A stretch of 64,000 bases of DNA. It comes from Hymenobacter monticola (GTDB taxonomy: Bacteria > Bacteroidota > Bacteroidia > Cytophagales > Hymenobacteraceae). Of this stretch, positions 1-64,000 are shown in pieces. The DNA is taken from contig NZ_CP094534.1 of assembly GCF_022811645.1 (NCBI RefSeq), positions 1,488,001-1,552,000 of the forward strand, given 5' to 3'. Both the position numbers and the translations under genes were made by a program. Position 1 is the stretch's first letter; every line of letters begins with the position of its first letter. Under the pieces are notes generated by a model. It had not been told where the DNA came from. It worked only from the letters and a program-made list of their open reading frames with translations, and ran no database searches.

Positions 1-1
1 G

Positions 2-316
2 CTTGATGCGCTGCTGGAGAAGTTTCCCGGCCACTCGCTGTCCGACGATACCTACTATCTGAAAGCCCAGTTGCAGCGCCGTACCGGCGACTTTGCGGGC
101 GCCATTGCCACGCTCGAGCGCATCACCAACAACCCCAAGTACGATGTGCTCAGCGACGACGCGTTGTTTCTGCTGGCCCGCATTCAGGAGGAGGACGTGA
201 AGGACAAGGTGAAAGCCCAGGAGCTCTACAACCAGGTAATTACCAAATACCCCGGCAGCATTTACGTGGCCGAGGCGCGGAAGCGCTTCCGCAAGCTGCG
301 TGGTGATGGAGTGTAG
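2..316 (+). CDS. Tetratricopeptide-repeat protein, C-terminal part (5' end outside window)
   Basis: The reading frame is open from the window edge and stops with TAG at 314-316. The visible 104 residues form TPR-like helical hairpins: LEKFPGHSLSDDTYYLKAQ, then GDFAGAIATLERI, then DKVKAQELYNQVITKYPGS followed by an AEARKRFRKLRG helix. Repeats of the form (ELYNQVITKYPGS) resemble those in BamD, YbgF and related TPR proteins of the cell envelope, but the N-terminus with any signal peptide is missing, so location and partner cannot be decided. The stop codon is followed after four bases by a long inverted repeat that probably acts as its 3' end. Confidence 0.75.
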   Translation, partial: LDALLEKFPGHSLSDDTYYLKAQLQRRTGDFAGAIATLERITNNPKYDVLSDDALFLLARIQEEDVKDKVKAQELYNQVITKYPGSIYVAEARKRFRKLRGDGV

Positions 317-320
317 ATGG

Positions 321-400
321 CACGAGTACCCCGAAGCTCCTGCTTCGGTTCACGTCTGCATCGTTCTAAAAGCCGAAGCAGGGGCTTCGGGGTACTCGTG
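321..400. repeat. Family A palindromic element (copy A1) between convergent genes
   Basis: The arms at 321-348 and 373-400 are 28 bp inverted copies with one mismatch, separated by 24 bases. Each arm also contains a small hairpin (CCGAAGC, TCCT, GCTTCGG). The element fills almost the whole gap between the TPR gene stop (316) and the stop of the small minus-strand gene (401). A second full copy lies at 18820-18900 and a half copy at 40564-40600, all at convergent gene ends, so a role as bidirectional terminator or mRNA 3' stabiliser is inferred. Confidence 0.85.
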
Positions 401-514
401 CTACCCAAAAAACACGAACATGAGCGCCAAAACCAGAATGAACGTGCCGTACATCAGCGCATCGGTGCCGATGTATTGGCGGTATTTCTGGTAAAAATCT
501 TGCAGCTTGCGCAT
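401..514 (-). CDS. Very small single-span membrane protein (37 aa)
   Basis: The minus strand carries a 37-codon frame starting with ATG at 514 and ending in TAG at 401-403. The protein begins with a basic, aromatic segment (MRKLQDFYQKYRQYIG) and ends in one hydrophobic helix (GTFILVLALMFVFFG) that reaches the last residue, the layout of a tail-anchored micropeptide. The stop codon abuts the right arm of the A1 repeat exactly. No function is known to me. It could be a chance frame, but the clean amphipathic plus membrane pattern and the stop position next to the repeat favour a real gene. Confidence 0.6.
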   Translation of the reverse strand: MRKLQDFYQKYRQYIGTDALMYGTFILVLALMFVFFG

Positions 515-604
515 AGCGGGAGGGAGGGGCCGCCCCAAAGGTACGCCAAGGGGAAAGCGCCGGGGTTTGGTCGTACTTTTAGGACCATTTTGACGAAGTA
601 CCCG

Positions 605-2344
605 ATGCCCGTATCCGCGATTAAGCGGTGGAATTATATCCCCGAAACCGACCCGGCCCTGGCGCACCGCCTGGCGCAGTCCCTCTTCATTGCCCCCGAA
701 ATAGCCGCCCTGCTGGTGCAGCGCGGCCTCGACACGCCCGAAGCTGCCGCTGAGTTTTTCCATCCCGACCTGCGCCGCCTCCCCAATCCGCTGCTGATGC
801 GCGACATGGCCCGCGCCGTGGCCCGTTTGGTCAAAGCCCTGGAGGGCGGGGAAAAGGTGCTGGTGCTGGGCGACTACGACGTGGACGGCATTACCTCCGT
901 GGCCACGGTGATGAGCTACCTCACGCCCCTGTTTGGCGCCGAGCGGCTGCGCGACTACATCCCCGACCGCTACACCGAGGGCTACGGTATCTCTCAGAAG
1001 GCCATTGACTTTGCGGCCGATAATAGTTTCGGGCTGGTGGTGGCGCTCGATTGCGGCATCAAGGCCGTGGAGCAGGTAGCCTACGCCAGCAGCCGCGGCG
1101 TCGATTTCATCATCTGCGACCACCACTTGCCCGGCGAGGAGTTGCCCGCCGCCGTGGCCGTGCTCGACCCCAAGCGGGCCGATTGCCCGTACCCCTACAA
1201 AGAGCTGTCGGGTTGCGGCGTAGGCTTCAAGCTGATGCAGGCGCTGGGCGAGCACCTGGGTTTGCCCGTGGAGCCGCTGCACGATTTGCTGGATTTGGTG
1301 ACGGTGAGCATTGCGGCCGACATCGTGCCCATTACCGGCGAAAACCGCATTCTGGCCTCCTACGGCCTGCGCCGCTTCAACGAGGACATTGCCCTGCTGC
1401 GCCCCGGCCTGGCCGCCCTGCGCGAGCTGGCCACCCTGCGCGAGGGCCCATTGGGCATCAGTAGCCTGATATTCGGTTTTGCGCCCCGCATCAACGCCGC
1501 CGGCCGCATGGGCGACGCCCGCCGCGCCGTGGCCATGCTGCTGGCCCCCGACCAGCAGGAAGCCCGCTACACTGCCGAAGTGGTGGACCAAATGAACCAA
1601 CAGCGCCGCGGCTCCGACCAGCACACCACCCAGGAGGCGCTGGACATGATTGCCGGCGACCCGCTGCTGCAAAACGCCCGCGCCACCGTGCTTTACAAGG
1701 CCGACTGGCACCAGGGGGTGCTTGGCATCGTGGCCTCACGCTGCCTCGACCAATACTACCGGCCCACCGTCATCCTGACGCAGCGCGACGGCAAGGCCAC
1801 CGGCTCGGCTCGCTCCGTAGCTGGGTTTGATGTACACGAGGCCCTAGAAGCCTGCGCGCCGCTGCTCGACCAGTTTGGCGGGCACCGCGCCGCCGCCGGC
1901 CTCACGCTGAAGGTGGAAAACGTGCCCGCTTTCCAGCGCCGCTTCGAGGAAGTGGTGGCCGATACCCTGACCACCGAGCACCTGGTGCGGCCCGTGGAAG
2001 TGGCCGCCGTGCTGCCCATCGGCCGCATCACCGAAGAATTCTTTGCCGAGCTGCGCCGCATGGAGCCCTTCGGCCCCGGAAACCCCAACCCGGTGTTTGC
2101 CTCGCAGCGTCTCATTGCCGTGCCCCACAGCGCCCGTGTGGTGGGGCAGGGCCACCTCAAGCTGCGCCTGGCCTCGGCCGATACTCAGGGCCCAGCCGTG
2201 GACGCCATTGGCTTCGGCTTGGCCGACTACCTGCCGCAGATTGAGGAAGGCCAGCCCTTCAGTGCCTGCTACACGGTGGAGCTGAACGAGTACCGCGGCC
2301 AGCGCGCCGTGCAGCTGCGCCTGCTGGACGTGCGTTGGGAGTAG
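605..2344 (+). CDS. recJ: Single-stranded-DNA-specific exonuclease RecJ
   Basis: RecJ degrades single-stranded DNA 5' to 3' in RecFOR recombination, mismatch repair and base excision repair in the cytoplasm. The 579-residue product has the DHH phosphoesterase motifs LGDYDVDG (about 88-95), ALDCGI (147-152) and CDHHLPGEE (DHH at 172-174), followed by the DHHA1 region with FGGHRAAAGL near residue 425 and the C-terminal OB-fold segment. The metal-binding aspartates and histidines are all present and the length is normal for the family. An upstream in-frame extension to 317 exists but it lies over the A1 repeat and the small gene; family alignment supports ATG at 605 (MPVSAIKRWNYIPE). Confidence 0.95.
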   Translation: MPVSAIKRWNYIPETDPALAHRLAQSLFIAPEIAALLVQRGLDTPEAAAEFFHPDLRRLPNPLLMRDMARAVARLVKALEGGEKVLVLGDYDVDGITSVATVMSYLTPLFGAERLRDYIPDRYTEGYGISQKAIDFAADNSFGLVVALDCGIKAVEQVAYASSRGVDFIICDHHLPGEELPAAVAVLDPKRADCPYPYKELSGCGVGFKLMQALGEHLGLPVEPLHDLLDLVTVSIAADIVPITGENRILASYGLRRFNEDIALLRPGLAALRELATLREGPLGISSLIFGFAPRINAAGRMGDARRAVAMLLAPDQQEARYTAEVVDQMNQQRRGSDQHTTQEALDMIAGDPLLQNARATVLYKADWHQGVLGIVASRCLDQYYRPTVILTQRDGKATGSARSVAGFDVHEALEACAPLLDQFGGHRAAAGLTLKVENVPAFQRRFEEVVADTLTTEHLVRPVEVAAVLPIGRITEEFFAELRRMEPFGPGNPNPVFASQRLIAVPHSARVVGQGHLKLRLASADTQGPAVDAIGFGLADYLPQIEEGQPFSACYTVELNEYRGQRAVQLRLLDVRWE

Positions 2345-2351
2345 TTTGAAG

Positions 2352-2436
2352 GGTTGAGTTTTGAGGGTTGAATGTTGAGTTAAAAAAGTCGCAAACTGAT
2401 TTTCTCAACTCAACATTCAACCCTCAAAACTCAACC
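2352..2436. repeat. Family E inverted repeat with C-free arm
   Basis: Perfect 30 bp arms at 2352-2381 and 2407-2436 are separated by 25 bases. The left arm contains no C at all and is built of GTTGA-like words, which is striking in this GC-rich genome. The element lies between the convergent ends of recJ (stop 2344) and the DoxX gene. Its right arm overlaps the last codon and the TGA stop of the DoxX gene (2431-2433). Confidence 0.85.
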
Positions 2437-2790
2437 TTTCATCACCTTCCACACCCACCACAGCAGCGGCAGCTGCAAGGGCAGTCGGCCCCAGGCCGCC
2501 CAGCCGGGAATGCCCAGCTTTTCGTGAATCAGGGCCATGTACACATTGGCTGGAAATACCGCTACCAGCAAGGCCAGCAAGCCCCAGCCCGCCAGGCGGC
2601 GCGTCGGCTTTAACAGTAAACCAATACCGCCCAGAATTTCGAAAAAACCACTCACGTACACCAACGCGGGCGGCTGTGGAAACTGGGGCGGCATGATGGC
2701 CAGGTAAGTGGCGGGGTGCACAAAGTGCCAAAGGCCGGCCAGCACAAAAAGCAAGGCCAGCGCATAGCGGCTGAGCAGGCGAAGGAACAT
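2431..2790 (-). CDS. DoxX-like integral membrane protein
   Basis: A 119-residue protein with four predicted membrane helices: SRYALALLFVLAGLWHF, VYVSGFFEILGGIGLLL, LAGWGLLALLVAVFPANVY and a C-terminal WGRLPLQLPLLWWVW segment. The pattern AGLWHFVHP...YVSGFFEILGGIGLLL...FPANVYMAL is typical of small DoxX/DoxD-like proteins, whose biochemical role is poorly defined (quinone or thiosulfate related in some members). ATG at 2790 is chosen because it begins directly before the first helix; a longer frame to 2958 adds sequence unlike the family. Its TGA lies inside the right arm of the family E repeat. Confidence 0.8.
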   Translation of the reverse strand: MFLRLLSRYALALLFVLAGLWHFVHPATYLAIMPPQFPQPPALVYVSGFFEILGGIGLLLKPTRRLAGWGLLALLVAVFPANVYMALIHEKLGIPGWAAWGRLPLQLPLLWWVWKVMKG

Positions 2791-2922
2791 AGAGCCGCAA
2801 AAGTGCGCCAGGAAAGTTGCCCCGAAGCTGTAGCGGTTTATACTGAAAATGCAGTTGGGTGCTAGAATCTTTTGCCCCGTTTTGGTTGTCGTAGGAAAGG
2901 TCGGATGCCTCTGCGGACCGCC

Positions 2923-2952
2923 TTGCCTAACGCCCGTTAGGGCGTACTTTTG
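2923..2952 (+). promoter_or_regulatory. Bacteroidota-type promoter for the acyl-CoA dehydrogenase gene
   Basis: TTG at 2923-2925 and TACTTTTG at 2945-2952 are separated by 19 bases, matching the TTG / TAnnTTTG promoter of this phylum. The ATG at 2983 lies 30 bases downstream. This also argues against the alternative start at 2950, which falls inside the -7 element. Confidence 0.7.
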
Positions 2953-2982
2953 TGCCAACTAATAAACTTTCCCACCACACCC

Positions 2983-4143
2983 ATGCAAACCGCCACATCC
3001 TCTAGTATTTACCAACTTACCGAAGAACAACTGGCCGTGCGCGACGCCGCCCGCGACTTTGCCCAGAGTGAGCTGTGGGCCGGCGTAATTGAGCGCGACG
3101 AGCACCAGAAATTCCCCGCCGAGCAAATCAAGAAGATGGGCGAGTTGGGTTTCATGGGCATGATGGTGAGCCCCGAGTACGGCGGTTCGGGCCTCGATAC
3201 CGTGAGCTACGTGCTGGCCATGGAGGAAATCTCGAAGGTTGACGCCTCGTGCTCCGTGATTATGAGCGTGAACAACTCGCTGGTGTGCTGGGGCCTGGAG
3301 AAATACGGCACCGAGGAACAGAAGCGCAAGTACCTGCCGCGCCTGTGCTCGGGCGAAATCATCGGCGCCTTCGCTCTGAGCGAGCCCGAAGCCGGCTCCG
3401 ACGCCACCAGCCAGCGCACCACCGCCGAAGACAAAGGCGACCATTACCTGCTGAACGGCACCAAAAACTGGATTACCAACGGCACCACCGCTTCGGTTTA
3501 CCTCGTCATCGCCCAAACCAACCCCGAGCTGAAGTCGCGCGGCATCAACGTCCTCATCGTGGACAAGGACATGCCGGGCTTCGTGCAGGGCCCGAAAGAG
3601 AACAAGCTCGGCATCCGCGGCTCCGACACCTGCTCGCTGATGTTCACCGACGTGAAAGTGCCCAAGGAAAACCGCATCGGCGAAGACGGCTTCGGCTTCA
3701 AATTCGCCATGCAGGTACTGGCCGGCGGCCGCATCGGCATCGCCTCGCAGGCCTTGGGCATTGCATCCGGCTCGCTCGAACTGAGCTTGAAGTACGCCAA
3801 GGAGCGGAAGGCTTTCGGCGTGGAAATCGCCAAGCACCAGGCCATCCAGTTCAAGCTGGCCGACATGGCCACCAACGTGGATGCTGCCCGCCTGCTCTGC
3901 CTGCAAGCGGCTGCCGATAAAGACGCCGGCAACGACTACGGCAAGTCGGGTGCCATGGCCAAGCTCTTCGCTTCGAAGGTGGCTATGGAAGCGGCCGTGG
4001 AGGCCGTGCAGATTCACGGCGGCTACGGCTTCGTGAAGGAATACCACGTGGAACGCTTCATGCGCGACGCCAAAATTACCCAGATTTACGAGGGTACTTC
4101 GGAAATTCAGAAAATTGTGATTTCGCGGGATATCCTCAAATAA
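2983..4143 (+). CDS. Acyl-CoA dehydrogenase (short/medium chain, butyryl-CoA dehydrogenase type)
   Basis: FAD-dependent dehydrogenase for the first step of beta-oxidation, converting acyl-CoA to trans-2-enoyl-CoA and passing electrons to ETF. The 386-residue product contains signature 1 (GAFALSEPEAGSD), the flavin-contacting WITNG segment, the QIHGGYGFVKEYHVERFMRD signature 2, and the C-terminal QIYEGTSEIQ, whose glutamate is the catalytic base in short-chain enzymes. Length and all motifs are normal. Chain-length preference cannot be read from sequence alone. It is a single-gene unit with its own promoter at 2923-2952 and a strong terminator just downstream. Confidence 0.93.
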   Translation: MQTATSSSIYQLTEEQLAVRDAARDFAQSELWAGVIERDEHQKFPAEQIKKMGELGFMGMMVSPEYGGSGLDTVSYVLAMEEISKVDASCSVIMSVNNSLVCWGLEKYGTEEQKRKYLPRLCSGEIIGAFALSEPEAGSDATSQRTTAEDKGDHYLLNGTKNWITNGTTASVYLVIAQTNPELKSRGINVLIVDKDMPGFVQGPKENKLGIRGSDTCSLMFTDVKVPKENRIGEDGFGFKFAMQVLAGGRIGIASQALGIASGSLELSLKYAKERKAFGVEIAKHQAIQFKLADMATNVDAARLLCLQAAADKDAGNDYGKSGAMAKLFASKVAMEAAVEAVQIHGGYGFVKEYHVERFMRDAKITQIYEGTSEIQKIVISRDILK

Positions 4144-4177
4144 GGCGCGAATTGCCTAAAATTCAGATTCATTGCAC

Positions 4178-4207
4178 AAAACCCAGCCACTTTTTGGCTG
4201 GGTTTTT
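4178..4207 (+). terminator. Rho-independent terminator of the acyl-CoA dehydrogenase gene
   Basis: A 12 bp perfect stem (4178-4189 with 4195-4206, core ACCCAGCCA) and a five-base loop are followed by a T-rich tract. The gap 4208-4301 beyond it is AT-rich and holds the upstream region of the next gene. Confidence 0.85.
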
Positions 4208-4301
4208 AGTTTTTGTGAATTTCAAGGTGTTATATTGCACTGCGATTTGTACCTATCCATGTAGGTCGCATTTATAAACCGCCTTTTTGGCATCTTGAAT
4301 T

Positions 4302-5228
4302 ATGGAAGATTACAATAAAGTCATTGAATCGTTGGGCGTCCGCTACATCAAGGCGAAGAATCTGGTGCTGCACCAGCCCTTCACTGTGCGCAACTCCTAC
4401 GACGTTGGTAATAACCTTATCCTGCTGCACAAAGGCCACCTTACTTTCGGCGAAGAATCGATGGTAGTGGAGGAGGGTGAGATGCTCTTTATTCCCGGCG
4501 GCCGGCCCACCCGCGTGAGCTACGGCGTCGACCAGAAAAACCGCGTCATCACCAACGATGACCTCATTACCAATAAGGACAAGTTCTTTCACTCCAACGA
4601 CAACCTCGACCTCATCGGCGAAGACGAGGAAAGCCACAGCTTTGTGAGCTTCGAGGCAAAGGTGTTCGACTCGGTGAACTTCTTCGCCTCGCTCGACGTG
4701 CCGGCCTTCCTCATCTCGGGGCAGCCCAAGCTGGCCAACCTCGTGATTAAAGTGGTGGAAGAAAGCATTCAGGACCTGCCCGGCCGCGAGCGGCTCATCA
4801 ACATCTACACCGAGAACATTGTGGTAGAAGTGGTGCGCTACGTGCTGCGCAACAACATGTTTGTGGAGCAGCTGGCCACCAACAGCACCTACTTCAAAGA
4901 CCCGCGCCTGATTGACCTGTTCAACTACATCAAGGAAAACCTGGGCGGCGACCTGTCGAACAAAGTACTCTCGGGCGTAGCCAACGTGAGCGAGGACTAC
5001 GTGGGCCAGTATTTCAAGATGCTGACCAACATCAACCCGCAGGACTATATTGAGTACCAGCGCATGGAGCGCGCCGTGTTCCTGCTGCGCACCACCAAGA
5101 AAAGCATCCGCGACATCGGCAAAGAGGTGGGCTACAAAGACACTGCTTACTTCTGCCGCCGCTTCAAGATGATGTTCGGCATCCCGGCCGGCAAGATGCG
5201 TCGCCGTGAGTCGGCCATGAACATCTAA
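4302..5228 (+). CDS. AraC-family transcriptional regulator with cupin-like sensor domain
   Basis: A 308-residue one-component regulator. The N-terminal part (about 20-160) is a beta-rich cupin-like segment (ILLHKGHLTFGEESMVVEEGEMLFIPGG). The C-terminal 100 residues hold two helix-turn-helix units of the AraC type: LSNKVLSGVANVSEDYVGQYF, then the second unit with SIRDIGKEVGYKDTAYFCRRF followed by K..GI.AGK. Many Cytophagales carry a near-identical stand-alone protein, but its ligand and targets are unknown to me. It lies alone between terminators, so no operon partner hints at its regulon. Confidence 0.88.
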   Translation: MEDYNKVIESLGVRYIKAKNLVLHQPFTVRNSYDVGNNLILLHKGHLTFGEESMVVEEGEMLFIPGGRPTRVSYGVDQKNRVITNDDLITNKDKFFHSNDNLDLIGEDEESHSFVSFEAKVFDSVNFFASLDVPAFLISGQPKLANLVIKVVEESIQDLPGRERLINIYTENIVVEVVRYVLRNNMFVEQLATNSTYFKDPRLIDLFNYIKENLGGDLSNKVLSGVANVSEDYVGQYFKMLTNINPQDYIEYQRMERAVFLLRTTKKSIRDIGKEVGYKDTAYFCRRFKMMFGIPAGKMRRRESAMNI

Positions 5229-5249
5229 ATCACCCTATTGATAGCAACG

Positions 5250-5286
5250 AAAAAGCCCCGCTTCACATATGAGGCGGGGCTTTTTT
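5250..5286. terminator. Bidirectional rho-independent terminator
   Basis: AAAAAGCCCCGC (5250-5261) pairs with GCGGGGCTTTTT (5274-5285). A-tract and T-tract on both sides let it serve the AraC gene on the plus strand and the converging gene at 5303-6136 on the minus strand. Confidence 0.88.
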
Positions 5287-5302
5287 GTCTATTTAACGCA
5301 GG

Positions 5303-6136
5303 CTATTCAATGCTGCGGAAATCGTCATTTTTGCCGTGGCTGCTTTCCGAGGTGCGGGCGCCATGGTCGTCGGAAGAAGAACCGTAGCTGCTAGCGGAAC
5401 GGCCGCTGCCCGAGTTGATGCCCGTGTTGCTGGACGAACTGCCGGAGGCGCCGCTGTTGTAGCTGGAGCCGCTGTTATAGCTGCTGCCGCTGGTGCTGCC
5501 GTAGCTCGAACCGCTACCGCCGTAGCGGCTGCCGCTGTTGCCATAAGCCGAGCCGCTGTCGGAACGACTGGAGGTACCCGAGGCCGACTTGCGGCTCGTA
5601 GAAGCATCGGGAGCTTGGTAGCCGTAGCTGCGGCGGCCGTAGCTGCCGGTGTCGCGCTGCTTGCCGTAGTTGTAGCTGGCGCTGTCCGACGACGAGGAAG
5701 ACTTGCCTTTGCGCAGGGCCAGCCAGCCCAGGCCGGCGGCCAGAATGGCACCGCCCACTACTTTCTGGGTGGTGCTGAGCTCATTTACGCGCGAGAGGGC
5801 ACGCGAGCCCCAGTCTTTCACGCCTTGCGGCAACTGGTTCACGTTGTCGAGCACGCCCGAGTCTTCAATCCATTTTTTGCCGCTGTTCAGGGCCGTGTCG
5901 AGCAAGTTGCCCTCCTGGTCGTTGGTTTGCTGGCCTTCGCCTTGGCGGTTGGTGCCGGCGTTGGCGGTAGTTTGGCTGCTAGCATCCGGGGTAGAGGACG
6001 AGCTTTGCGCGCTGGGGTTAGATGCTGATTTGCGCGAAGCGGCCGAAGCCCCGCTGGCCGTGGCCGAAGGATTTTGCGAAGTGCGGTTAGTGTCGTTCGT
6101 GTTCGACGTGCCGAACTGGTCTTGCTGGTTATCCAT
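5303..6136 (-). CDS. Low-complexity Ser/Gly/Tyr-rich protein with one central membrane helix
   Basis: The 277 residues fall into three parts: a disordered N-terminus rich in S, T, N and Q (about 1-80), an amphipathic stretch plus one hydrophobic segment (LSTTQKVVGGAILAAGLGWLAL, about 120-141), and a long C-terminal tail of SGSSYGS/SSYNSG repeats with Tyr at regular spacing. No signal peptide or enzymatic motif is visible. The segment around LSTTQKVVGG resembles LSPTQTILG in the small protein at 11663-11968, so both may belong to one family of membrane-anchored proteins. Function unknown; a prion-like or phase-separating tail is only a speculation. Convergent with the AraC gene and sharing its terminator. 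Confidence 0.75.
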   Translation of the reverse strand: MDNQQDQFGTSNTNDTNRTSQNPSATASGASAASRKSASNPSAQSSSSTPDASSQTTANAGTNRQGEGQQTNDQEGNLLDTALNSGKKWIEDSGVLDNVNQLPQGVKDWGSRALSRVNELSTTQKVVGGAILAAGLGWLALRKGKSSSSSDSASYNYGKQRDTGSYGRRSYGYQAPDASTSRKSASGTSSRSDSGSAYGNSGSRYGGSGSSYGSTSGSSYNSGSSYNSGASGSSSSNTGINSGSGRSASSYGSSSDDHGARTSESSHGKNDDFRSIE

Positions 6137-6280
6137 GATAATGAGACGGAAAGGAATGTGAGAAGAAAGGAAGAAGGTGCCCTGCCGAAGCAGGAAAGCG
6201 TGGGTTTTATTCGTAATCGACCGGTGGGAAGTTGCATGAAGCCGGCTTTATTTTGGATAAGGCCCGAATTCCATTGGCGC

Positions 6281-6313
6281 AAAAAAGCCTTCCTGTTTTT
6301 GGCGGGAAGGCTT
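6281..6313 (-). terminator. Terminator of the HExxH protein gene
   Basis: On the minus strand AAGCCTTCC, an 11-base loop and GGAAGGCTT (arms 6305-6313 and 6285-6293) are followed by a run of T, directly downstream of the gene at 6340-6693. Confidence 0.8.
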
Positions 6314-6339
6314 CTGGTAGGAAACAAATAGTTAGAAAC

Positions 6340-6693
6340 TTAGGCGGGCGGGCTGGCGTGGCGGGGCAAGGGCCGCAGCACGTGGTTGGGGTTGGCCAAC
6401 ACCACGCGGCGGGCTTCTTCGCGGGCTTCCACTTCATACTTGTTGTGGTAATAGCCCACGCGAGCCGACTCGACCAGGTATTTCCAGAGGAAAGGCAGCA
6501 GGCCGTGCTCGCGGTATTGACGCAGGTGCACGGCTTCGTGCGCCACCCACTCGGCATCGGCCAGAAACTCCTCGCGGGAGGTGCCGCTCAGGTGCACGGT
6601 TTGGCCCACCACCATGGCCACCCGCGGGGCCTTCAACACCATGCGGGCAATGCGGGCCAGGGGCGAATTAATCCAGGTGCGGAGAGTTTGCAT
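6340..6693 (-). CDS. Small DUF4157-like protein with HExxH metal-binding motif
   Basis: A 117-residue protein with WVAHEAVHLRQYREHG in the middle (about 49-64). The HEAVH box is the zinc-binding motif of metallopeptidases and of the DUF4157 (eCIS core) domain, where it is typically followed by QY as here. A downstream glutamate that could be a third ligand lies in YEVEAREEARR. The hydrophobic segment WKYLVESARVGYY follows the motif. No signal peptide is obvious. It stands alone, so a substrate cannot be inferred, and protease activity remains unproven because many DUF4157 members are not characterised. Confidence 0.7.
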   Translation of the reverse strand: MQTLRTWINSPLARIARMVLKAPRVAMVVGQTVHLSGTSREEFLADAEWVAHEAVHLRQYREHGLLPFLWKYLVESARVGYYHNKYEVEAREEARRVVLANPNHVLRPLPRHASPPA

Positions 6694-7026
6694 AAAGCAA
6701 GATAGAGAAATAGCGGAACCGCGTATTTACGAACAGAATTCGGGCATGGTTGCAAGTGCAAGTAAGATTATAAGCTAATTAAGTATGATTTTATAAATAA
6801 AATTAGAATTTTTCTTCTAAAAAGTGCGGAGCTTATCGAAAGTTTAACTTAGCTTTACCCAACGACCCAGACCATCGGGAATATAAATTTCCCGATTCAA
6901 CTTCTTTTTCTCTTCTCTTCACCCGGCCCATTACGGCTCTGCCTATCGCATAAGAAATCTACTAGCCCGGCTCTTCTCACTCGTTGCGAGAATCCGGATT
7001 TGTGCTTCCTCACCTAACGACGGACA
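6694..7026. other. AT-rich divergent intergenic region
   Basis: 333 bases between divergent starts. The stretch 6760-6860 is clearly AT-rich compared with the coding sequence around it and probably holds the promoters of both neighbours. A TAGCTTTA box at 6850-6857 is close to the TAnnTTTG consensus but has no TTG at the expected distance. I see no RNA gene or repeat here. Confidence 0.5.
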
Positions 7027-7743
7027 ATGAAAAATACGATTCTGTATTGCCTCGCCGCTGGCTCCCTTGCTCTCTCCTTCTTCTTTGAACGCGCCCCCGA
7101 TGCTTCGGCAACGGCCCGTGCCACGGCGGCACCGGTCGTAGCCGAAGCATCGATGCTTCCGGCCCTGACGATGGACGAGCCCACCCTGGTAGCCCCCGCC
7201 GGCGATGGCGACCCAATCGCAAAGCCCACCGCCGCCGAACTGGCCGCCTCGCGCGACTCGCTGGCCTACCACTACTACGCCCAAACGCTGGGCCTGCACT
7301 TGGCTTTCAACGAGAACAAGGACCTGCTCCGCACCGTAACCGATTGGATTGGGGCGCCTTATTCGTACGGCAGCAATTCGCGCCGCGGCACCGACTGCTC
7401 GGGTTTCGTGACCCGCGTATTCCGTGAAGTGTACGGCATCAACCTGATTCACTCCTCGCGCGCCATGTTCAGCACCACCAAGCGCGTGGCCAAGAGTGAG
7501 ATGGAAACCGGCGACTTGGTGTTTTTCCGTCGGGGCAAGGGCCCGATTTACCACGTGGGCATCTACCTGAAAGACGGCAAGTTTGCCCACTCGGCCACCA
7601 ACGGCGGCGTGATGGTTAGCTCGCTAAACCAGCCTTATTACCACCGCAACTTCTACGCTGCCGGCCGCGTGCGCGCCGCCAAAGCCGCCGACGAAGCGCT
7701 GGTAGCAGCTGCTGCCGTAGCGGCCGCACCTACCGAGGAATAA
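7027..7743 (+). CDS. NlpC/P60-family cell-wall hydrolase
   Basis: A secreted or periplasmic cysteine peptidase expected to cut gamma-D-glutamyl-diamino-acid bonds in peptidoglycan stems. The 238-residue protein starts with a signal peptide (MKNTILYCLAAGSLALSFFF), then an Ala/Pro/Thr-rich linker, then the catalytic domain from about residue 97. The catalytic Cys lies in RRGTDCSGFV, the His in YHVGIYLKDGKFAHSA, and the third polar residue in the strand that follows. The C-terminal Ala-rich tail is short and without a binding domain. The ATG at 7027 is directly before the signal peptide. A strong terminator closes the unit. Confidence 0.88.
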   Translation: MKNTILYCLAAGSLALSFFFERAPDASATARATAAPVVAEASMLPALTMDEPTLVAPAGDGDPIAKPTAAELAASRDSLAYHYYAQTLGLHLAFNENKDLLRTVTDWIGAPYSYGSNSRRGTDCSGFVTRVFREVYGINLIHSSRAMFSTTKRVAKSEMETGDLVFFRRGKGPIYHVGIYLKDGKFAHSATNGGVMVSSLNQPYYHRNFYAAGRVRAAKAADEALVAAAAVAAAPTEE

Positions 7744-7770
7744 GCTTTATATGCTCAATGCAAGGCAATG

Positions 7771-7801
7771 CGCCCGGCCCACAAGGCCGGGCGTTTTTTT
7801 T
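7771..7801 (+). terminator. Terminator of the NlpC/P60 gene
   Basis: CGCCCGGCC (7771-7779) pairs with GGCCGGGCG (7785-7793) and is followed by eight T. The remaining 180 bases up to the DUF1800 gene show no other clear feature. Confidence 0.9.
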
Positions 7802-7983
7802 GGCCCGTTCACCAAGTAATTGGCGCCGTTGGCGGGGAAATTCATCTTGGGCTTATGTGGAAACAGCCATATTGTGATTAAACCCCGGATGCCCTTTTAA
7901 GTCTAGGGTAAGCCATTGGCTCAGAAGCAAAAGGCAGCTAGCTGCGGCGATGGTTCTGGGCTTCATTTTTCATGCGCTTGCTT

Positions 7984-9708
7984 ATGAATCGTAGACATTT
8001 CCTCCACCGAAACGCCGCCGTACGCAGCGCCCCGGTTGCGGCCGGTCGGGAGGCGCCCGCCACCATGGTGCAAGACCCGCCCGAAACCGTGAGCCGCTAC
8101 GCCAATAAGGTGCTGCCCACGTTTGCTTCGCGCCTCACCAGCACGCTCACGCCCTACACCGGCACCTGGGGCGAGGCGCAGGCCGCGCACCTGCTGCGCC
8201 GCTGCTTGTTCGGGCCCACCCGCTCCGAGATTCAAACGGCCGCTGCCTCCAACCTCACGGCCGCGCTCAATGGCCTGCTCACAGCCCCCGCCACGGCGCC
8301 CGACCCGCCCCTAAACGTGAGCACCACCGATACCAGCGTGGCAATTGGCACGACCTGGACCGGGCAGGTATTCGACCAGAATTTTGAGGGCGTGCGCCGC
8401 ACCTCGCTGCGCGATTGGTGGCTGGGCCAGCTGCTGACGCAGAGCACTTCGCTGGTGGAGAAAATGACGCTGTTCTGGCACAACCACTTCGTGGTGGAAT
8501 TTGGCGACATAAATGACGCCCGCATGGGCTATGAATACTGCCGCCTGCTGCGCCAGTACGCCCTCGGCAACGTGAAGCAGCTGGCCAAGGACGTGACCGT
8601 AACTCCGGCCATGCTGCGCTACCTCAACGGCAACCAGAGTACGGTGGGCGCCCCCAACGAGAACTACGGCCGCGAACTGCTGGAACTCTTCACGGTGGGC
8701 AAGGGGCCGCTCATCGCGGCAGGCAACTACACCAACTACACCGAGGCCGACGTGCAAGCTGCCGCCAAAGTCCTCACCGGCTGGCGCGACCAGAATGCGC
8801 CGGTGGGCAGCTACTTCACCGCCAGCCGCCACGACACCACCACAAAGACGTTCTCGGCGGCTTTTGGCAACGCTACCATTGCGAATAGCGGCGCTACTGA
8901 ATACCAAAACCTCATCAACCTCATTTTCCAGCAGGCCGAAACGGCGCGCTTCATCGTGCGCAAGCTCTACCGCTGGTTTGTGTACTATGTGATTGACGCG
9001 CAGGTCGAAACGGATATCATTCGGCCACTGGCTACGCTGTTGATTTCCAATAACTTCGAGGTAGCGCCGGTGCTGCGCACGCTGCTCAGTTCCGAGCACT
9101 TCTTTGATGTGCTGAACATGGGCTGCCTCATCAAGAGCCCGCTCGATTTCACGGTGGGGCTGTGCCGGCAAATGCAGGTGGTATTTCCGCCCGCCTCTGG
9201 CCCGGTGGCGCAGTACGGCATGTGGAACTACCTGAACGCGGTGACGTCGCTGCAGCAGCAGGTCATCGGCGACCCGCCCAACGTGGCGGGCTGGGCGGCT
9301 TACTACCAAACACCGCAGTTCCACGAGCTGTGGATAAACGCCGTGACGCTGCCCCGCCGCAACCAGATTACCGACTTGCTTATCGGCGCGGGCTATACGC
9401 GCAACGGCGTACGGATTGTGATTGATGTGCTGGCGCTTACGCAGTCGTTCCCGGCCGCCACGGCCTCGGACTGCAACCTACTCATTGCTGAATATGTGAA
9501 ACTGATGGTGCCCATCACACTCACGGCCAACCAGCTGGCGTTCCTGAAAGCGGCGCTGCTGCCCGGCTTGCCCGATTTTGAGTGGACCGTGGAGTGGCAA
9601 CAGTACCTGGCCGCGCCCACCAACACGGCCAAAAAAGCGGCCGTGACCACCAAGCTGCAAGCCATGCTGCGCGCCCTGATGGGGCTGGCGGAATACCACT
9701 TGAGTTAG
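7984..9708 (+). CDS. DUF1800 family protein
   Basis: 574 residues. DUF1800 proteins are almost always encoded next to a DUF1501 protein, as here, and the pair is thought to act outside the cytoplasm; the reaction is unknown. Recognisable family segments are AHLLRRCLFGPTRSEI (start of the domain), KMTLFWHNHFVVEF, NENYGRELLELFTVG, DVQAAAKVLTGWRD, FIVRKLYRWFVYY, LRTLLSSEHFF and IGDPPNVAGWAAYY. ATG at 7984 gives MNRRHFLHRNAA with a twin-arginine-like start but without a strong hydrophobic stretch; an in-frame ATG at 7972 is an alternative. The downstream partner follows after a 165 bp inverted repeat. Confidence 0.88.
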   Translation: MNRRHFLHRNAAVRSAPVAAGREAPATMVQDPPETVSRYANKVLPTFASRLTSTLTPYTGTWGEAQAAHLLRRCLFGPTRSEIQTAAASNLTAALNGLLTAPATAPDPPLNVSTTDTSVAIGTTWTGQVFDQNFEGVRRTSLRDWWLGQLLTQSTSLVEKMTLFWHNHFVVEFGDINDARMGYEYCRLLRQYALGNVKQLAKDVTVTPAMLRYLNGNQSTVGAPNENYGRELLELFTVGKGPLIAAGNYTNYTEADVQAAAKVLTGWRDQNAPVGSYFTASRHDTTTKTFSAAFGNATIANSGATEYQNLINLIFQQAETARFIVRKLYRWFVYYVIDAQVETDIIRPLATLLISNNFEVAPVLRTLLSSEHFFDVLNMGCLIKSPLDFTVGLCRQMQVVFPPASGPVAQYGMWNYLNAVTSLQQQVIGDPPNVAGWAAYYQTPQFHELWINAVTLPRRNQITDLLIGAGYTRNGVRIVIDVLALTQSFPAATASDCNLLIAEYVKLMVPITLTANQLAFLKAALLPGLPDFEWTVEWQQYLAAPTNTAKKAAVTTKLQAMLRALMGLAEYHLS

Positions 9709-9722
9709 CGAGTAGCCGGGGC

Positions 9723-9887
9723 TGTCATTGCGAGGAGGCACGACGAAGCAATCCGTCCTGTCAAAACCAGACACGCTCTTTCGTGACAAAGCCCAATCCG
9801 GAAACGGTGGGCAGATACTTCATCACTTCTTAAAAGTGTCTGAGTGCTAGAGGACGGATTGCTTCGTCGTGCCTCCTCGCAATGACA
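9723..9887. repeat. Family C inverted repeat between DUF1800 and DUF1501 genes
   Basis: Perfect 37 bp arms at 9723-9759 and 9851-9887 flank a 91-base centre. Within each arm ATTGC and GCAAT can pair, so the arms can fold as two small hairpins or as one large one. It splits two genes that would otherwise form an operon: the right arm ends 10 bases before the DUF1501 start. Confidence 0.9.
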
Positions 9888-9897
9888 ATTTATCCCC

Positions 9898-11472
9898 ATG
9901 AAACGTCGCGAATTTCTCCAAACCACGGCTGCGGCCGCTGCCAGCACGGCTTTCCTGAGCGGCTTGCCGGTGGGCGCCTACGGCTACTCACCCGAGCTGG
10001 CGGCCCTCACCAACGCCACCACGCAATCGGATAAGGTGCTCGTCATCATTCAGCTGCAGGGCGGCAACGATGGCCTGAACATGATTATCCCGCTCGACCA
10101 ATACTCGGCGCTGATGGCGGCGCGCTCCAATATTGCGCTGCCTCAAAACCAGGTGCTGTCGCTCACCACGGCCACGGGCATTCACCCGGCCATGGCCTCG
10201 CTGCAGAACCTGTACCAGAACGGGAAGCTGGGCGTAGTGCAGAGCGTGGGCTACCCCAGCCCCAACTTCTCGCACTTCCGGGCCACCGATATCTGGACCT
10301 CGGGCTCCGACTCGAACGTGACCTGGAACACCGGCTGGGCCGGCCGCTACCTCGACGGCGAGTACCCCGGCTTCCCCACTGGCTACCCCAATACCCAGAA
10401 CCCCGACCCGCTGGCCATTAGCATCGGCTCGGTGGTGAGCAACTGCGCGCAGGGCCCCAGCGTGAACATGGGCATGGCCATTGCCAGCACGTCGTCTTTC
10501 TATCAGCTACTTAGCGGTGGGGTGGACGCGGCCCCGAACACGCCTGCCGGCCACGAGTTGACGTTTATCCGGCAGGTGGTGAGCCAGACGCAAGTATACA
10601 CCACCACCATTCAGGCGGCGGCCCGTCGGGCCCAGAACCTCTCGCCGCTTTACCCCACGGCTGGCCAGAATTCGCTGGCCGACCAGCTCAAAATCGTGGC
10701 CCAGCTGGTGGCCGGGGGCCTGCAAACGCGCATCTATGTGTGCAACCTGGGCGGCTTTGATACGCACACCCTGCAGGTGCCCGCCACGGGCGGCACCACC
10801 ACCGGCGCCCACGCCACCTTGCTGGGCAAAATTGCCGAAGCCGTGAATGCCTTCCAGGACGACCTGCGCCGCCTTGCGGTGCAAGACCGGGTGGTGGGCA
10901 TGACGTTCTCGGAGTTTGGCCGGCGCATCAAGTCCAACTCGGGCCTGGGCACCGACCACGGGGCGGCCGCGCCGCTGTTCGTGTTCGGCACCAAGGTGAA
11001 CCCCATGGTGCACGGCGCCAACCCTACGCTGCCCGCCAACGCCGGCGTGAACGACAACGTCAACATGCTGTACGACTTCCGCAGCATCTACACCAGCATC
11101 CTGCAGGACTGGTTCCGGGTGACGCCGGCTACGCTCACGCAGCTTTTCGGCCGCAGCTTCCCCTACGTGCCCGTGCTACGGCCCGGCGCGCTGGCCACCA
11201 CCAAGGCTGCAGAAGTGGCCGACTTCACGGTGTATCCGAACCCGGTGGCACGCGACGGCCGCACCACCGTGGCCTACGAATGCGCTGGCGGCCACGTGCA
11301 GGTGGCGTTGCTCGACGCCCTGGGCCGCGAAGTGCGCCGCGCCGTGGACCGCGTGCTGGCCATCGGCCCGCAGTTCCTGCCGGTCGATTTGAGCGGCCTG
11401 GCCCTTGGCGCCTACCACTGCCAGGTGCGCGAAGCCAGGCGCACGGGTTCGCGCCTGGTAGTGGTAGAGTAG
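9898..11472 (+). CDS. DUF1501 family protein with Tat-like leader and T9SS sorting domain
   Basis: 524 residues. The leader MKRREFLQTTAAAAASTAFL has the twin-arginine pattern of DUF1501 proteins. The body has the sulfatase-like/alkaline-phosphatase-like DUF1501 segments KVLVIIQLQGGNDGLNMIIP, SVGYPSPNFSHFRATDIW, CNLGGFDTH and MTFSEFGRRIKSN followed by GTDHG, whose Asp and His residues suggest metal binding. The last 80 residues (FTVYPNPV...LDALGREV...LALGAYHCQV) form a type A T9SS C-terminal sorting domain, so the protein should reach the cell surface. The combination of a Tat-like leader with a T9SS domain is notable. Acts together with the DUF1800 protein upstream by genomic association only. 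Confidence 0.88.
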   Translation: MKRREFLQTTAAAAASTAFLSGLPVGAYGYSPELAALTNATTQSDKVLVIIQLQGGNDGLNMIIPLDQYSALMAARSNIALPQNQVLSLTTATGIHPAMASLQNLYQNGKLGVVQSVGYPSPNFSHFRATDIWTSGSDSNVTWNTGWAGRYLDGEYPGFPTGYPNTQNPDPLAISIGSVVSNCAQGPSVNMGMAIASTSSFYQLLSGGVDAAPNTPAGHELTFIRQVVSQTQVYTTTIQAAARRAQNLSPLYPTAGQNSLADQLKIVAQLVAGGLQTRIYVCNLGGFDTHTLQVPATGGTTTGAHATLLGKIAEAVNAFQDDLRRLAVQDRVVGMTFSEFGRRIKSNSGLGTDHGAAAPLFVFGTKVNPMVHGANPTLPANAGVNDNVNMLYDFRSIYTSILQDWFRVTPATLTQLFGRSFPYVPVLRPGALATTKAAEVADFTVYPNPVARDGRTTVAYECAGGHVQVALLDALGREVRRAVDRVLAIGPQFLPVDLSGLALGAYHCQVREARRTGSRLVVVE

Positions 11473-11492
11473 TTTGGCGAGTATAAACAAAT

Positions 11493-11547
11493 AACCGGCA
11501 ATTGATTTGGCTGTATGATAAATGGTTAGCTCAATCAATTGCCGGTT
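11493..11547. repeat. Short inverted repeat downstream of the DUF1501 gene
   Basis: AACCGGCAATTGATT (11493-11507) is repeated in inverse orientation at 11533-11547 with a 25-base spacer. There is no T-tract, so it is either a non-canonical terminator or a small relative of the other intergenic palindromes. Confidence 0.6.
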
Positions 11548-11662
11548 GTTCTAGGGAAAAGTGGCTGGAAAGCTAGACGTAGGCAACGGTTTTGCGTAGA
11601 GGATTTTCCGGGGCCCGCGCCCTGCTTTCCTTTCATTCCCTTCTCCAATCACACTTTCTTAT

Positions 11663-11968
11663 ATGGAAGCGCAAATCGAACAACAACTGGAAAAAATTCT
11701 GCCCGAAGACCTCGCCCGGACTTTTGAGAGCGCCTACCACGTATTCCAGGGCGACCACGAGCGCATGGACGACCTGCTGAAAAACGGCGGTGTGCTGCTG
11801 CGCAAAGTGGCCCGCAAACTGTCGCCCACCCAAACCATTCTCGGCATCGCCGCCATTGCCGCGGTAGCCGTGGTGCTCATCAACCGCGCCACCGACGATG
11901 ACCACGAAGGCGAAGCCCACGACGTGAGCAAGCCTAAAATTGGCGGCAAAGACCAAGACAAGAAATAG
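11663..11968 (+). CDS. Small membrane-anchored protein (101 aa)
   Basis: The N-terminal half (MEAQIEQQLEKILPEDLARTF) is charged and helical, followed by the segment LSPTQTILGIAAIAAVAVVLI at about 53-73, which is one membrane span, and a short hydrophilic acidic/basic tail ending in GGKDQDKK. No signal peptide or known domain is visible. The motif around LSPTQ..LG resembles the anchor of the Ser-rich protein at 5303-6136. Function unknown. The gene is flanked by an inverted repeat upstream and a strong terminator downstream, so it is probably monocistronic. Confidence 0.75.
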   Translation: MEAQIEQQLEKILPEDLARTFESAYHVFQGDHERMDDLLKNGGVLLRKVARKLSPTQTILGIAAIAAVAVVLINRATDDDHEGEAHDVSKPKIGGKDQDKK

Positions 11969-11988
11969 ATTCGGTACCGAGCCACGAG

Positions 11989-12020
11989 AAGGCGACGCCC
12001 ACGAAGGCGTCGCCTTTTTT
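11989..12020 (+). terminator. Terminator of the 101-aa protein gene
   Basis: AAGGCGACGCC (11989-11999) pairs with GGCGTCGCCTT (12006-12016) and is followed by six T in the plus direction. Confidence 0.9.
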
Positions 12021-12041
12021 GTGCCCAAACGCGGAAACTGG

Positions 12042-13172
12042 CTAGCGGATGTCGACCAGCACGGGCACCACCAGCCGCACGGCCACGGCCTGCCCGCGCT
12101 GCCGCCCCGGCTCGAACCGGGGCAGGCGCAGCGCCGCGGCCATAATGGCTTCATCCACGGGGCCACTAATGCTTTTGAGCATCATGGGTCGCGTCACGCG
12201 GCCGTCGGGCTCCACCACGAAACTGACTTGGCCTTCGCCGTTGGTGACGCGCTCGGGATAGTTAATTAGCTCTTGTAAAGCGGTTTGTGCGGCCGTGGGG
12301 CCGGTGCGCCCGGGCAAAGTAGGCATTTGCTCGACTTGGCTGTATACCTGGTTTTCGGGCACTGGCGGCGCGACTCCGGCCGCCGGGGCGGGCGGCCGGA
12401 ACCAGATGTTGAGCGTTTGGTATACGGCCACGGGCTGGTCGTCGTAGCCCAAGGCAGGCTGCCAGCGCGGCATGGCGCGCACGAGGCGCAGGGCTTCCTC
12501 GTCGCAGCTGGCGCAGAGCGACTTCTGCACCTCGCAGGCGCCCACGCGGCCGTCGGCTTTCAGCACGGCCCGCACGGCCACATGGCCCTGGAGGTCGCGC
12601 TGGCGCACCTCGGCGGGCACGGCCAGGTTCTTCTGAATGTATTGCTCCAGCGCCGCTTCGCCGCCCGGAAACTGGGCGGCTCGGGTCACTTCATTGGCGG
12701 CAAACACGTGGCGCGGCGACAGAAACATGACCGGCAGTGTGAGCAGGGTGGCCACGGGCTGCCCGCCGTAGTAGCCCGGCACGAGGCGGGGCAGGCGCTT
12801 CACGGCGGCCAGCGCGGCGGCGTCGCAGGCGGGATTGAGCGACTGCACCACGGCGGCCTGCCGGCCCACGCCGCTCACGCCCACCACGAGGCGCACAAAC
12901 ACCCGGCCTTCGGTGCGGCCTTCGCCCACTTCGGCGGGCAGCTGCACCAGCTTCTGCACGGCTTTCACCAGGGCCAGGTTGCCGCCCCCGCCGGGCAGCG
13001 TAGGCATCTGTTCCACGTAGCTGAATACCTGCGTGGTATCGAATGCATACGGGCTGTAGTACTGCGCGGCGGTGGGGCGGGCAAGATGGGTGAGGAGCAG
13101 GAAAAACAACCCGCCCAATAGCCACGGTCGGCGGTGCGGTGGGCGCATTCGCTTCAGTTGGTCGGTATTCAT
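12042..13172 (-). CDS. Secreted protein with three TonB C-terminal-like domains
   Basis: 376 residues. A signal peptide (WLLGGLFFLLLTHLARPTAA) is followed by three repeats of about 105 residues, each with the pattern seen in TonB C-terminal domains of Bacteroidota: EQMPTLPGGGG or AAQFPGGEAAL, then a helix, then V.V.VVG.SG..., then a Cys-containing SCDEEAL/ACDAAAL helix, PRW.PG..GQPV and a final strand. The third repeat lacks the Cys. No proline-rich linker or lasting inner-membrane anchor typical of a true TonB is seen, so it should be a free or loosely held envelope protein. Its start codon lies four bases after a TAAATTTG promoter box. A two-domain paralogue follows at 13211-14038. Confidence 0.8.
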   Translation of the reverse strand: MNTDQLKRMRPPHRRPWLLGGLFFLLLTHLARPTAAQYYSPYAFDTTQVFSYVEQMPTLPGGGGNLALVKAVQKLVQLPAEVGEGRTEGRVFVRLVVGVSGVGRQAAVVQSLNPACDAAALAAVKRLPRLVPGYYGGQPVATLLTLPVMFLSPRHVFAANEVTRAAQFPGGEAALEQYIQKNLAVPAEVRQRDLQGHVAVRAVLKADGRVGACEVQKSLCASCDEEALRLVRAMPRWQPALGYDDQPVAVYQTLNIWFRPPAPAAGVAPPVPENQVYSQVEQMPTLPGRTGPTAAQTALQELINYPERVTNGEGQVSFVVEPDGRVTRPMMLKSISGPVDEAIMAAALRLPRFEPGRQRGQAVAVRLVVPVLVDIR

Positions 13173-13176
13173 GCGG

Positions 13177-13184
13177 CAAATTTA
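13177..13184 (-). promoter_or_regulatory. -7 promoter box four bases before a start codon
   Basis: On the minus strand TAAATTTG matches TAnnTTTG and is followed by four bases and the ATG at 13172, so the mRNA may be leaderless. No TTG is seen at the usual upstream distance. Confidence 0.5.
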
Positions 13185-13210
13185 TAGCCGACGTAATCAG
13201 CGGCTAGCCA

Positions 13211-14038
13211 TTAATGAGCTGCTGAAGGTTTTTGCGGCAGCCGTCCAAACAGAATGGGCACGGTCATGCTCACCGACGCGGGAAGTCCGTTGAGCTTGCC
13301 TCCAACAAAGCGCGGCAGCTGCTTCACGGCGGCCAGGGCGGCGGCGTCGCAGCTGGCGCTTAGCCCCCGAACCACCTTCACGTCACGAATCACCCCGCTG
13401 GGGCCAACAATAAAACTCACAAACACTTTGCGCACCAACGTGTCGTTCGCCGCTTCTGCTGGCATTACCAAAGCCCGTTGAATGGCTTGGGCAATGCTGG
13501 TGCTGCTTTGGCTTTCCGGCAAGTGAGGCATCTGGTTTACCAGCGGATACACGCGTTTCAGCGTGTCGAGCAAGTCGGCCTTTGAGTCTTGCATCCGAAA
13601 CGTGACGGGTACGGTCATGCCCACGTCAACCGGCTTGCCCTGCTGGGTGCCCGGAACGAAGCGGGGCAGGTCCCGCACTGCAAGCAGAACGGCTTCCTCG
13701 CAGCCGCCGCCAATCTTGCGCACAATTTTGGTATCACGAACTTCCCCGGTTTTGGTCACCATAAAGTACACCATCACAACCCCTTCGATGCCCAGCTGCG
13801 CCGCTCGGGTCGGATAGTGCAACCGGCTCTGAATGGCGCTCACAATGGCCCGGCTGCCGCCGCCACCGGGCAGCGTTGGTAGCGCCTCAACGGACGTGTA
13901 TTCCTTGCCCTTGACTTCTTCAACCATTGCAGGCGCCGCCGACTGGCCGGAAGCTGTGAAGGACAGGCTGAGGGCAAAAAGCAAAGCCCCGGCCAGCATC
14001 CGGCCGCCTGGAGCAGCGAAAGTCAACATTGATTTCAT
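13211..14038 (-). CDS. Secreted protein with two TonB C-terminal-like domains
   Basis: 275 residues from ATG at 14038 (MKSMLTFAAPGG). A signal peptide (MLAGALLFALSLSFTASG) precedes two TonB_C-like repeats: EALPTLPGGGGSRAIV...GIEGVVMVYFMV...GGGCEEAVLLAVRDLPRFVPG and NQMPHLPESQS...VRKVFVSFIVGPSG...SASCDAAALAAVKQLPRF. Both repeats keep the Cys in the (G/S)C(E/D) helix. It is a paralogue of the neighbour at 12042-13172, 38 bases away on the same strand. A longer frame to 14143 would overlap the acylase gene and is not used. The job of soluble multi-TonB_C proteins is unknown; binding of TonB boxes or peptidoglycan are possibilities. Confidence 0.8.
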   Translation of the reverse strand: MKSMLTFAAPGGRMLAGALLFALSLSFTASGQSAAPAMVEEVKGKEYTSVEALPTLPGGGGSRAIVSAIQSRLHYPTRAAQLGIEGVVMVYFMVTKTGEVRDTKIVRKIGGGCEEAVLLAVRDLPRFVPGTQQGKPVDVGMTVPVTFRMQDSKADLLDTLKRVYPLVNQMPHLPESQSSTSIAQAIQRALVMPAEAANDTLVRKVFVSFIVGPSGVIRDVKVVRGLSASCDAAALAAVKQLPRFVGGKLNGLPASVSMTVPILFGRLPQKPSAAH

Positions 14039-14087
14039 CGTCAACGCAGCAAGGGTGTGATGTTGATTGATAAGGAAGCCAAGTAAT

Positions 14088-16523
14088 TTATTGTCCCTTA
14101 AGTGCCCAAGACGTGGCCACGCGCGGGTTGGCCTCGTGCACATTTTTCAGGAATACCAGTTCGTCGAGCTGACCCACGCGCCAGGTTTCCATCATACTGT
14201 TGTAGAACGGCGAGCCAGGGTTGCCGCTCTGCCCGCCGGGGTACACGCCGTAGGCGCGCAGCTGCGGGCCCAGCTCCACCACCATGCGCCAGCTGGGGCC
14301 CGTGCGCTCGGTGGTGGCATTCACGATGCCCGCGCCGCCGCCGCAGTCCACGTCCATCACCCCGAAGCCGGGGAGCTTGAGCAGGTGCAGCACGTCGGTG
14401 CTTTTCTGGGCGGCCCAGCGCCATTTGTCGCTCTGCGGGCCGTATTTGCGGGTGAGGCTGTCCACGGCCCAGCGCAGGCTTTGGCGGGCCAGCAGGGGCA
14501 GGGTTTCGCGGGCGCGGGTGCGGCGGTCGTCAATCCAGCGGCTGCTGTCTTCTTTCAGAATCAGGGTGTTGGTGCGGTCGCGGGCGGGGTAGCGGTAGGC
14601 GGGGCCTTTGGGGTCGAGGGGAAAGTCATCGTCCCAGAGGCGCTTCACCAGGTTGTCGTACCACAGCTCAAACAAGCTCGGCCCGATGGCTCCGGCCGCG
14701 TAGTGGTAGTTCCAGACCTGTAGTGAGGCCAGGGCCCGGCCCTCGGGCGAGGAGGGCGGCAGCGTGCCGGCCAGGGCCAGCATGCGCGGCAGCATGAGTT
14801 GTGCGTTCAGGCCCAGGTCGTCGTTCTGAAGTAGGCGCAGGCTGTCGGCCGTGGCGCGGGGCATCCGGCCCAGGCGCTGGTTGATGCGAAGGCCCCGCTC
14901 CGACGAGCCGTAGTCCCAGTTCAGGTAATACGGGTAGTCTTCGGGCCGCACCGACGACTGGTTGGCCGACGACACGAAGTCCCGCGCTGGGTTCTTCACG
15001 TGCGGGTTCTGGGCAGCCGGAATCCAGCCCTGCCACTCCTGCGCTGGGTCGCGCCCGTCGAGCAGGTACTTGCCCTGCTCGCGCCATTTCAGCGGGAAGC
15101 GGCCATTGGGCCACAGGGCAATATCCTGGGCCGTGTTCGCAAAAACAAAGTTCTGCGCCGGGGCGCCGTAGCTGGCCAGCGCCGCGGTATAGTCGGCGTA
15201 GGAGCGGGCGCGGTTGAGGCGGTAAAAGGTCAGGAACTCGTTGGCCGCGTCGTGGGCCGTCCAGCGGGCGGCGTAGCCGATGGGCGTCTGGGCCATGAAG
15301 GGCGTCTGCGGCCGCTCATACACCACCGGGCCGTGGTGGGTGTAGAGCACAGTATCGAGCCGGTCGGCCTGCCCGCGCACCTTAATGCGCTCCACCACGC
15401 GGCGCACCGGCTTCCACTGGCCCGCGTGCCAGTACTCGCGCCGCCGGGCGTCCCGAAACTGAATCTGGTACCAGTCCAGCACGTCGGCGTAGGTGTTGGT
15501 CACGCCCCAGGCGGCCTGCTCGTTGAAGCCGATGATGGCCGTGGGCGTGCCGGGAATGCTCACGCCGTACACGTTCACGCCCGGCGCGGCCAGCTGCACC
15601 TGGTACCAGATGCTGGGCAGGTTCAGCTGCAAATGCGGGTCGTTGGCCAGGATGGGGAAGCCCGTGGCCGAGCGGGCGCCGCTCACCGCGAAGTTGTTGG
15701 AACCCAGCTCCCGGTCGGGCTCCTGATTGGGCGTGTAGGGCGCTTCGGCCGCCGCGAAAGCGGGCGGTACGGGCGGCACGGCCAGCGGCTGGAAATCGAG
15801 CGGCGTGCCGGCTGGCACCACCGGCGACTCCCGGGTGGGGTAGTCCGGAAACAGGTCGCGCATCACCGCCGGGCCGTACTTGCGCAGGGCGTTGCTCATG
15901 CGCAGGTCGTCGGAGCGGCCCGTCAGGTCGAAGGCCATGTACTTCAGGATGAGGGCGCTTTTCAGCGGCTCCCAAGGCTCGGGCGCGTAGTCGAGTAGCT
16001 TGTATTCGAACGGGTAGGTGGCCGGCGTGAGGCTGTTGACGTAGGCATTTACGCCCTCGGAATAGGCCCGCACCACGGGGCCACTCACCGGGTCGGCCAG
16101 GGCCGCAGCGGTTGATTTTTGCGCCCCGAAGCCCAGGCCCATGCGCCGGAAAAACCGGTCGGTTTCGAGCCGCTCCGGCCCCACGATTTCGGCCAGCCGC
16201 CCGGCCGCCACGTGGGCCACAAAATCCATCTGCCAGAGCCGGTCGCGGGCCGTGAGGTAGCCCTGAGCGTAGTACAGGTCGTGGTCGTTTTGGGCGAAGA
16301 CGTGCGGCACGCGGTGGTCGTCGTAGCGCACGGTCACGGGGAACTGCAGGCCGGGCAGGGCCAGCGTTTGCTGCGCCGGGAAATCGCCGGCCTTCTCACC
16401 GTTTTGCCAAAAGCCGCGGTAGGGGCTCAGCAGCTTGCCGAGCGGCGGCAGGTTGCCGTGCTTGGTATTCAGCGCCCACACGAGCGCGAGGCTGGCAACC
16501 AAGGCCAACAGGGCTTTAATCAT
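14088..16523 (-). CDS. Penicillin acylase family protein (peptidase S45, Ntn hydrolase)
   Basis: 811 residues, the normal size for this family of self-processing amidases that hydrolyse penicillins, N-acyl-homoserine lactones or other acyl amides. The N-terminus has a signal or anchor helix (MIKALLALVASLALVWAL). The expected cleavage site and nucleophile are in RELGSNNFAV, giving Ser275 as the new N-terminus of the beta chain. Other family segments are RYDDHRVPHVFAQND, GYLTARDRLWQMDF, ANDPHLQLNLPSIWYQV and IIGFNEQAAWGVTNT. The natural substrate cannot be told from sequence. The ATG coincides with the end of a 146 bp inverted repeat. Confidence 0.9.
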   Translation of the reverse strand: MIKALLALVASLALVWALNTKHGNLPPLGKLLSPYRGFWQNGEKAGDFPAQQTLALPGLQFPVTVRYDDHRVPHVFAQNDHDLYYAQGYLTARDRLWQMDFVAHVAAGRLAEIVGPERLETDRFFRRMGLGFGAQKSTAAALADPVSGPVVRAYSEGVNAYVNSLTPATYPFEYKLLDYAPEPWEPLKSALILKYMAFDLTGRSDDLRMSNALRKYGPAVMRDLFPDYPTRESPVVPAGTPLDFQPLAVPPVPPAFAAAEAPYTPNQEPDRELGSNNFAVSGARSATGFPILANDPHLQLNLPSIWYQVQLAAPGVNVYGVSIPGTPTAIIGFNEQAAWGVTNTYADVLDWYQIQFRDARRREYWHAGQWKPVRRVVERIKVRGQADRLDTVLYTHHGPVVYERPQTPFMAQTPIGYAARWTAHDAANEFLTFYRLNRARSYADYTAALASYGAPAQNFVFANTAQDIALWPNGRFPLKWREQGKYLLDGRDPAQEWQGWIPAAQNPHVKNPARDFVSSANQSSVRPEDYPYYLNWDYGSSERGLRINQRLGRMPRATADSLRLLQNDDLGLNAQLMLPRMLALAGTLPPSSPEGRALASLQVWNYHYAAGAIGPSLFELWYDNLVKRLWDDDFPLDPKGPAYRYPARDRTNTLILKEDSSRWIDDRRTRARETLPLLARQSLRWAVDSLTRKYGPQSDKWRWAAQKSTDVLHLLKLPGFGVMDVDCGGGAGIVNATTERTGPSWRMVVELGPQLRAYGVYPGGQSGNPGSPFYNSMMETWRVGQLDELVFLKNVHEANPRVATSWALKGQ

Positions 16524-16666
16524 TTAACAATTAACATTTATCATTTAACAAGTCGCCCAGAAGGCGCAGGTAGCAAGAAGCAGCAATTAACAACAATGCC
16601 AGCAACTACCCGCACACCAGCGCCACCTGGGCGACTTGTTAAATGATAAATGTTAATTGTTAAATG
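16521..16666. repeat. Family F inverted repeat with G-free arm
   Basis: Perfect 40 bp arms at 16521-16560 and 16627-16666. The first 31 bases of the left arm contain no G and consist of TTAAC/CATTT words, very unlike the surrounding GC-rich genes. The left arm starts with the CAT that is the start codon of the acylase gene; the right arm ends four bases from the stop of the RlpA gene. The element fills the whole junction. Confidence 0.9.
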
Positions 16667-16670
16667 AAAC

Positions 16671-17552
16671 TCATCGCAGCGCCACCTCGCGCACCAGCCC
16701 GCCGATGCCCCAGAGTAGCAGCTGCTGGCGCACGGCTTCGGCCTCGGGCTTCTCGCCGAACTGGCCCACGAGCACGCGGCTGCGCTGGCGGCCATCAAGC
16801 AGCTCCTGGGCAACTTCCACTTTCAACTCGGGCAGCAAGGCTTTGATGCGGGCCTGCACGGCCGTAGCGTTGGCCGCGTCCACGAAGGAGCCGGCCTGAA
16901 TGAGGAAGCCCGCGGGGCAAGTCACTGTCTCGGCCGCGCTGATGACTTTCGACTTGGCCGTGCCGGAGGCGGCGATGAGGGCACCGTGCGCGTCCACGGC
17001 TGCCGAGTCGGCGTTCACGGCCGGAAGGTTGAGTACCGAGTAGGTAGTGAAGGCGGCGTCGGGGTTGGGGTCGGCGGCCACGAGGCCGGACAGGTTCTCG
17101 GGGGCAGTAGCCGGGCCCAGGGGCGTTTCGTCGGCCACTACTTCGGCCACCACGGTGGCGGCGCCGCATTCGGTGATGCCCAGCGGGCGGGCGGCAATTT
17201 CCGACAGGTCGAGGATGCGCTGGTGGCGGAAGGGGCCGCGGTCGGACACGCGCACGACCACCGTTTTGCCATTTTTTACGTTCGTGACCCGCAGGCGAGT
17301 GCCGAAGGGCAGGGTTTTGTGGGCGCAGGTGTACTTGTTGCGGTTGTAGCGCTCGCCGCTGGTGGTGCGTCGGCCCTGCAAACTACTCGCGTACCAGGAG
17401 GCCCGGCCGCGCAGCACGGTGGTGCTGACGCTGGGGGCAGATGCTGCCTTGGAGCCACGGGCGGTGGCATGCGCCGGAGCGCTCAGGAAAGACAGCAGAA
17501 AGATGAAGCAACTGGAAAGGACGAGTAAAGCAGAGCGACGAAATAAAATCAT
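16671..17552 (-). CDS. RlpA-like protein with DPBB and SPOR domains
   Basis: 293 residues from ATG at 17552. A signal peptide (MILFRRSALLVLSSCFIFLLS) is followed by a double-psi beta-barrel domain (about 45-130: GRASWYASSLQGRRTTSGER, THKTLPFG-type segment LPFGTRLRVTN, VRVSDRGPF, RILDLSEIAARPLGI), a linker, and a C-terminal SPOR domain (about 215-290: FLIQAGSFVDAANA...VLVGQFGEKPEAEAVRQQL) that binds denuded glycan strands at the septum. RlpA proteins of some bacteria are lytic transglycosylases acting in daughter cell separation; activity here is inferred. A TATGTTTG box at 17577-17584 may be its -7 promoter element. Confidence 0.88.
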   Translation of the reverse strand: MILFRRSALLVLSSCFIFLLSFLSAPAHATARGSKAASAPSVSTTVLRGRASWYASSLQGRRTTSGERYNRNKYTCAHKTLPFGTRLRVTNVKNGKTVVVRVSDRGPFRHQRILDLSEIAARPLGITECGAATVVAEVVADETPLGPATAPENLSGLVAADPNPDAAFTTYSVLNLPAVNADSAAVDAHGALIAASGTAKSKVISAAETVTCPAGFLIQAGSFVDAANATAVQARIKALLPELKVEVAQELLDGRQRSRVLVGQFGEKPEAEAVRQQLLLWGIGGLVREVALR

Positions 17553-17899
17553 GCGTTTTGCAGATGGTGAGCAAAACAAACATAGGCCTACCCGCCTAGG
17601 CAATTGCTAAGTTTTCCATCCAGCTACTAATTGCATTGGTTGAAAAATTGTCCTATTTCCATAAAACTTGCATTTAATTAACCTTCATCTTGGCCGGAAA
17701 TGTAGCCGTGAGGCGGCGTGAAACTATATTTTCTCAAAACCAGCCCTAGCCATTGCGCAGGTGCGAAAATTAGATTATGCGACGGGTATAAAATTCGGGC
17801 ATCGGCCCGCCAGACATCTTTGAAACCTGGTTGCACAAGTCCAGCTTTTTTCGTATGGGCCTTGCCGGCCCGCCGGCACCTGAACCGTACCTTTGCCCC
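17553..17899. other. AT-rich divergent control region
   Basis: 347 bases between the divergent RlpA and DUF72 genes. On the minus strand TATGTTTG (17577-17584) with TTG at 17601-17603 is a weak RlpA promoter (spacing only 16). On the plus strand the DUF72 promoter lies at 17862-17895. The part 17630-17780 is AT-rich without recognisable genes or repeats. Confidence 0.5.
17862..17895 (+). promoter_or_regulatory. Promoter of the DUF72 gene, -7 box four bases before ATG
   Basis: TACCTTTG at 17888-17895 is a perfect TAnnTTTG box. TTG at 17862-17864 lies 23 bases upstream. The ATG at 17900 follows after only four bases, predicting a leaderless transcript and fixing the start codon. Confidence 0.6.
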
Positions 17900-18817
17900 A
17901 TGGATTTTGGCCGCTTGCCCGACCTGCGCTACGTTGATTTTCGGCTGCCGCCCGACCACCCCGAAACGGCCCGCGTGCTGGCCAAGGCCCGTCCCGCGCA
18001 GCCCGCGCCCGCCCGCCTGCACGTGGGCTGCCCCATCTGGACCAACAAGGAATGGCTGGGCAGCTACTTCCCGGCCGGCATCAAGGAGCCCGACTACCTG
18101 CACTATTACGCCCAGCAGTTCAACAGCATTGAGCTGAATACCACGCATTACCGCATTCCTGACGCGGCCACCGTGCGGCGCTGGCGCGAAGCCGTGGGGC
18201 CCACGTTTAAGTTTTGCCCCAAGCTGCCGCGCAGCATCAGCCACGAGCGGGAGCTGTTTCAGGCCGACGACCTGGTGGTGACCATGGCGCGGGCCTACGA
18301 GGCACTGGGCGAGAACCTGGGCTGGGCGTTTCTGCAGCTGCCGCCGCATTTCGGCCCCGAGCACCTGCCGCGGCTGGAGCGTTTTCTGCTCGACTTTCCC
18401 GAAACCGTGCCCTTGGCCGTGGAGCTGCGCCACCCGCGCTGGTACGCCGACCGGGGGCTGGCCGATGCTGTGTTCGCCACCTTCGAAGCCCTGAACAAGA
18501 CGCTGGTGATAACCGACGTGGCCGGCCGGCGCGACGTGCTGCCCATGCGCCTGACCACGCCCGTGGCATTTATCCGCTTCAACGGCCACGGCCTGCATAG
18601 CACCGATTACGAGCGCGCCGACGCCTGGGCCGAGCGCCTGGCCGCCTGGGTGGCCCAGGGCATCCACGACATCTACTTTTTCATCCACCAGAAAGACGTG
18701 CGCCACGCTCCGGTTTTTGCGCAGTATTTTCTGGAAAAGGTGCGCCTGTTGACGGGTATTGTAGTGGCGCCGCCTTTCATTATTCCGCAGCCGGTGCAGG
18801 GAAATTTGTTTGGGTAG
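17900..18817 (+). CDS. DUF72 family protein (TIM-barrel, YecE-like)
   Basis: 305 residues. DUF72/YecE proteins have a TIM-barrel fold related to Xyl-isomerase-like enzymes but no assigned reaction. Family segments visible here are LHVGCPIWTNKEWLGSYFP, YAQQFNSIELNTTHYRIP, FKFCPKLPRSISHER, FLQLPPHFGPEHLPRLERFL, LAVELRHPRWY, VITDVAGRRDVLPM and FIRFNGHGLHSTDY, ending with IYFFIHQKDVRHAP. An in-frame extension upstream to 17831 is not used because the promoter box lies inside it. Monocistronic; its stop is two bases from the A2 palindrome. Confidence 0.85.
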   Translation: MDFGRLPDLRYVDFRLPPDHPETARVLAKARPAQPAPARLHVGCPIWTNKEWLGSYFPAGIKEPDYLHYYAQQFNSIELNTTHYRIPDAATVRRWREAVGPTFKFCPKLPRSISHERELFQADDLVVTMARAYEALGENLGWAFLQLPPHFGPEHLPRLERFLLDFPETVPLAVELRHPRWYADRGLADAVFATFEALNKTLVITDVAGRRDVLPMRLTTPVAFIRFNGHGLHSTDYERADAWAERLAAWVAQGIHDIYFFIHQKDVRHAPVFAQYFLEKVRLLTGIVVAPPFIIPQPVQGNLFG

Positions 18818-18819
18818 AA

Positions 18820-18900
18820 CGTGTACCCCGATGCTCCCGCTTCGGCCCGTATGAACGATTGATGTTCAAGCGGGCCGAAGCGGGAGCATCGGGGTACACG
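18820..18900. repeat. Family A palindromic element (copy A2) between convergent genes
   Basis: Perfect 30 bp arms at 18820-18849 and 18871-18900 enclose 21 bases that contain a further TGAAC/GTTCA dyad. The arm CGTGTACCCCGATGCTCCCG is closely related to the A1 arm at 321-348. It fills the gap between the convergent DUF72 stop (18817) and GDSL esterase stop (18906). Confidence 0.9.
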
Positions 18901-18905
18901 TGCTG

Positions 18906-19496
18906 CTACGAGCTAACCGGCTGCTGCAGCAGCGGCCCCAGCACCTGCCACACGTTTTCGGCCAGGATTTTCTGGCCTGCGGGGTTGGGGTGCACGCCGT
19001 CGGGCAGGTTGAGCTCGCGGCGGCCCAGCACGCCTTGCAGCAGGAAAGGCACAAAGGGCAAGCTGTTTTTCTCAGCCAGGGTGCGGAACAGGGCTTTGAA
19101 TTCGGCGGCGTAGTGGGCCAGGCGGTGGCCGCCCAGCGGGCCCAGGTCGAAGGGAAACTCCAGGCCGGCCAGCACCAGTTGGGCCTGCGGATACTGGCGC
19201 CGCACGGCGTCGATGATGAATTGCAGGTTTTGGGTGGTTTCGCGCACCGGAATGCCGCGGATGCCGTCATTAGCGCCGAGGGCCAGCACGAACACATCGA
19301 CCGGATGGCGCGCCAGCACCGAAGCCAGGCGCTGGCGCCCGCCGGCACTGGTTTCGCCGCTCACGCCGTAATTGTAGGCTTTATAAGAAAGGTGTTGCTC
19401 GTCGAGGCGCTGCTGCAGCAGCGAGGGGAAGCTTTCGGAAGCGCGCAGGCCGTGGCCAGCGGTGAGGCTGTCGCCAAAGAAGATGATGTTTTTCAT
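18906..19496 (-). CDS. Arylesterase / lysophospholipase L1-like GDSL hydrolase (TesA type)
   Basis: A 196-residue SGNH-fold esterase. Block I FFGDSLTAGHGL carries the nucleophilic Ser near residue 10, block II contains GVSGETSAGG (oxyanion Gly), block III LALGANDG (Asn), and block V DGVHPNPAG supplies the Asp-His pair. TesA-type enzymes split thioesters, arylesters and lysophospholipids. There is no signal peptide, so unlike E. coli TesA it should be cytoplasmic. The start directly before the block I strand is the only reasonable one. Confidence 0.88.
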   Translation of the reverse strand: MKNIIFFGDSLTAGHGLRASESFPSLLQQRLDEQHLSYKAYNYGVSGETSAGGRQRLASVLARHPVDVFVLALGANDGIRGIPVRETTQNLQFIIDAVRRQYPQAQLVLAGLEFPFDLGPLGGHRLAHYAAEFKALFRTLAEKNSLPFVPFLLQGVLGRRELNLPDGVHPNPAGQKILAENVWQVLGPLLQQPVSS

Positions 19497-19554
19497 ACCT
19501 GCTTTTTAACAGCTTGGAGGCCGGTTTCGTGCCGGAGCGACCTGCTAAAAAGCG

Positions 19555-19645
19555 CGTCATGCTGAGCGCAGCCGAAGCATCTCGCGTGCGGCAGTAGCTT
19601 ATTTACTCTCGCGGTAGAGATGTTTCGGCTGCGCTCAGCATGACG
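19555..19645. repeat. Family B inverted repeat (copy B1)
   Basis: Arms of 29 bp at 19555-19583 and 19617-19645 with one mismatch (core TGCTGAGCGCAGCCGAAGCA). It lies between the co-directional GDSL and DUF4286 genes. A second copy is at 50732-50834. Confidence 0.88.
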
Positions 19646-19667
19646 TGCTAATAAACCTTCGGCCGGC

Positions 19668-19970
19668 TTATTCCACCACCTCCAGCATGGTGCGGAAGGA
19701 GTGGTAGCGGCCGGCGAAATGCTTGTCCATATCGGCGCGCAGGGCGGGGGCGCACACGTTTTGGTAGGCTTCGAGCTGCTCCAGGCTGATGCAGTAGTAC
19801 TGAGCGGCGTAGGTGACGCCGTTGTCTTCCTCGTTGAGCATGCGCAAGAGCTGGCTCTTGATGAAAAAGCCGCTTTCCATCACCTCGGGCATGTGGGTGG
19901 TGCGCATATAGTCCAGCCATTCATCGGCTACGGCGGGGTCGATGCTGCTGGTGACGTTGTAGAGAATCAT
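19668..19970 (-). CDS. DUF4286 family protein
   Basis: A 100-residue protein with the DUF4286 pattern: MILYNVTSSIDPAVADEWLD, then THMPEVMESGFF, then the strand TYAAQYYCIS and FAGRYHSFRTMLEVV at the C-terminus. The fold is expected to be a ferredoxin-like dimeric alpha/beta barrel as in small monooxygenase-type proteins, but no activity is known. Length is complete. It stands between the B1 and H repeats, so it is probably an independent gene. Confidence 0.8.
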   Translation of the reverse strand: MILYNVTSSIDPAVADEWLDYMRTTHMPEVMESGFFIKSQLLRMLNEEDNGVTYAAQYYCISLEQLEAYQNVCAPALRADMDKHFAGRYHSFRTMLEVVE

Positions 19971-19975
19971 GGGGG

Positions 19976-20080
19976 CAATGAGTGAATGAGCGAATGGCTG
20001 AATAGGGTGAATGAATCAGGCGCGTAGAATGAAGAGTGAAAATCATTCACCCATTCACTCCTTCGCCGATTCACTCATTG
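19976..20080. repeat. Family H imperfect inverted repeat built of GAATG words
   Basis: The left part 19976-20017 and right part 20041-20080 are imperfect inverse copies. Both consist of repeated (A/G)TGAATG-like words, with one strand poor in C. It separates the DUF4286 start (19970) from the stop of the DUF6526 gene (20083). Confidence 0.65.
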
Positions 20081-20082
20081 AA

Positions 20083-20529
20083 TCAGACGCGCATGGTGTC
20101 GAACTGAAAATCGGTAATACGGGCCTGAATGTCTTTGGGCGAAAGCTTTTCCGAAGCGGCGGCTTGGGCCAGGGCGGGCAATTCGGCGTCGCCGGCCAGG
20201 CGCAGGCTCAGGATTTGCTTGAGTGTGAGCTGCTTTTCCAACTCGGCGAAACGCCGGCCGCTCACTTCAAAATAGCGCTGACGCACCTCAAGCCGGCAGA
20301 TGCGGTCCTGCAATTGCAGGGCGTAGTGCTGGCGTAGCATCACGAGCACACCCAGTCCGATGACGGCCAGCGCGGCCACCGTGAACCACAGCCGGGCTAT
20401 CTGGTCGTCATCGCCGGCCACTTTGGTGTAGCGCGTGATGGCGTAGCCGGCCATGAGCAAGGCCAGCGGCATCAGCACGAAATGGTGCCACGGGTAATAC
20501 ATGGGGGTGTTTTTGGTGGGCGTGGCCAT
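20083..20529 (-). CDS. DUF6526 family membrane protein
   Basis: 148 residues from ATG at 20529. Two membrane helices (HFVLMPLALLMAGYAI and LWFTVAALAVIGLGVLVML) are followed by a cytoplasmic helical part with QLQDRICRLEVRQRYFEVSG and LTLKQILSLRLAGDAELPAL, the pattern of DUF6526 proteins of Bacteroidota. Function unknown. The longer frame to 20589 adds a proline-rich stretch absent from the family pattern. A TACTTTCG box at 20553-20560 is one base off the -7 consensus. Confidence 0.75.
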   Translation of the reverse strand: MATPTKNTPMYYPWHHFVLMPLALLMAGYAITRYTKVAGDDDQIARLWFTVAALAVIGLGVLVMLRQHYALQLQDRICRLEVRQRYFEVSGRRFAELEKQLTLKQILSLRLAGDAELPALAQAAASEKLSPKDIQARITDFQFDTMRV

Positions 20530-20587
20530 GCGGGGAAAAGGCGTTTGGTGAGCGAAAGTAGGGGAGGCGCCGGAGAAGCCGGGCAAC

Positions 20588-20612
20588 AAAAAACTCCGAC
20601 CGGAGCCGGAGT
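20588..20612 (-). terminator. Terminator of the coiled-coil exported protein gene
   Basis: On the minus strand ACTCCG (20612-20607) pairs with CGGAGT (20598-20593) and is followed by a run of six T. Confidence 0.75.
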
Positions 20613-20644
20613 CTTTTATCAGATACGACGAAGCGGTGCCGCTG

Positions 20645-21049
20645 TTACTTCATTTCCTTGGCGCGCTTCTTTTCGGCGCGGGCCAGGGCACGGGCGGTGC
20701 GCTCCTGCTTCTGGGCTTCTTTGGCTGCGTCGCGCTGCTGGCTAAGCTGAGCTTTCTGCGCTTTTTCCTGGGCGCGCTGGTCGCGGAGCTGCTGTTTCAG
20801 GTCGGCTTGCTGGTTGGCGTTTGTCTTGAGTTGGTTGCGCGTGTCGCGGGCGGCTTGGTCGGAGTTGCTGCTTTGTTGCTTCTGGGCTTCGTAGGCGGCT
20901 TTGGCGTCGGTGGCGCGCTGGGCCTGCTGCTCGGGCGTGAGGGGCAGGGCGGCCGGTTCGGTAGTGGGGGCCGGCGTGGTTTGGGCGCTGGCGACGGTGG
21001 CCGTGGCCAGGGCGGCGAAGAGGGCCGCGCCGAAAAGGAGGTTTTTCAT
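20645..21049 (-). CDS. Exported coiled-coil protein, Ala/Gln/Lys-rich
   Basis: 134 residues. A clear signal peptide (MKNLLFGAALFAALATATVASA) is followed by a short Thr/Pro linker (TTPAPTTEPAALPLTPEQQ) and a long uninterrupted charged helix rich in A, Q, K and R to the C-terminus (KQQLRDQRAQEKAQKAQLSQ). It is predicted to be a soluble periplasmic coiled coil. I know no family name; such proteins are common in Hymenobacter-like genomes. Start is fixed by the signal peptide. Confidence 0.75.
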   Translation of the reverse strand: MKNLLFGAALFAALATATVASAQTTPAPTTEPAALPLTPEQQAQRATDAKAAYEAQKQQSSNSDQAARDTRNQLKTNANQQADLKQQLRDQRAQEKAQKAQLSQQRDAAKEAQKQERTARALARAEKKRAKEMK

Positions 21050-21358
21050 GGGAAGTGGTCACGGCCAGCCAACGGCTAACTGTTCCTTCAAACGCAGGAC
21101 CCCGGGCTAAGTTGGTTATTTATTGATTTTCAATTAGTTTATTGTTTTCATGCGGGCGAGGTGCTTGCTGTGGCCCAGGGGCAGGCCGATGACAGTAATA
21201 CGCAGCTGTACCGGGAATATAACTGAGGGGCGGCCTGGAGCGGCGCTGCTTGCGGCGGCACCGCGCCCAATCCGGCCAGTGCCAGCAAGTCAGTGTCGTG
21301 GTCGCCCTATGCAATACCCGTATACTTGTGGCTACTCTCCACATTTTCGGCTCTTGTT
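21050..21358. other. Divergent intergenic region
   Basis: 309 bases between divergent starts. The part 21110-21150 is AT-rich. TATACTTG at 21321-21328 differs by one base from the TAnnTTTG box and could serve the plus-strand gene. Two short overlapping plus-strand frames here do not look coding. No RNA gene or repeat is seen. Confidence 0.4.
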
Positions 21359-23878
21359 ATGAAACCTTGGCGCTTATTCCTGGCGGTGGCTGCCCCAGCC
21401 GCATTCGCAGCTTTTCAGTTGCCTCCCGATGATTTCGGGCAGCGACTCGCGCAGCAGCTGCGGCGCTTTTATGCCCTCACCAGCCCGGAAAAAGTGTACT
21501 TGCAACTGGACCGTGACGCGTATGCCGCCGGCGAAACCATCTGGTGCAAGGGGTACGTAACCGGGGCCGCGCCTCTGCTGGCCGACAGCCTCAGCCAAGT
21601 GCTTTATGTTGACGTGGTTGGGCCCGACCAGAAGCTGCTCCTGCACCACGCCCTGGCAGTGCAGGATGGCGGCGCCCCGGGCAGCTTGCTGCTGCCGCCC
21701 AACCTGCCCGAAGGCCTCTACACGCTGCGCGCCTACACCAGCTGGATGCGCAACACACCCGACTATATCTTCAGCCGCGTAGTGCCGGTGGTGGGCGCCG
21801 CGGGGGCCGCGGCCAAGGCTTCCGAGAGAAAGCCAATGGCTACGGCCGGCGCGGTGCAATTCTTCCCCGAAGGCGGCGAACTGGTGGCGGGGCTGCCGAG
21901 CACCGTCGCGTTCAAGGCCACCGATGCCAGCGGCCGCGGCATTGGGGTGCAGGGCACGGTGCAGGACGAGCAGGGCGCGGTGGTAGCCCAGTTGCGCAGC
22001 CAGCACCTGGGCATGGGCCGCTTCGAGCTGCAGCCCGCGCCCGGCCGTCGCTACACGGCCCGCCTCCGCTTCGCTGGCGGCCAGGAGGCCACGTACCCGC
22101 TGCCCGCGGCCCAGCCGGCCGGGTTTACCCTGCAGGTGCAGGAGCGGGCCGATGCTTTCCAGGTGCTGGTGCGCCGCAAAGCCGGCCCCGGCGAGGCGGC
22201 CGAGCGCGTGGCCCTGGCCGCCCACGTCCAGAACACCCTGGCCTACGCGGGACAGGCCGAGGTGAGCGAGGGCCGGCCCCTGGAACTGGCCGTGCCCAAA
22301 AAGAACTTGCCGGCGGGCATTTTGCACGTTACCCTGTTTGACGGGCAGCAGGTGGCCCGCTGCGAGCGGCTGAGCTTTCACGACCCCGGCCCCGGCGCCC
22401 GGCTGCGCGTGCAGCCCGACAAAGCCGCGTACGGCCCGCACGAAAAAGTCACGCTGCAGGTATCGGCCCAGGACGCGGCCGGGCGTCCGCTGGCCGGCAA
22501 CTTCGCCCTGGCCGTGACCGACGCGGCCGCCCCCGCGCTGGCCCACGGCTCGGATATTCGCACCGCACTGCTGCTGACCGCCGACCTGCAGGGGCCGGTG
22601 GAACAGCCCGGCTATTATTTCGCTGACCGCAGCGCTGCCACCGGCCGCGCCCTCGACGATTTGCTGCTCACGCAGGGCTGGCGGCGCTTCGTGTGGAAGG
22701 CCGTGCTGGCCAATCAGTGGCCGGAAACCAGCTACCCGCGCGAGCTGGGGCCCAGCCTCAGCGGCCGCGTCGTAGACAAGCGCCTGGCGCCGGTGCCCGG
22801 TGCCACCGTCAGCCTCACCCGCTTGCGACCCGTGCAGGTGCACGAAGTGCAAACCGATGGGCAGGGCCGCTTTTCGTTCACCGGCTTTTCGGGGCAGGAT
22901 TCGGCAGCCGTGCGCATGGTGGCCCAACCCGCGAAGGGCGTCCGGCACCCGCAATTGCTGCTCGATGACAACGTGCTGGCTGTTTCGGCCACCTCCGGGG
23001 CGCTTTGGCCCTGGGCCGCCGACAGCGCCGGGCAGGGTTTTGCATCGATGCAGAAGCAAGTAGCAGCCTACCAGGGCCGGAGCGTCCTGCTGGGCGAGGT
23101 GCAGGTGCAGCGTGCGCCGCAAGCTCCGCTAACCGACACCCGCCGCATCTACAACCGCCCCGACGTCACCATTCTGACCAAAGACATACCGGGCATTGCC
23201 ACCTACCAAAATGTGTTGCAGATTCTGCAAGGCCGGGTGTCGGGCCTCAGCGTGACCGGTAGCCAGGACAACCTGCGCATCACCATGCGCGGCAGGAGCA
23301 GCACCGAGCAAACCCGCCTGGGCCCGGCGCTGCAGGCCGCTTCGAACGCAGCCGGCGGACGCATGCGCCCGGCGCCGGTGACCGAGCCCAGCAACGAGGG
23401 GACCAACTTGCCGCTGCTGCTCCTCGACGGGGTGCCCGTGAGCAGCAGCCTGCTTGCCACCGTGCCCCTCGTCGACTTTGAGGCGGTGGAGGTGCTGCGC
23501 CCGGGGTCGGCGGCCATTTTTGGCGAGCGGGGCGGGGCCGGGGCCATTTCCTTTCTGACCAAACACGGCAACCCCAACTACGTACCCGGCGCCGAACCCG
23601 CCCCCACCGTGCGCCCGCCGCTGTATGCGCCGCCGCGCCTGCAACGGGTGCGCGAGTTCTACAGCCCCGCCACGGGCGCCGCGGCCCCCGCAGACGGGCG
23701 CAGCAGCGCCACGCTCTACTGGAACGCCGGGGTGCGCACCGGCGCCAACGGCACGGCCACGGTGACCTTCGTGAGCGCCGACAAGGCCGGCCGCTTCCGC
23801 ATCGTGACGGAAGGGCTGACGCAGCAGGGGGAGCCGGTGCGTACCACGAGCCAGTTTCAGGTAGGAACTCCGAAGTAG
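21359..23878 (+). CDS. Macroglobulin-domain protein with carboxypeptidase-like and TonB-plug domains but no barrel
   Basis: 839 residues from ATG at 21359, giving a signal peptide (MKPWRLFLAVAAPAAFAAF). Domains in order: an alpha-2-macroglobulin MG2-like region (about 45-160, KVYLQLDRDAYAAGETIWCK), further MG-like beta domains with FFPEGGELVAGLPSTVAFKA, a carboxypeptidase regulatory-like domain (about 465-540, SLSGRVVDKRLAPVPGATVS) and a TonB-receptor plug domain (about 600-740, LQGRVSGLSVTGSQDNLRI and LLLLDGVPVSS). No beta-barrel follows, only about 100 residues of one more beta domain. Such fusions are frequent in Bacteroidota near TonB systems; a role in surface or envelope protein assembly is guessed, not shown. 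Confidence 0.82.
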   Translation: MKPWRLFLAVAAPAAFAAFQLPPDDFGQRLAQQLRRFYALTSPEKVYLQLDRDAYAAGETIWCKGYVTGAAPLLADSLSQVLYVDVVGPDQKLLLHHALAVQDGGAPGSLLLPPNLPEGLYTLRAYTSWMRNTPDYIFSRVVPVVGAAGAAAKASERKPMATAGAVQFFPEGGELVAGLPSTVAFKATDASGRGIGVQGTVQDEQGAVVAQLRSQHLGMGRFELQPAPGRRYTARLRFAGGQEATYPLPAAQPAGFTLQVQERADAFQVLVRRKAGPGEAAERVALAAHVQNTLAYAGQAEVSEGRPLELAVPKKNLPAGILHVTLFDGQQVARCERLSFHDPGPGARLRVQPDKAAYGPHEKVTLQVSAQDAAGRPLAGNFALAVTDAAAPALAHGSDIRTALLLTADLQGPVEQPGYYFADRSAATGRALDDLLLTQGWRRFVWKAVLANQWPETSYPRELGPSLSGRVVDKRLAPVPGATVSLTRLRPVQVHEVQTDGQGRFSFTGFSGQDSAAVRMVAQPAKGVRHPQLLLDDNVLAVSATSGALWPWAADSAGQGFASMQKQVAAYQGRSVLLGEVQVQRAPQAPLTDTRRIYNRPDVTILTKDIPGIATYQNVLQILQGRVSGLSVTGSQDNLRITMRGRSSTEQTRLGPALQAASNAAGGRMRPAPVTEPSNEGTNLPLLLLDGVPVSSSLLATVPLVDFEAVEVLRPGSAAIFGERGGAGAISFLTKHGNPNYVPGAEPAPTVRPPLYAPPRLQRVREFYSPATGAAAPADGRSSATLYWNAGVRTGANGTATVTFVSADKAGRFRIVTEGLTQQGEPVRTTSQFQVGTPK

Positions 23879-23918
23879 GCCCGTCCGGATTGCGCCACCA
23901 CGAAGCCCGTTGCGAAGG

Positions 23919-25169
23919 CTATTCCTCTACATAGTCCAGGTCTTTGTGAAAGCTCTCGGGCAGGGTGCTCACGGCCCAGAAGGCCACCAGCAGCGAGAGC
24001 CCGCCCAGCACCGCCGCGCCCGGCAGGCGGCCGCCCAGGTGCGCCTCGGCCCAGCGGAAGGCCGGTACCAGCGCCACCACCGAGCCGCGGGCAAAGTTGG
24101 GCGCCGTGGTGGCCACCGTGGCCCGCAGGTTGGTGCCAAACTGCTCGGCCGCCACCGTCACGAACAAAGCCCAGAAGCCCACCGAAATGCCCATCAGGAA
24201 GCAGACAGCATAGAAAGTAGTTTGCGACACGCCGCGCAGTCCGAATAAATACACGCCCACCATCAGCCCGCAAAAGGCCAGGAAGAGCTGCAAGGCGCGG
24301 TTGCGCGAGCGCAGCAGCTGGCTGAGCGCGCCGCTGGCAAAGTCGCCAAATACCAGCCCGAAGTAGCACCAGAACACTGCCAGCCCGGCCGACAGCGGCG
24401 CCGGCCCCGGCTGCACGCCCAGCGCCTCGCCAAACTCGGGCGCGAAGGTGATGAGGATGCCCACCACAAACCACAGCGGCACCCCAATCAGCAGGCAGCG
24501 CAGGTAGCGCCCCAGCCGGGCGCCGTTGGTAAACAGGCTGAAGAAGTTGCCCCGGCTGACGTGCGCGGCTGCCTGTGCCTTCTGGAACATGCCCGACTCG
24601 AACACGCTCACGCGCAGCAGCAGCAGCGCCAGGCCCAGGCCGCCGCCCACGAAATAGGCGTTGCGCCAGCCCCACCGGTCGCCCACCCAGTAGCCGAGCA
24701 GCGCGCCGCTCACGCCCACAGTGGCCACTATCATGGTGCCGTAGCCGCGCTTGTCCTGCGGCAGGCTTTCGCTCACGAGGGTGATGCCCGCGCCCAGCTC
24801 GCCGGCCAGCCCGATGCCGGCAATAAGCCGCAGCCAGGCATACTGGTCGAGGGTTTGAACGAAGCCGTTGGCGATGTTGGCCAGCGAGTAGAGCAAGATG
24901 GAGCCAAACAGCACCGACAGCCGGCCCTTTTTATCGCCCAGAATGCCCCACAGGATGCCGCCGAGCAGCATGCCGCCCATCTGCATCGAAATCAGGTACT
25001 CGCCTTGGGTTTTGAGGGCTTCTTTGCCCACCACGCCCAGCGAAGTGAGGCTGCCGACGCGCACGATGCTAAAGAGAATCAGGTCGTAGATATCAACGAA
25101 ATAGCCCAGCGCCGCCACGATGACAGCGGCGGTGAGAACGGTGGATTTGGTGGGTGGGGAGGCTTGCAT
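23919..25169 (-). CDS. MFS transporter (metabolite:H+ symporter type)
   Basis: 416 residues with about 12 membrane helices. The MFS loop 2-3 motif appears as GILGDKKGRLSVLFGSILLY and a repeat in loop 8-9 is degenerate. GLAGELGAGITLVSESLPQDKRG resembles the metabolite:H+ symporter group (shikimate, proline/betaine, dicarboxylate carriers), but the substrate cannot be stated. ATG at 25169 is chosen; the upstream extension runs into the D2 repeat. On the minus strand TACATTTC followed by four bases precedes this ATG, and its TA comes from the end of the D2 arm. Confidence 0.85.
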   Translation of the reverse strand: MQASPPTKSTVLTAAVIVAALGYFVDIYDLILFSIVRVGSLTSLGVVGKEALKTQGEYLISMQMGGMLLGGILWGILGDKKGRLSVLFGSILLYSLANIANGFVQTLDQYAWLRLIAGIGLAGELGAGITLVSESLPQDKRGYGTMIVATVGVSGALLGYWVGDRWGWRNAYFVGGGLGLALLLLRVSVFESGMFQKAQAAAHVSRGNFFSLFTNGARLGRYLRCLLIGVPLWFVVGILITFAPEFGEALGVQPGPAPLSAGLAVFWCYFGLVFGDFASGALSQLLRSRNRALQLFLAFCGLMVGVYLFGLRGVSQTTFYAVCFLMGISVGFWALFVTVAAEQFGTNLRATVATTAPNFARGSVVALVPAFRWAEAHLGGRLPGAAVLGGLSLLVAFWAVSTLPESFHKDLDYVEE

Positions 25170-25178
25170 GGCCGAAAT

Positions 25179-25251
25179 GTAGCGCGGACTTTTAGTCCGC
25201 GAAGCCAACGGCATTTATGATTTACCACTCGCGGACTAAAGTCCGCGCTAC
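25179..25251. repeat. Family D inverted repeat (copy D2)
   Basis: Arms at 25179-25202 and 25229-25251 match except for one extra T on the left (GTAGCGCGGACTTT). Each arm is itself a hairpin (GCGGACT...AGTCCGC). The right arm contains the TAG stop of the cation transporter gene (25248-25250), and the left arm supplies the TA of a possible -7 box of the MFS gene. Confidence 0.88.
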
Positions 25252-26198
25252 TGATGCACCGCTGCCACTGCTTCTTCGCAGCCGCTGTGACAGCCGCCGG
25301 GCAGCGCGCCATCCTCCACCTGCACGGTGCTGTGGTGGATGTGAAACTCGGTTTCGAGCCCTTTGGTGAGGGCACCGAGCCAGGCGGCATCGGCGCCGCC
25401 GGGGCGCACGAGGTGGGCCATGAGGGCGGCGTCGTGGCCGGAGCTGCTGAGGCTCCAGATGTGCAGGTCGTGCACGGACTCGACCTGGGGCTGGGCCAGC
25501 AGCCAGGCGCGCACCGCGGCGGGGTCAATGCCGTCGGGCACGGCTTGCAGTCCCAGGCGCAGGCTGTCGCGCAGCAGGCCCCACGAGCTGTAGGCGATGA
25601 TGCCCAGGATGATAAAGCCGATGAGCGGGTCGAGCCAGGCCCAGCCGGTGAGCAGCACGAGGCCACCGCCGGCCACCACGCCCACGCTCACCAGCGCATC
25701 GGTGAGCATGTGCAGGTAGGCGCCGCGCACGTTCACATCGCCCTTCTGCCCACTACGGAAAAGCAGGGCCGTGACGCCGTTGACAAGGATGCCGATGCCG
25801 GCCAGCGCCATCACCCAACGGCCGTTCACGGGTTCGGGGTGGCGCAGGTGGTCGATGGTTTCCCAGAGGATGAAGCCGAGCGCGGCATAGAGCAGAGCGG
25901 TGTTGAGCAGCGCCGCCTGAATGGTGGCCCCACGGTAGCCAAAGGTGTAGCGCTGCGTGGCGGGACGACCCGCCAGCCAGGCGGCGCCCCAGGCCAGGGC
26001 CAGGCTGAGCACGTCGCTCAGGTTGTGGCCGGCGTCGGAGAGCAGGGCGGCCGAGTTGGCCCAGAAGCCACCAATAGCTTCGGCTATTACGAAGGCCAGG
26101 TTAAGGCCGATGCCGATGGCAAAAGCCGCGCTAAAGGCGCCCCCGGCGGGCGGGGCGGCGTGCTGGTGGCCAGCGTGGTCGGAATGAGAGTGGGGCAT
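25248..26198 (-). CDS. Cation diffusion facilitator family transporter
   Basis: A 316-residue proton antiporter expected to export Zn2+, Co2+ or Cd2+ from the cytoplasm. A His-rich N-terminus (MPHSHSDHAGHQHAA) precedes six membrane helices. The metal site residues are in helix 2 (LLSDAGHNLSDVL, HxxxD) and helix 5 (YLHMLTDALVSVG, HxxxD), the HD-HD pattern of Zn-CDF members. The cytoplasmic C-terminal domain carries VHDLHIWSLSSSGHDAALMAH and a final Cys/His cluster GGCHSGCEE. It is upstream of and in the same direction as the MFS gene, but the D2 repeat lies between them. Confidence 0.9.
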   Translation of the reverse strand: MPHSHSDHAGHQHAAPPAGGAFSAAFAIGIGLNLAFVIAEAIGGFWANSAALLSDAGHNLSDVLSLALAWGAAWLAGRPATQRYTFGYRGATIQAALLNTALLYAALGFILWETIDHLRHPEPVNGRWVMALAGIGILVNGVTALLFRSGQKGDVNVRGAYLHMLTDALVSVGVVAGGGLVLLTGWAWLDPLIGFIILGIIAYSSWGLLRDSLRLGLQAVPDGIDPAAVRAWLLAQPQVESVHDLHIWSLSSSGHDAALMAHLVRPGGADAAWLGALTKGLETEFHIHHSTVQVEDGALPGGCHSGCEEAVAAVHQ

Positions 26199-26287
26199 GA
26201 TGGAAAGCGTTGGCGCTACGTGGATAACGTAAACGGTCGGGCTTTCGGTGCGAATAGAAGGGCACTGTGAGCGTTGTCAGCGCGGCC

Positions 26288-27115
26288 TTACTTGTGAATG
26301 ACCATTAGCCCATACTCTTCTTTTCTAAAAAGCTTCGTTTCCTGCATTGGAATATCCTCTACAATCCCACGAAAATTCATCCGTTGTACCTGCTCGATGG
26401 CGACACGAAATTTATTGCCAATTCGAAGGGAATCGCGGGGAATATTTATTTCTCTGCTCTTGACCATTCTGCCTTGCCCGATACCATCAGTGCTCCGTAT
26501 GAGTGCGAATTGATAACTCGGGATTCTATAGCGGGCATCAGTTGGAAGGATGGTAGCGAAACCTTCAGCGGGTGTCGCTCTTACCGATAATGTAAACCGA
26601 GACAGAACGGAATCAGGAGGCGTCCTTTCCCAGATAGCCTGCTTAGGGTCGGAAAGCCGTATCTCAACGGTTGGTAGCGGTGGAGGCATTACCTGAAATA
26701 GGTGCTTAAACACCAATACTCGCCCCCGATAAGCCCAAAGCGTAACCGTAGACGCTGAGGGTGCAATCAGCAACCGGTGCCTCTCTGCGTCGAGCTTCAC
26801 GGTGGCGCCAGTAGCTGTGAAGCGAATGGGAAGCTGCCCCTTGCCCGGCCGAGATGGCACAATCAGCGGGTTTTCACAGTTAAGAAAAAGGCGGATAGAG
26901 TCGGGTTCAACGTCCCACTTCACTTCGTGATAAGACCAAGCCGGTAACCATTTTCGCACCGCCTCTTTGGTGGTATCCGGGTCCTGCCACCACCGTTCTA
27001 CCATTCGGTAGGTCAGCCGCCACGGTCCCCGCGGCCGGCTCTGCCCCTGAATATGTGATACGGGCAGCAACACACTTAGCAGCCACCAGGCTGGTAGTAA
27101 CAAGCGGATTCGCAT
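26288..27115 (-). CDS. Secreted protein resembling the C-terminal domains of GldM
   Basis: 275 residues with a signal peptide (MRIRLLLPAWWLLSVLLPVS). The remainder is beta-rich: a segment NPLIVPSRPGKGQLPIRFTA with LLIAPSASTVTLWAYRG and then F.V.PPPLPTVEIRL, and a final segment YRIPSYQFALIRSTDG with REINIPRDSLRIGNKFRVAI and FRGIVEDIPM. This order resembles the two last periplasmic domains of the gliding and T9SS motor protein GldM, without its membrane helix. The match is from memory of the pattern and is moderate. The gene is visibly poorer in GC than its neighbours, which may mean recent acquisition. Confidence 0.55.
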   Translation of the reverse strand: MRIRLLLPAWWLLSVLLPVSHIQGQSRPRGPWRLTYRMVERWWQDPDTTKEAVRKWLPAWSYHEVKWDVEPDSIRLFLNCENPLIVPSRPGKGQLPIRFTATGATVKLDAERHRLLIAPSASTVTLWAYRGRVLVFKHLFQVMPPPLPTVEIRLSDPKQAIWERTPPDSVLSRFTLSVRATPAEGFATILPTDARYRIPSYQFALIRSTDGIGQGRMVKSREINIPRDSLRIGNKFRVAIEQVQRMNFRGIVEDIPMQETKLFRKEEYGLMVIHK

Positions 27116-27198
27116 GGGTTGGCGTAAAGGTGACGCTTAAAAGTAAAGCGAAAACGCTGCCGCCGAAGCCGTGGTATTTATTGAGGCAAAAAGCTGCC

Positions 27199-27891
27199 TT
27201 ACTGCCGCGTCAGTACCTCGTCAATCAGGCCGTATTCCTTGGCCTCGTCAGCCCGCATCCAGTAGTCGCGGTCCGAGTCGTCGTGGATTTGCTGATAGGT
27301 TTTGCCCGTGCGTTCGGCGTAGATGCCGTAGAGCTCCTGGCGCAGCTTTACCACCTCGCGGGCCGTGATTTCGATGTCGGCCGAGGGGCCCTGCACGCCG
27401 CCGCTGGGCTGGTGAATCATGACGCGGGCGTGGGGCAGGGCCGAGCGTTTGCCGGGGGCGCCGCCGCAGAGCAAAAAGGCGCCCATGCTGGCCGCCAGCC
27501 CGGTGCAGATGGTGGCCACGTCGGGCCGCACGTACTGCATGGTGTCGTACATGCCCAGCCCGGCATACACCGAGCCACCCGGCGAATTAATGTAAAGCAG
27601 AATGTCCTTGCGGGCATCCACCGATTCCAGAAACAGCAGTTGGGCGTTAATGATGTTGGCAATGTTGTCGTCGACGGCCTGACCGAGGAAGATGATGCGG
27701 TCCATGATGAGGCGCGAAAACACGTCGATTTCGGCGAAGCGCGTGGGCCGCTCCTCAATGACGGAGCGCGTCATGCCGGTGAAGTGCTGGCGGGCGCGGC
27801 CTTCGGCGCGGGTCAGGTACTGGTCCACCACGAGGCCGTTGAGGCCCTGGCCGTGCACGGCAAATTTTCGGAATTCCTGTTTGTTCAGCAT
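27199..27891 (-). CDS. clpP: ATP-dependent Clp protease proteolytic subunit
   Basis: ClpP forms a tetradecameric serine peptidase chamber that degrades proteins unfolded by ClpX or ClpA/C. The 230-residue product has the catalytic triad Ser135 (GLAASMGAF), His160 ([10 protein letters not shown]) and Asp209 (DDSDRDYW), the oxyanion GGS of [13 protein letters not shown], and the handle helix [15 protein letters not shown] start at ATG 27891 ([14 protein letters not shown]) fits the family; the frame to 27960 overlaps noncoding DNA. It is not followed by clpX within the window, unlike in many genomes. Confidence 0.93.
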
Positions 27892-28006
27892 GGGATGGGG
27901 AAAGTGAAAAATGTGGGCACAGGAAGTCTGGCTTCGCCGGAAATGGCGAAGGGAAATCATAACCCGTGCGGAGTGTTTGGGGGAAGTAGGCTAAGTCAGC
28001 AGTTGG

Positions 28007-28273
28007 TTACCACGGCTTCATTCGTTGCCAGAGGCGGGCCCAGGGACTGGCGGGCGGCCCATAGAGGCGGGTGTGGATGCCGGCCAACTCGCGCCGCAAC
28101 TGGCGCCGGCCGGCCAGCCGTAGGCCCTTATATAGCTGCTGCTGAGCAGCCGTATCAGCGGCCAGCTCGCCATCCAGCAGCAGGCGCAGCTGCCAGTCCT
28201 CGGCCGGCAGGGCGGCGGGGCCGCGCATCAGCTGCTGCTCAATCAGGCGCAGGCGTTCGAGTTCGGGGCGCAT
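28007..28273 (-). CDS. Small protein encoded directly after the ECF sigma factor
   Basis: 88 residues, charged and helical (MRPELERLRLIEQQLMRGPA, then LRRELAGIHTRLYG), no membrane helix. The start lies three bases after the sigma factor stop, so the two are almost certainly co-transcribed. Position suggests an anti-sigma or sigma-modulating partner, and the middle part AEDWQLRLLLDGELAADTAAQ resembles the cytoplasmic sigma-binding helices of anti-sigma factors, but there is no membrane anchor or zinc motif to prove it. Confidence 0.7.
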   Translation of the reverse strand: MRPELERLRLIEQQLMRGPAALPAEDWQLRLLLDGELAADTAAQQQLYKGLRLAGRRQLRRELAGIHTRLYGPPASPWARLWQRMKPW

Positions 28274-28276
28274 GGC

Positions 28277-28882
28277 TTAGTATTCAATGGTTTCGGAATG
28301 GAAAGCCCGACGCACCGAGTTGCGCAGCCGCTCCAGGCACTTAAACTTCTGCACCGTGGCTGAGCGCACGGAGCGGTAGCCATTGGCCTCGGCAATCTGG
28401 GTGAGCGGCTGCTGGAAATAGTAGAAGGCCAGCAGCATGTTCTTGCAGCGCGCACCCAACTGCTCCACGTAGTCGAGCACGGCGAAGCCCGTCGCTTCCG
28501 TTTCCGTTGCGGCTTCGGCGGCCAGCTGGCCGGGGTCGTCGGGCAGGGCCTCGTGCGGGAGGCGGGCGCGGCGGCGCAACTCGTGCCGCCACAGGTTGCG
28601 GCTGATGCCCAGCAGGTAGGTGCCGGCCGTGGCGGTGAGCGTCAGGGTTCCGCCCACCGCCTGCTCGTATAGAATCACCAACGCGTCGTGAAACACGTCC
28701 TGCGCGTCCTCGGCCGTGCCGCCGCGGGCGCTCACGTGCCGCCGCACCAGCGGGAAAGCGTGGCGGTAGAGCTGAGTCAGGGCTTGTTCGCGGTTGGCCA
28801 GCAGGGCCGTGCGGAGGGTGAGAGCAGAGGAAAATTTGGGCGAGGAAACCATGGCAGGAAGAGTTGTCTCTAAGTAATCCAT
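28277..28882 (-). CDS. RNA polymerase ECF-type sigma factor
   Basis: 201 residues from ATG at 28882. Region 2 spans about 25-105: LTQLYRHAFPLVRRHVSARGG, AEDAQDVFHDALVILYEQ, then TYLLGISRNLWRHELRRR, the helix that binds the -10 element. Region 4 lies at about 145-195: LGARCKNMLLAFYYFQQPLT, IAEANGYRSVRSATVQKFKC, with the recognition helix near the end. It resembles the Bacteroidota ECF groups that pair with short downstream regulators. Targets are not apparent; no recognisable autoregulatory promoter was found. Confidence 0.88.
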   Translation of the reverse strand: MDYLETTLPAMVSSPKFSSALTLRTALLANREQALTQLYRHAFPLVRRHVSARGGTAEDAQDVFHDALVILYEQAVGGTLTLTATAGTYLLGISRNLWRHELRRRARLPHEALPDDPGQLAAEAATETEATGFAVLDYVEQLGARCKNMLLAFYYFQQPLTQIAEANGYRSVRSATVQKFKCLERLRNSVRRAFHSETIEY

Positions 28883-28911
28883 TTTCCGCCCAACTATCAC
28901 CCCTGGTATCT

Positions 28912-28945
28912 AAAAAAAAGGCTTGCCCCGGTCAGGAGGCAAGCC
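28912..28945 (-). terminator. Terminator of the T9SS-exported repeat protein gene
   Basis: On the minus strand GGCTTGCC (28945-28938) pairs with GGCAAGCC (28927-28920) and is followed by eight T, between the gene at 28970 and the sigma factor gene. Confidence 0.85.
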
Positions 28946-28969
28946 ATTCAAGTACTTAGGAAGCCGCCG

Positions 28970-31609
28970 CTACTCCAGCACCACGCGCCGAGTGACGGCG
29001 CCTGTGGCATATTCCACGCGCAACAGGTATACGCCGGGCGTCAGCGCGTCGGTGGCCAGCTGCATTTCGGGTTGAAGCACGGCTTGGCGGAGCACGGGGC
29101 GGCCTAGGGCGTCAAGCAAGAAAACCGCTTTGGGGCGGGCGGCGGCATCCAGGCGGAGCGTGAGCTGCCCGTGGGCCGGAACCGGGTAGGCACTTGTATT
29201 GGCCTGCACCTGTGCGCTGGGCACGTGCAGCACGTTCGCGTCGAGCAGGCGAGCGAGGCCGATGTGCAGTTGGCCGCCGATGGTCGTGTAATAACCGGGA
29301 ACCAGAATGGCTCCATCGGGCTGAACGACCGGGGTGAAGACATAAAAATCGGGCTGCAAATTGGCCGCAAACCCGGTATCCAACGCCCCGTTCGGCAGCA
29401 GGCGCAACAACGTTTTAATGGCCGTCTGACCAGTGGCGCGCGTGAAGCCGCCCACCACAATTCGCCCGTTGGGCTGCACGGCCAGGCCGAAAACGGACGA
29501 AGACCCCGAGTAAAGCGGCGTAAAAGCCGTGGAAGCCACCGCAAACGTCGGGTCGGGCGCGCCCGTGGCCGTGAGTTGGCCAATGCGGGCTGTGGCCACC
29601 GTGCCCACGGCCGTGAAATTGCCGAGGAACAGTATTTTTCCGCCAGGAGTCTGCACCAGCTGATTGACGGAAGTCGCCGCCGTGCCGTTGGTGACGCTGG
29701 CGGGCGTGAAGGCTGGGTCGATACCACCATCGGCCAATAGCCCCGTCACGGTGGCGGCTTGCCCGGTGGTGCTTGGCGCTCCTACCAGCACACGGCCATC
29801 GGGGCGCACCAGCAAGCAGGTAGGCGCCGCCACGGCCGGCTGAAAAGTAGCGTCCAGTTGGCCGGTATCCGTCAGGCGGGCAAGAAACGGCTGGCCGGGC
29901 ACCGACGCATTGTTGCTTGGAAGCCCCATCACCACAATGCTGCCCCCGGGCTGCACTTGGGCACTGCGCAAATACCCGTTATCGGGGGACATGCCGGAGC
30001 CGTAGGGCGAACCGGGGCCGTAGGCAGCACTCACGAAGGTAGAGTCCAAGCGGCCGTTGGCCAGCAGGCGCACCAGGTTCACGTGCTGCTGTCCGTTGGC
30101 CTGAAAGCTGAAATAGCCGCCCACCAGCACGCGCCCGTCTGGGTAGGTGTAGAAGGGAGTAACGCTGGTGCTGGGCGCGGCCGTGGCAAACGGACTCCGG
30201 GCCACAAAGCCGGCATCGGTGCTGCCATCGGCGTTGAGGCGGGCCAGGCCAACGGACGCCACGCCGTTGATTTCGGAAAACCAGCCGCTCACAAGAATCT
30301 TGCCGCCGGGGCCGGGCTGCAGGGTTACGGCCGAACTGCTGGGCTGTTGCAGCAGCGGCGCCACAAACGGCGCCGGGGCGCCCGTAGCTTGCAGCAAGTG
30401 CACGCCCGTGGGCAGGGCGGTAGCGGCCTCAATGTTGAGCAAGCCGCCGGCCGTCAGCACTTGGCCTGATGCCAGCAACTGAATGCTGCTCACGCCATCG
30501 GACGGCGTGCCGTACGTGCTGTTGACGCGCGCGGGCACTCGCCAGGCCGGGTCGAACGCGCCGGTGGCCAGCAGCTGTGCCACGTACTGCTGGGACGCAC
30601 CCAATTGATATTGATAAATGCCCGGGCTTCCCACGGCCACCAGGATGCGACCATCAGGACGCACCTGCATCGTCGGAACAAGGTAATCGCTGCGTTGAGG
30701 GTACAGGTTGGTGGGCGCTGCAAAGCTCGTATCGTGAATCCCCGTCGGGCCGAAGCGCACGATTCGAGCCGCCAAACCCATAAAAATGCCGCCGCTATAC
30801 CCATTGTTCGCGCCCAGCAAAACCTTGCCATCGGGCTGAAGCGCCAAGCTCGCGCCGTAAGCGTTTGACGCCGGTACCGGCGTCCCACCCGAAGGGAACC
30901 GCAGCTGAAAGCTGCTATCCTGACTGCCGTCTAAGTTGAGTCGGAAAACGTTTAGGAGCGGGCTAGTGAATGCGCATAAGAGCTTGCCATCGGGTTGTAG
31001 CACTACGGCATCTGGCGCGTAGTAACTGCTAAGGTTCAGGGCCGCGAACCGCGTGTTGAAGGCCGTATCGGGGGTGCCATCGGCATTAAGGCGCATAACC
31101 GATACGGTGGTGGTGAAGCCGGGCCGCAACAGGCTTTGTCCTCCCACCACTATTTTGCCGTCGGGCTGCGCGGCTACGTTATAAATAATGCCCCAGCCGC
31201 TGGTGCGGGGCGCAAAGCTGGCATCGCGCGTGCCGTCGGCGTTGAGGCGCACCAACTGAAAATACGTGGTGCTGCCGTAGGCCACGCTGCCGGCCACCAC
31301 CCAGATTTTGCCGCCCGGCGCTTCGGCCGCGCCTCTCACTTCCGTCCAGGTAGCTGCCGCCAGGTTGGCCTGAAACTGCGTGTCGAGTTGCCCATTGGGC
31401 AGGTAGGCGGCGATGCCGGGCACGTCCTGGTGCTCGGCCCGCTGCACGCCAAACACCAACCGGTTGCCGTTGCTCAGTTGCAACGCGGCCGCGGCCGAAG
31501 CTGGTTCGTAGAGGCGTTGCGGCAGAAAGCTGGGGTCAATTCGGGTCTGGGCGCTGCTAGCCCAGGAACACCCGATGAGACACAGAACGGTGAGTAGAAA
31601 AAATCGCAT
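28970..31609 (-). CDS. T9SS-exported delta-60 repeat (beta-propeller-like) protein
   Basis: 879 residues. A signal peptide (MRFFLLTVLCLIGCSWASSA) precedes many delta-60 repeats of about 50 residues with the core (L/V).(P/A)DGK(I/V).VGG......V.RL.ADGT.D..F; examples are QPDGKIVVGGQSLLR, RPDGRILVAVG, QPDGKLLCAF and RLNADGTPDTAF. The C-terminal 70 residues form a type A sorting domain (LTLRLDAAARPKAVFLLDAL, then LTPGVYLLRVEYATG), so it is secreted across the outer membrane by the type IX system and probably cell-surface attached. The biological role of delta-60 repeat proteins is not known. A terminator follows it. Confidence 0.88.
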   Translation of the reverse strand: MRFFLLTVLCLIGCSWASSAQTRIDPSFLPQRLYEPASAAAALQLSNGNRLVFGVQRAEHQDVPGIAAYLPNGQLDTQFQANLAAATWTEVRGAAEAPGGKIWVVAGSVAYGSTTYFQLVRLNADGTRDASFAPRTSGWGIIYNVAAQPDGKIVVGGQSLLRPGFTTTVSVMRLNADGTPDTAFNTRFAALNLSSYYAPDAVVLQPDGKLLCAFTSPLLNVFRLNLDGSQDSSFQLRFPSGGTPVPASNAYGASLALQPDGKVLLGANNGYSGGIFMGLAARIVRFGPTGIHDTSFAAPTNLYPQRSDYLVPTMQVRPDGRILVAVGSPGIYQYQLGASQQYVAQLLATGAFDPAWRVPARVNSTYGTPSDGVSSIQLLASGQVLTAGGLLNIEAATALPTGVHLLQATGAPAPFVAPLLQQPSSSAVTLQPGPGGKILVSGWFSEINGVASVGLARLNADGSTDAGFVARSPFATAAPSTSVTPFYTYPDGRVLVGGYFSFQANGQQHVNLVRLLANGRLDSTFVSAAYGPGSPYGSGMSPDNGYLRSAQVQPGGSIVVMGLPSNNASVPGQPFLARLTDTGQLDATFQPAVAAPTCLLVRPDGRVLVGAPSTTGQAATVTGLLADGGIDPAFTPASVTNGTAATSVNQLVQTPGGKILFLGNFTAVGTVATARIGQLTATGAPDPTFAVASTAFTPLYSGSSSVFGLAVQPNGRIVVGGFTRATGQTAIKTLLRLLPNGALDTGFAANLQPDFYVFTPVVQPDGAILVPGYYTTIGGQLHIGLARLLDANVLHVPSAQVQANTSAYPVPAHGQLTLRLDAAARPKAVFLLDALGRPVLRQAVLQPEMQLATDALTPGVYLLRVEYATGAVTRRVVLE

Positions 31610-31660
31610 AAAATAGAAGAGAGTAATTCAATATAAAGCTACAGCCGGAGCAGCCGCTCC

Positions 31661-31728
31661 ACAAAATTCAAACGGGCCCGGCCGGGCTACAGCCGCCGTG
31701 GCAAGTAGCTCAACCGAGCCCGTTTGAA
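31661..31728 (-). terminator. Structured terminator of the TonB-receptor gene
   Basis: On the minus strand TTCAAACGGGC (31728-31718) pairs with GCCCGTTTGAA (31677-31667), enclosing a GC-rich branch, and is followed by TTTTG. The gap also holds two direct copies of CTACAGCCG. Confidence 0.65.
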
Positions 31729-31763
31729 GGCTTCACGGGGCTAATTAATTTGCCCTCTTGCTA

Positions 31764-34229
31764 TCATTTAAAAGACAGCGGCACCACCAGCCGCACGCTC
31801 ACATTGCGCCCCTGGTTGAACACGCCGGTGCGCCCGTTGGCGGCGTTGTAATCGGCATATTTCAGGCGGCTGAGGTGGCTTTGGTAGCCCACGTCGAACA
31901 GGTTGTTGGCCGTGACGAAGAGCGAGAACAGGGTGCGGCCGCTGGCCGAAGCCACGTCGGTGCCCACGCCGGCGTTGAACAGCGTGTAGCCCGGCGTGGC
32001 GGTTTCGGTGTCGAAGGCCGAGAAGAAGCGGTTTTGGGCGAAGGTGCGCTCCATCTGCAGGCGGGCGTAGGGGTTGGTGAGGCGCTTGCCCTGGCGGCGG
32101 AAGTTGGCCCGCAGTTCCGACTGCAGCCGGTCGGCCGGGATGAAAGGCAGGTAGCGCTGGTCAGCTTCTACGTTCAGCTGCCGGGCGCGCACCATCGAAA
32201 ACGCGTTTTCGAAGTGCAGCCAGTCTAGCGGGTGGGGGTGAAAGTCGAGGCTCACCTCGCCGCCGTAGAGGCGGGCCTGGCCTTGCTCGTACTTGTAGGC
32301 GCCGGTGTCGTCGCGCAGCGAGTCGGCCCCGCTGGCCGTGAGCAGGCGGCGCGTGAAAATGTAGTTGCTTATGCTGTTCTCAAACGCATCGACGCTGAAG
32401 CTGACGTGCTCCGAGGCGTAGCTCACGCCGACATCCACCTGCAGGCTGGTTTCGGCGGCCAGGTTTTCGTTGCCAATTTCGTAGCGGATGGTGCCCTCGT
32501 GCTTGCCGTTCGAGCCCAGCTCGGCAATGTTGGGCGCCCGGAAGCCGCGGGCCAGGTTTGCTTTCACCGTCAGGCGCTCGCTGAGGCTGTAGGCCAGCCC
32601 CAGGCTGCCGCTATAGTTGTGAAAATTGCTCTCGAAGCCCGGAAACTTGGTTTCGGCCGTGGGGTTGGTGCTGGGCCGCTCATTGCCGTCGAGCGAGAGG
32701 CGGTCGGCTGAAATCTGCCGAATGTCGTAGCGCAAGCCGCCGCTGATGTCCAGCGCGCCGATGGTTTTCTTGGCCACGCCAAACACGCCGCCCTCGTTCA
32801 CGCGGTAGGCCGGAATCAGGAATTCCACGCCCAGGTTGCGGTTTTGCTGGTGCAAGCCGGTGCTGCCCAAGGTCAGGTTCCAGCCATTTTTCTCAGGCAG
32901 GAAGTAGCGCAGGGCGTAGTCCACGGTCCGCAGCTGGAAGTAGAGCGAGGTTTCCGCCGGGTCGAGCGCGCTGCCGTACTCGCGGCGCAGGTTCTGCTGG
33001 TAACTCACCTGCAGCGTGAGGCGGGCGCCGTTTTCGCCCAGAATGAAGTTATTATCCGTCCCGATGCGCAGGTGGTTGATTTGCTGCTGGGGCACAGCCA
33101 GGCCATAGCCGTGCAGGTCGGCGTCGGTCACGGGCACGCTCACCGTCGAGTCGCCGCTGGGCACGTCTTTCAGGAAGCGGCCGGTTTGCGGGTCGCGGGC
33201 GCCCTCGGTAAGCCCCACGCGCTGGTTGAAGCTGCTGAAGGTGAAGTGCGAATAGCCCCAGCTTTTGTTTACGCCCACGTAGCCGTTGGCGTCCCACTCA
33301 TTAAAGCCGGAGTTGTACACGCGGCCGTCGTAGCGGTTCTGGTAGTTGCCGGCCACCTTGCGGGTGCCGCGCACCAGCCAGTTCAGGCCGTTGAGGTTGC
33401 CCGCGTTCAGCAGCGAGTAGCCCTGCTGGTGGTTGTTGGTCTGGTAGTTGGCCGTGGCCGTGCCAATAATGCGGCCCTCGGCCACGGGGTCGGGCGCCAC
33501 GAAGTTGATGACGCCGGCCATGGCATCGGACCCGTACAGCAGCGAGCCCGGCCCCTTGATAATCTCGGCCCGGTCGATGCTAAACTCGTCAATCTCAATG
33601 CCGTGCTCGTCGCCCCACTGCTGGCCTTCCTGCCGGGCGCCGTTGTTCAGCGTCACCACGCGGTTGTAGCCCAGTCCGCGCACTACGGGCTTGCTGATGG
33701 CCGCGCCGGTTGTAATCTGGGCCACGCCCGGGGTGTGCGCAATGGCATCCACAATGTTAGAGCCGGAGGTCTGGTTGAGTCGCGTGCGGTCAACCACCGT
33801 CGTTGGCACCGGTGAGCGCCGCAGCTGCGTGGCCTGGCTCACGCCCGTGACCACCACCTGGCCAATTTCGGTGGCCGCGGCCGTCAGCTTGATTTCCAGC
33901 GGCTGCCCGCTGCCCGTGTCCACGGTCTGCGTCACCGTATTGTAGCCCAGCGAGCGCACCTGCATGGTGAAGCGCCCGCGAGGCAGGTTGGCAAAGCTGA
34001 ACGAGCCATCGGGCCCGGTGGCGGCGCCCTGCTTCAAATCGGTGAAAATGACGTTGGCGCCGGGCAGTGCCTCGTCCGTGGCGGCGTCGGCCACGCGGCC
34101 GGTGAGGGGCGGGGCCGTGGCCCGGCCGCGGGCGGCCACCGCCGGCGTGGCCACGGGCGCGGTTTGGGCCGCCGAAACAAAAAAGCCGCCCAGTACCAAC
34201 GAAATGGTCAGCGGAATGCGGTTAATCAT
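31764..34229 (-). CDS. TonB-dependent outer membrane receptor, ZnuD-like
   Basis: 821 residues from ATG at 34229. Signal peptide (ISLVLGGFFVSAA), a carboxypeptidase-like regulatory domain (about 42-125, LTGRVADAATDEALPGANVI), a plug domain (about 135-250, with SNIVDAIAHTPGV and NNGARQEGQQWGDEHGIEID) and a 22-strand barrel ending in VSVRLVVPLSF. The barrel segment FRAPNIAELGSNGKHEGTIR with YEIGNENL resembles the family of zinc receptors ZnuD (AP...EL...G.H..T..FE.GN). Together with the neighbours a role in transition-metal, likely zinc, uptake is inferred. Promoter TTG-18-TACGTTTG lies five bases before the ATG. Confidence 0.85.
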   Translation of the reverse strand: MINRIPLTISLVLGGFFVSAAQTAPVATPAVAARGRATAPPLTGRVADAATDEALPGANVIFTDLKQGAATGPDGSFSFANLPRGRFTMQVRSLGYNTVTQTVDTGSGQPLEIKLTAAATEIGQVVVTGVSQATQLRRSPVPTTVVDRTRLNQTSGSNIVDAIAHTPGVAQITTGAAISKPVVRGLGYNRVVTLNNGARQEGQQWGDEHGIEIDEFSIDRAEIIKGPGSLLYGSDAMAGVINFVAPDPVAEGRIIGTATANYQTNNHQQGYSLLNAGNLNGLNWLVRGTRKVAGNYQNRYDGRVYNSGFNEWDANGYVGVNKSWGYSHFTFSSFNQRVGLTEGARDPQTGRFLKDVPSGDSTVSVPVTDADLHGYGLAVPQQQINHLRIGTDNNFILGENGARLTLQVSYQQNLRREYGSALDPAETSLYFQLRTVDYALRYFLPEKNGWNLTLGSTGLHQQNRNLGVEFLIPAYRVNEGGVFGVAKKTIGALDISGGLRYDIRQISADRLSLDGNERPSTNPTAETKFPGFESNFHNYSGSLGLAYSLSERLTVKANLARGFRAPNIAELGSNGKHEGTIRYEIGNENLAAETSLQVDVGVSYASEHVSFSVDAFENSISNYIFTRRLLTASGADSLRDDTGAYKYEQGQARLYGGEVSLDFHPHPLDWLHFENAFSMVRARQLNVEADQRYLPFIPADRLQSELRANFRRQGKRLTNPYARLQMERTFAQNRFFSAFDTETATPGYTLFNAGVGTDVASASGRTLFSLFVTANNLFDVGYQSHLSRLKYADYNAANGRTGVFNQGRNVSVRLVVPLSFK

Positions 34230-34234
34230 AAAAG

Positions 34235-34263
34235 CAAACGTAAAACTGCCGCATGAACGGCAA
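34235..34263 (-). promoter_or_regulatory. Promoter of the first ZnuD-like receptor gene, -7 box five bases before ATG
   Basis: On the minus strand TTG (34263-34261), 18 bases, TACGTTTG (34242-34235), five bases, ATG (34229). It is a full match to the phylum consensus and predicts a leaderless or nearly leaderless mRNA. Confidence 0.7.
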
Positions 34264-34424
34264 GTGAGGCCCAAAGGATGGGCGAGGAAGCAATCAAACC
34301 TGTTCCGAAGCCCGGCCGGGCCCCGCGCTTGCAGACGCGCGGCCCGGCCTGCCAGATTTCCCCGCCGCACTCACAACGGCCAAGGAAACCCGGTGTCTCC
34401 GAAAAAGGCTTTGCCGAAGGCGCG

Positions 34425-34982
34425 CTACTGCACCGTCACGGGGAAAGTCACTTCCACATCGGTATCGCCGGGGCCGGCGGTGCCGTCCTTGGTACCGGGC
34501 TGGTGGCGCAGGGTCACCACCAGGCTGCCCGTGCCGGCGGCGTTGGTTACCAAGCGGGTGACCAGGCCCACGGGCAGGTTTTTCGAGTCGGTATCGGTGC
34601 GGGTGATGGCGAGCAGGCTGGCCGGCGTGGGCGTGTACACGAACAAGTGCTCGTCTTTTTCCTTGGCAATCTCCTCGGAGGTGTTCACCACCGGGTTCTT
34701 GGTTTCGTCGAGCAGCGTGATGGCGCCGGTGTAGGTGGTGTTGGGCCGCAGGTTGAGCGTGCCAATGGTGGGGGCATTGCCGCCGGTGCCGTCCACGTCG
34801 CGCCAGGTTACGGTAGCCGCCGCGCCGCCGCCAGTGGGTGTCAGCACGTAGGTCACCGTCGTGATTTGCTCGTTGTCCTCGTCGGGCGTGGGCTCATCCT
34901 TGTCTTTTTTGCACGAAGCAAAAACGAGCGGAGCGGCCAGCAGCAGGGCGGCCAAACGGAAGCGGGATTGGAAAATGGTCAT
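34425..34982 (-). CDS. Lipoprotein of the metal-receptor locus
   Basis: 185 residues from ATG at 34982. A lipoprotein signal peptide ends in LAAPLVFASCKKDKDEP (lipobox with Cys about residue 22), followed by an acidic linker (TPDEDNEQI) that may act as an outer-membrane export signal. The body is an all-beta domain: TYVLTPTGGGAAATVTWRD, LNLRPNTTYTGAITLLDE, SLVVTLRHQPGTKD and GDTDVEVTFPVTV. Homologues in Flavobacteria and Cytophagia sit next to TonB receptors and are often called type 1 periplasmic binding fold proteins, although the fold is not obvious here. Possibly a surface metal-capture or receptor accessory protein. Confidence 0.78.
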   Translation of the reverse strand: MTIFQSRFRLAALLLAAPLVFASCKKDKDEPTPDEDNEQITTVTYVLTPTGGGAAATVTWRDVDGTGGNAPTIGTLNLRPNTTYTGAITLLDETKNPVVNTSEEIAKEKDEHLFVYTPTPASLLAITRTDTDSKNLPVGLVTRLVTNAAGTGSLVVTLRHQPGTKDGTAGPGDTDVEVTFPVTVQ

Positions 34983-35064
34983 GGGAAAGAGGTGAAAATG
35001 TGAAAAACGTGATTGATTGAATGCGTAAAAAGTTGAAATGGCAGGGCTTGTGCCAGCGCAAAGG

Positions 35065-37479
35065 CTACTTCCGGGCCGCGCCAAAAGCCAGCGGCACGCG
35101 CAGGCGCAGCGTCACGTTGCGGCCCAGCTCGTCGAGGAAGTAGCGGTAGCGGTTCAGGTAGTCGCGGTAGCGCTGGTCGAGCAGGTTGGTGCCCGTCAGG
35201 CTGATGCTCAGCGGCGTGTGGGCGCCCAGCCGGAGCGCGCCGCCCACTTCGGCGTCCAACAGCCAGTAGCCGGCGGGCGGGTCCTGGTAGTCGCGCTGCT
35301 CGTTGTCGCGCGGCACGCGGGTCTGGCGGCGCACGGCCTGCGCACCCACCTGGGCATAGAAGCCACTGAGCCTGTGCGCCGCCGGGCCCGGGGCCTCGTA
35401 GCGCAGCCAGCTTTCCAGCCGGTCGGCGGGGGCTAGTATTAGGTAGTCGTCCAGCCGCAGGTCGCGCTCCACCACCGTGGCGGCTTTCAGACCCAGCGTG
35501 AGGGGCCGCGCCAGCCGGTAGGCCACCAGCAAGTCCAGGCCCCGAAACCGGGCATCGGTCTGCTGGTAGCGGTAGGAGGGAAACAGGCCCCGGATGTCGA
35601 GCACCGGCGCAATGGGCGTCTGGTAGATGTAGTTATCGATGTGGTTTTGGTACACGGTCAGCTCGCCGTTGAGGCGTGGGTGGTCGTGCCAGGTCAGGCT
35701 CAGGGCCAGCGAGCGGGCCGTTTCCGGCCCCAGCGCCGGCGTGCCGGGCGGCCGGGTGATGTCGTAGCCTTCCTCGTAGATGCCGTTGTGCACGCCCTGG
35801 CTGGCGCGCTCGTTAGCGGCGGGGGCGCGCTGCATCAGGCTGGCGTCGGCGCGCAGGGTGAGGTGCGGCCCCAGTTCGCGCACCACCCCGCCCGACAGCG
35901 CCGGCGTAGTGAAGGCAAACTGTTCCTGCACCACATCAAACGCCCCACTCACCCGCGTGGGTCGGCAGGTATCGAGGTGGCGCCGGTCGAGGCGCAGGCC
36001 GGCCTCCAGCAGCCAGGCGCCGGGGTGCCAGCGCCCAATGGCGTAGGCACCGCCCACCGCGTTGGTGTAGTACGGAATGAAAAAGCGGCTGCCCGGCCGG
36101 TAAGTATTGTCCTGATACGTGCCGCTCAAGCCCACTTCGCCGCCAAAGTTGCCGTGCAGGTGGGGCTCCCAGCGCAGGTCGGCGGTGGTGGTTTGGTTGC
36201 GGTAGTCGAGCTCGGGCAGGTTGCGGGCCGCCACGTTGTCGTTGCGCGGCCGGTACTTGTCGTACTCGCCCCGGCGGTCGCTCTGCTGGGCCAGCGTCAG
36301 GTTCAGCCGCCCGCCCCAGCCATTCAGCTTGTAAAAGCTGCTGAGCTTGAGTAAGGTGTGCTGAATCTGCTGGTAAGGCCGGTCCAGGTCGTAGCTGAAG
36401 GAGGCCGGCAGCGGTGGCACCGACTCGTCCCGCGCCGCCCGGTTCCAGTTTTCCGGCACCGGGTATAGGCCCAGCTTGGCATTGTACTGGCTCAGAAACA
36501 CCTCCGTACCCCAGCGCGCCTTGCGCCAGCCCACCGCGCCCGAGTAGTTGTACTCGGCCAGCGCGGTGGAGCTTATCCAATAATCCGGCGTGCGCGACAG
36601 GCCCGCTCGGCGCACGGTGCCCTGCGCCCGCCACGCCAGCGCCGGCAGCTTTTTCGGCGAGCCCTGCGCCGTGGCCGACGCCGCCCCCAGGCCGTTGTTG
36701 CTGGCCCCCACCAAATGCACCTCGCCGGTGGTGCCGGCCGAATCGGGCAGGGCCGCCGGCTGCACCAGCACCACCCCACCAATGGCGTCGGCGCCGTAGC
36801 GCACGCCGGCCGCACCCTTCACCACCGCCAGCTGCGAGGCCACGAAGGGGTCGATTTCGGGTCCGTGGTCCTGGCCCCACTGCTGGCCTTCCTGCCGCAC
36901 CCCGTTGTTCAGCAAGGCTACGCGGTTGGAATGCAAGCCGTGTATCATGGGCTTGAACACGTTCGGGCCGGTCTGGATGGCCGCCACGCCGCTCACTTTC
37001 AGCAGGGCCTCGCCCAGGCCCTGGCCGCGGGTGGCGGCCAGGTCGCGCCCGGTTAGCGCGGCCGTGGCCTGGGTGGCAGTGGCCGGTGCGGCCTGTCCGC
37101 GCACCACCGCGCCCTGCAGCTGCACGGCATCGGGGTGCAGCTGGAAGTTGCGCACCTCCGAGGTGGCCACGCGCATCTCCAGGGCTTCGGGGCGGTAGCC
37201 CACAAAGCTCACCTCCAGGTGATAGAACCCCGGGCAGACGTGAAAGTGATAGTTGCCGAGGGCGTCGGTGGGGCTCACTTCGCCGGTTTCGAGCAGGCGC
37301 ACGGTGGCGCCGGGCAACAGCGTGCCCGTTTCGTGGTCGGCCACGCGGCCAGCCAGGGCCAGCGTGCAGTTGGCTTGCGCGCCCGCTGTTTGCGCCCGGC
37401 CCGGCTGGGCCAGTAGGCCCGCTAGTGCCATGCCCAGCCACACCGCAGCGCGGCCCGGCAGGCAGGAAACAATACCCAT
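35065..37479 (-). CDS. TonB-dependent outer membrane receptor, second ZnuD-like paralogue
   Basis: 804 residues with a signal peptide (AVWLGMALAGLLAQPGRA), a carboxypeptidase-like domain (about 40-120, LALAGRVADHETGTLLPGAT), a plug (about 125-240, LGEALLKVSGVAAIQTG and NNGVRQEGQQWGQDHGPEID) and a barrel ending in LRLRVPLAFGAARK. The NNG.RQEGQQWG..HG.EID motif is shared with the receptor at 31764-34229. The segment LMQRAPAANERASQGVHNGI matches the same ZnuD-like signature. It lies 82 bases upstream of the lipoprotein gene and 107 bases after the small His-containing gene, in one direction, so an operon is likely. Confidence 0.85.
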   Translation of the reverse strand: MGIVSCLPGRAAVWLGMALAGLLAQPGRAQTAGAQANCTLALAGRVADHETGTLLPGATVRLLETGEVSPTDALGNYHFHVCPGFYHLEVSFVGYRPEALEMRVATSEVRNFQLHPDAVQLQGAVVRGQAAPATATQATAALTGRDLAATRGQGLGEALLKVSGVAAIQTGPNVFKPMIHGLHSNRVALLNNGVRQEGQQWGQDHGPEIDPFVASQLAVVKGAAGVRYGADAIGGVVLVQPAALPDSAGTTGEVHLVGASNNGLGAASATAQGSPKKLPALAWRAQGTVRRAGLSRTPDYWISSTALAEYNYSGAVGWRKARWGTEVFLSQYNAKLGLYPVPENWNRAARDESVPPLPASFSYDLDRPYQQIQHTLLKLSSFYKLNGWGGRLNLTLAQQSDRRGEYDKYRPRNDNVAARNLPELDYRNQTTTADLRWEPHLHGNFGGEVGLSGTYQDNTYRPGSRFFIPYYTNAVGGAYAIGRWHPGAWLLEAGLRLDRRHLDTCRPTRVSGAFDVVQEQFAFTTPALSGGVVRELGPHLTLRADASLMQRAPAANERASQGVHNGIYEEGYDITRPPGTPALGPETARSLALSLTWHDHPRLNGELTVYQNHIDNYIYQTPIAPVLDIRGLFPSYRYQQTDARFRGLDLLVAYRLARPLTLGLKAATVVERDLRLDDYLILAPADRLESWLRYEAPGPAAHRLSGFYAQVGAQAVRRQTRVPRDNEQRDYQDPPAGYWLLDAEVGGALRLGAHTPLSISLTGTNLLDQRYRDYLNRYRYFLDELGRNVTLRLRVPLAFGAARK

Positions 37480-37586
37480 GAAAAATGCAGGTGAGCCGCC
37501 CGCAGGCGGCGTAAGCGCAAGCCGGCCCCAGACCGCGGCGCAGTCGGGGCAGGGCGTAGCTTAAAATCGGAAAGCCAGGGTGCCGC

Positions 37587-37931
37587 TTAGGCGGCCGGCG
37601 GGCCACGCAGCTGAGCCGGCTCCCGCGCAATCCAGGGGGCCGTGGCCACCGTGGGCACAGGCAGGGTAGCAAAGCACGGGCGCGCAACCGGCACCGGCAC
37701 CAGAATGGGCGCCCCGGCCACAAACGGCACGTTGTAGAAGTCTTCTACCTGGCAGTGCTTGTGCTCTTTGCTGATGAGGGCTTTGCCCTTGTGCCGGAAG
37801 GCCGGAGCCTGGGCGGGCTCCTCAGTGGTGTGCTCGTGGCCGTGCAGCGCTAGCACCCACGCCTCCGGCAGCAGCGTCCGCACGAGGCAGAGCAGCAACA
37901 GTAGGGCGAGGTGAGAACGCAGGGCTTGCAC
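37587..37931 (-). CDS. Small exported protein with His-containing segments, first gene of the receptor locus
   Basis: 114 residues starting with GTG at 37931. A hydrophobic leader (LALLLLLCLVRTLLP) is followed by WVLALHGHEHTTEE, HKGKALISKEHKHCQVEDFY and a proline/valine-rich hydrophobic end. The HGHEH and HKHC groups could bind a transition metal. I do not recognise a named family, though similar short exported proteins precede TonB receptors in related genomes. The GTG lies four bases after CATCTTTG, one base off the -7 consensus, and within a TTGCA-N3-TGCAA dyad. Confidence 0.65.
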   Translation of the reverse strand: MQALRSHLALLLLLCLVRTLLPEAWVLALHGHEHTTEEPAQAPAFRHKGKALISKEHKHCQVEDFYNVPFVAGAPILVPVPVARPCFATLPVPTVATAPWIAREPAQLRGPPAA

Positions 37932-37943
37932 AATGCAAAGATG
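37926..37943 (-). promoter_or_regulatory. Dyad and -7 box over the start of the receptor locus
   Basis: TTGCA (37926-37930) and TGCAA (37934-37938) form a dyad that overlaps the presumed transcription start and the GTG codon; CATCTTTG (minus strand 37943-37936) lies directly upstream. A repressor such as Zur could bind here; this is inferred from position and symmetry only. Confidence 0.4.
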
Positions 37944-38073
37944 GGGGAAAACGACGAAAGCTGCCTGTTCGAAAAAAAGTTGCTAAATTTTGGGCTTGAG
38001 GCAATCCAACCTGCTACGCTATTACGTAGGGCCCTCGGCTTCTGGCTCAAAGCCACTTGTTAACGACCTTTTT

Positions 38074-38571
38074 GTGATAATTACCAGCATTCCGGACCTT
38101 TCGCTGCAATATGATGAAGCCCTGAGCTTGTTGCGCGTGGAATGGGCCGCGGGCGAAGACATGCGCAGCTTCCGCAGCAGCGCCGAATTGCTGCTGCAAC
38201 TGGTGAATAAGCACAGCATTCGCCACATGCTACTGGAAATGAACACCTTTCCGGATATCTCGGTGTACGACCAGGTATGGCTGGGGGTGAACTGGATGCC
38301 CGTGCTGGTGAAGCTGCCCCTCGAGCAGGTGGTGGTGGTCATCAGCCGCCGCCGGGTACACAACCAACTGGCCATCGATTCGCTGATTGCCTTGTTTCGG
38401 CCGTTCATTCGGTTCGACATCCAGTTTTTTTCCACGGTCGTGCCCGGCCTGCACTGGCTCAGCGACTATTCCGGCCGGGTGCCCGGCCTGATGGCCGAGT
38501 GGGACGCCGTGCACGGCACCGGCCCGGCACCCGGCAACGTGAGCGAGCCCCGGCCCATGTACATGCTGTAG
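38074..38571 (+). CDS. STAS-like conserved protein of Hymenobacter relatives
   Basis: 165 residues from GTG at 38074; TTG at 37990 is a less likely start because the family pattern begins with VIITSIPDLSLQYDEAL. An alpha/beta fold is suggested by alternating strands and helices: LLRVEWAAGEDMRSF, RSSAELLLQLVNKHSIRHML, LEMNTFPDISVYDQVWLG, QVVVVISRRRVHNQLAIDSL. This resembles the SpoIIAA/STAS-like proteins that many Hymenobacter genomes carry in several copies. No catalytic motif is seen, and the partner is unknown. The C-terminal 25 residues are Pro-rich and probably flexible. Confidence 0.65.
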   Translation: MIITSIPDLSLQYDEALSLLRVEWAAGEDMRSFRSSAELLLQLVNKHSIRHMLLEMNTFPDISVYDQVWLGVNWMPVLVKLPLEQVVVVISRRRVHNQLAIDSLIALFRPFIRFDIQFFSTVVPGLHWLSDYSGRVPGLMAEWDAVHGTGPAPGNVSEPRPMYML

Positions 38572-38617
38572 AGGGCTGCCGGCACGCGCGTACAGCGCAA
38601 TGGCAACGTCCGGCCTC

Positions 38618-38661
38618 GCTGTCAGATTGACAGCACCATACCCCTTGGAACGGGCTTTGAA
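38618..38661 (+). promoter_or_regulatory. Palindrome and sigma-54-like element upstream of htpG
   Basis: GCTGTCA, GAT, TGACAGC (38618-38634) is a perfect 7 bp dyad. After 11 bases follows TGGAACG-N4-TTGAA (38646-38661), which resembles the sigma-54 consensus TGGCACG-N4-TTGCW but lacks the GC at -12. A heat-shock control site is inferred because of its place 70-115 bases before htpG. Confidence 0.45.
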
Positions 38662-38733
38662 TGCCGGGTAGGATGCGCCAGGGCGCCCCGCGCCCCGCCA
38701 TTCCGTCTGTTTTCAACCGTTCCACTTTATATC

Positions 38734-40563
38734 ATGCAAGAAACCGGCTCCATCTCCATCCACACCGAGAACATCTTCCCCATCATCAAGAAGTTCTTGT
38801 ATTCCGACCACGAAATCTTCCTGCGGGAACTGGTCAGCAATGCCGTTGATGCCACCCAAAAGCTGAAGAGCCTGGCCCAGCTGGGCGAGTACCAGGGCGA
38901 CCTCGGCGAGCTGAAAGTGCGCGTGACCGTGGACAAAGAAGCCCGCAAAATCACGATTTCCGACCACGGCCTGGGCATGACGGCCGAGGAAATCAAGAAG
39001 TACATCAACCAGATTGCCTTCTCCGGTGCCACCGAGTTCGTGGAGCAGTACAAGGAGAAGGACGCCAACGCCAAAGACCAGATTATCGGGCAGTTCGGCC
39101 TGGGCTTCTACTCGGCCTTCATGGTGGCCAAGGAAGTGGAAATCTGGTCGAAGTCGTACAAAGACGACACCCTGACGGCCCACTGGACCTGCGATGGCAG
39201 CACCGAGTTCACCCTCGAAGAAACCGAAGGCGAGCACGCCAAAGCCGAGCGCGGCACGGACGTGGTGCTGCACGTGGCCGAAGATTCGGACGAGTTCCTG
39301 GAGGAGGGCCGCCTGCGCGGCATCCTGGCCAAATACTGCCGCTTTCTGCCCATTCAGATTGAGTTTGAGGGCGAACTCATCAACGACACGAACCCCATCT
39401 GGACCAAGCAGCCCAGCGAGCTGACCGATGAGGACTACAAGAAATTCTACCAGGAGCTCTACCCCATGAGCGCCGACGAGCCCCTGTTTTGGATTCACCT
39501 GAACGTGGACTACCCGTTCAACCTCACGGGTATTCTGTACTTCCCGAAGGTGAAGGACGAGCTGCAGTTCCAGCGCAACAAGATTCAGCTCTACTCGCGC
39601 CAGGTGTTCATCACCGATGAGGTGAAGGACGTGGTGCCCGAGTTCCTGATGCTGCTACACGGCGTGATTGACTCGCCCGACATCCCGCTGAACGTGAGCC
39701 GCAGCTTCCTGCAGGCCGACGCCGCGGTGAAGAAAATCAACACCTACATCACCAAGAAGGTGGCCGACAAGCTAAGCAGCCTGTTCAAGCAGGACCGCGC
39801 CGGCTACGAGGAGAAATGGTCTGACATCGGCCTGTTCGTGAAGTACGGCATGCTCTCCGACGACAAGTTCTATGACAAGGCCAAGGACTTCGTGCTGCTC
39901 AAGAACGTAGACGGCAAGCTGTTCACCCTGAACGAGTACACCGAGCACGTGCAGGCCAACCAGCAGGACAAGAACGACAACACGGTGGTGCTTTACACCA
40001 ACGACGCCGAAGCCCAGCACAGCTTTGTGGCCGCCGCACAGGACCGGGGTTACGACGTGCTGAACTTCGACCAGGTGCTCGACCCGCACTTCGTGGGCCT
40101 GCTGGAGCAGAAGCTCGAAAAAACCAGCTTCAAGCGCGTGGATGCCGACACGGTGAGCAAACTCATCGAGAAGGACGACGCCACCGAAAGCGTGCTGAGC
40201 GAAGACGACACCAAGAAGCTGGAAGAAACCTTCACGTCGGCCATCTCCAACCCGGCCATGCATGTGAAGGTGGCCGCCCTCTCGCCCCAGGACGCCCCGG
40301 TGGTCATCACCCAAAACGAGTTCATGCGCCGCATGAAGGACATGCAGCGCACCGGCGGCGGGGGCGGCATGCAGATGTTTGGCGCCTTCCCCGAGTCGTA
40401 CGACGTGACCGTGAACGCCAATCACCCGCTGGTGAGCAAGGTGCTGGCCGACGGCGGTGACCAGCTGGCCAAGCAGGCGTTTGACCTGGCCCTGCTCTCG
40501 CAAGGCCTGCTGAAAGGCGAGGCGCTGACGGCCTTCGTGAAGCGCAGCACCGAACTGCTGTAA
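38734..40563 (+). CDS. htpG: Molecular chaperone HtpG (Hsp90)
   Basis: A 609-residue ATP-dependent dimeric chaperone of the cytoplasm. The GHKL ATPase domain is at about 1-220: NIFPIIKKFLYSDHEIFLRE with the ATP-contacting LVSNAVDA, the ISDHGLGMT loop (Asp and Gly contacts), GQFGLGFYSAFMV and the WTCDGSTEFTLEE strand. The middle domain includes YYPNFN-like FPKVKDELQFQRNKIQLYSRQ and LNVSRSFLQADAAVKKI with the catalytic Arg. The C-terminal dimerisation domain ends without the eukaryotic MEEVD. Length and motifs are normal. It has its own control region and a strong terminator. Confidence 0.96.
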   Translation: MQETGSISIHTENIFPIIKKFLYSDHEIFLRELVSNAVDATQKLKSLAQLGEYQGDLGELKVRVTVDKEARKITISDHGLGMTAEEIKKYINQIAFSGATEFVEQYKEKDANAKDQIIGQFGLGFYSAFMVAKEVEIWSKSYKDDTLTAHWTCDGSTEFTLEETEGEHAKAERGTDVVLHVAEDSDEFLEEGRLRGILAKYCRFLPIQIEFEGELINDTNPIWTKQPSELTDEDYKKFYQELYPMSADEPLFWIHLNVDYPFNLTGILYFPKVKDELQFQRNKIQLYSRQVFITDEVKDVVPEFLMLLHGVIDSPDIPLNVSRSFLQADAAVKKINTYITKKVADKLSSLFKQDRAGYEEKWSDIGLFVKYGMLSDDKFYDKAKDFVLLKNVDGKLFTLNEYTEHVQANQQDKNDNTVVLYTNDAEAQHSFVAAAQDRGYDVLNFDQVLDPHFVGLLEQKLEKTSFKRVDADTVSKLIEKDDATESVLSEDDTKKLEETFTSAISNPAMHVKVAALSPQDAPVVITQNEFMRRMKDMQRTGGGGGMQMFGAFPESYDVTVNANHPLVSKVLADGGDQLAKQAFDLALLSQGLLKGEALTAFVKRSTELL

Positions 40564-40600
40564 GAACGTGTACCGCGAAGCTCCGCTTCGCCTCGCGTTG
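40564..40600. repeat. Half copy of a family A element (A3)
   Basis: Directly after the htpG stop, GAACGTGTACCGCGAAGCTC continues with CGCTTCG and is related to the left arms of A1 and A2. The right arm is missing and replaced by the htpG terminator. It is again between convergent genes. Confidence 0.6.
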
Positions 40601-40604
40601 AACG

Positions 40605-40642
40605 AAAACGCCTGAAGCCGCTCAAGCTTCAGGCGTTTTTTG
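40605..40642. terminator. Bidirectional terminator between htpG and the peroxidase gene
   Basis: AAAACGCCTGAAG (40605-40617) pairs with CTTCAGGCGTTTT (40627-40639), followed by more T on the plus strand and with A before it for the minus strand. Confidence 0.9.
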
Positions 40643-40656
40643 TGCCTGCGGCAATC

Positions 40657-42561
40657 CTAGTGCTGCCCCGCCGTATCGGTCAAAGCCACCAGAAAAGCTT
40701 TCAAATCGGCCACGTCGCGGGGCGTCAGGTGCAGCTTGTCGGGCGGCAGGGTCTGATTGTCGACGGCTATGCCCAGGCCCAAGCCGCCTCCCTCGTTGTA
40801 GAAATGCAGCACTTCTTCCAGCGTGCGGTACTGGCCATTGTGCATGTAGGGAGCGGTGAGGGCCACGTTGCGCAGCGTAGGCGTTTTGAAGGCATGGCGC
40901 AGTGGGGCCAGCTTGGTGTGCACGTAGCGGCCTTCGTCGGGGTCGAGACGGCGGGAGCCGGGCCGCTCGGGCACGCCCAGTACCTCGGCCTCCGAGTCCT
41001 GGAAGGCGGGCGGCGCAGTGCCGTTGGTGAGGGGCAGAAAGTGACAGGTGGCGCAGCGGGCCCGGCCGGCAAACAGGTTGAAGCCCCGCACGGCGGCGGC
41101 ATCGAGCACGGCGCCCTTGTCGCCGCGCACGTAGCGGTCGAAGGGCGCGTTCAGGCGCACGAGGCTGCGCTCGTAGGCCGCCAGCGCGTTCTGGATGCGA
41201 ACGGGGCTCACCAGCGGGCCACCGGAGGCCTCACTCTCTGGAAACGCCTGGCGAAACTGCGCGGCGTAGCGCGGCTGTCGAGCCAGGCGGCCGGCGGCAG
41301 CATCCAGGGAGCCGTGCATTTCATCGCGGCTGCCCACCACGTCGATGGCCTGATTTTCAAGGGTGGGGGCGCGCATATCGGCAAACTGCGCAGCCTGCAG
41401 GCCGGCGTTGAGGATGGTGGGCGTGTTGCGGCGCAGGGTGCCGCCGCTGAGCGTGGCGCTCAAGGCCAGCCCGTCGGTGAAGGCACGGCCCGGCTGGTGG
41501 CAGGAGGCGCAGGAGCGGCCGCCGCCCCCGCTTAGCACGGGGTCGAAAAACAGCTGCCGGCCCAGCGCCACCTTGGCGGATTTGCTGAACCACTGCCGGT
41601 TGCCGGTGTAGAAGTCGGGATTGAAGGCGTCGGTATCAAACAGCGTAGCCGCTTCCGGGCGCAGCGCCCGTAGTTCGCCGGGAAACGGAGCGATGTCCAG
41701 TTGCCGCTCCAGCGCCAGCAGGCCGCGCCCCAGGGGGTTGGCCAGGTTGCGCACGAAGGCCAGCCGGTCGAACGCCGCGAAATCTGGCTGGCGCTGCAGG
41801 GCGGCGCGGGCGGCGGACAGCTGCGCCAGCGGCCCGGCCTTGTCATTTGTCGTCGTGGCGTAAAGGCGCAGCGGGGCTTCGAGGGCAGCCAGCGCGGCGG
41901 CGGCTTCGGGCAATGTAGCAGCGGGCGAGAGCGGTGTGTCAAAGCCCGTGATGCCCAGCGCCACCACCCGAAACACTTGCTGCCGCAGCGCGTCGAACAC
42001 GTGAGCATCGGTGAATTCCTGGTCGGCCCAGGCCAACTGCAGGGCCCGCACCTGCCGGCGCAGGCGGCCCACCTGCCGCCGCAGCTCGCCCCGCGCGGCT
42101 GAGTCCTGCGCCGCCGGGGCCGGGCTGGGGTAGAGTAGGGGTTCGATGACTTGCAGGCCAGCCGGCTCAAACATCTTGGTTTCCTCAACTTCTACTTCGG
42201 CCACCGGCGCTCCGTTCACCAGCTTGCTGGTGGCCGGCAAGAAGTATTCGGTGAAGGGCTCCACCTGCTTGTAGGCCAGTCGGCAGCGCCGAAACGCAAG
42301 CCGCAGCGAATCGACGGGCAACGGCTGGCTGATGGGCCGTTGCGTCAGCGGCAACAGCTCCTGGTCGATGCGCTTGACCAGCGACTCTAGGTCGCGGGCT
42401 ACGGCCGCTTTCAACCGGGCGGGACGGGAGTTGGCCTGCTCGGTCGTCTGGCCGGTAGGGGAGGAGTCGGGCGGCGCGGTCTGCTGGCCGCCTTCGGAAT
42501 GGCAGTAGCTTAAGCCTACAACCAAGCACAAGCCGGCGAAAGCAGCGAAACGGTTTTTCAT
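40657..42561 (-). CDS. Di-heme cytochrome c peroxidase with N-terminal imelysin-like domain
   Basis: 634 residues. After a leader (AAFAGLCLVVGLSYCHSE) comes a helical N-terminal part (about 45-290) with FEPAGLQVIEPLLYPS, which resembles the GxHxxE core of imelysin/EfeO proteins but with Gln for His. The C-terminal part (about 320-630) is a MauG/CcpA-type di-heme peroxidase with heme sites SCASCHQPGRAF and RCATCHFLP, and the segments NTPTILNAGL, TPTLRNVALTAPYMHNGQY and LEEVLHFYNEGG. It should be periplasmic and may reduce H2O2 or oxidise an iron-bound partner. It lies downstream of the PhoX-like gene in the same direction. Confidence 0.88.
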   Translation of the reverse strand: MKNRFAAFAGLCLVVGLSYCHSEGGQQTAPPDSSPTGQTTEQANSRPARLKAAVARDLESLVKRIDQELLPLTQRPISQPLPVDSLRLAFRRCRLAYKQVEPFTEYFLPATSKLVNGAPVAEVEVEETKMFEPAGLQVIEPLLYPSPAPAAQDSAARGELRRQVGRLRRQVRALQLAWADQEFTDAHVFDALRQQVFRVVALGITGFDTPLSPAATLPEAAAALAALEAPLRLYATTTNDKAGPLAQLSAARAALQRQPDFAAFDRLAFVRNLANPLGRGLLALERQLDIAPFPGELRALRPEAATLFDTDAFNPDFYTGNRQWFSKSAKVALGRQLFFDPVLSGGGGRSCASCHQPGRAFTDGLALSATLSGGTLRRNTPTILNAGLQAAQFADMRAPTLENQAIDVVGSRDEMHGSLDAAAGRLARQPRYAAQFRQAFPESEASGGPLVSPVRIQNALAAYERSLVRLNAPFDRYVRGDKGAVLDAAAVRGFNLFAGRARCATCHFLPLTNGTAPPAFQDSEAEVLGVPERPGSRRLDPDEGRYVHTKLAPLRHAFKTPTLRNVALTAPYMHNGQYRTLEEVLHFYNEGGGLGLGIAVDNQTLPPDKLHLTPRDVADLKAFLVALTDTAGQH

Positions 42562-42588
42562 CAAAAAAAGGAGGTGGCTCACGGGGCC

Positions 42589-42689
42589 GAACGACGTAGG
42601 GGCGGGGCTTGCCCCCGCCCGGGCGTTTGCGCCGTCTCAACGATTTCGCTCAACGATGGGCGGGGGCAGGCCCCGCCCCTACGTCGTTC
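42589..42689. repeat. Family G inverted repeat, GC-only arms
   Basis: Arms of 32 bp at 42589-42620 and 42658-42689 with one mismatch (start GAACGACGTAGGGGCGGGG). Each arm is also a hairpin (GGGCGGGGC with GCCCCCGCCC). It lies between the peroxidase start (42561) and the PhoX-like stop (42781). Confidence 0.9.
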
Positions 42690-42724
42690 AGCGCACTCGG
42701 CCGGCGTAGGAGCCAAAAGCCAGA

Positions 42725-42757
42725 AAACACCCCCCGCCGAAGCCGGCAGAGGGTGTT
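42725..42757 (-). terminator. Terminator of the PhoX-like gene
   Basis: On the minus strand AACACCC (42757-42751) pairs with GGGTGTT (42732-42726), with a GCCGGC inner stem, followed by TTTCTGG. Confidence 0.7.
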
Positions 42758-42780
42758 GGGAATATTTCGCAAATGGCTGC

Positions 42781-44265
42781 TTATTTGGCCACGCCGCGCA
42801 GGATGACCACCTGGCCGCCCTCGTTGTTGGTGTTGGCCGCCGCGCCCGAGCCGTCGGCATTCTTAAACTTGTTGTCCTGCCAGGTGTGGGGGTGCAGGTT
42901 GAGCAGGAAGGTGTTGGGCGTATTCACCAGGTCGCTGATGTCGTACATGGCGCCGTATTCCCAGGAGCTTTTCAGCACCACGTTGGCGGGGTTGTACTTG
43001 GCGTTGAAGGTGGCGTCGGTGCGGCGGTGGTCCATTTCCAGCATCACCTTGGCGCGCTGGGTGGGCGTGTTGATGTTGTGCTGCCACACGCGGCCGTCGT
43101 GGTCGTTGTTGATGTAGAACGAGTCCCCGTCCTCCTGAATGTACACGTAGTTCTCGGTCACGCACAGGTTGTCCGGGTTCACGATGTAGCTGCCGGGCGT
43201 GTCGGCGCCGTCCACGGCCACGGCCAGCTTGGCGGGGCCCACGGGGTCGGTGGCGTTCAGGTTCAGCTTGTACACGCGGCCCCACATGGTCTTGCCGGCC
43301 ACGGGCGTCAGCTTGTCGGCGGCGCTCACCCCGGTGGCCGTGAAGTACAGCTCGCGGTTGTTGGCGGCGCTGCCCTTGCGGTAGTCCAGGTCCTCCACGC
43401 GGGCCAGCTGCAACACGCCGCTGCTGGTCGAAAAGGCGGCAATCTGGGCGCCGGTCATGGTTTTGGCGTTGGGCACTTCCACCCACTCCACGTCGTAGCT
43501 GGTGCCTTGCACCATGTTGGTTTCCACGGGGTCGCCGCCGGTGCGCTTCAGCATGTAGAGCTTGCCGTTGTCGAGGTCGCCGGGCGTGTCGCTCACGTAG
43601 AGCAGCACCTGGCCGTTGGTGTCGTCTTCGCCGATGGCAATGACGGTCTTGCCGGGGTAAGCTTGCTTGTTCAGCGGCACGGCGTTTTCCATGCTGGCTT
43701 TGCCCAGGGCGGGCTTGCGGCGGGTGGTGTTGGCTTTGTCAATGACGCCCAGCGGGTCGATGGCGTGCACCATGCTTTCGGCGCCGCTTTCGCCGGCCGT
43801 CAGGAAGGTGGGCACCGAGAAGCCGTGTTCCTCCGGCGTGGCCAGCGTGGCCGAGCACAGGCGGGTGGTGCCGCCGTTGTAGTCCACAATGTACTCGCCG
43901 CGCACCGGCTTAAACGTCTTGTCGAGGTACACCCGCGACACCGACTGCGAAATCTCGTGGTTGTTAATCAGCACGAAGCCACCCTCAGCGGCCGGATTTT
44001 TGAGCAGGCCGGCCCCGTCGGGCTGGGGGCCGAAAACGAAGTTGGGCGAGCCGGCCAGCACGTCGTCGGACGAAATGAGCGGCAGCACCTGCAGGCTCTC
44101 GAAGCCCGGCATGGCCTTCACCAGCGCCGGGTTCACGGAGTAGGCTTTCAGCTCTACCGCGCTGCTAGGCTGGGTTTCGTCTTTTTTATCGGAGCAGGCA
44201 GCCAGCACTGGTAGCAGGCCCAAAGTAGCCAGGCGGGCCGAGCGCAAAAGGGTAACGTTTTTCAT
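42781..44265 (-). CDS. PhoX-like alkaline phosphatase (DUF839) lipoprotein
   Basis: 494 residues from ATG at 44265. The leader LATLGLLPVLAACSDKKDE has a lipobox with Cys at about 23. The body has PhoX features: a beta-propeller with GGFVLINNHEISQSVSRVY (the NHE motif binds metal), GEYIVDYNGGTTRLCSATL, a conserved GESGAESMVHAIDP, KTVIAIGEDDTNGQVLLYVS, RVEDLDYRKGS and ENYVYIQEDGDS. PhoX phosphatases use Ca2+ and Fe3+ and work at the surface or in the periplasm under phosphate limitation. No Pho box was recognised. It ends 220 bases before the peroxidase gene with a terminator and repeat G between. Confidence 0.85.
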   Translation of the reverse strand: MKNVTLLRSARLATLGLLPVLAACSDKKDETQPSSAVELKAYSVNPALVKAMPGFESLQVLPLISSDDVLAGSPNFVFGPQPDGAGLLKNPAAEGGFVLINNHEISQSVSRVYLDKTFKPVRGEYIVDYNGGTTRLCSATLATPEEHGFSVPTFLTAGESGAESMVHAIDPLGVIDKANTTRRKPALGKASMENAVPLNKQAYPGKTVIAIGEDDTNGQVLLYVSDTPGDLDNGKLYMLKRTGGDPVETNMVQGTSYDVEWVEVPNAKTMTGAQIAAFSTSSGVLQLARVEDLDYRKGSAANNRELYFTATGVSAADKLTPVAGKTMWGRVYKLNLNATDPVGPAKLAVAVDGADTPGSYIVNPDNLCVTENYVYIQEDGDSFYINNDHDGRVWQHNINTPTQRAKVMLEMDHRRTDATFNAKYNPANVVLKSSWEYGAMYDISDLVNTPNTFLLNLHPHTWQDNKFKNADGSGAAANTNNEGGQVVILRGVAK

Positions 44266-44364
44266 GCGAAGCAAGGAAATAACATCGAGGATTTGATGCC
44301 TCAAAGTTCCTGGCGTCGTGTTATGCCAGCGTAAAGGGCTGGTTATGAAAAGGAGCGAGGCAGG

Positions 44365-45285
44365 TTAAGCCGCCTTCATATTCCGGGCCACCACAAACAT
44401 GCGGTCGCCAAACCGCCCGGTCAGCTTGTTTAAATAATAAGTGGGGTATTGCCCGGCCAGCTTGCTCACTTTCTCCACCACGCTGCCCCCCAGCCGGATG
44501 TTCTTAGGCGGCTTCACCGGATTCAGCAGTTCCACCACTTCAAAGCCCTGCTTTTTCAGCATTTTGGTGATGGTAGCGGGTGTGAACTCAAACAGGTGAT
44601 AGGGCGGAATGTCCATTTTGCGCTCCTTGCCCAAGGCGCCGTAGGCCGCGAAGCCCAGGCGCACGGCGGGCAGGTTGAGCGTGGCCGGCAGGGCCAGCAC
44701 CAGCAGCCCGCCCGGCTCCAGAATGCGGTGGAACTTGGCCAGCGTGGCGCTGGGCGAGAGCAGGTGCTCCAGCACGTCGCCCATATAGGCGAGGTCGAAC
44801 TGGTTTTCGTGGAAATCTTCGGTGGTTTCGATGTTGCCCGTCACCACGGGCAGGTGCAGCTCGCGGCGGGCAAAGTCGGCGGCGTGCTCCGAAATTTCGA
44901 GACCGTGGGCATCCCAGCCCAGGCGCTCTAGGCTTTTGAGGGTGTAGCCGGGGCCGCAGCCCACGTCGAGGTAGCGGAAATTGCGGCCGGGGTATTTGGC
45001 TAGGATGTAGTCGGTGAACTTGTCGGGCCGCACCTGGTTTAAGGCATCCTGCTTCTGGCCTTCTTCAATGAACGTGACCTCCTGCTGGGTCCGGTCGTAG
45101 TTGGGGCGCTCCGTGAAATAGTCCTTGCCGTAGAGCCGTTCCAGCTGCGCGGGCGTGGGCTGCGGGTCCAGAAACATCAGGGCGCAGCTGCGGCACTGGG
45201 TGCCTTGCAGCCGTTGGCCTTCAAATTCGTAGTAAAAGGGCAGCTTCTTAAAATCAGTGCTGCCGCACAAGTCGCAGGTACGCAT
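44365..45285 (-). CDS. Class I SAM-dependent methyltransferase with N-terminal zinc-ribbon-like motif
   Basis: 306 residues. The N-terminus has two CxxC pairs (CDLCGSTDFKKLPF and TQCRSCALMFLDP), a likely zinc ribbon found in methyltransferases that work on glycans or lipids. The methyltransferase domain lies at about 90-220: motif I FRYLDVGCGPGYTLKSLERL, HGLEISEHAADFA, the motif IV region FDLAYMGDVLEHLLSP and LEPGGLLVLALP. Substrate unknown; the O-antigen or polysaccharide type is possible by similarity. Its ATG is only two bases from the D1 repeat, which must hold its promoter. Confidence 0.82.
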   Translation of the reverse strand: MRTCDLCGSTDFKKLPFYYEFEGQRLQGTQCRSCALMFLDPQPTPAQLERLYGKDYFTERPNYDRTQQEVTFIEEGQKQDALNQVRPDKFTDYILAKYPGRNFRYLDVGCGPGYTLKSLERLGWDAHGLEISEHAADFARRELHLPVVTGNIETTEDFHENQFDLAYMGDVLEHLLSPSATLAKFHRILEPGGLLVLALPATLNLPAVRLGFAAYGALGKERKMDIPPYHLFEFTPATITKMLKKQGFEVVELLNPVKPPKNIRLGGSVVEKVSKLAGQYPTYYLNKLTGRFGDRMFVVARNMKAA

Positions 45286-45287
45286 AG

Positions 45288-45377
45288 AAGTAGCGCGAAC
45301 TTTGTAGTTCGCGTTGCCGCACGGTCAATTTCGTACACAACAACGCAAGGACGCGAACTACAAAGTTCGCGCTACTT
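45288..45377. repeat. Family D inverted repeat (copy D1) filling a divergent promoter region
   Basis: Perfect 27 bp arms at 45288-45314 and 45351-45377 (start AAGTAGCGCGAACTTTG), each an internal hairpin CGCGAACT/AGTTCGCG. The divergent gap between the methyltransferase start (45285) and the YpdA-type gene start (45392) is 106 bases, and the element takes 90 of them. TACTTTG at 45373-45379, at the right edge, resembles a -7 box. Confidence 0.9.
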
Positions 45378-45391
45378 TGCCCAAGATTTTT

Positions 45392-46360
45392 ATGCTCGAC
45401 GTTCTTATCATCGGGGCCGGCCCCGTGGGCCTGGCCTGCGCCCTCGAAACCCAGCGCAAAGACCTGAAAGTGGCCATCATCGAAAAGGGTGCGCTGGTCA
45501 ACTCCATCATCGGCTACCCCACCAACATGGAGTTCTTCTCCACGCCCGACCTGCTCGAAATCGGCGGCTACCCCTTTCCCACGGCCCACTACAAGCCCCT
45601 GCGCGAAGACGCCCTCGATTACTATCAGCGCGTGGCGCGCAGCGAAAAGCTCGACATCCGCCTGCACGAAACCGTGCTGAAGCTGGAGGGCGAGCAAGGC
45701 AATTTCACCATTACCACCAGCAAAGGCGAAATTCCGACCCGCAACGTCATCGTGGCCACCGGCTTCTACGACCTGCCCAACCCACTGGGCGTGCCCGGCG
45801 AGGACCTACCCCACGTCAGCCACTACTACAAAGAGCCTTACCAGCACGTGCTGCAAAATGTCGTCGTCATCGGCGCCAAAAATTCCTCGGCCAAAGCCGC
45901 CCTGCAAATGACCCGCGCCGGCGCCAAGGTCACGCTCATCGTGCGCGGCCCCGAAATCAGTTCCTCCGTGAAGTACTGGATTCGCCCCGACCTCGTCAAC
46001 CGCATTGCCGAGGGCCGCATCACGGCGCACTTCAACACCTGCGTCACCGCCATCCGGCCCGACGCCGTTGACGTCCTCACGCCCGACGGCCCGCTCACCA
46101 TTCCCACCGATTTTGTGTACGCCCTCACCGGCTACCACCCCGACGAAGCCCTGCTCGGCCGCCTTGGCGTAGAGCCCGACCCCGCCGACGAGGCCCGCGC
46201 CCCGCTCTTCGACCCTGCCACCCACGAAACCACGCGGCCCGGTCTGTTCGTGGCCGGCACCGTGTGCGGCGGCCGCGCCACCAGCCGCTGGTTCATCGAG
46301 AACGGCCGGCACCACGCCCGGCTTATTGCGGCGCACTTGGCGGCGCAGGTAGCGGCTTAG
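45392..46360 (+). CDS. YpdA-type flavoprotein, putative bacillithiol disulfide reductase
   Basis: 322 residues. FAD-binding GAGPVGLACALETQRKDLKV at the N-terminus, NADPH-binding VVVIGAKNSSAKAALQMTRA near residue 155, the FAD-contacting ATGFYD and a C-terminal LFVAGTVCGG. The pattern YPTNMEFFSTPDLLEIG and SSSVKYWIRPDL are typical of YpdA (Bdr), which reduces bacillithiol disulfide or related thiol oxidation products. In the Staphylococcus protein a Cys after GGGP is active; here the same position is Val (GAGPVG), so the chemistry may differ. Its stop overlaps the convergent lipocalin-like gene stop by four bases. Confidence 0.85.
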   Translation: MLDVLIIGAGPVGLACALETQRKDLKVAIIEKGALVNSIIGYPTNMEFFSTPDLLEIGGYPFPTAHYKPLREDALDYYQRVARSEKLDIRLHETVLKLEGEQGNFTITTSKGEIPTRNVIVATGFYDLPNPLGVPGEDLPHVSHYYKEPYQHVLQNVVVIGAKNSSAKAALQMTRAGAKVTLIVRGPEISSSVKYWIRPDLVNRIAEGRITAHFNTCVTAIRPDAVDVLTPDGPLTIPTDFVYALTGYHPDEALLGRLGVEPDPADEARAPLFDPATHETTRPGLFVAGTVCGGRATSRWFIENGRHHARLIAAHLAAQVAA

Positions 46361-46827
46361 TTGGCGTAAGTCACGTTATCCACGATGGTGGTGCCGTTGC
46401 TGGTGCGCGTCGAGCGCAGCTGCAGGGCATCGGCCGTGAGGCGCACAATGTCGAACGTGGTGCCGCCGATGGTCAGTTGGCTTTGGTCCGCATTCATGTT
46501 CCAGGGGTAGGTGCCCACCACCGTTTGCGAGTTGCCGCCGCTACAAGCCGAGGGCCCTTCCGTGCGAATCTGCACCCCGTTGGTGTTGAACGCGTACCGG
46601 TCGTCGCGCTCACACGTCGTCGGAAAGGCCGTGGCCAGGTAATCGGCGGCCGCGGCGCTGCCTGTGGTGCGGGTATAAGCCGTGATGTGCCAGGGGTCGC
46701 TGGTCAGCAACTGCGTTTTGCTCGTGGGGGCCGGCGTTTCCGAGTCCTTTTGGCAACCGGTGAGCAGGGCGGCTGTCACGGCCGAAAGCAGCGCAATCTT
46801 CTTCAGGAACGAGTAACGTTTGGTCAT
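46357..46827 (-). CDS. Lipocalin-like lipoprotein
   Basis: 156 residues. Lipoprotein leader FLKKIALLSAVTAALLTGCQKDSETP with Cys at about 25. The body is an all-beta domain: LLTSDPWHITAYTRTTGS, DDRYAFNTNGVQIRTEGPS, VVGTYPWNMNADQSQLTIGG and TFDIVRLTADALQLRST. This order is that of the lipocalin-like domain proteins common in Bacteroidota. Ligand unknown. It is convergent with the YpdA-type gene, with stop codons overlapping. Confidence 0.8.
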   Translation of the reverse strand: MTKRYSFLKKIALLSAVTAALLTGCQKDSETPAPTSKTQLLTSDPWHITAYTRTTGSAAAADYLATAFPTTCERDDRYAFNTNGVQIRTEGPSACSGGNSQTVVGTYPWNMNADQSQLTIGGTTFDIVRLTADALQLRSTRTSNGTTIVDNVTYAN

Positions 46828-46934
46828 AGATTATGACGTTTAGGGCGTAAAAAATAGGGGTTGCGCAAAACCATTAAGCCTGCAAATTAAGACGGGCGGT
46901 CCCAAAACGGGGCTGGCTTCCTAACCTGATAACT

Positions 46935-46969
46935 AAAAAAAAGCGCCAGCCCGAACCGGACTGGCGCTT
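46935..46969 (-). terminator. Terminator of the SGNH-FadL operon
   Basis: AAGCGCCAG (46941-46949) pairs with CTGGCGCTT (46961-46969); on the minus strand eight T follow. It ends the transcript of the gene at 47001-48464. Confidence 0.85.
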
Positions 46970-47000
46970 TTTGCTGCTTGCGAACGGAGGCTGGCCCAGC

Positions 47001-48464
47001 TTAGGGGAACAGCACGCCGCGGTAGCTGTTGGCATCGACCTGCCGGAGCGAGCTGCCGTATTTGGCGTTGATGACCTTCATCATCTCGTTGGCAATCACC
47101 GCGTAGCCGCGCGGCGTGGGGTGCACGCCGTCGAGGCTGAACAGGTTGCCGGAAATGAAGCCGGCCGTGTTGTTCACGCCGTTGGTCACGTAGCCGCCTT
47201 GGGCCACCCCGCGGAAGAAGGCGTTCGAGTCGAAAATGGCCAGCTGGCGGGTGTTAGCCGCTGCCGTCAGCGTCGCGTTGAAGTTGTTCGTGGCCGAGGT
47301 GACGTTGGTTTGCTCGGTGCCGTCCAGCACCAGCGTGCTCGGGAAGGGGTTCTCCGTCGCTTGGCCAAACCCTTTGGTGGTATCGGTCACGCCAATAGCG
47401 GTCAGGAAGCCGCTGAAAGCCGGGCCGGTGGGCGCCGCGCCCGTGGCCTGCCGGTAGAAGTCGCGCCAATACTTGCCGCTCGGGCGGCCGTACAGACTCA
47501 CGTACGGCGAAGCCGTGAGGGTGAGCAGCAGGTTGCCGGTGCCGTTGGCATCGCGGACGCTTGCTATCGTGGTGCTTACGCGGGTGTTGGCTTGGCCGGG
47601 GGCTAGCACACCGGTGGTGTACACGAAGGGTGCGGCCGTTGGTACCTTGTTGAGGTCCAGGTTGGCGCGGAACGACGGGCCCACGGCCGTGAAGAACGGA
47701 ATGTTTGTTACGTCCGGGATGGTGGCCACCACGCCCTTGGCGCCGCCAGCCGTCAGGGCATCCAGCACGTAGCTGGTGTTCACGGCGAAAGTAGTGGCTG
47801 GGGTGATGCCGCTGCTGGCCACTGCGCCGCCGGCGGTGGCGTAGCCCAGCACGTCGTTGTTGCCCAGCCACTCGGTGAAGAAGGTGGGCTTGATGCTGGC
47901 CACCGTGGCCTGCACGCGCTGCAGGTAGGTTTGCAGGGGCGTGGCGTCGGGCGTGATGCGCTCGAAGTAGGGGTTGCCCGCGAGGCTGCCGTAGCCCGGC
48001 GTCAGAATGTCGGACATGCGAATGCCCGGCACGCCCAGGTTGTTGATGGGGTCCAGGAACTTGGTGTACGGCGCCGAGGTGGCCGTGGAGCGGCCGCCAT
48101 TGCCCGCCACCGTGCCCGTGATGGGCGAGCTCAGTGCCGTGGCCGTGGCGGGGGTGAAGCCCAGCAGCTGCACGTAGCCCGAGCCCTTCGATTGGGCTTC
48201 GGTGAACAGCGGCTGCACAAAGGGGCCGCCGCCCACCTGGGCAAATTGCTGAGCCAGAATGCTGGGATAAGAATTCAACTGGCCTTCGCGGTACAAGCCG
48301 TTATCGGAGAAGCCGGCCGTGAGGGAGTTGCCCACGGCGATGTAGCGCGAGAAATCGGCCGAGCCGGCCGAAGCCGTCGGTTGGTCCAGTTCGGGCTGGC
48401 AGCCGCCCAGCACCAGGCCCAACAAGGCCAGCGCCGGCAGCGAAGAGGTAGTAAAGCGTTTCAT
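47001..48464 (-). CDS. SGNH/GDSL-family lipoprotein hydrolase
   Basis: 487 residues. Lipoprotein leader LPALALLGLVLGGCQPELDQ (Cys about 22). Catalytic blocks: YIAVGNSLTAGFSDNGL (Ser near residue 47), GVPGIRMSD (block II), TEWLGNNDVLGYAT (block III Asn) and SLDGVHPTPRGYAVIANEM (Asp-His pair). It is larger than usual SGNH hydrolases because of inserted segments in the middle. It lies 30 bases after the FadL-type porin gene in the same direction, so a job in freeing acyl chains at the cell surface for uptake through the porin is likely. Confidence 0.85.
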   Translation of the reverse strand: MKRFTTSSLPALALLGLVLGGCQPELDQPTASAGSADFSRYIAVGNSLTAGFSDNGLYREGQLNSYPSILAQQFAQVGGGPFVQPLFTEAQSKGSGYVQLLGFTPATATALSSPITGTVAGNGGRSTATSAPYTKFLDPINNLGVPGIRMSDILTPGYGSLAGNPYFERITPDATPLQTYLQRVQATVASIKPTFFTEWLGNNDVLGYATAGGAVASSGITPATTFAVNTSYVLDALTAGGAKGVVATIPDVTNIPFFTAVGPSFRANLDLNKVPTAAPFVYTTGVLAPGQANTRVSTTIASVRDANGTGNLLLTLTASPYVSLYGRPSGKYWRDFYRQATGAAPTGPAFSGFLTAIGVTDTTKGFGQATENPFPSTLVLDGTEQTNVTSATNNFNATLTAAANTRQLAIFDSNAFFRGVAQGGYVTNGVNNTAGFISGNLFSLDGVHPTPRGYAVIANEMMKVINAKYGSSLRQVDANSYRGVLFP

Positions 48465-48494
48465 GATAATGCGTCGGGGGGAAGCCGGTGGGAA

Positions 48495-49823
48495 TTAGAA
48501 TTTAACGTACAGCCCCACGCCGGGCACGGCAATGGTGGTTTTGTAGGTGCCGGCCACGCGGTCGGTGGTGCCGTTGTTCAGCAGGTCGGCCTGGGTCTGG
48601 CTGCGCTTGAGGAAGTCTTCGAACAGGAACGAGGCGTCGATGCCGAAGCGCTTGCCGAACTCGTACGAAGCACCGGCCGTCAGGCCAATGCGGTCAGCGT
48701 CGGGCGTTTCGGGCGTCACGTAGCCGTCCTTCACGGCCGCTTGGTCGAAAAAGCCGCCGGCGCGCACCGTCAGGCCATCGGTCACTTTGTATTGGGCGCC
48801 GAGGCGGAAGCACAGGGCGTCCTGATAGTAGCGCTTGGCCGACGAGGAGCTGCTGCCGCCCAGCAGGCCGGGCGTGCCCGTTACGGCCGGGGTGGTGGGG
48901 GTAGCGGCGCGGTCGCCGTAGCCGTTGTTGCCGCTGAAGGTGAAGTCGAGCGTGCGGTAGGTATTCCAGAACACCAGGTTGGCTTCGGCCGAAATGGTCA
49001 GTTTCTCGCTCGGCATCACGGCGATGCCCGCGCTGGCGGTGGCCGGCAGCGGCAGCGTGGCCGAGAACTGGGTGGCTGTGAAGTTGCCGCCCGTCGAGTA
49101 AACCACGTCGCGCAGGCGCACGTCGCCGCCCTCAATCTTGGCGTCCACCTGGGAGCGGTAGCTCACGCCCACCGCCAGTTGGTCGCTGGGCTTGAAGTAG
49201 ATGCCGGCGTTGTAGCCGAAGCTCTGCTTAGCCTTGCCGTTGAGGGTGACGTGGGGCGTGGGGGCGCCGCTCTGGGCCGAAAGGGGCACGTCGCGCTGCA
49301 GGTCCACGTCGCCGTAGGCCAGCATCACCAGGCCCGCGCCCACGCTCAGCTGCGGCGTGATGGCGTAGGAAGCCGTGACCTGCGCGAAGATGGCGCGCAG
49401 GTTGATGTCGGTCAGGCTGTAGCGGCCTTCCCAGTTGTTGGCGTAGTGCAGCTCGCTGCCGAAGGGCGTGTAGGCGCCGATGCCGATTTTCCACTTGCCT
49501 TCCTTCGGGCCGAAGCCGGCGTAGAAGTTGGCCGGCGTTACCAGGGTATTGCGCAGGCTGGACTGGCCGCCGCCGCTTTCGGGCACAAAGGCGTTGCGGG
49601 CAATGGCGGCATTCACGCCCACCTGCACGCCGTTTTCGCGCACCATGGCCAGGGCGCCGGGGTTGTAGAACATGGCGGCCTGGTCCAGCGTCAGGGCCAC
49701 GCCCACGCCGCCCATGCCGTTGTTTTTCTGCCCGTTGAGGTTCACCTGAAAGCCGCTGGCAGAGGCAGCCGACGTGCCGACCAGCAGCGCGCCCCCCGCG
49801 AGGAGTAGTCTTTTAACCGTCAT
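48495..49823 (-). CDS. OmpP1/FadL-type outer membrane transport protein
   Basis: 442 residues from ATG at 49823 with a signal peptide (LLLAGGALLVGTSAASA). The mature N-terminus begins with GFQVNLNGQKNNGMGGVGVA, the N-terminal hatch signature of FadL proteins, with FYNPGALAMV following. Alternating beta strands end with GLYVKF, where the last aromatic is the outer-membrane insertion signal. FadL porins carry long-chain fatty acids and other hydrophobic substances. The next gene, an SGNH lipoprotein hydrolase, is 30 bases downstream. A longer frame to 50096 overlaps lptB and is not used. Confidence 0.87.
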   Translation of the reverse strand: MTVKRLLLAGGALLVGTSAASASGFQVNLNGQKNNGMGGVGVALTLDQAAMFYNPGALAMVRENGVQVGVNAAIARNAFVPESGGGQSSLRNTLVTPANFYAGFGPKEGKWKIGIGAYTPFGSELHYANNWEGRYSLTDINLRAIFAQVTASYAITPQLSVGAGLVMLAYGDVDLQRDVPLSAQSGAPTPHVTLNGKAKQSFGYNAGIYFKPSDQLAVGVSYRSQVDAKIEGGDVRLRDVVYSTGGNFTATQFSATLPLPATASAGIAVMPSEKLTISAEANLVFWNTYRTLDFTFSGNNGYGDRAATPTTPAVTGTPGLLGGSSSSSAKRYYQDALCFRLGAQYKVTDGLTVRAGGFFDQAAVKDGYVTPETPDADRIGLTAGASYEFGKRFGIDASFLFEDFLKRSQTQADLLNNGTTDRVAGTYKTTIAVPGVGLYVKF

Positions 49824-49961
49824 ATAAAGTAAAGTTTTGGGGTGGGGTTGATAACAAGGGTTAAAAGTAGCGCAAAAAATCAACCCAACTGTTCGGCAAG
49901 CCGCATATTTAAGCGGTTTCCGTCGTTGGGAAGCAATTAATCTTCCCTTCGCCTTCGCCCG

Positions 49962-49969
49962 TACCTTTG
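49962..49969 (+). promoter_or_regulatory. -7 promoter box five bases before the lptB start
   Basis: TACCTTTG (49962-49969) is a perfect TAnnTTTG box; the ATG at 49975 follows after five bases. No TTG is seen at 17-23 bases upstream. It predicts a leaderless lptB mRNA. Confidence 0.55.
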
Positions 49970-49974
49970 CTGCT

Positions 49975-50706
49975 ATGATTCTTCGCGCCGACCACCTCGT
50001 CAAAAAATACAAGGCCCGCACCGTGGTCAACGACATGTCGGTGACCGTGGAGCAGGGCGAAATCGTGGGCCTGCTCGGGCCCAACGGCGCCGGCAAAACT
50101 ACCTGCTTCTACATGATGGTGGGTATGGTGAAGCCCAACAGCGGCCGCATCTACCTCGACACCACCGAAATCACGACCATGCCCATCTACCAGCGGGCCC
50201 GCCTGGGGGTGGGCTACCTGGCCCAGGAAGCCAGCGTGTTTCGCGACCTGAGCGTGGAGGAAAACATCATGGCCGTGCTCGAAATGACTCCCATGAAGAA
50301 GGAGGCCCGCCAGGCCAAAGTGGAAGAGCTGCTTGACGAATTCAGCCTGGGCCACGTGCGCAAAAACCTGGGCAAGGTGCTGAGCGGCGGCGAGCGGCGC
50401 CGCACCGAAATTGCCCGCGCCCTGGCCGTCGACCCCAAGTTCGTGCTTCTCGATGAGCCCTTTGCCGGCGTCGACCCCATTGCGACCGAAGAAATTCAGG
50501 GCATCGTGGCCAAGCTCAAGCACCGCGGCATCGGCGTGCTCATCACCGACCACGACGTGAACTCCACCCTCAGCATCGTGGACCGCGCGTATTTGCTTTT
50601 CGAAGGCAAGTTGCTGAAAGCCGGCACCGCCGAGGAGCTGGCCAGCGATGAAACCGTGCGCCGCGTGTACCTGGGCAAAAATTTCGAGCTCAAGCGCAAC
50701 ATCTAG
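49975..50706 (+). CDS. lptB: LPS export ABC transporter ATP-binding protein LptB
   Basis: 243-residue ATPase of the LptB2FG complex that pulls lipopolysaccharide from the inner membrane to the outer membrane. Walker A GPNGAGKTTCF (about 35-45), Q-loop GYLAQEASVFRDLSV, signature LSGGERRRTEIARAL, Walker B KFVLLDEPFAGVDP and H-loop LITDHDVNST are all present. The FR.LSVEENI and LDE..AGVDP... patterns match LptB rather than other ABC ATPases. It is not beside lptF or lptG in the window. Downstream, the B2 repeat separates it from the GH3 gene. Confidence 0.93.
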   Translation: MILRADHLVKKYKARTVVNDMSVTVEQGEIVGLLGPNGAGKTTCFYMMVGMVKPNSGRIYLDTTEITTMPIYQRARLGVGYLAQEASVFRDLSVEENIMAVLEMTPMKKEARQAKVEELLDEFSLGHVRKNLGKVLSGGERRRTEIARALAVDPKFVLLDEPFAGVDPIATEEIQGIVAKLKHRGIGVLITDHDVNSTLSIVDRAYLLFEGKLLKAGTAEELASDETVRRVYLGKNFELKRNI

Positions 50707-50731
50707 ATAGAAAGGAGCAAAACAGAAAAGA

Positions 50732-50834
50732 CGGTCATGCTGCGCGCAGCCGAAGCATCTCGCGTGCGGTAGTAATCCAATTGACAGGGTTTACTATTGC
50801 ACGCGGAATGCTTCGGCTGCGCGCAGCATGACCG
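50732..50834. repeat. Family B inverted repeat (copy B2)
   Basis: Arms of 36 bp at 50732-50767 and 50799-50834 differ at two positions. The core TGCTGCGCGCAGCCGAAGCA contains the palindrome GCTGCGCGCAGC. It is related to B1 at 19555-19645. It lies between the lptB stop and the start of the GH3 gene. Confidence 0.88.
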
Positions 50835-50862
50835 ATTTATTGCCCAGTTAGAAACCCTGCCT

Positions 50863-52407
50863 ATGCTCGACCAGCTACTCGCCCGTGCCGTTCAGTGGAG
50901 CAGCCTGCCCCGCATCGCCCGCGTGCAGGAGCAGCCCGACGCCCTGCAGGCCCACTTGCTGGCCCACCTGCTGCGCCGGGCCCAGGGCACCGAGTGGGGC
51001 CGGCGCTACGGCTACCGCGAGCAACTGTCGGCCGCCGAGTTTGGCCGCCGCGTGCCGGTGAGCACCTACGAGCAGCTGTACCCCGAACTGGAAAAGGTGT
51101 TGCGCGGCCAGCCCGACGTGCTGTGGCCCGGCTGCCCGCGCTGGTTTGCCAAAAGCAGCGGCACCACCAACGCCCGCAGCAAGTACATCCCCGTCACGCG
51201 GGAGGCGCTGCAGGAGTGCCACTACCGCGCCGGGCGCGACATGCTGGCCCTGAGTACGCATTTCTACCCGCAGGAACGGTTGCTGGCCGGCAAAACGCTG
51301 TCGTTGGGCGGCGCGCACGCGGCCAACCCGTTCCGGCCGCAGGAGCCCGCCTCGCGCGCCGGCGACGTGTCGGCCGTCATCATGGCGCAGCTGCCGGGCT
51401 GGGCTGAGGGGCTGCGTACGCCCCCGCTGCACCTGGCGCTGCTGAGCGAGTGGGAAGAGAAAATCGAGCGCATTGCCCGGCACGTGCTGCACCAGGACGT
51501 GCGCGTGCTGGCCGGCGTGCCCACTTGGATGGTGGTGCTGCTGCGCCGCGTGGTGGCCCTGGCCGGCGCCGAACACATCACGCAGGTGTGGCCGCAGCTG
51601 CGCCTGTTTCTGCACGGAGCCGTGGCCTTCGGGCCCTACCGCGAGCTGTTTCGCCAGCTGATTCCGGATGCGCGCATGCGCTACCTCGAAATCTACAACG
51701 CCTCTGAAGGCTACTTCGCGCTGCAGGACCAGCCCGACAGTGAAGACCTGCTGCTGCTGCTCGACCACGGCATCTACTACGAGTTCCTGCCCGCCGACCA
51801 GTGGGAGGCCCCCGACCCGCGCCCCGTTCCCTTGGCCGATGTAGAACTGCATAGGCCCTATGCGCTGGTCATCAGCACCAACGCGGGCCTGTGGCGCTAC
51901 CTGGTGGGCGACACCGTGCGCTTCACCTCGCGGGCACCGTATCGGGTGCGCATCACCGGGCGCACCAAGCACTTTCTCAATGCCTTCGGCGAAGAGGTCG
52001 TCATTGAAAACGCCGAAGCCGCCGTGGCCGCTGCCAGCCAGGCCACGGCAGCGGCCGTGCGCGACTTCACGGCCGCGCCCGTGTGGTTCGCGGCCGACAA
52101 CGCGGCCTCGCGCGGGGGCCACGAGTGGGCGGTGGAGTTTGCACCGGGCGCCGCACGCCCCGACCTGGCCCGCTTCGGGGCCGTACTCGACGCCACGCTG
52201 TGCGAACTGAATTCCGACTACGCGGCCAAACGCCACCGCAGTCTGGCTTTGGTGCCACCCCGGGTGCACGCAGTGCCCGCCGGCACTTTTGAGGCCTGGC
52301 TGGCCGGGCAGGGCAAGCTGGGCGGCCAGCACAAAGTGCCGCGCCTGCTCAACACCCGCGACGTGCTGGAAGCCGTGCTGCAAACGGCTGCGCAGCTAAT
52401 CGGCTAG
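50863..52407 (+). CDS. GH3 family protein (acyl-adenylate amino acid ligase-like)
   Basis: 514 residues from ATG at 50863. GH3 proteins form an acyl-AMP and conjugate it to an amine; in plants the acceptors are amino acids, in bacteria the substrates are unknown. ATP-binding P-loop-like FAKSSGTTNARSKYIPVT (about 105-122), YNASEGYFALQD, Y(Y)EFLPADQW, LVISTNAGLWRYLVGDTVRF and RITGRTKHFLNAFGEEV are conserved GH3 motifs. The length is normal and no domain is missing. Such genes are widespread in Bacteroidota, so plant transfer need not be assumed. Confidence 0.88.
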   Translation: MLDQLLARAVQWSSLPRIARVQEQPDALQAHLLAHLLRRAQGTEWGRRYGYREQLSAAEFGRRVPVSTYEQLYPELEKVLRGQPDVLWPGCPRWFAKSSGTTNARSKYIPVTREALQECHYRAGRDMLALSTHFYPQERLLAGKTLSLGGAHAANPFRPQEPASRAGDVSAVIMAQLPGWAEGLRTPPLHLALLSEWEEKIERIARHVLHQDVRVLAGVPTWMVVLLRRVVALAGAEHITQVWPQLRLFLHGAVAFGPYRELFRQLIPDARMRYLEIYNASEGYFALQDQPDSEDLLLLLDHGIYYEFLPADQWEAPDPRPVPLADVELHRPYALVISTNAGLWRYLVGDTVRFTSRAPYRVRITGRTKHFLNAFGEEVVIENAEAAVAAASQATAAAVRDFTAAPVWFAADNAASRGGHEWAVEFAPGAARPDLARFGAVLDATLCELNSDYAAKRHRSLALVPPRVHAVPAGTFEAWLAGQGKLGGQHKVPRLLNTRDVLEAVLQTAAQLIG

Positions 52408-52559
52408 GGTTCGTAAGTGGCTATTGCTTAGCCTCAACCGGAGTTAGTGGAATAAAAAAAGGCGTTTATCAGCAGCAAGCACATTTTTCAGAAAATTCCA
52501 AATCAACGAATTAGCGGAATTCAAGGATATGATGTAATATTACCTTAATATTCCTGCTT

Positions 52560-52769
52560 ATGCCCGCACTCGCCCGTATTCCCGCAGACCGCAAATCGGC
52601 CTATAAACGGCCTTACAAAACCCGTAGCCAACGCCGTGAGCGCGACCGACGCAAGCACGACGAGAACAACGACTACAAGTTTTTATTGCGCGTTGGCCTG
52701 GCCATTGGGGCTTTGATTGTAGTGGCCGTAATATGTGCAGTGCAAGGCATGAGCGAGCCGACCATCTAG
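52560..52769 (+). CDS. Small basic membrane protein (69 aa)
   Basis: The N-terminal 37 residues are strongly basic (SAYKRPYKTRSQRRERDRRK), then comes one hydrophobic helix (FLLRVGLAIGALIVVAVICA) and a short tail. The layout suggests a cytoplasmic positive N-terminus and one membrane span. No family recognised. It has an AT-rich upstream region 52408-52559 with no ORF, which fits its own promoter. It lies convergent with the gene at 52803-53600. Confidence 0.65.
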   Translation: MPALARIPADRKSAYKRPYKTRSQRRERDRRKHDENNDYKFLLRVGLAIGALIVVAVICAVQGMSEPTI

Positions 52770-52802
52770 GCGGGAACACGGCGCCGGCCTGAAGCCGCGG
52801 CC

Positions 52803-53600
52803 TTACTCGTCGAGCATACTGCCAATCAGGCCGCCGCCGAGCAGCCCGCCCAGCACCGAGCCGCTTTCCTTCTGCGCATTGCCGCCGGAAGGAGCCAGCG
52901 CCTGAATCAACTTTTTAACGGGCATCGATTGGAGCCACACGCGGCCGGTGCCGCGCAAGGTGGCCAGCAACAGGCCCTCGCCGCCGAATATCATCGACTT
53001 GAGGCCGCCGGCCCGGGCCACGCTGAAATCAATGCCGGGCTCGAAGGCCACCACGCAGCCCGTGTCCACGCGCAGCATGTCGTTGTTGAGCCGTTTTTCG
53101 ATGATGGTGCCGCCGGCGTGCACGAAGGCCTTGCCGTCGCCGGTAAGGCGCTGCAGGATGAAGCCCTCGCCGCCAAACAGGCCAGCCCCGAGTTTTTGGT
53201 TGAAGTGCAGGCTGATTTTGGTGCCGCGGGCCGCGGCCAGGAAGCCGTCTTTCTGCACGATGAGGCCCGTAGGCATGTCGCCCAGGTTGATGGGAATGAT
53301 GGTGCCCGGGTAGGGCGCCGAGAACGCCACCCGGCTTTTGCCGTAGCCGCCGCGGTGCGTGAAGTGCGTCAGAAACAACGACTCGCCGGTGATGAGGCGG
53401 GTGCCGGCCGAAAACAGCTTGCCCATGAAGCCCTGCTCGGGCTCGGAACCGTCGCCCATCTTGGTTTCGAAAGCGATGCCTTCCTCCATGTACACCATGG
53501 CTCCGGCTTCGGCAATGACGGTTTCGTTGGGGTCCAGCTCAATTTCCAGAACCTGGATATCGGACCCGAGAATGCGGTAATCGACGTCGTGGGAATGCAT
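52803..53600 (-). CDS. AIM24 / TIGR00266 family protein
   Basis: 265 residues from ATG at 53600. It has the TIGR00266 pattern: [40 protein letters not shown], the glycine-rich [51 protein letters not shown] and [13 protein letters not shown], ending in [20 protein letters not shown]. The fold is a beta-helix-like tryptophan-RNA-binding-attenuator fold repeat; the job is unknown in bacteria, while the mitochondrial AIM24 relative supports inner membrane organisation. TATCTTTG at 53628-53635 (minus strand) is a -7 box 27 bases before the start. Confidence 0.87.
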
Positions 53601-53697
53601 GGCGCAGAAAGAAAAGGTTGATGCAGCCAAAGATAGGAGCGGGCCCGAAGCGGTGCCGAAAAAACTTCTGGCCGAGAGCAACAATATTTTAGGCTGC

Positions 53698-53728
53698 TTG
53701 CGTTAACGAAGTGTTTCAACTAAATTTA
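53698..53728 (+). promoter_or_regulatory. Probable promoter of the MORN-repeat lipoprotein gene
   Basis: TTG (53698-53700), 20 bases, TAAATTTA (53721-53728), seven of eight positions of TAnnTTTG. The ATG is 25 bases downstream. Confidence 0.5.
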
Positions 53729-53753
53729 TAGTTAAACTTAACGCTCTCTGCTC

Positions 53754-54362
53754 ATGCGCCTTTCCCGCTATCTGCTTCTATGCTGCCTGACGGCACTTCT
53801 AGGTGCTTGTGCCAGCTCAAAGCCTTCTTCCCAGGCCGGCCGGCGCGGCTTCTGGCGCCCCAACCATTTCGACCGTCACGGCCTGGAAAACGGCCGCTGG
53901 CGCACTTACTACGACGATTATAAGAAGCAGCCTTTCACCACAGGGCGCTACCGCCACGGCCGACCCGTGCGCACCTTCAACTACTACAACCCCACGGGCC
54001 AGCTCGACCGCACCGAGCAATACCAAAAAGACGGGCTCTGCGAGGTAACCTATTGGCACCCCGATGGCCAAGTGGCCCGCAAAGGTTCGGCCCAGTGGGT
54101 AACCGGCAAAGGCCGGGCCCCGCGCTTCTTCTGGTACGGCACCTGGACGAGCTACAACCCCACCGGCCAGGTGACTGACGTACAAACATATAACGACGGC
54201 ACCATCACGCGGGCCGAGAAGTATAAGGACGGCCAGCTCACCCAGGTCGACGTCTACGAAGGCAACAAAACCACGCGCACCGAAACCTACCAGAACGGCC
54301 AGCTGATACGGGTCGAAACCTTCGAAAAAGGTCTGCGCACCGGCAACACTCAAACGCTGTAA
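53754..54362 (+). CDS. Lipoprotein with MORN-like (YwqK-type) repeats
   Basis: 202 residues. Lipoprotein leader LLLCCLTALLGACASSKPSS (Cys about 19). The body is a row of about 23-residue MORN_2-type repeats with the pattern Y..G....R...Y...G: NGRWRTYYDD, GRPVRTFNYYNPTGQLDRTE, VTYWHPDGQVARKG, GTWTSYNPTGQVTDVQTY and TETYQNGQLIRVETFEKG. Proteins of this class are often named toxin-antitoxin YwqK antitoxins, but here the lipoprotein leader and lack of a toxin gene speak against that role. Probable outer-membrane or periplasmic protein with unknown function. Confidence 0.82.
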   Translation: MRLSRYLLLCCLTALLGACASSKPSSQAGRRGFWRPNHFDRHGLENGRWRTYYDDYKKQPFTTGRYRHGRPVRTFNYYNPTGQLDRTEQYQKDGLCEVTYWHPDGQVARKGSAQWVTGKGRAPRFFWYGTWTSYNPTGQVTDVQTYNDGTITRAEKYKDGQLTQVDVYEGNKTTRTETYQNGQLIRVETFEKGLRTGNTQTL

Positions 54363-54372
54363 TCCGAGCGGA

Positions 54373-54768
54373 CTACTCGTCGTCCGGCAGCTCGCTGCGA
54401 GTTTCGGCCACTTCTTTGTCGGGGTCTTCTACCGATTTTTTGCGCTTGGCCTCGCGGCTCGTGCGGCGCATGAAGTCCTCGTCCGATTCTTCGGGTTCGG
54501 GGTTGTGCTCGGCGTCGGCAATGGGGAAGGCCTCATCTTCCAGTTCTTCGGGTGTGGGCTTTTCGCCAAACTGGCCGGCGCGGTCCACCAGTTTTTTGTC
54601 GCGCACGTGGCGGCCCAGAAACTGGTTGATTTGCTCGATGCTGTAGTTGGAGGTGATTTCGCCCAGCGGGTTCACGCCAATCTCGAAGCCCTCCAGCTCT
54701 TTGTGGACGCGGGCTTTCTTGTCGGGGTCGGCAGCGGTTTTCTTGGGCTTGACGGGTTTCTTGGCCAT
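54373..54768 (-). CDS. Acidic conserved protein of unknown function (131 aa)
   Basis: Basic start (MAKKPVKPKKTAADPDKKAR), then a short folded segment (LEGFEIGVNPLGEITSNYSI, EQINQFLGRHVRDKKLVD) and a long acidic, probably disordered tail (PEPEESDEDFMRR). No membrane segment or known catalytic motif. A conserved core around ITSNYSIEQINQFL is seen in Bacteroidota proteins as far as I recall, without known function. It is convergent with the MORN-repeat gene, ten bases apart, and stands upstream of nothing in an obvious operon. Confidence 0.72.
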   Translation of the reverse strand: MAKKPVKPKKTAADPDKKARVHKELEGFEIGVNPLGEITSNYSIEQINQFLGRHVRDKKLVDRAGQFGEKPTPEELEDEAFPIADAEHNPEPEESDEDFMRRTSREAKRKKSVEDPDKEVAETRSELPDDE

Positions 54769-54837
54769 AACGAAAAGAATTGGGCAGATGCTATTGCCTG
54801 CTTTACGCGAATTCGCCCGATTGGGTAAAATCCCCAC

Positions 54838-54865
54838 AAAAAAAGGCGGACCCATCGGTCCGCCT
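54838..54865 (-). terminator. Terminator of gltX
   Basis: On the minus strand AGGCGGACC (54865-54857) pairs with GGTCCGCCT (54852-54844) and is followed by seven T. Confidence 0.9.
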
Positions 54866-54924
54866 TCTCTGTGCCCACCGGGGCAAAATTGCATCTGGTA
54901 AGTCTCCGAAGAAACCTGCCGCAG

Positions 54925-56481
54925 CTACGCCGCCACGGGCAGTCGCTCCACGGCCTTGCGCAGCCGCTCGGCCACCTCGCCCGAGCCCAGGATGGCCAGG
55001 GTTTCGAACAGGTCGGGGCCGGCGGCGGCGCCGGTCACGGCCACGCGCAGGGCCTGCAACACCTGGCCGGGCTTCATGCCCTGGGCCTCCACGGTTTGGT
55101 TGAAGATGCTTTTCAGCACTTCGGCGTTGGCGCTGGGCTCCGAGTTGGCGGGCAGGCCGTCGGCGTAAGCCGTGAGGGCGGCGGCCACCTGGGCGTTCCA
55201 CTTCTTGCTGATGACGGCCTCGTCGTACTCCGTGGGGGCCTGGAAGAAGTACTTGGCCTCCTGCCAGAAGTCGTTGGGGAAGCTCACGCGCTCCTTCATC
55301 ACGCCCACAATTTGCTCGGCTTTCTCCGGCAAGCAATCAATGCCGTGCTCCTGCAGGGCCGTGAGCAGGTAGGGCGCCAGTTCGGCGTTGGGCTTGGCGC
55401 GCAGGTAGTGCTCGTTGAACCACTTCACCTTGTTCTGGTCGAACTTGGCCGGCGACTTGCTCACGCGCTCAATGGAGAAGGCCTGAATCAGCTCGTCCAT
55501 CGAGAAAATCTCCTGCTGCGTGCCGGGGTTCCAGCCCAGGAAGGCCAGGAAGTTCACCAGCGCCTCGGGCAGGTAGCCGTCTTCGCGGTAGCCGCGGCTC
55601 ACGGTGGGCTCGCCGGTTTCGCCGTCGATGCCGTGCCACTCCAGCGGAAACACCGGGAAGCCCAGGCGGTCGCCGTCGCGCTTGCTGAGCTTGCCGGTGC
55701 CGTCGGGCTTGAGCAGCAGGGGCAGGTGGGCAAACTGCGGCATGGTCTTCTCCCAGCCCAGGTAGCGGTAGAGCAGCACGTGCAGCGGCGCCGAGGGCAG
55801 CCACTCCTCGCCCCGGATGACGTGCGAGATTTCCATCAAATGGTCGTCCACGATGTTGGCCAGGTGGTAGGTCGGCATGCCGTCCGACTTCATCAGCACC
55901 TTGTCATCGATGGCCGAAGAGTGCACCACCACCCAGCCGCGAATCAAGTCCTGAAAGCGTACTTCCTCCTTGCGGGGCACTTTCAGGCGAATTACGTAGG
56001 GCGCGCCGCTGTCGAGCAGCTGCTTCACCTCGTCTTCGGGCAGGGTGAGGGAGTTGCGCATCTGGGCACGGGTGATGCTGTTGTACTGCGGGTTGGGCAC
56101 CTTGGCGGCCTGCAGGCGGGCGCGCATGGCGTCCAGCTCCTCGGCCGTATCGAAGGCGTAGTAGGCAAAGCCGTCGGCAATGAGCTGGTCGGCGTACTGC
56201 TTGTACATGGGCTTGCGCTCGCTCTGCTTGTACGGGCCGTGGGGGCCGCCCACGCCTTGCCCTTCGTCAATCACGATGCCGCACCAGGCCAGGGCTTCGA
56301 GGATGTACTCCTCGGCGCCGGGCACGAAGCGGTTTTGGTCGGTGTCTTCGATGCGCAGCAGCATCTTGCCGCCCAGCTTGCGGGCCAGCAGGTAGTTGTA
56401 CAGGGCCGTGCGCACGCCGCCAATGTGCAGCGGGCCGGTGGGGGAAGGCGCGAAACGCACCCGAACTTCTCTTTCAGCCAT
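54925..56481 (-). CDS. gltX: Glutamate--tRNA ligase
   Basis: 518-residue class I aminoacyl-tRNA synthetase charging tRNA-Glu in the cytoplasm. HIGH motif FAPSPTGPLHIGGVRTALYN (about 9-28), RIEDTDQNRFVPGAEEYI, the KMSKS motif as KLSKRDGDRLGF (about 245-256), and an anticodon-binding helical domain at the C-terminus with ALLNFLAFLGW-like ALVNFLAFLGWNPG. The start at 56481 (MAEREVRVRFAPSPTG) is the family start; an extension to 56535 is not used. A rho-independent terminator follows. Confidence 0.95.
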   Translation of the reverse strand: MAEREVRVRFAPSPTGPLHIGGVRTALYNYLLARKLGGKMLLRIEDTDQNRFVPGAEEYILEALAWCGIVIDEGQGVGGPHGPYKQSERKPMYKQYADQLIADGFAYYAFDTAEELDAMRARLQAAKVPNPQYNSITRAQMRNSLTLPEDEVKQLLDSGAPYVIRLKVPRKEEVRFQDLIRGWVVVHSSAIDDKVLMKSDGMPTYHLANIVDDHLMEISHVIRGEEWLPSAPLHVLLYRYLGWEKTMPQFAHLPLLLKPDGTGKLSKRDGDRLGFPVFPLEWHGIDGETGEPTVSRGYREDGYLPEALVNFLAFLGWNPGTQQEIFSMDELIQAFSIERVSKSPAKFDQNKVKWFNEHYLRAKPNAELAPYLLTALQEHGIDCLPEKAEQIVGVMKERVSFPNDFWQEAKYFFQAPTEYDEAVISKKWNAQVAAALTAYADGLPANSEPSANAEVLKSIFNQTVEAQGMKPGQVLQALRVAVTGAAAGPDLFETLAILGSGEVAERLRKAVERLPVAA

Positions 56482-56540
56482 AACAAATGAAAAGCGCGCC
56501 CCGAGGTTCGGAACGCGCTGCAAAGGTAAGGACATGAACT

Positions 56541-56628
56541 GTAGCGAGGACGCTGCGAGTCCGTGCCTAGGTCAAGGCGAAAGTGTCGATGGGGCTGGCG
56601 AGTCAGGGGCTCGCTGCCCCCACGCTAC
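56541..56628. repeat. Degenerate family D inverted repeat (copy D3)
   Basis: The left arm from 56541 (GTAGCGAGGACGCTGCGAG) and the right arm ending at 56628 are recognisably inverse but differ at several positions. The end GTAGCG is shared with D1 and D2. It lies between gltX and the erythromycin-esterase-like gene, whose TGA begins one base after its right end. Confidence 0.6.
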
Positions 56629-56629
56629 G

Positions 56630-57925
56630 TCACTCGCCCCACGGGTATAGGTCCGGCGGGCTGTGCTGTTCGCCCTCAATGACCAGCGGGTGCAAAGCCC
56701 GGGTGTGGTCGATGAATAAAAAGGCATCGTAGCGGTCGGGCAGGAGGGAAGGCACGTAGTTGCCAAACCGCTCAAACTGCGGCTGGTACACCACCCCAAT
56801 GGCCCGGTGCCCCACCGATTCAGCCAGCCGGGCATCGTGCCTGATTTCTGACGAAAGCAGCAGCGCGTTTTCACCCCCCAGTTGGCGATGCAACAGGTCC
56901 TCCCAGGAATTGCGCGTAGCGGGCGGCACCGTCATGCGCTCCCACGGCGCACCCCATTCCTTGCCGGCAATCACGCTGCCTTGGTACGAGCCAAAGCCCA
57001 CACTGAACACGTTCTCGCGGCCCAGCTGCTCGCGCGCCAGCTGGCCGATGTTGACCATGTCTTCGCGCCGCATGTCGGTGTGGCGCGCATCGCCAATGTG
57101 GGTGTTGTGGGCCCACACAATGGCCTTGCTCTCAGGGCCGTGCAGGTCCAGCAAGCGAGTGAGGGTTTCCATCATGTGCTCGTCGCGCACGTTCCAAGAA
57201 GCGCCGCCGCCGCGCAGCATGGCCTTGTAGTAGCGCTCGGCGTTCACGGCCACCAAGGCATTTTGCTCGGCGGCAAAGGCTTGCTCGCGCTCCGATAGGG
57301 TTGCGTAAGTGCGCGTGGCCGCCTGGCGGCGCAGGGTGCGCAGCAAGCCGTTCACTTCGTCGTGGCAATCTTCCGACACAAATGCTACGGCGCGGGCGTA
57401 TTCCTGCGGGTCTGAGCTGTAGGGTTCAAAGCAGCCGAAGGCCTGGCGGGCGGCGGCCATGGCGCCGTCGCCCTGCTGCTCGGCGTAGTGCAGCACTTCC
57501 TGTAACGATTCCCAGAGGCTGTACACATCCAGGCCGTAGAAGCCCACGCGCTGCGCCGCGGGGTGTGCTTGGTTATGACGCTGCAGCCATTCTGTAAGGG
57601 CCGCCATCTCCCAGTTGCCCCACATCCAAGTGGGCCAGCGGTTGAAGGTTTGGAGCAGTTGGGCCGCCGAGCCATGCGCGGCCTGGTCCTGCTTAATAGC
57701 TGCATTCACTTCGAAGCAGTCGGGCCAGTCGCCTTCCACGGCAATGAAGGAAACACCTTTTTCCTGTATCAGCCGCTTGCTGAGAGCCGCACGCCAGGTA
57801 TAGTATTCGTGGGTGCCGTGCGAGGCTTCGCCCAGCAGCACTACGCGGGCGTCGCCGATGGCAGCCAGCAGCGGGTCAAGGTCAGCGGCAGAGCCGAGGG
57901 GATGGGTAGGAAGGGGCGACGCCAT
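56630..57925 (-). CDS. Erythromycin esterase family protein
   Basis: 431 residues, the size of Ere-like hydrolases. The family motif VVLLGEASHGTHEYYTWRA (about 30-48) holds the catalytic His and Glu; further conserved parts are FIAVEGDWPDCFEVN, VGFYGLDVYSLWESL, AIVWAHNTHIGDAR and FSVGFGSYQGSVIA, ending in HRAIGVVYQPQFERFGNYVP. True Ere enzymes open the macrolactone ring of erythromycin, but most genomic members of this family have unknown substrates, so drug resistance should not be assumed. It has no signal peptide. Confidence 0.86.
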   Translation of the reverse strand: MASPLPTHPLGSAADLDPLLAAIGDARVVLLGEASHGTHEYYTWRAALSKRLIQEKGVSFIAVEGDWPDCFEVNAAIKQDQAAHGSAAQLLQTFNRWPTWMWGNWEMAALTEWLQRHNQAHPAAQRVGFYGLDVYSLWESLQEVLHYAEQQGDGAMAAARQAFGCFEPYSSDPQEYARAVAFVSEDCHDEVNGLLRTLRRQAATRTYATLSEREQAFAAEQNALVAVNAERYYKAMLRGGGASWNVRDEHMMETLTRLLDLHGPESKAIVWAHNTHIGDARHTDMRREDMVNIGQLAREQLGRENVFSVGFGSYQGSVIAGKEWGAPWERMTVPPATRNSWEDLLHRQLGGENALLLSSEIRHDARLAESVGHRAIGVVYQPQFERFGNYVPSLLPDRYDAFLFIDHTRALHPLVIEGEQHSPPDLYPWGE

Positions 57926-57937
57926 AGCCGAACAACC

Positions 57938-57974
57938 AAAAAGCCAGCCCGCAACAGTTGCGAACTGGTTTTTT
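57938..57974 (-). terminator. Terminator after the small membrane protein gene
   Basis: On the minus strand CCAG (57968-57965) pairs with CTGG (57947-57944) and an inner CGCAA/TTGCG pair strengthens the stem; a T-tract follows. Confidence 0.65.
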
Positions 57975-58034
57975 CTACGCGGCTATGTACCAAGGTGTTA
58001 ACGCTGAGCTTGCCGGGCGGAGCGGCTTCCGGAG

Positions 58035-58226
58035 CTAGTCCCGGTTCTTAAAACCCAGCCACAGCACCAAGCCCAGCAGCGCGATGCCGCCGCGAATGGC
58101 CCAGGCTACGGCAGGTCCCCACTGCTCAATCCAGGTGAGAAAAACGTAGTGCAGGTTGGGGTTAATCAGCGGCAGCACCAGCGAAATGAGCCCAATGATG
58201 AGCAGGCCGAGTCCAAGTTCTTTCAT
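58035..58226 (-). CDS. Small two-helix membrane protein (63 aa)
   Basis: 63 residues from ATG at 58226. Two hydrophobic helices (LGLGLLIIGLISLVLPLI and VAWAIRGGIALLGLVLWLGF) are joined by a polar loop with NPNLHYVFLTWIEQWGP. The C-terminus ends in FKNRD, probably cytoplasmic. No known family name. It lies 62 bases downstream of ridA in the same direction and may be co-transcribed with it; a terminator follows. Confidence 0.7.
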   Translation of the reverse strand: MKELGLGLLIIGLISLVLPLINPNLHYVFLTWIEQWGPAVAWAIRGGIALLGLVLWLGFKNRD

Positions 58227-58287
58227 GCGAAGTGAAGAGGTTAAGGGTTGAGAATGAAGCATTCCCAACGCTCGCTTCGCCCCGATA

Positions 58288-58671
58288 TTATGCGCCCACC
58301 GCGATGCAGGAAATCTCTACCTGCACGTCGCGCGGCAGGCGGGCTACTTCCACTGTCTCCCGGGCCGGGGCGGTGGCCTCGTCGAAGTACGAGCCATATA
58401 CCTGATTGATGGTCGCAAAGTCGCCGAGGTTCTTGACGAAGATGCTGCACTTTACCACATCGGCCAGCGTGAGGCCGGCGGCCATGAGAATGGCGCTCAG
58501 GTTTTTCAGCACCTGGTGGGTCTGAGCGGTGATGTCGCCGGGCACGAGCTGCCCGCTGGCGTCCAGCGGAATCTGGCCTGAAACGTACACGGTGTTGCCC
58601 GCCTTCACGGCTTGCGAGTAGGGGCCAATGGGCGCGGGTGCCTGGTCGGTAAGAATAATCTGGTGAGCCAT
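58288..58671 (-). CDS. ridA: RidA family reactive intermediate/imine deaminase
   Basis: 127 residues. RidA hydrolyses reactive enamine/imine products of PLP-dependent dehydratases, preventing damage to other enzymes in the cytoplasm as a trimer. Conserved parts are APAPIGPYSQAVKAGNTVYV, SGQIPLDASG, ITAQTHQVLKNLSAILMAAG and APARETVEVARLPRDVQVEI, whose Arg is the active-site residue. Length and all features match. It may be co-transcribed with the small membrane protein gene that follows. Confidence 0.93.
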   Translation of the reverse strand: MAHQIILTDQAPAPIGPYSQAVKAGNTVYVSGQIPLDASGQLVPGDITAQTHQVLKNLSAILMAAGLTLADVVKCSIFVKNLGDFATINQVYGSYFDEATAPARETVEVARLPRDVQVEISCIAVGA

Positions 58672-58726
58672 GTCGGAGGATTGGTGATGTTGTGAGTTGG
58701 TGGTTTCAGGGCCGCAAATAACGCGA

Positions 58727-58756
58727 AAAGCCGCCCCTGTTTCCAGGAGCGGCTTC
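58727..58756 (-). terminator. Terminator of glmS
   Basis: On the minus strand AAGCCGCTCCTG (58755-58744) pairs with CAGGGGCGGCTT and a T-tract follows. A short extra hairpin GCGGGCTT/AAACCCGC lies at 58763-58780. Confidence 0.8.
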
Positions 58757-58794
58757 TCATAAGCGGGCTTTCAAACCCGCCTATTCATAATTCA

Positions 58795-60630
58795 CTATTC
58801 CACCGTCACCGATTTGGCGAGGTTGCGGGGCTGGTCCACGTTGCAGCCGCGCAACACGGCAATGTGGTAGCTCAGCAGCTGCAGCGGAACCACCGACACG
58901 AGCGGCATCAGCACTTCGCTGGTGTGAGGCACCTCAATCACGAATTCGGCCATGGCCGGAATCACTTTGTCGCCTTCGCTCACCACGGCAATGATGCGGC
59001 CTTTGCGCGCCTTCACTTCCTGGATGTTGCTTACTACCTTCTCGTAAGAGCTGTCGCGGGTGGCGATTACCACCATCGGCATGTTCTCGTCGATGAGGGC
59101 GATGGGGCCGTGCTTCATCTCCGCAGCGGGGTAACCCTCGGCGTGGATGTAGCTGATTTCTTTGAGCTTCAGCGCGCCTTCCAGGGCTACCGGGAAGTTG
59201 TAGCCGCGGCCCAGGTACAGGAAGTTGGTGGCGTCCTTAAACTCCTCGGCAATCTCGCGGATTTGAGCATCCAGCTCCAGTGCCTTGGTCACCTTAGCCG
59301 GAATGGTGTCCAGTTCCACCATCAACTCGCGCAGCTTGGTGTCGGTGAGGGTGCCGCGCTTCTGGCCCATAATCATGGCCAGCAGCGTGAGCACCGTTAC
59401 CTGAGCCGTAAAGGCTTTGGTGGAAGCCACCCCAATTTCGGGGCCGGCGTGGGTGTAGGCGCCGGCGTCGGTGGCGCGGGCAATGCTGCTGCCCACCACG
59501 TTGCACACGCCGAAGATGGTAGCGCCCTTGCTCTTGGCCAGTTCGATGGCCGCCAGCGTGTCGGCCGTTTCGCCGCTCTGCGAGATGGCAATCACGATGT
59601 CGCGCTCCGTGATAATCGGGTTGCGGTAACGGAATTCCGAGGCGTATTCCACTTCCACCGGAATGCGGGCCAGGTCCTCAATCAGGTACTCGGCCACCAG
59701 GCCGGCGTGCCAGCTTGTGCCGCAGGCCACGATGATGATGCGCTGGGCATTCACAAACTTTTGCTCGTAGGCCCGGATGCCACCCATGTTCAAGTGGCTG
59801 GCGCCCAGTTCCAAGCGGCCGCGCATGGAGTCGAGAATCGAGCGCGGCTGCTCGAAAATTTCCTTCAGCATGAAGTGCGGGTAGCCGCCCTTTTCAATGC
59901 TGTCTAGTTCCATTTCCAGCTTCTGGATGTAGGGCGTCTGGCTCACGTCCTCTTTCGAGCGGATATCCAGCTGACCATCGCGAATCACCACAATTTCGTA
60001 GTCGTTCACATACACCACTTCGTTGGTATATTCAATGATGGGCGTGGCGTCGGAGGCAATGAAAAATTCGCCTTCGCCAATGCCAATCACCATCGGCGAG
60101 CCCTTGCGGGCCGCAATGAGTTGGTTGGGCGCATCCTTGCTGAGCACCACAATGGCGTAGGCGCCCACCACTTCGTGCAGGGCCAAACGCACGGCTTCTT
60201 CCAGCGAGCAGCTGTTCTGCTTCTGAATTTCCTCAATCAGGTTCACGAAAACTTCCGTGTCCGTGTCGGAATGGAACACGTGGCCTTGCTGTTGCAAGTG
60301 CGTTTTCAGCGCGGCGTAGTTTTCAATGATGCCGTTGTGAATGATGGCAATGCGCTCCGACGTAGAGTAGTGCGGGTGAGCATTCTCGTCGTTGGGCTCG
60401 CCGTGCGTGGCCCAGCGGGTGTGGCCCATGCCCACGGTGGCATGGGTGTCTTTCTCGGCAATGTAGGACTCCAGGTCGCTCACTTTGCCCTTCTTCTTGT
60501 ACACATTAAGGTCGCCGTTGAGCAGCGCGACGCCAGCGGAATCGTAGCCGCGGTATTCGAGGCGGTGTAGACCTTTGAGAATGATGGGGCAGGCCTCGCG
60601 ATGGCCCAGATAAGCAACAATGCCGCACAT
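58795..60630 (-). CDS. glmS: Glutamine--fructose-6-phosphate aminotransferase (isomerizing)
   Basis: 611 residues. GlmS makes glucosamine-6-phosphate, the first committed step to UDP-GlcNAc for peptidoglycan and lipopolysaccharide. The glutaminase domain starts with MCGIVAYLGHREACPIILKG, where Cys2 is the nucleophile after Met removal, followed by GMGHTRWATHGEPNDENAHP. Two SIS domains follow with CGTSWHAGLVAEYLIEDLAR, SQSGETADTLAAIELAKSKG, LYLGRGYNFPVALEGALKLK and PRNLAKSVTVE at the C-terminus. The start at 60630 is required for Cys2. No glmS riboswitch is seen upstream, as expected outside Firmicutes. Confidence 0.96.
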   Translation of the reverse strand: MCGIVAYLGHREACPIILKGLHRLEYRGYDSAGVALLNGDLNVYKKKGKVSDLESYIAEKDTHATVGMGHTRWATHGEPNDENAHPHYSTSERIAIIHNGIIENYAALKTHLQQQGHVFHSDTDTEVFVNLIEEIQKQNSCSLEEAVRLALHEVVGAYAIVVLSKDAPNQLIAARKGSPMVIGIGEGEFFIASDATPIIEYTNEVVYVNDYEIVVIRDGQLDIRSKEDVSQTPYIQKLEMELDSIEKGGYPHFMLKEIFEQPRSILDSMRGRLELGASHLNMGGIRAYEQKFVNAQRIIIVACGTSWHAGLVAEYLIEDLARIPVEVEYASEFRYRNPIITERDIVIAISQSGETADTLAAIELAKSKGATIFGVCNVVGSSIARATDAGAYTHAGPEIGVASTKAFTAQVTVLTLLAMIMGQKRGTLTDTKLRELMVELDTIPAKVTKALELDAQIREIAEEFKDATNFLYLGRGYNFPVALEGALKLKEISYIHAEGYPAAEMKHGPIALIDENMPMVVIATRDSSYEKVVSNIQEVKARKGRIIAVVSEGDKVIPAMAEFVIEVPHTSEVLMPLVSVVPLQLLSYHIAVLRGCNVDQPRNLAKSVTVE

Positions 60631-60664
60631 GGCAGGAAGGGTTAAATTCGGAAAAAAGAAAAGC

Positions 60665-60691
60665 AAAAATGGCCAGAAGCATTCACTGGCC
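60665..60691 (-). terminator. Terminator of the DUF4270 gene
   Basis: On the minus strand GGCCAG (60691-60686) pairs with CTGGCC (60676-60671), followed by ATTTTTGC. It separates the DUF4270 operon from glmS. Confidence 0.8.
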
Positions 60692-60707
60692 CCGCCGCAG
60701 GCCGGCG

Positions 60708-62258
60708 TTACCGCTGACGCGAGTAGTACACGCGCAGGCGGATGTTGTTGGCATCGAGCGCCGCCCGGTTCAACGATAAGTTACTCAGGGTTCGGATGTT
60801 GGGCGTTAGCACCAAGTACTTCGCCTTCGTGGCCGGGTCGCTGTACAGGTAGTTTTGCAGGAACGAAGTAATGGGAATGGTGTAAGACGACTGCCCGCTG
60901 GCGTCCGCCAACACCCCCGCGGCCGGGTAGCCCGTGCCCAAGGGGTTTTGACCGTCGGCCTGCACTACTCTATCAACCGACAAAAAGTTTACCGTACGCT
61001 GCAAAATTGAATTATTGGCGTCCGTTTCCACCCCAAACAGCTGGAGCGGGCTGCTGTATAACACGTTGGTATACGGCTTGATGGGCACCAGCAACTCGGC
61101 CCTGTTGATAACCACGCCGCTGGTGTCGTTCGATTGAGTGAGGGATTTCAGCGTGATGCGCCCCTGCAGGGTGAGGCGCGTGCTCAGGCCCGTGCCCTCC
61201 TGAACGTAGCTGGTGCCACTCAGTGCCGCCGCTGGCACGGCCCCGGAAGGGGCCGCCAGTGCCGCCAGCGCCGGGGGCAGCACGTTGGCGATGGTGGTAA
61301 AGTAGCGCGGGTCACGCGACGATGCCAGCCCCATGCCGCTGTAGGTCGGGCCGAAGTAAATGGAATAAACGTGCCTCGGGTTTCGGACGCCAGGAATGTG
61401 GTAATACACCACAATGCGCGACTTATAGCCCTTGCTGAAGCTCACGATGCTGCCGGCATGGGCGGCATTGGGCAGAACGGCAATGCCTTTCAGCCTCGTG
61501 TCGAGCTGGGTCTGCGAAAACCCGGCGGTCTTCAGGTCACTAAACAAAACGTCGGCAAACGCCGAGGGCACGGCGGATACGGCCGGCCGGGTGCCGCTGG
61601 CGGGCACAGCTGTGCGCTGTAGCAGCAGGCGCACCGTGGGGTCGGGCACGATGGTGGTCACGGCCGGCGTGGCGGCCCTAGTGGTGGTCGCCGTATCGCC
61701 CGGCGTCACTATCTGCACTTGCCTGCGGTCGAGGCGGCTGGTCAGGTTTAGGCCCAAAGGCGTCGGGTCCAGCGCTACCGTGCTGTTGCTGTCGTAGCCC
61801 GACTGCCGCTCGTCGAGCGGAGCCACCAGCTTGAATACATCGAACCGCACCGGCGTTGCCGTGCTGCCGTACACGCGGTCGAACCCCGCCACCAGCACCA
61901 CCGAGTCGAGCAGGGGAGAGGTGAAGCTAGCGGGCAGCGAATCGCTCGGAATCCCGTTGCTGGCCCTCACAACGGTGTTGACGCCGGCGGCGTCGATGAC
62001 ATTGGAATAAAAGCCGGCCGTGGTGGTCCCGGCCACGTTGTCGGCCAGGCGGCCCACCAGGAAATTGCTGGCCTTGAGGGTTTGCACCGGCGAGAGGCGC
62101 ACGGTGGCCACTTCCAGCGGAATGTCTTTGTAGGTGGTGTTGACGGCCGTTGTTTCCGGCAAATCCACGTTCAGGTCGGTGCCTTTGTCGCAGCCGGCGA
62201 GCGCCGCCAGGGCGGCCACGGCTACGAGGGGCGCACAGCGGCTAGTTAGCCAATTCAT
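60708..62258 (-). CDS. DUF4270 family lipoprotein
   Basis: 516 residues with a lipoprotein leader LVAVAALAALAGCDKGTDLN (Cys about 23). The DUF4270 pattern is visible: an N-terminal VDLPETTAVNTTYKDIPLEV, then segments with LVGRLADNVAGTTTAGFYSN, LLDSVVLVAGFDRVYG, the repeat-like strand YKSRIVVYYHIPG, VVINRAELLVPIKPY and C-terminal FLQNYLYSDPATKAKYLVLT. Predicted beta-rich surface or periplasmic lipoprotein. Its start overlaps the end of the glycogen synthase N-domain gene by 17 bases, which shows translational coupling. The order panC, glycogen-synthase-like, DUF4270 is conserved in Bacteroidota as far as I know. Confidence 0.83.
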   Translation of the reverse strand: MNWLTSRCAPLVAVAALAALAGCDKGTDLNVDLPETTAVNTTYKDIPLEVATVRLSPVQTLKASNFLVGRLADNVAGTTTAGFYSNVIDAAGVNTVVRASNGIPSDSLPASFTSPLLDSVVLVAGFDRVYGSTATPVRFDVFKLVAPLDERQSGYDSNSTVALDPTPLGLNLTSRLDRRQVQIVTPGDTATTTRAATPAVTTIVPDPTVRLLLQRTAVPASGTRPAVSAVPSAFADVLFSDLKTAGFSQTQLDTRLKGIAVLPNAAHAGSIVSFSKGYKSRIVVYYHIPGVRNPRHVYSIYFGPTYSGMGLASSRDPRYFTTIANVLPPALAALAAPSGAVPAAALSGTSYVQEGTGLSTRLTLQGRITLKSLTQSNDTSGVVINRAELLVPIKPYTNVLYSSPLQLFGVETDANNSILQRTVNFLSVDRVVQADGQNPLGTGYPAAGVLADASGQSSYTIPITSFLQNYLYSDPATKAKYLVLTPNIRTLSNLSLNRAALDANNIRLRVYYSRQR

Positions 62259-63054
62259 TGTACAGCGCTAGGTAAGAAGAGTGCAGGTTTTCATCGGTGG
62301 CTACCTGGCTGAGCTTGTGGTTGAGGGCGTATTCGTGGAACATGCCGTTCATGTTTTCGCTGAAGTCCTCGTCGGACCGCACCACGGTGTCGGCATATTC
62401 CATGCCCATTTTGATGAAGCCGCTGAAATCGGCCGACTTCAGCGAGGCCAGCATCTGGTCGTCGATGTCGAGCATCTTCGCTTTCTCCAGAATGTTGCCC
62501 TCGAATTTGTCGTTGAACTCGTTGTTGTAAATCGAGAACACCGACTTGGCGTCCTTGAACACCGGGTCTTTCTTGTAGGTCGTTTTCAGGTACAGCGGAA
62601 TCAAACCGGTCATCCAGTCGGAGCAGTGTACGATGTTGGGCGACCAGCCCAGCTTCTTCACCGTTTCGAGCACGCCCTTGCAGAAGAAGATGGCGCGCTC
62701 GTCGTTGTCGGCGTAAAACTTGTCGTTTTTGTCGACCAGGGCCGACTTGCGGTGGAAGTAATCCTCGTTGTCGATGAAATAAACCTGCAGTTTGGCCGTC
62801 GGGATAGAAGCTACCTTGATAACCAGCGGCTTTTCGTCGTCGCCCACGGCAATGTTGATGCCGGAGAGGCGCACCACTTCGTGCAGCCGGTTTTTGCGTT
62901 CGTTGATGATGCCAAAACGCGGCACGAAAATGCGAATTTCGCAGCCCATCTCCTGCATGCTGGCGGGTAGGCGCCGGAGCATTTCAGCTACTTTCGTAGT
63001 CTGCAGAAACGGGTCGATTTCGGTGGCCGCGTAAAGGATTCGTAGCTTCGACAT
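62242..63054 (-). CDS. Glycogen/starch synthase N-terminal domain protein (GT5-like, truncated)
   Basis: 270 residues that match only the N-terminal GT-B half of GlgA: LRILYAATEIDPFLQTTKVA, EMLRRLPASMQEMGCEIRIF, VPRFGIINERKNRLHE, YFIDNEDYFHRKSALVDKND and PNIVHCSDWMTGLIPLYLKT. The usual KTGGLADV loop that binds ADP-glucose is changed to a TTKVAEM-like form, and the C-terminal catalytic half is missing. So it is not a normal glycogen synthase. Its place between panC and DUF4270 is a conserved arrangement, and a regulatory or binding role is possible. It has a clear promoter at 63100-63130. Confidence 0.85.
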   Translation of the reverse strand: MSKLRILYAATEIDPFLQTTKVAEMLRRLPASMQEMGCEIRIFVPRFGIINERKNRLHEVVRLSGINIAVGDDEKPLVIKVASIPTAKLQVYFIDNEDYFHRKSALVDKNDKFYADNDERAIFFCKGVLETVKKLGWSPNIVHCSDWMTGLIPLYLKTTYKKDPVFKDAKSVFSIYNNEFNDKFEGNILEKAKMLDIDDQMLASLKSADFSGFIKMGMEYADTVVRSDEDFSENMNGMFHEYALNHKLSQVATDENLHSSYLALYNELAN

Positions 63055-63099
63055 AAGGAATTATTGAAGAGAATGGGACAAGGCCATACTATGGGTGCA

Positions 63100-63130
63100 C
63101 AAAATTAAACAATTTTGAGCGGAAAATCAA
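63100..63130 (-). promoter_or_regulatory. Promoter of the glycogen-synthase-like and DUF4270 genes
   Basis: On the minus strand TTG (63130-63128), 20 bases, TAATTTTG (63107-63100), a complete match. The ATG at 63054 is 45 bases downstream. Confidence 0.7.
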
Positions 63131-63170
63131 TACAACACGCCCCGGGCCTCGCCCAATGCCTCCCTTCTCT

Positions 63171-64000
63171 ATGCAGATACTAACAACTGCCGCTGCGTTG
63201 CATGCCTACACCGAACAAGCCCGCCAAGCCGGCCAGCGCGTGGGCCTGGTGCCCACCATGGGCGCTTTGCACGACGGCCACCTGCAACTGGTGCAAGCCG
63301 CCCGCGCCGCCTGCGACGTGGTGGTAGCCAGCATCTTTGTGAACCCCACGCAGTTTAACAACGCCGAGGACTTCCGCCTCTACCCGCGGGTGCCGGAGGC
63401 CGATGCGGCCCTGCTGGGGCCGGCCGGCTGCACGGCCCTGTTTGCGCCTTCGGTGGAAGAAATGTACCCCCGCCCTGCGGTGCTGCGGTTTGACTTCGGC
63501 GACCTGGAGCGGGTGATGGAAGGCGCGCACCGCCCCGGCCATTTCAACGGCGTGGCCACGGTGGTGAGCAAATTATTTCACATGGCGCGGCCCCACCAGG
63601 CTTTTTTTGGCCAGAAGGACTGGCAGCAGGTCGCCATCATCCGGCAACTCGTGGCCGACTTATCATTTGACCTCGAAATTGTGACCTGCCCCACCATTCG
63701 GGAAGCCGACGGGCTGGCCATGTCCTCGCGCAACCGCCGCCTCGACGCCACCGCCCGCGCTGTGGCGCCGCTGCTGCACCGGGTGCTGGAAACGGCCGCC
63801 GCGCAAGTGCGCCAGGGCGTGCCGCCTACGCAGGTGAAAGCCGCTGCTGATGCCGCCCTGGCCGCCGAGCCGCTCCTGACGCCCGAGTACGTGGAAGTGG
63901 CCGACGCCGAAACCCTGCAGCCGCTGGACGCCTATGTGCCCGGCCGCGCCGTGGTGCTGTGCCTGGCGGCCCACCTGGGCGGCGTGCGCCTGATTGATAA
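63171..64000 (+). CDS. panC: Pantothenate synthetase (3' end outside window)
   Basis: PanC joins pantoate and beta-alanine using ATP in coenzyme A synthesis. The frame begins with ATG at 63171 (MQILTTAAALHAYTEQARQA) and runs to the window edge without a stop, so only the last few residues may be missing; 276 codons are visible. Motifs: VPTMGALHDGHLQLV (the HxGH nucleotide-binding motif), ASIFVNPTQFNNAEDFRLYP, HFNGVATVVSKLFHMARPHQ, FFGQKDWQQVAIIRQL and TIREADGLAMSSRNRRL. All catalytic residues are present. It is divergent from the glycogen-synthase-like gene. Confidence 0.94.
   Translation, partial: MQILTTAAALHAYTEQARQAGQRVGLVPTMGALHDGHLQLVQAARAACDVVVASIFVNPTQFNNAEDFRLYPRVPEADAALLGPAGCTALFAPSVEEMYPRPAVLRFDFGDLERVMEGAHRPGHFNGVATVVSKLFHMARPHQAFFGQKDWQQVAIIRQLVADLSFDLEIVTCPTIREADGLAMSSRNRRLDATARAVAPLLHRVLETAAAQVRQGVPPTQVKAAADAALAAEPLLTPEYVEVADAETLQPLDAYVPGRAVVLCLAAHLGGVRLID

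Follow-up and report, generated by a model that had tools for sequence, protein, structure and literature searches.

MITEs are short non-autonomous elements that share their inverted ends with a gene-bearing parent, and the STRRs of cyanobacteria are heptamer direct repeats. Genes for four-helix proteins occur beside short repeats and DUF559 genes beside CCTCTCC palindromes, two associations that were tested here. In REP/REPIN (BIME) elements with RAYT/TnpA_REP genes, 5'-tagged hairpin arms form intergenic, multicopy inverted dimers, and such arms also flank the cognate gene. For CGTC repeats, the available part of a 2013 survey reports that no dedicated or associated transposase gene was found, and leaves open how they spread (Di Nocera et al. 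2013, PMC3733652). The accessible text on the 23S rRNA intervening sequence (IVS) of Coxiella describes an S23p/four-helix open reading frame between terminal inverted repeats, with tandem heptamers ahead of it (PMC4990558). Direct repeats of the TAACTGA heptamer occur in Beggiatoaceae, Cyanobacteria and five Bacteroidetes, with no transmission mechanism evident in the excerpted report (MacGregor 2015, PMC4679880).

We analyzed a window of 64,000 nucleotides from the genome of Hymenobacter monticola (G000; G011, G019, G022 and G024 are other genomes, and L numbers are loci). A preliminary description of the window had read its intergenic palindromes as one family-rich system of small mobile or self-copied elements (REP/MITE-like). 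The REP/MITE-like character is supported by our data, but the palindromes do not make up a single system: there are three or more classes linked to genes, and RAYTs accompany just one of these. All the classes to which the 13 window elements belong resemble mobile DNA and also have longer members, in which arms of the same kind enclose a gene. Seven elements have GTAG- or GTACC-tagged arms (class 1), three have CGTC- or TGTC-tagged arms (class 2), and three have arms of degenerate 7-base repeats, one of them with period 8 (class 3). We estimate a probability of roughly 70% that three or more parallel kinds of small inverted dimer exist, each with its own gene family in the full-length copies, and that the palindromes of the window are their non-autonomous, gene-less versions. 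GTAG/GTACC arms would have RAYT (HUH/Y1 transposase) as partner and CGTC/TGTC arms a GIY-YIG nuclease of ~93 aa; the partner of heptamer-repeat arms would be a four-helix-bundle 23S_rRNA_IVP protein. The elements are as follows, with a strand assigned to the half copy only:

320..401: family A inverted dimer with GTACC tag, class 1 (inverted-repeat search I8); the same arms flank RAYT L001
18819..18901: family A inverted dimer, class 1; cognate RAYT L001
40564..40600, + strand: family A half copy, class 1; same type as L012:3464-3604
25178..25252: dimer of the GTAGCGCGGAC family, class 1; a related family flanks RAYT L003
56541..56628: decayed GTAGCG(T/A)GGAC dimer, class 1; family of RAYT L003
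45288..45377: GTAGCGCGAACTTTGTAGTTCGCG dimer, class 1 (inverted-repeat search I9); the same arms flank RAYT L004
42586..42692: GTAGGGGCGGGGC dimer, class 1 by its GTAG tag; arms at none of the four RAYTs, and at least six other near-full-length copies in G000
9723..9887: TGTCATTGCGAG...GCAATCC dimer, class 2 (CGTC type); arms of this type flank a decayed GIY-YIG gene in L059/L077
19551..19649: CGTCATGCTGAGCGCAGCCGAAGCATCTC dimer, class 2; 152 arms genome-wide
50732..50834: GGTCATGCTGCGCGCAGCCGAAGCATCTC dimer, class 2 (inverted-repeat search); the tag reads GGTC
2347..2441: heptamer-armed palindrome, class 3; best lag 7, identity 0.64
16520..16667: heptamer-armed palindrome (TTAACAA units), class 3; best lag 7, identity 0.76; same arms in L014:4285-4410
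19976..20080: palindrome with period-8 arms, tentatively class 3; period-7 arms at the orthologous sites in G019 and G022

These palindromes proved to be real, intergenic and multicopy. Ten of the 12 elements first described are present among the inverted repeats listed for the window (25 of 32). The element at 25179-25251 is a true inverted pair, with arm lengths one base apart, and that at 56541-56628 is a decayed copy, whose left arm fits the GTAGCG(T/A)GGAC family with at most five mismatches and whose right end retains the outer bases only; the half copy reported at 40564 does belong to family A. Inverted repeats with a score of at least 18 numbered 73 in 464 kb of G000 and 0 in one dinucleotide-preserving shuffle. 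Over 839 kb of G000 we counted 138 inverted repeats, or one per 6.1 kb, a density that is somewhat too high because 9 of the 40 stretches sampled were picked for RAYT genes or close CGTC pairs. Thirty-five of the 138 were classed as 'other' and are mostly terminator-like hairpins with short centers, two of them (window 50732 and L018:14813) being CGTC copies. The arms recur, as the preliminary description had supposed: family B has 152 and family C 49 arms genome-wide (0 in reversed-pattern controls), and the 839 kb contain 20 arms of family A, 14 of D1, 23 of D2 and 14 of E. The layout is indeed common to all: the CGTC, GTAG, GTACC and heptamer classes have median element lengths between 86 and 100 bp, in a search that capped centers at 150 bp. 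The inverted repeats at 5247, 11490 and 31667 were put aside as terminator-like or unclassified, and the one at 7098-7152 is identical in both relatives compared (G024 and G019) and was treated as non-mobile. We discarded the identity of own versus other arms as evidence, since the elements were selected for complementarity, which biases the comparison.

Class 1 is the known REP/RAYT kind, except that the tag of family A is GTACC instead of GTAG, the tag of the D and E families. As had been stated, the window contains no RAYT: the PF01797 profile finds none there and four elsewhere in G000. All four RAYT (Y1_Tnp) genes lie between GTAG/GTACC-tagged arms, three exceed the NF047646 cut-off, and three are flanked by window families or close kin; arms of family E are absent around all four RAYTs of G000. 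Within the 839 kb, the class 1 arms that lie in inverted pairs are 16 of 20 for family A, 14 of 14 for D1, 20 of 23 for D2, 14 of 14 for E and 2 of 3 for D3.

Classes 2 and 3 differ from REP/REPIN elements in their tags or arms, and their partner genes are unrelated. Class 2 elements have a C/TGTC tag, with GGTC at window 50732 as the exception, a short stem starting with AT or AC, and head-to-head dimers; 32 of 38 family B arms and 12 of 22 family C arms are in inverted pairs. The tag, the AT-starting stem, the head-to-head dimers and the occurrence in several phyla are shared with the CGTC-tagged REPs, whereas those have no transposase gene in the available part of the survey (PMC3733652) and here the arms enclose a GIY-YIG gene. 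This is a nuclease gene and not a known transposase. Both stand-alone GIY-YIG genes of G000 are within a CGTC/TGTC arm pair, and neither of its two long GIY-YIG proteins is (L076 and L078 score 9, which is background). Among 30 GIY-YIG loci of the genus, one of them from G000 (L112), the inverted match between upstream and downstream sequence was at least 12 in 30, at least 14 in 29 and at least 20 in 25, compared to 47, 9 and 0 of 600 random places; of 120 displaced places in the GIY-YIG and four-helix loci, 9 reached 12 and 0 reached 14. The association extends to many phyla, where a CGTC-type hairpin lies within 300 bp of 65 of 80 GIY-YIG loci and of 8 of 136 displaced control places, and outward-tagged hairpins lie on both sides of 31 of 80 and 0 of 136, respectively. 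The other 15 of the 80 loci have no match to the CGTC scanner, which is strict: among the 30 genus loci it detects any hairpin at 10 and flanking hairpins at both ends at six, and it does the latter at six of the 11 plasmid loci. From plasmid records we chose 11 of 34 for GIY-YIG, 10 of 24 for four-helix and 9 of 49 for DUF559 genes; eight of the 11 GIY-YIG loci have arms on both sides and three do not. The median dN/dS of the GIY-YIG genes, two of the 30 being left out, is 0.12, with dS of ~1.5, close to saturation, in both dN/dS sets (0.12 and 0.30).

All three four-helix-bundle (23S_rRNA_IVP) genes of G000 have heptamer arms beside or around them. In L080 and L081 the gene lies between paired inverted arms, and in L079 paired arms lie upstream and heptamers were seen by eye downstream; the class 3 elements of the window have no gene. 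Compared with the rRNA intervening sequences, as far as described in the accessible text (PMC4990558), most elements here lie between protein genes, some are gene-less and many phyla are involved. Intergenic 7-base units are shared with the STRRs and the TAACTGA repeats, but the latter are direct repeats in the excerpted report (PMC4679880), and here inverted arms of degenerate heptamers surround a four-helix gene. The inverted match at the genus loci is at least 12 in 30 of 30 and at least 14 in 26 of 30, and at all 10 plasmid-record loci the gene lies between inverted arms. In two wider sets, 17 of 28 loci (30 before one at a contig edge and one shortened locus were dropped) and 16 of 30 reached 14, compared to 1 of 114 displaced places, with nearly half of the loci below this value. 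Across three sets, arm identity is 0.58-0.69 at lag 7 and 0.59-0.72 at lag 14, and at most 0.35 at other lags. Heptamer arms are also present at cyanobacterial and other homologs, including one from Azospirillum (L162) that lies inside 23S/LSU rRNA with the same kind of arms. The window elements are not inside 23S rRNA: they are intergenic, and an Rfam search of the window returned no match and no rRNA.

The GIY-YIG domain is a domain of homing-type nucleases, and the GIY-YIG and four-helix genes may instead be passengers, that is, small selfish genes inserted into or captured by palindromes that spread otherwise, through RAYT in trans or template switching during replication. In accordance with this, CGTC arms also enclose ordinary genes in L055-L058 and L074. 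However, each of these ordinary genes is bordered by two independent palindromes, one on either side (in L057 the second is imperfect). For this reason we rejected as mobilizers the SDR, aldo-keto reductase, LytTR regulator and other ordinary genes that are enclosed by neighboring CGTC arms. The GIY-YIG gene of L075, in contrast, replaces the center of one dimer. Furthermore, GIY-YIG protein identity and arm similarity covary (r = 0.39, and 0.33 for differently labeled hosts; 0 of 1,000 permutations, Mantel test on those 41 of the 80 loci whose arm score is at least 14, together with nine of the 30 genus loci picked by hand). The CGTC scanner also gave zero matches within 300 bp of four-helix and RAYT loci, a result that, given how strict this scanner is, supports specificity weakly. 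Overall, we regard passenger genes as an unlikely explanation.

Less probable still, and indeed very doubtful, is that the palindromes serve the host as terminators or RNA-stability elements and are under selection, with arms kept complementary by compensatory change and the enclosed genes incidental. Their position would fit such a role: as the preliminary description held, none is inside a gene (13 of 13 intergenic on a GC-frame gene map permitting overlaps of up to 35 bases, which assigns 15% of the window to intergenic sequence), and those at 18820, 19976 and 56541 occupy the gap to within five bases on either side. Relatives also carry palindromes of different sequence at the same sites. 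A host role is at odds, however, with near-identical copies at many unrelated places, with the class-specific genes between arms, and with the orientation of the flanking genes, which is co-directional for nine elements, convergent for three and divergent for one. It is also at odds with orthologous gaps that lack a palindrome. Empty junctions, proposed earlier as a check, were found at five of 11 sites, in seven of 32 comparisons of a site with a relative; orthologous sites in relatives are either empty or occupied by other palindromes. Neither E1 nor the half copy at 40564 has joinable flanks in G024, G019 or G022. Among the gene-bearing elements, that of L075 (423 bp) is represented in G011 by 36 bp, a stretch that could be what is left of an element and not a virgin site. 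The four-helix element of L080 gave no informative comparison of this kind: of 19 loci, two contain both of its flanks, at 67-71% identity, and in G011 the flanks are on different contigs. Since some flank is similar in 153 of 378 GIY-YIG pairs and 114 of 435 four-helix pairs, the spread has been partly vertical. Finally, it is highly improbable that the four RAYTs move all classes, with GTAG/GTACC as one of several accepted tags. RAYTs, the only classical transposases searched for, do share the genome, but the arms around each RAYT are GTAG/GTACC with no CGTC scanner match within 300 bp, and GIY-YIG genes accompany CGTC arms in many phyla.

Gene-less copies of parallel, gene-linked dimers remain our preferred reading. 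Genes are found within arms, their gene-less relatives are multicopy, orthologous sites differ in presence, and the arrangement recurs across phyla; arms and genes are associated, and we infer that the genes mobilize the elements. The encoded protein would recognize the folded arms, as hairpin or cruciform with the tag unpaired, and drive copying or insertion, and the gene-less copies would be mobilized in trans. GIY-YIG might cleave at the folded arm in a structure-specific manner, with copying during the subsequent repair. We know of no catalytic activity in the four-helix family, whose protein may have an accessory nucleic-acid-binding role beside a separate catalytic partner. The layout may be shared because the elements converged on dimers able to fold within a single strand. 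As in MITEs, short non-autonomous elements here have the inverted ends of a gene-bearing parent; unlike in MITEs, the partners of classes 2 and 3 are to our knowledge not known as transposases, and neither a target-site duplication nor the precise point of insertion was clear at the junctions inspected.

A fourth palindrome class, with DUF559 genes, is present elsewhere in G000. We give even odds to four parallel, convergent palindrome systems across phyla: RAYT; GIY-YIG (CGTC); four-helix IVP with heptamer arms, of which the rRNA intervening sequences would be a special case; and a DUF559 endonuclease with CCTCACCCC/CCCCTCTCC palindromes. If true, proteins not recognized as transposases would drive the mobile elements of three of the four systems. 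Among the matches listed in the literature (titles and starts of abstracts, with subscription journals and preprints outside the scope), we found no link between GIY-YIG and CGTC repeats, between four-helix genes and heptamer palindromes, or between DUF559 and palindromes. These data suggest a role for three abundant and poorly explained families of small proteins (GIY-YIG, four-helix IVP and DUF559), and that an inverted dimer of ~90 bp is a convergent solution for intergenic spread in compact genomes. GIY-YIG is a candidate answer to how CGTC repeats spread, the question left open in the available part of the 2013 survey (PMC3733652), and with candidate partner genes the spread of both these repeats and the TAACTGA heptamers, as excerpted (PMC4679880), becomes testable at the bench.

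A scan for distant inverted repeats, which covered all such repeats with no family preselected, also listed four inverted pairs, at L047, L051, L060 and L071.

All twelve intergenic palindromes of the preliminary description are real. Ten of them appear in the list of inverted repeats for the window, which shows 25 of 32, the palindrome at 25179 is a genuine inverted pair whose arms differ in length by one base, and that at 56541 is an element of the kind claimed, but a decayed copy. Inverted repeats scoring at least 18 number 73 in 464 kb of real sequence, compared to none in one shuffle. The 13 elements (the twelve and a half copy) all lie between genes, as described, in our own GC-frame gene map, and three of them leave no more than 5 bases of the intergenic gap free on either side. 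Their arms recur across the 6.12-Mb genome of Hymenobacter monticola, in which the window spans C1:1488001-1552000 (152 family B and 49 family C arms, and none for reversed-pattern controls). In 839 kb of this genome, sampled as 40 stretches of which 9 were picked because they contain a RAYT gene or a close CGTC pair, we counted 20 arms of family A, 14 of D1, 23 of D2, 3 of D3 and 14 of E, mostly in inverted pairs. The whole 100-bp family E element has at least six more near-full-length copies among the genome matches listed, and others in relatives. The same 839 kb hold four members of a further palindrome family, of CCGGTC(G/C)GACCGCCCTAGGC type (for example, L010:6448-6542 and L017:14830-14923). 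Within each of two elements (L012:15511-15629 and L024:6035-6149) both arms share oddities absent from the family consensus, namely an inserted CATCTGGCGTC and CGTCCTGC replacing CGTCATGC, as would result from copying one arm onto the other.

The palindromes had been taken for small mobile or self-copied elements, and empty junctions do occur in relatives. We compared 11 of the 13 window sites in three relatives (G024, G019 and G022), for a total of 32 comparisons. Seven of these returned a short stretch (at most 59 bases) without any inverted repeat, and six a palindrome of another class, two of the latter being weak (scores 10 and 11). In the remaining comparisons, the site held either a longer stretch or a palindrome of the window's class, often with other arms.

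Window sites (named by family letter) with no palindrome, or one of another class, in a relative
A1: none in G019; another class in G024 and G022
A2: none in G019 and G022; another class in G024
B1: none in G022
C1: none in G019 and G022; another class in G024
D1: none in G022
D3: another class in G024 and G022

At window:16520-16667, the centre is common to G024 and G019 and shared in part with the window, and both arms have changed jointly (GTTGTCA-type heptamers in the two relatives, TTAACAA-type in the window). In contrast to the variable sites, an inverted repeat within or just ahead of an ORF (window:7098-7152, CGATGCTTCGG...) is apparently not mobile, because it is identical in both relatives compared, G024 and G019.

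Genes specific to each class of palindrome occupy the place of the dimer centre, and dimers that have arms of the same kind but no gene occur scattered through the genome. Class 1, with GTAG/GTACC-tagged arms, is a member of the already known REP/RAYT kind, and seven window elements were assigned to it by their tag. As described, the window hosts no Y1 transposase gene; a PF01797 search found four in the genome. All four match the REP-associated tyrosine transposase family NF047646 of NCBIfam, three over the cut-off and L003 under it (65.8 versus 80 bits). For family E (window:42586-42692, GTAGGGGCGGGGC family), a RAYT with its own arms is absent among these four.

Arms flanking the four RAYT genes
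L001: family A
L002: TAGTACC(A/C)CCAAGC
L003: GTAGCGTGGACTCTGCGAGTCCGCG
L004: GTAGCGCGAACTTTGTAGTTCGCG

The three CGTC/TGTC-tagged window elements (class 2) fit the CGTC repeats of Di Nocera et al. (2013; PMC3733652). Among the four PF01541 matches in the genome, inverted CGTC-type arms enclose both small stand-alone GIY-YIG genes and neither of the two in long frames. A decayed small GIY-YIG gene (L059) was found by inspecting the DNA between nearby CGTC arms. One of the two small stand-alone genes (L075) has 44-bp arms 335 bp apart, and its 423-bp element has a counterpart of 36 bp in G011, where the flanks are 88 and 92% identical.

A GIY-YIG match is present in 99 of 120 genomes of the genus. 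For the 30 genus loci returned by the search, including the H. monticola copy (L112), the highest-scoring inverted match of the upstream with the downstream flank reaches 12 in all 30, 14 in 29 and 20 in 25, compared to 47, 9 and 0 of 600 random places; places displaced from GIY-YIG and four-helix loci reach 12 in 9 of 120 and 14 in none. The median dN/dS of the gene is 0.12 (132 usable pairs, 28 genus genes, dS near saturation). We also scanned named genomes with the GIY-YIG protein alignment and analyzed the best 80 of 573 loci, one of them from Hymenobacter and the others hosted by Planctomycetota, Chloroflexi, Nitrospirae, Clostridia, candidate phyla and others. Among these best 80, arms score at least 14 in 41 (2 of 136 displaced places), a CGTC-type hairpin lies within 300 bp in 65 (8 of 136) and outward-tagged hairpins flank both sides in 31 (0 of 136). 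The tag-and-stem scanner behind the hairpin counts is strict; among the 30 genus loci, 10 have any hairpin by its criteria and 6 have one on each side. Of 11 loci in plasmid records, eight have two-sided CGTC arms by arm match or eye and three do not; the scanner finds both sides in six. Protein identity correlates with arm similarity (r = 0.39, 50 loci; 0 of 1,000 permutations), also between differently labelled hosts (r = 0.33). For this gene and the four-helix genes of class 3, part of the distribution is vertical. Throughout, the loci compared come from best-match lists rather than random samples.

Class 3 has degenerate-heptamer arms. The arm period is 7 in window elements 2347 and 16520 and 8 in the tentatively included 19976, where G019 and G022 carry period-7 arms. 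Three PF05635 (four-helix-bundle) genes occur in the genome. Inverted heptamer arms enclose L080 (41-bp arms, GGTATTCGGTTTTTGGTGTTGGG..., 389 bp apart) and L081, and L079 has a heptamer palindrome upstream and, by eye, heptamers of the complementary kind downstream. A gene-less palindrome is built of the L080 arm unit (L014:3477-3595). Four-helix matches occur in 99 of 120 genus genomes; in the 30 loci returned by the search, arms score at least 12 in all and at least 14 in 26, with arm identity of 0.69 at lag 7, 0.72 at lag 14 and at most 0.35 at other lags. Heptamer arms are also present at each of the 10 plasmid-record loci fetched, which come from seven cyanobacterial genera, Gemmatirosa and Azospirillum; the two weakest score 14.5 and 15. 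Two wider sets reach 14 in 17 of 28 and 16 of 30 loci (control, 1 of 114). The Azospirillum locus L162 lies inside LSU rRNA and is therefore a 23S rRNA intervening sequence. Since the Coxiella intervening sequence is reported to combine a terminal stem of 28 bp with an S23p ORF preceded by tandem GACAGAT heptamers (PMC4990558), we take rRNA intervening sequences as a special case of class 3. Four other four-helix elements (L153, L155, L156 and L160) lie between associated genes: those for ribonucleotide reductase subunits, cas6/cas4 (in two cyanobacteria), and cas10 with a Cmr3-family gene.

As has been proposed for RAYTs and REPs, the partner protein would act on the arms in their folded state and would also move, in trans, the copies that lack a gene. 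Nucleases of the GIY-YIG type are hydrolytic, homing and structure-specific ones among them, and cut-and-repair copying would for this reason be our preferred guess for class 2. The L079 protein weakly matches Avd, the accessory protein of diversity-generating retroelements (E = 1.3e-4, below cut-off), which suggests that members of the four-helix family are more likely to be helpers of another enzyme. The shared layout of about 90 bp would be convergence between classes.

The distant inverted repeats collected from 1.2 Mb included elements with a RAYT, GIY-YIG or four-helix gene, cases in which separate palindromes flank an ordinary gene, and four pairs left without explanation. They also included one outside the window, at L017:763-1475, where CCCCCCGGCCCCCTCTCCC arms enclose a gene for a DUF559 (VSR-like) endonuclease (PF04480, E = 2e-35), a fourth class with nine palindromes in the 839 kb. 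By eye, C-rich palindromes flank its homologues on both sides in seven of nine plasmid records fetched and on one side in two. The same operon gap, between sufB and sufC, is used by two palindrome classes: a GIY-YIG element in Azospirillum lipoferum (L151) and a DUF559 element in Sphingomonas parapaucimobilis (L345).
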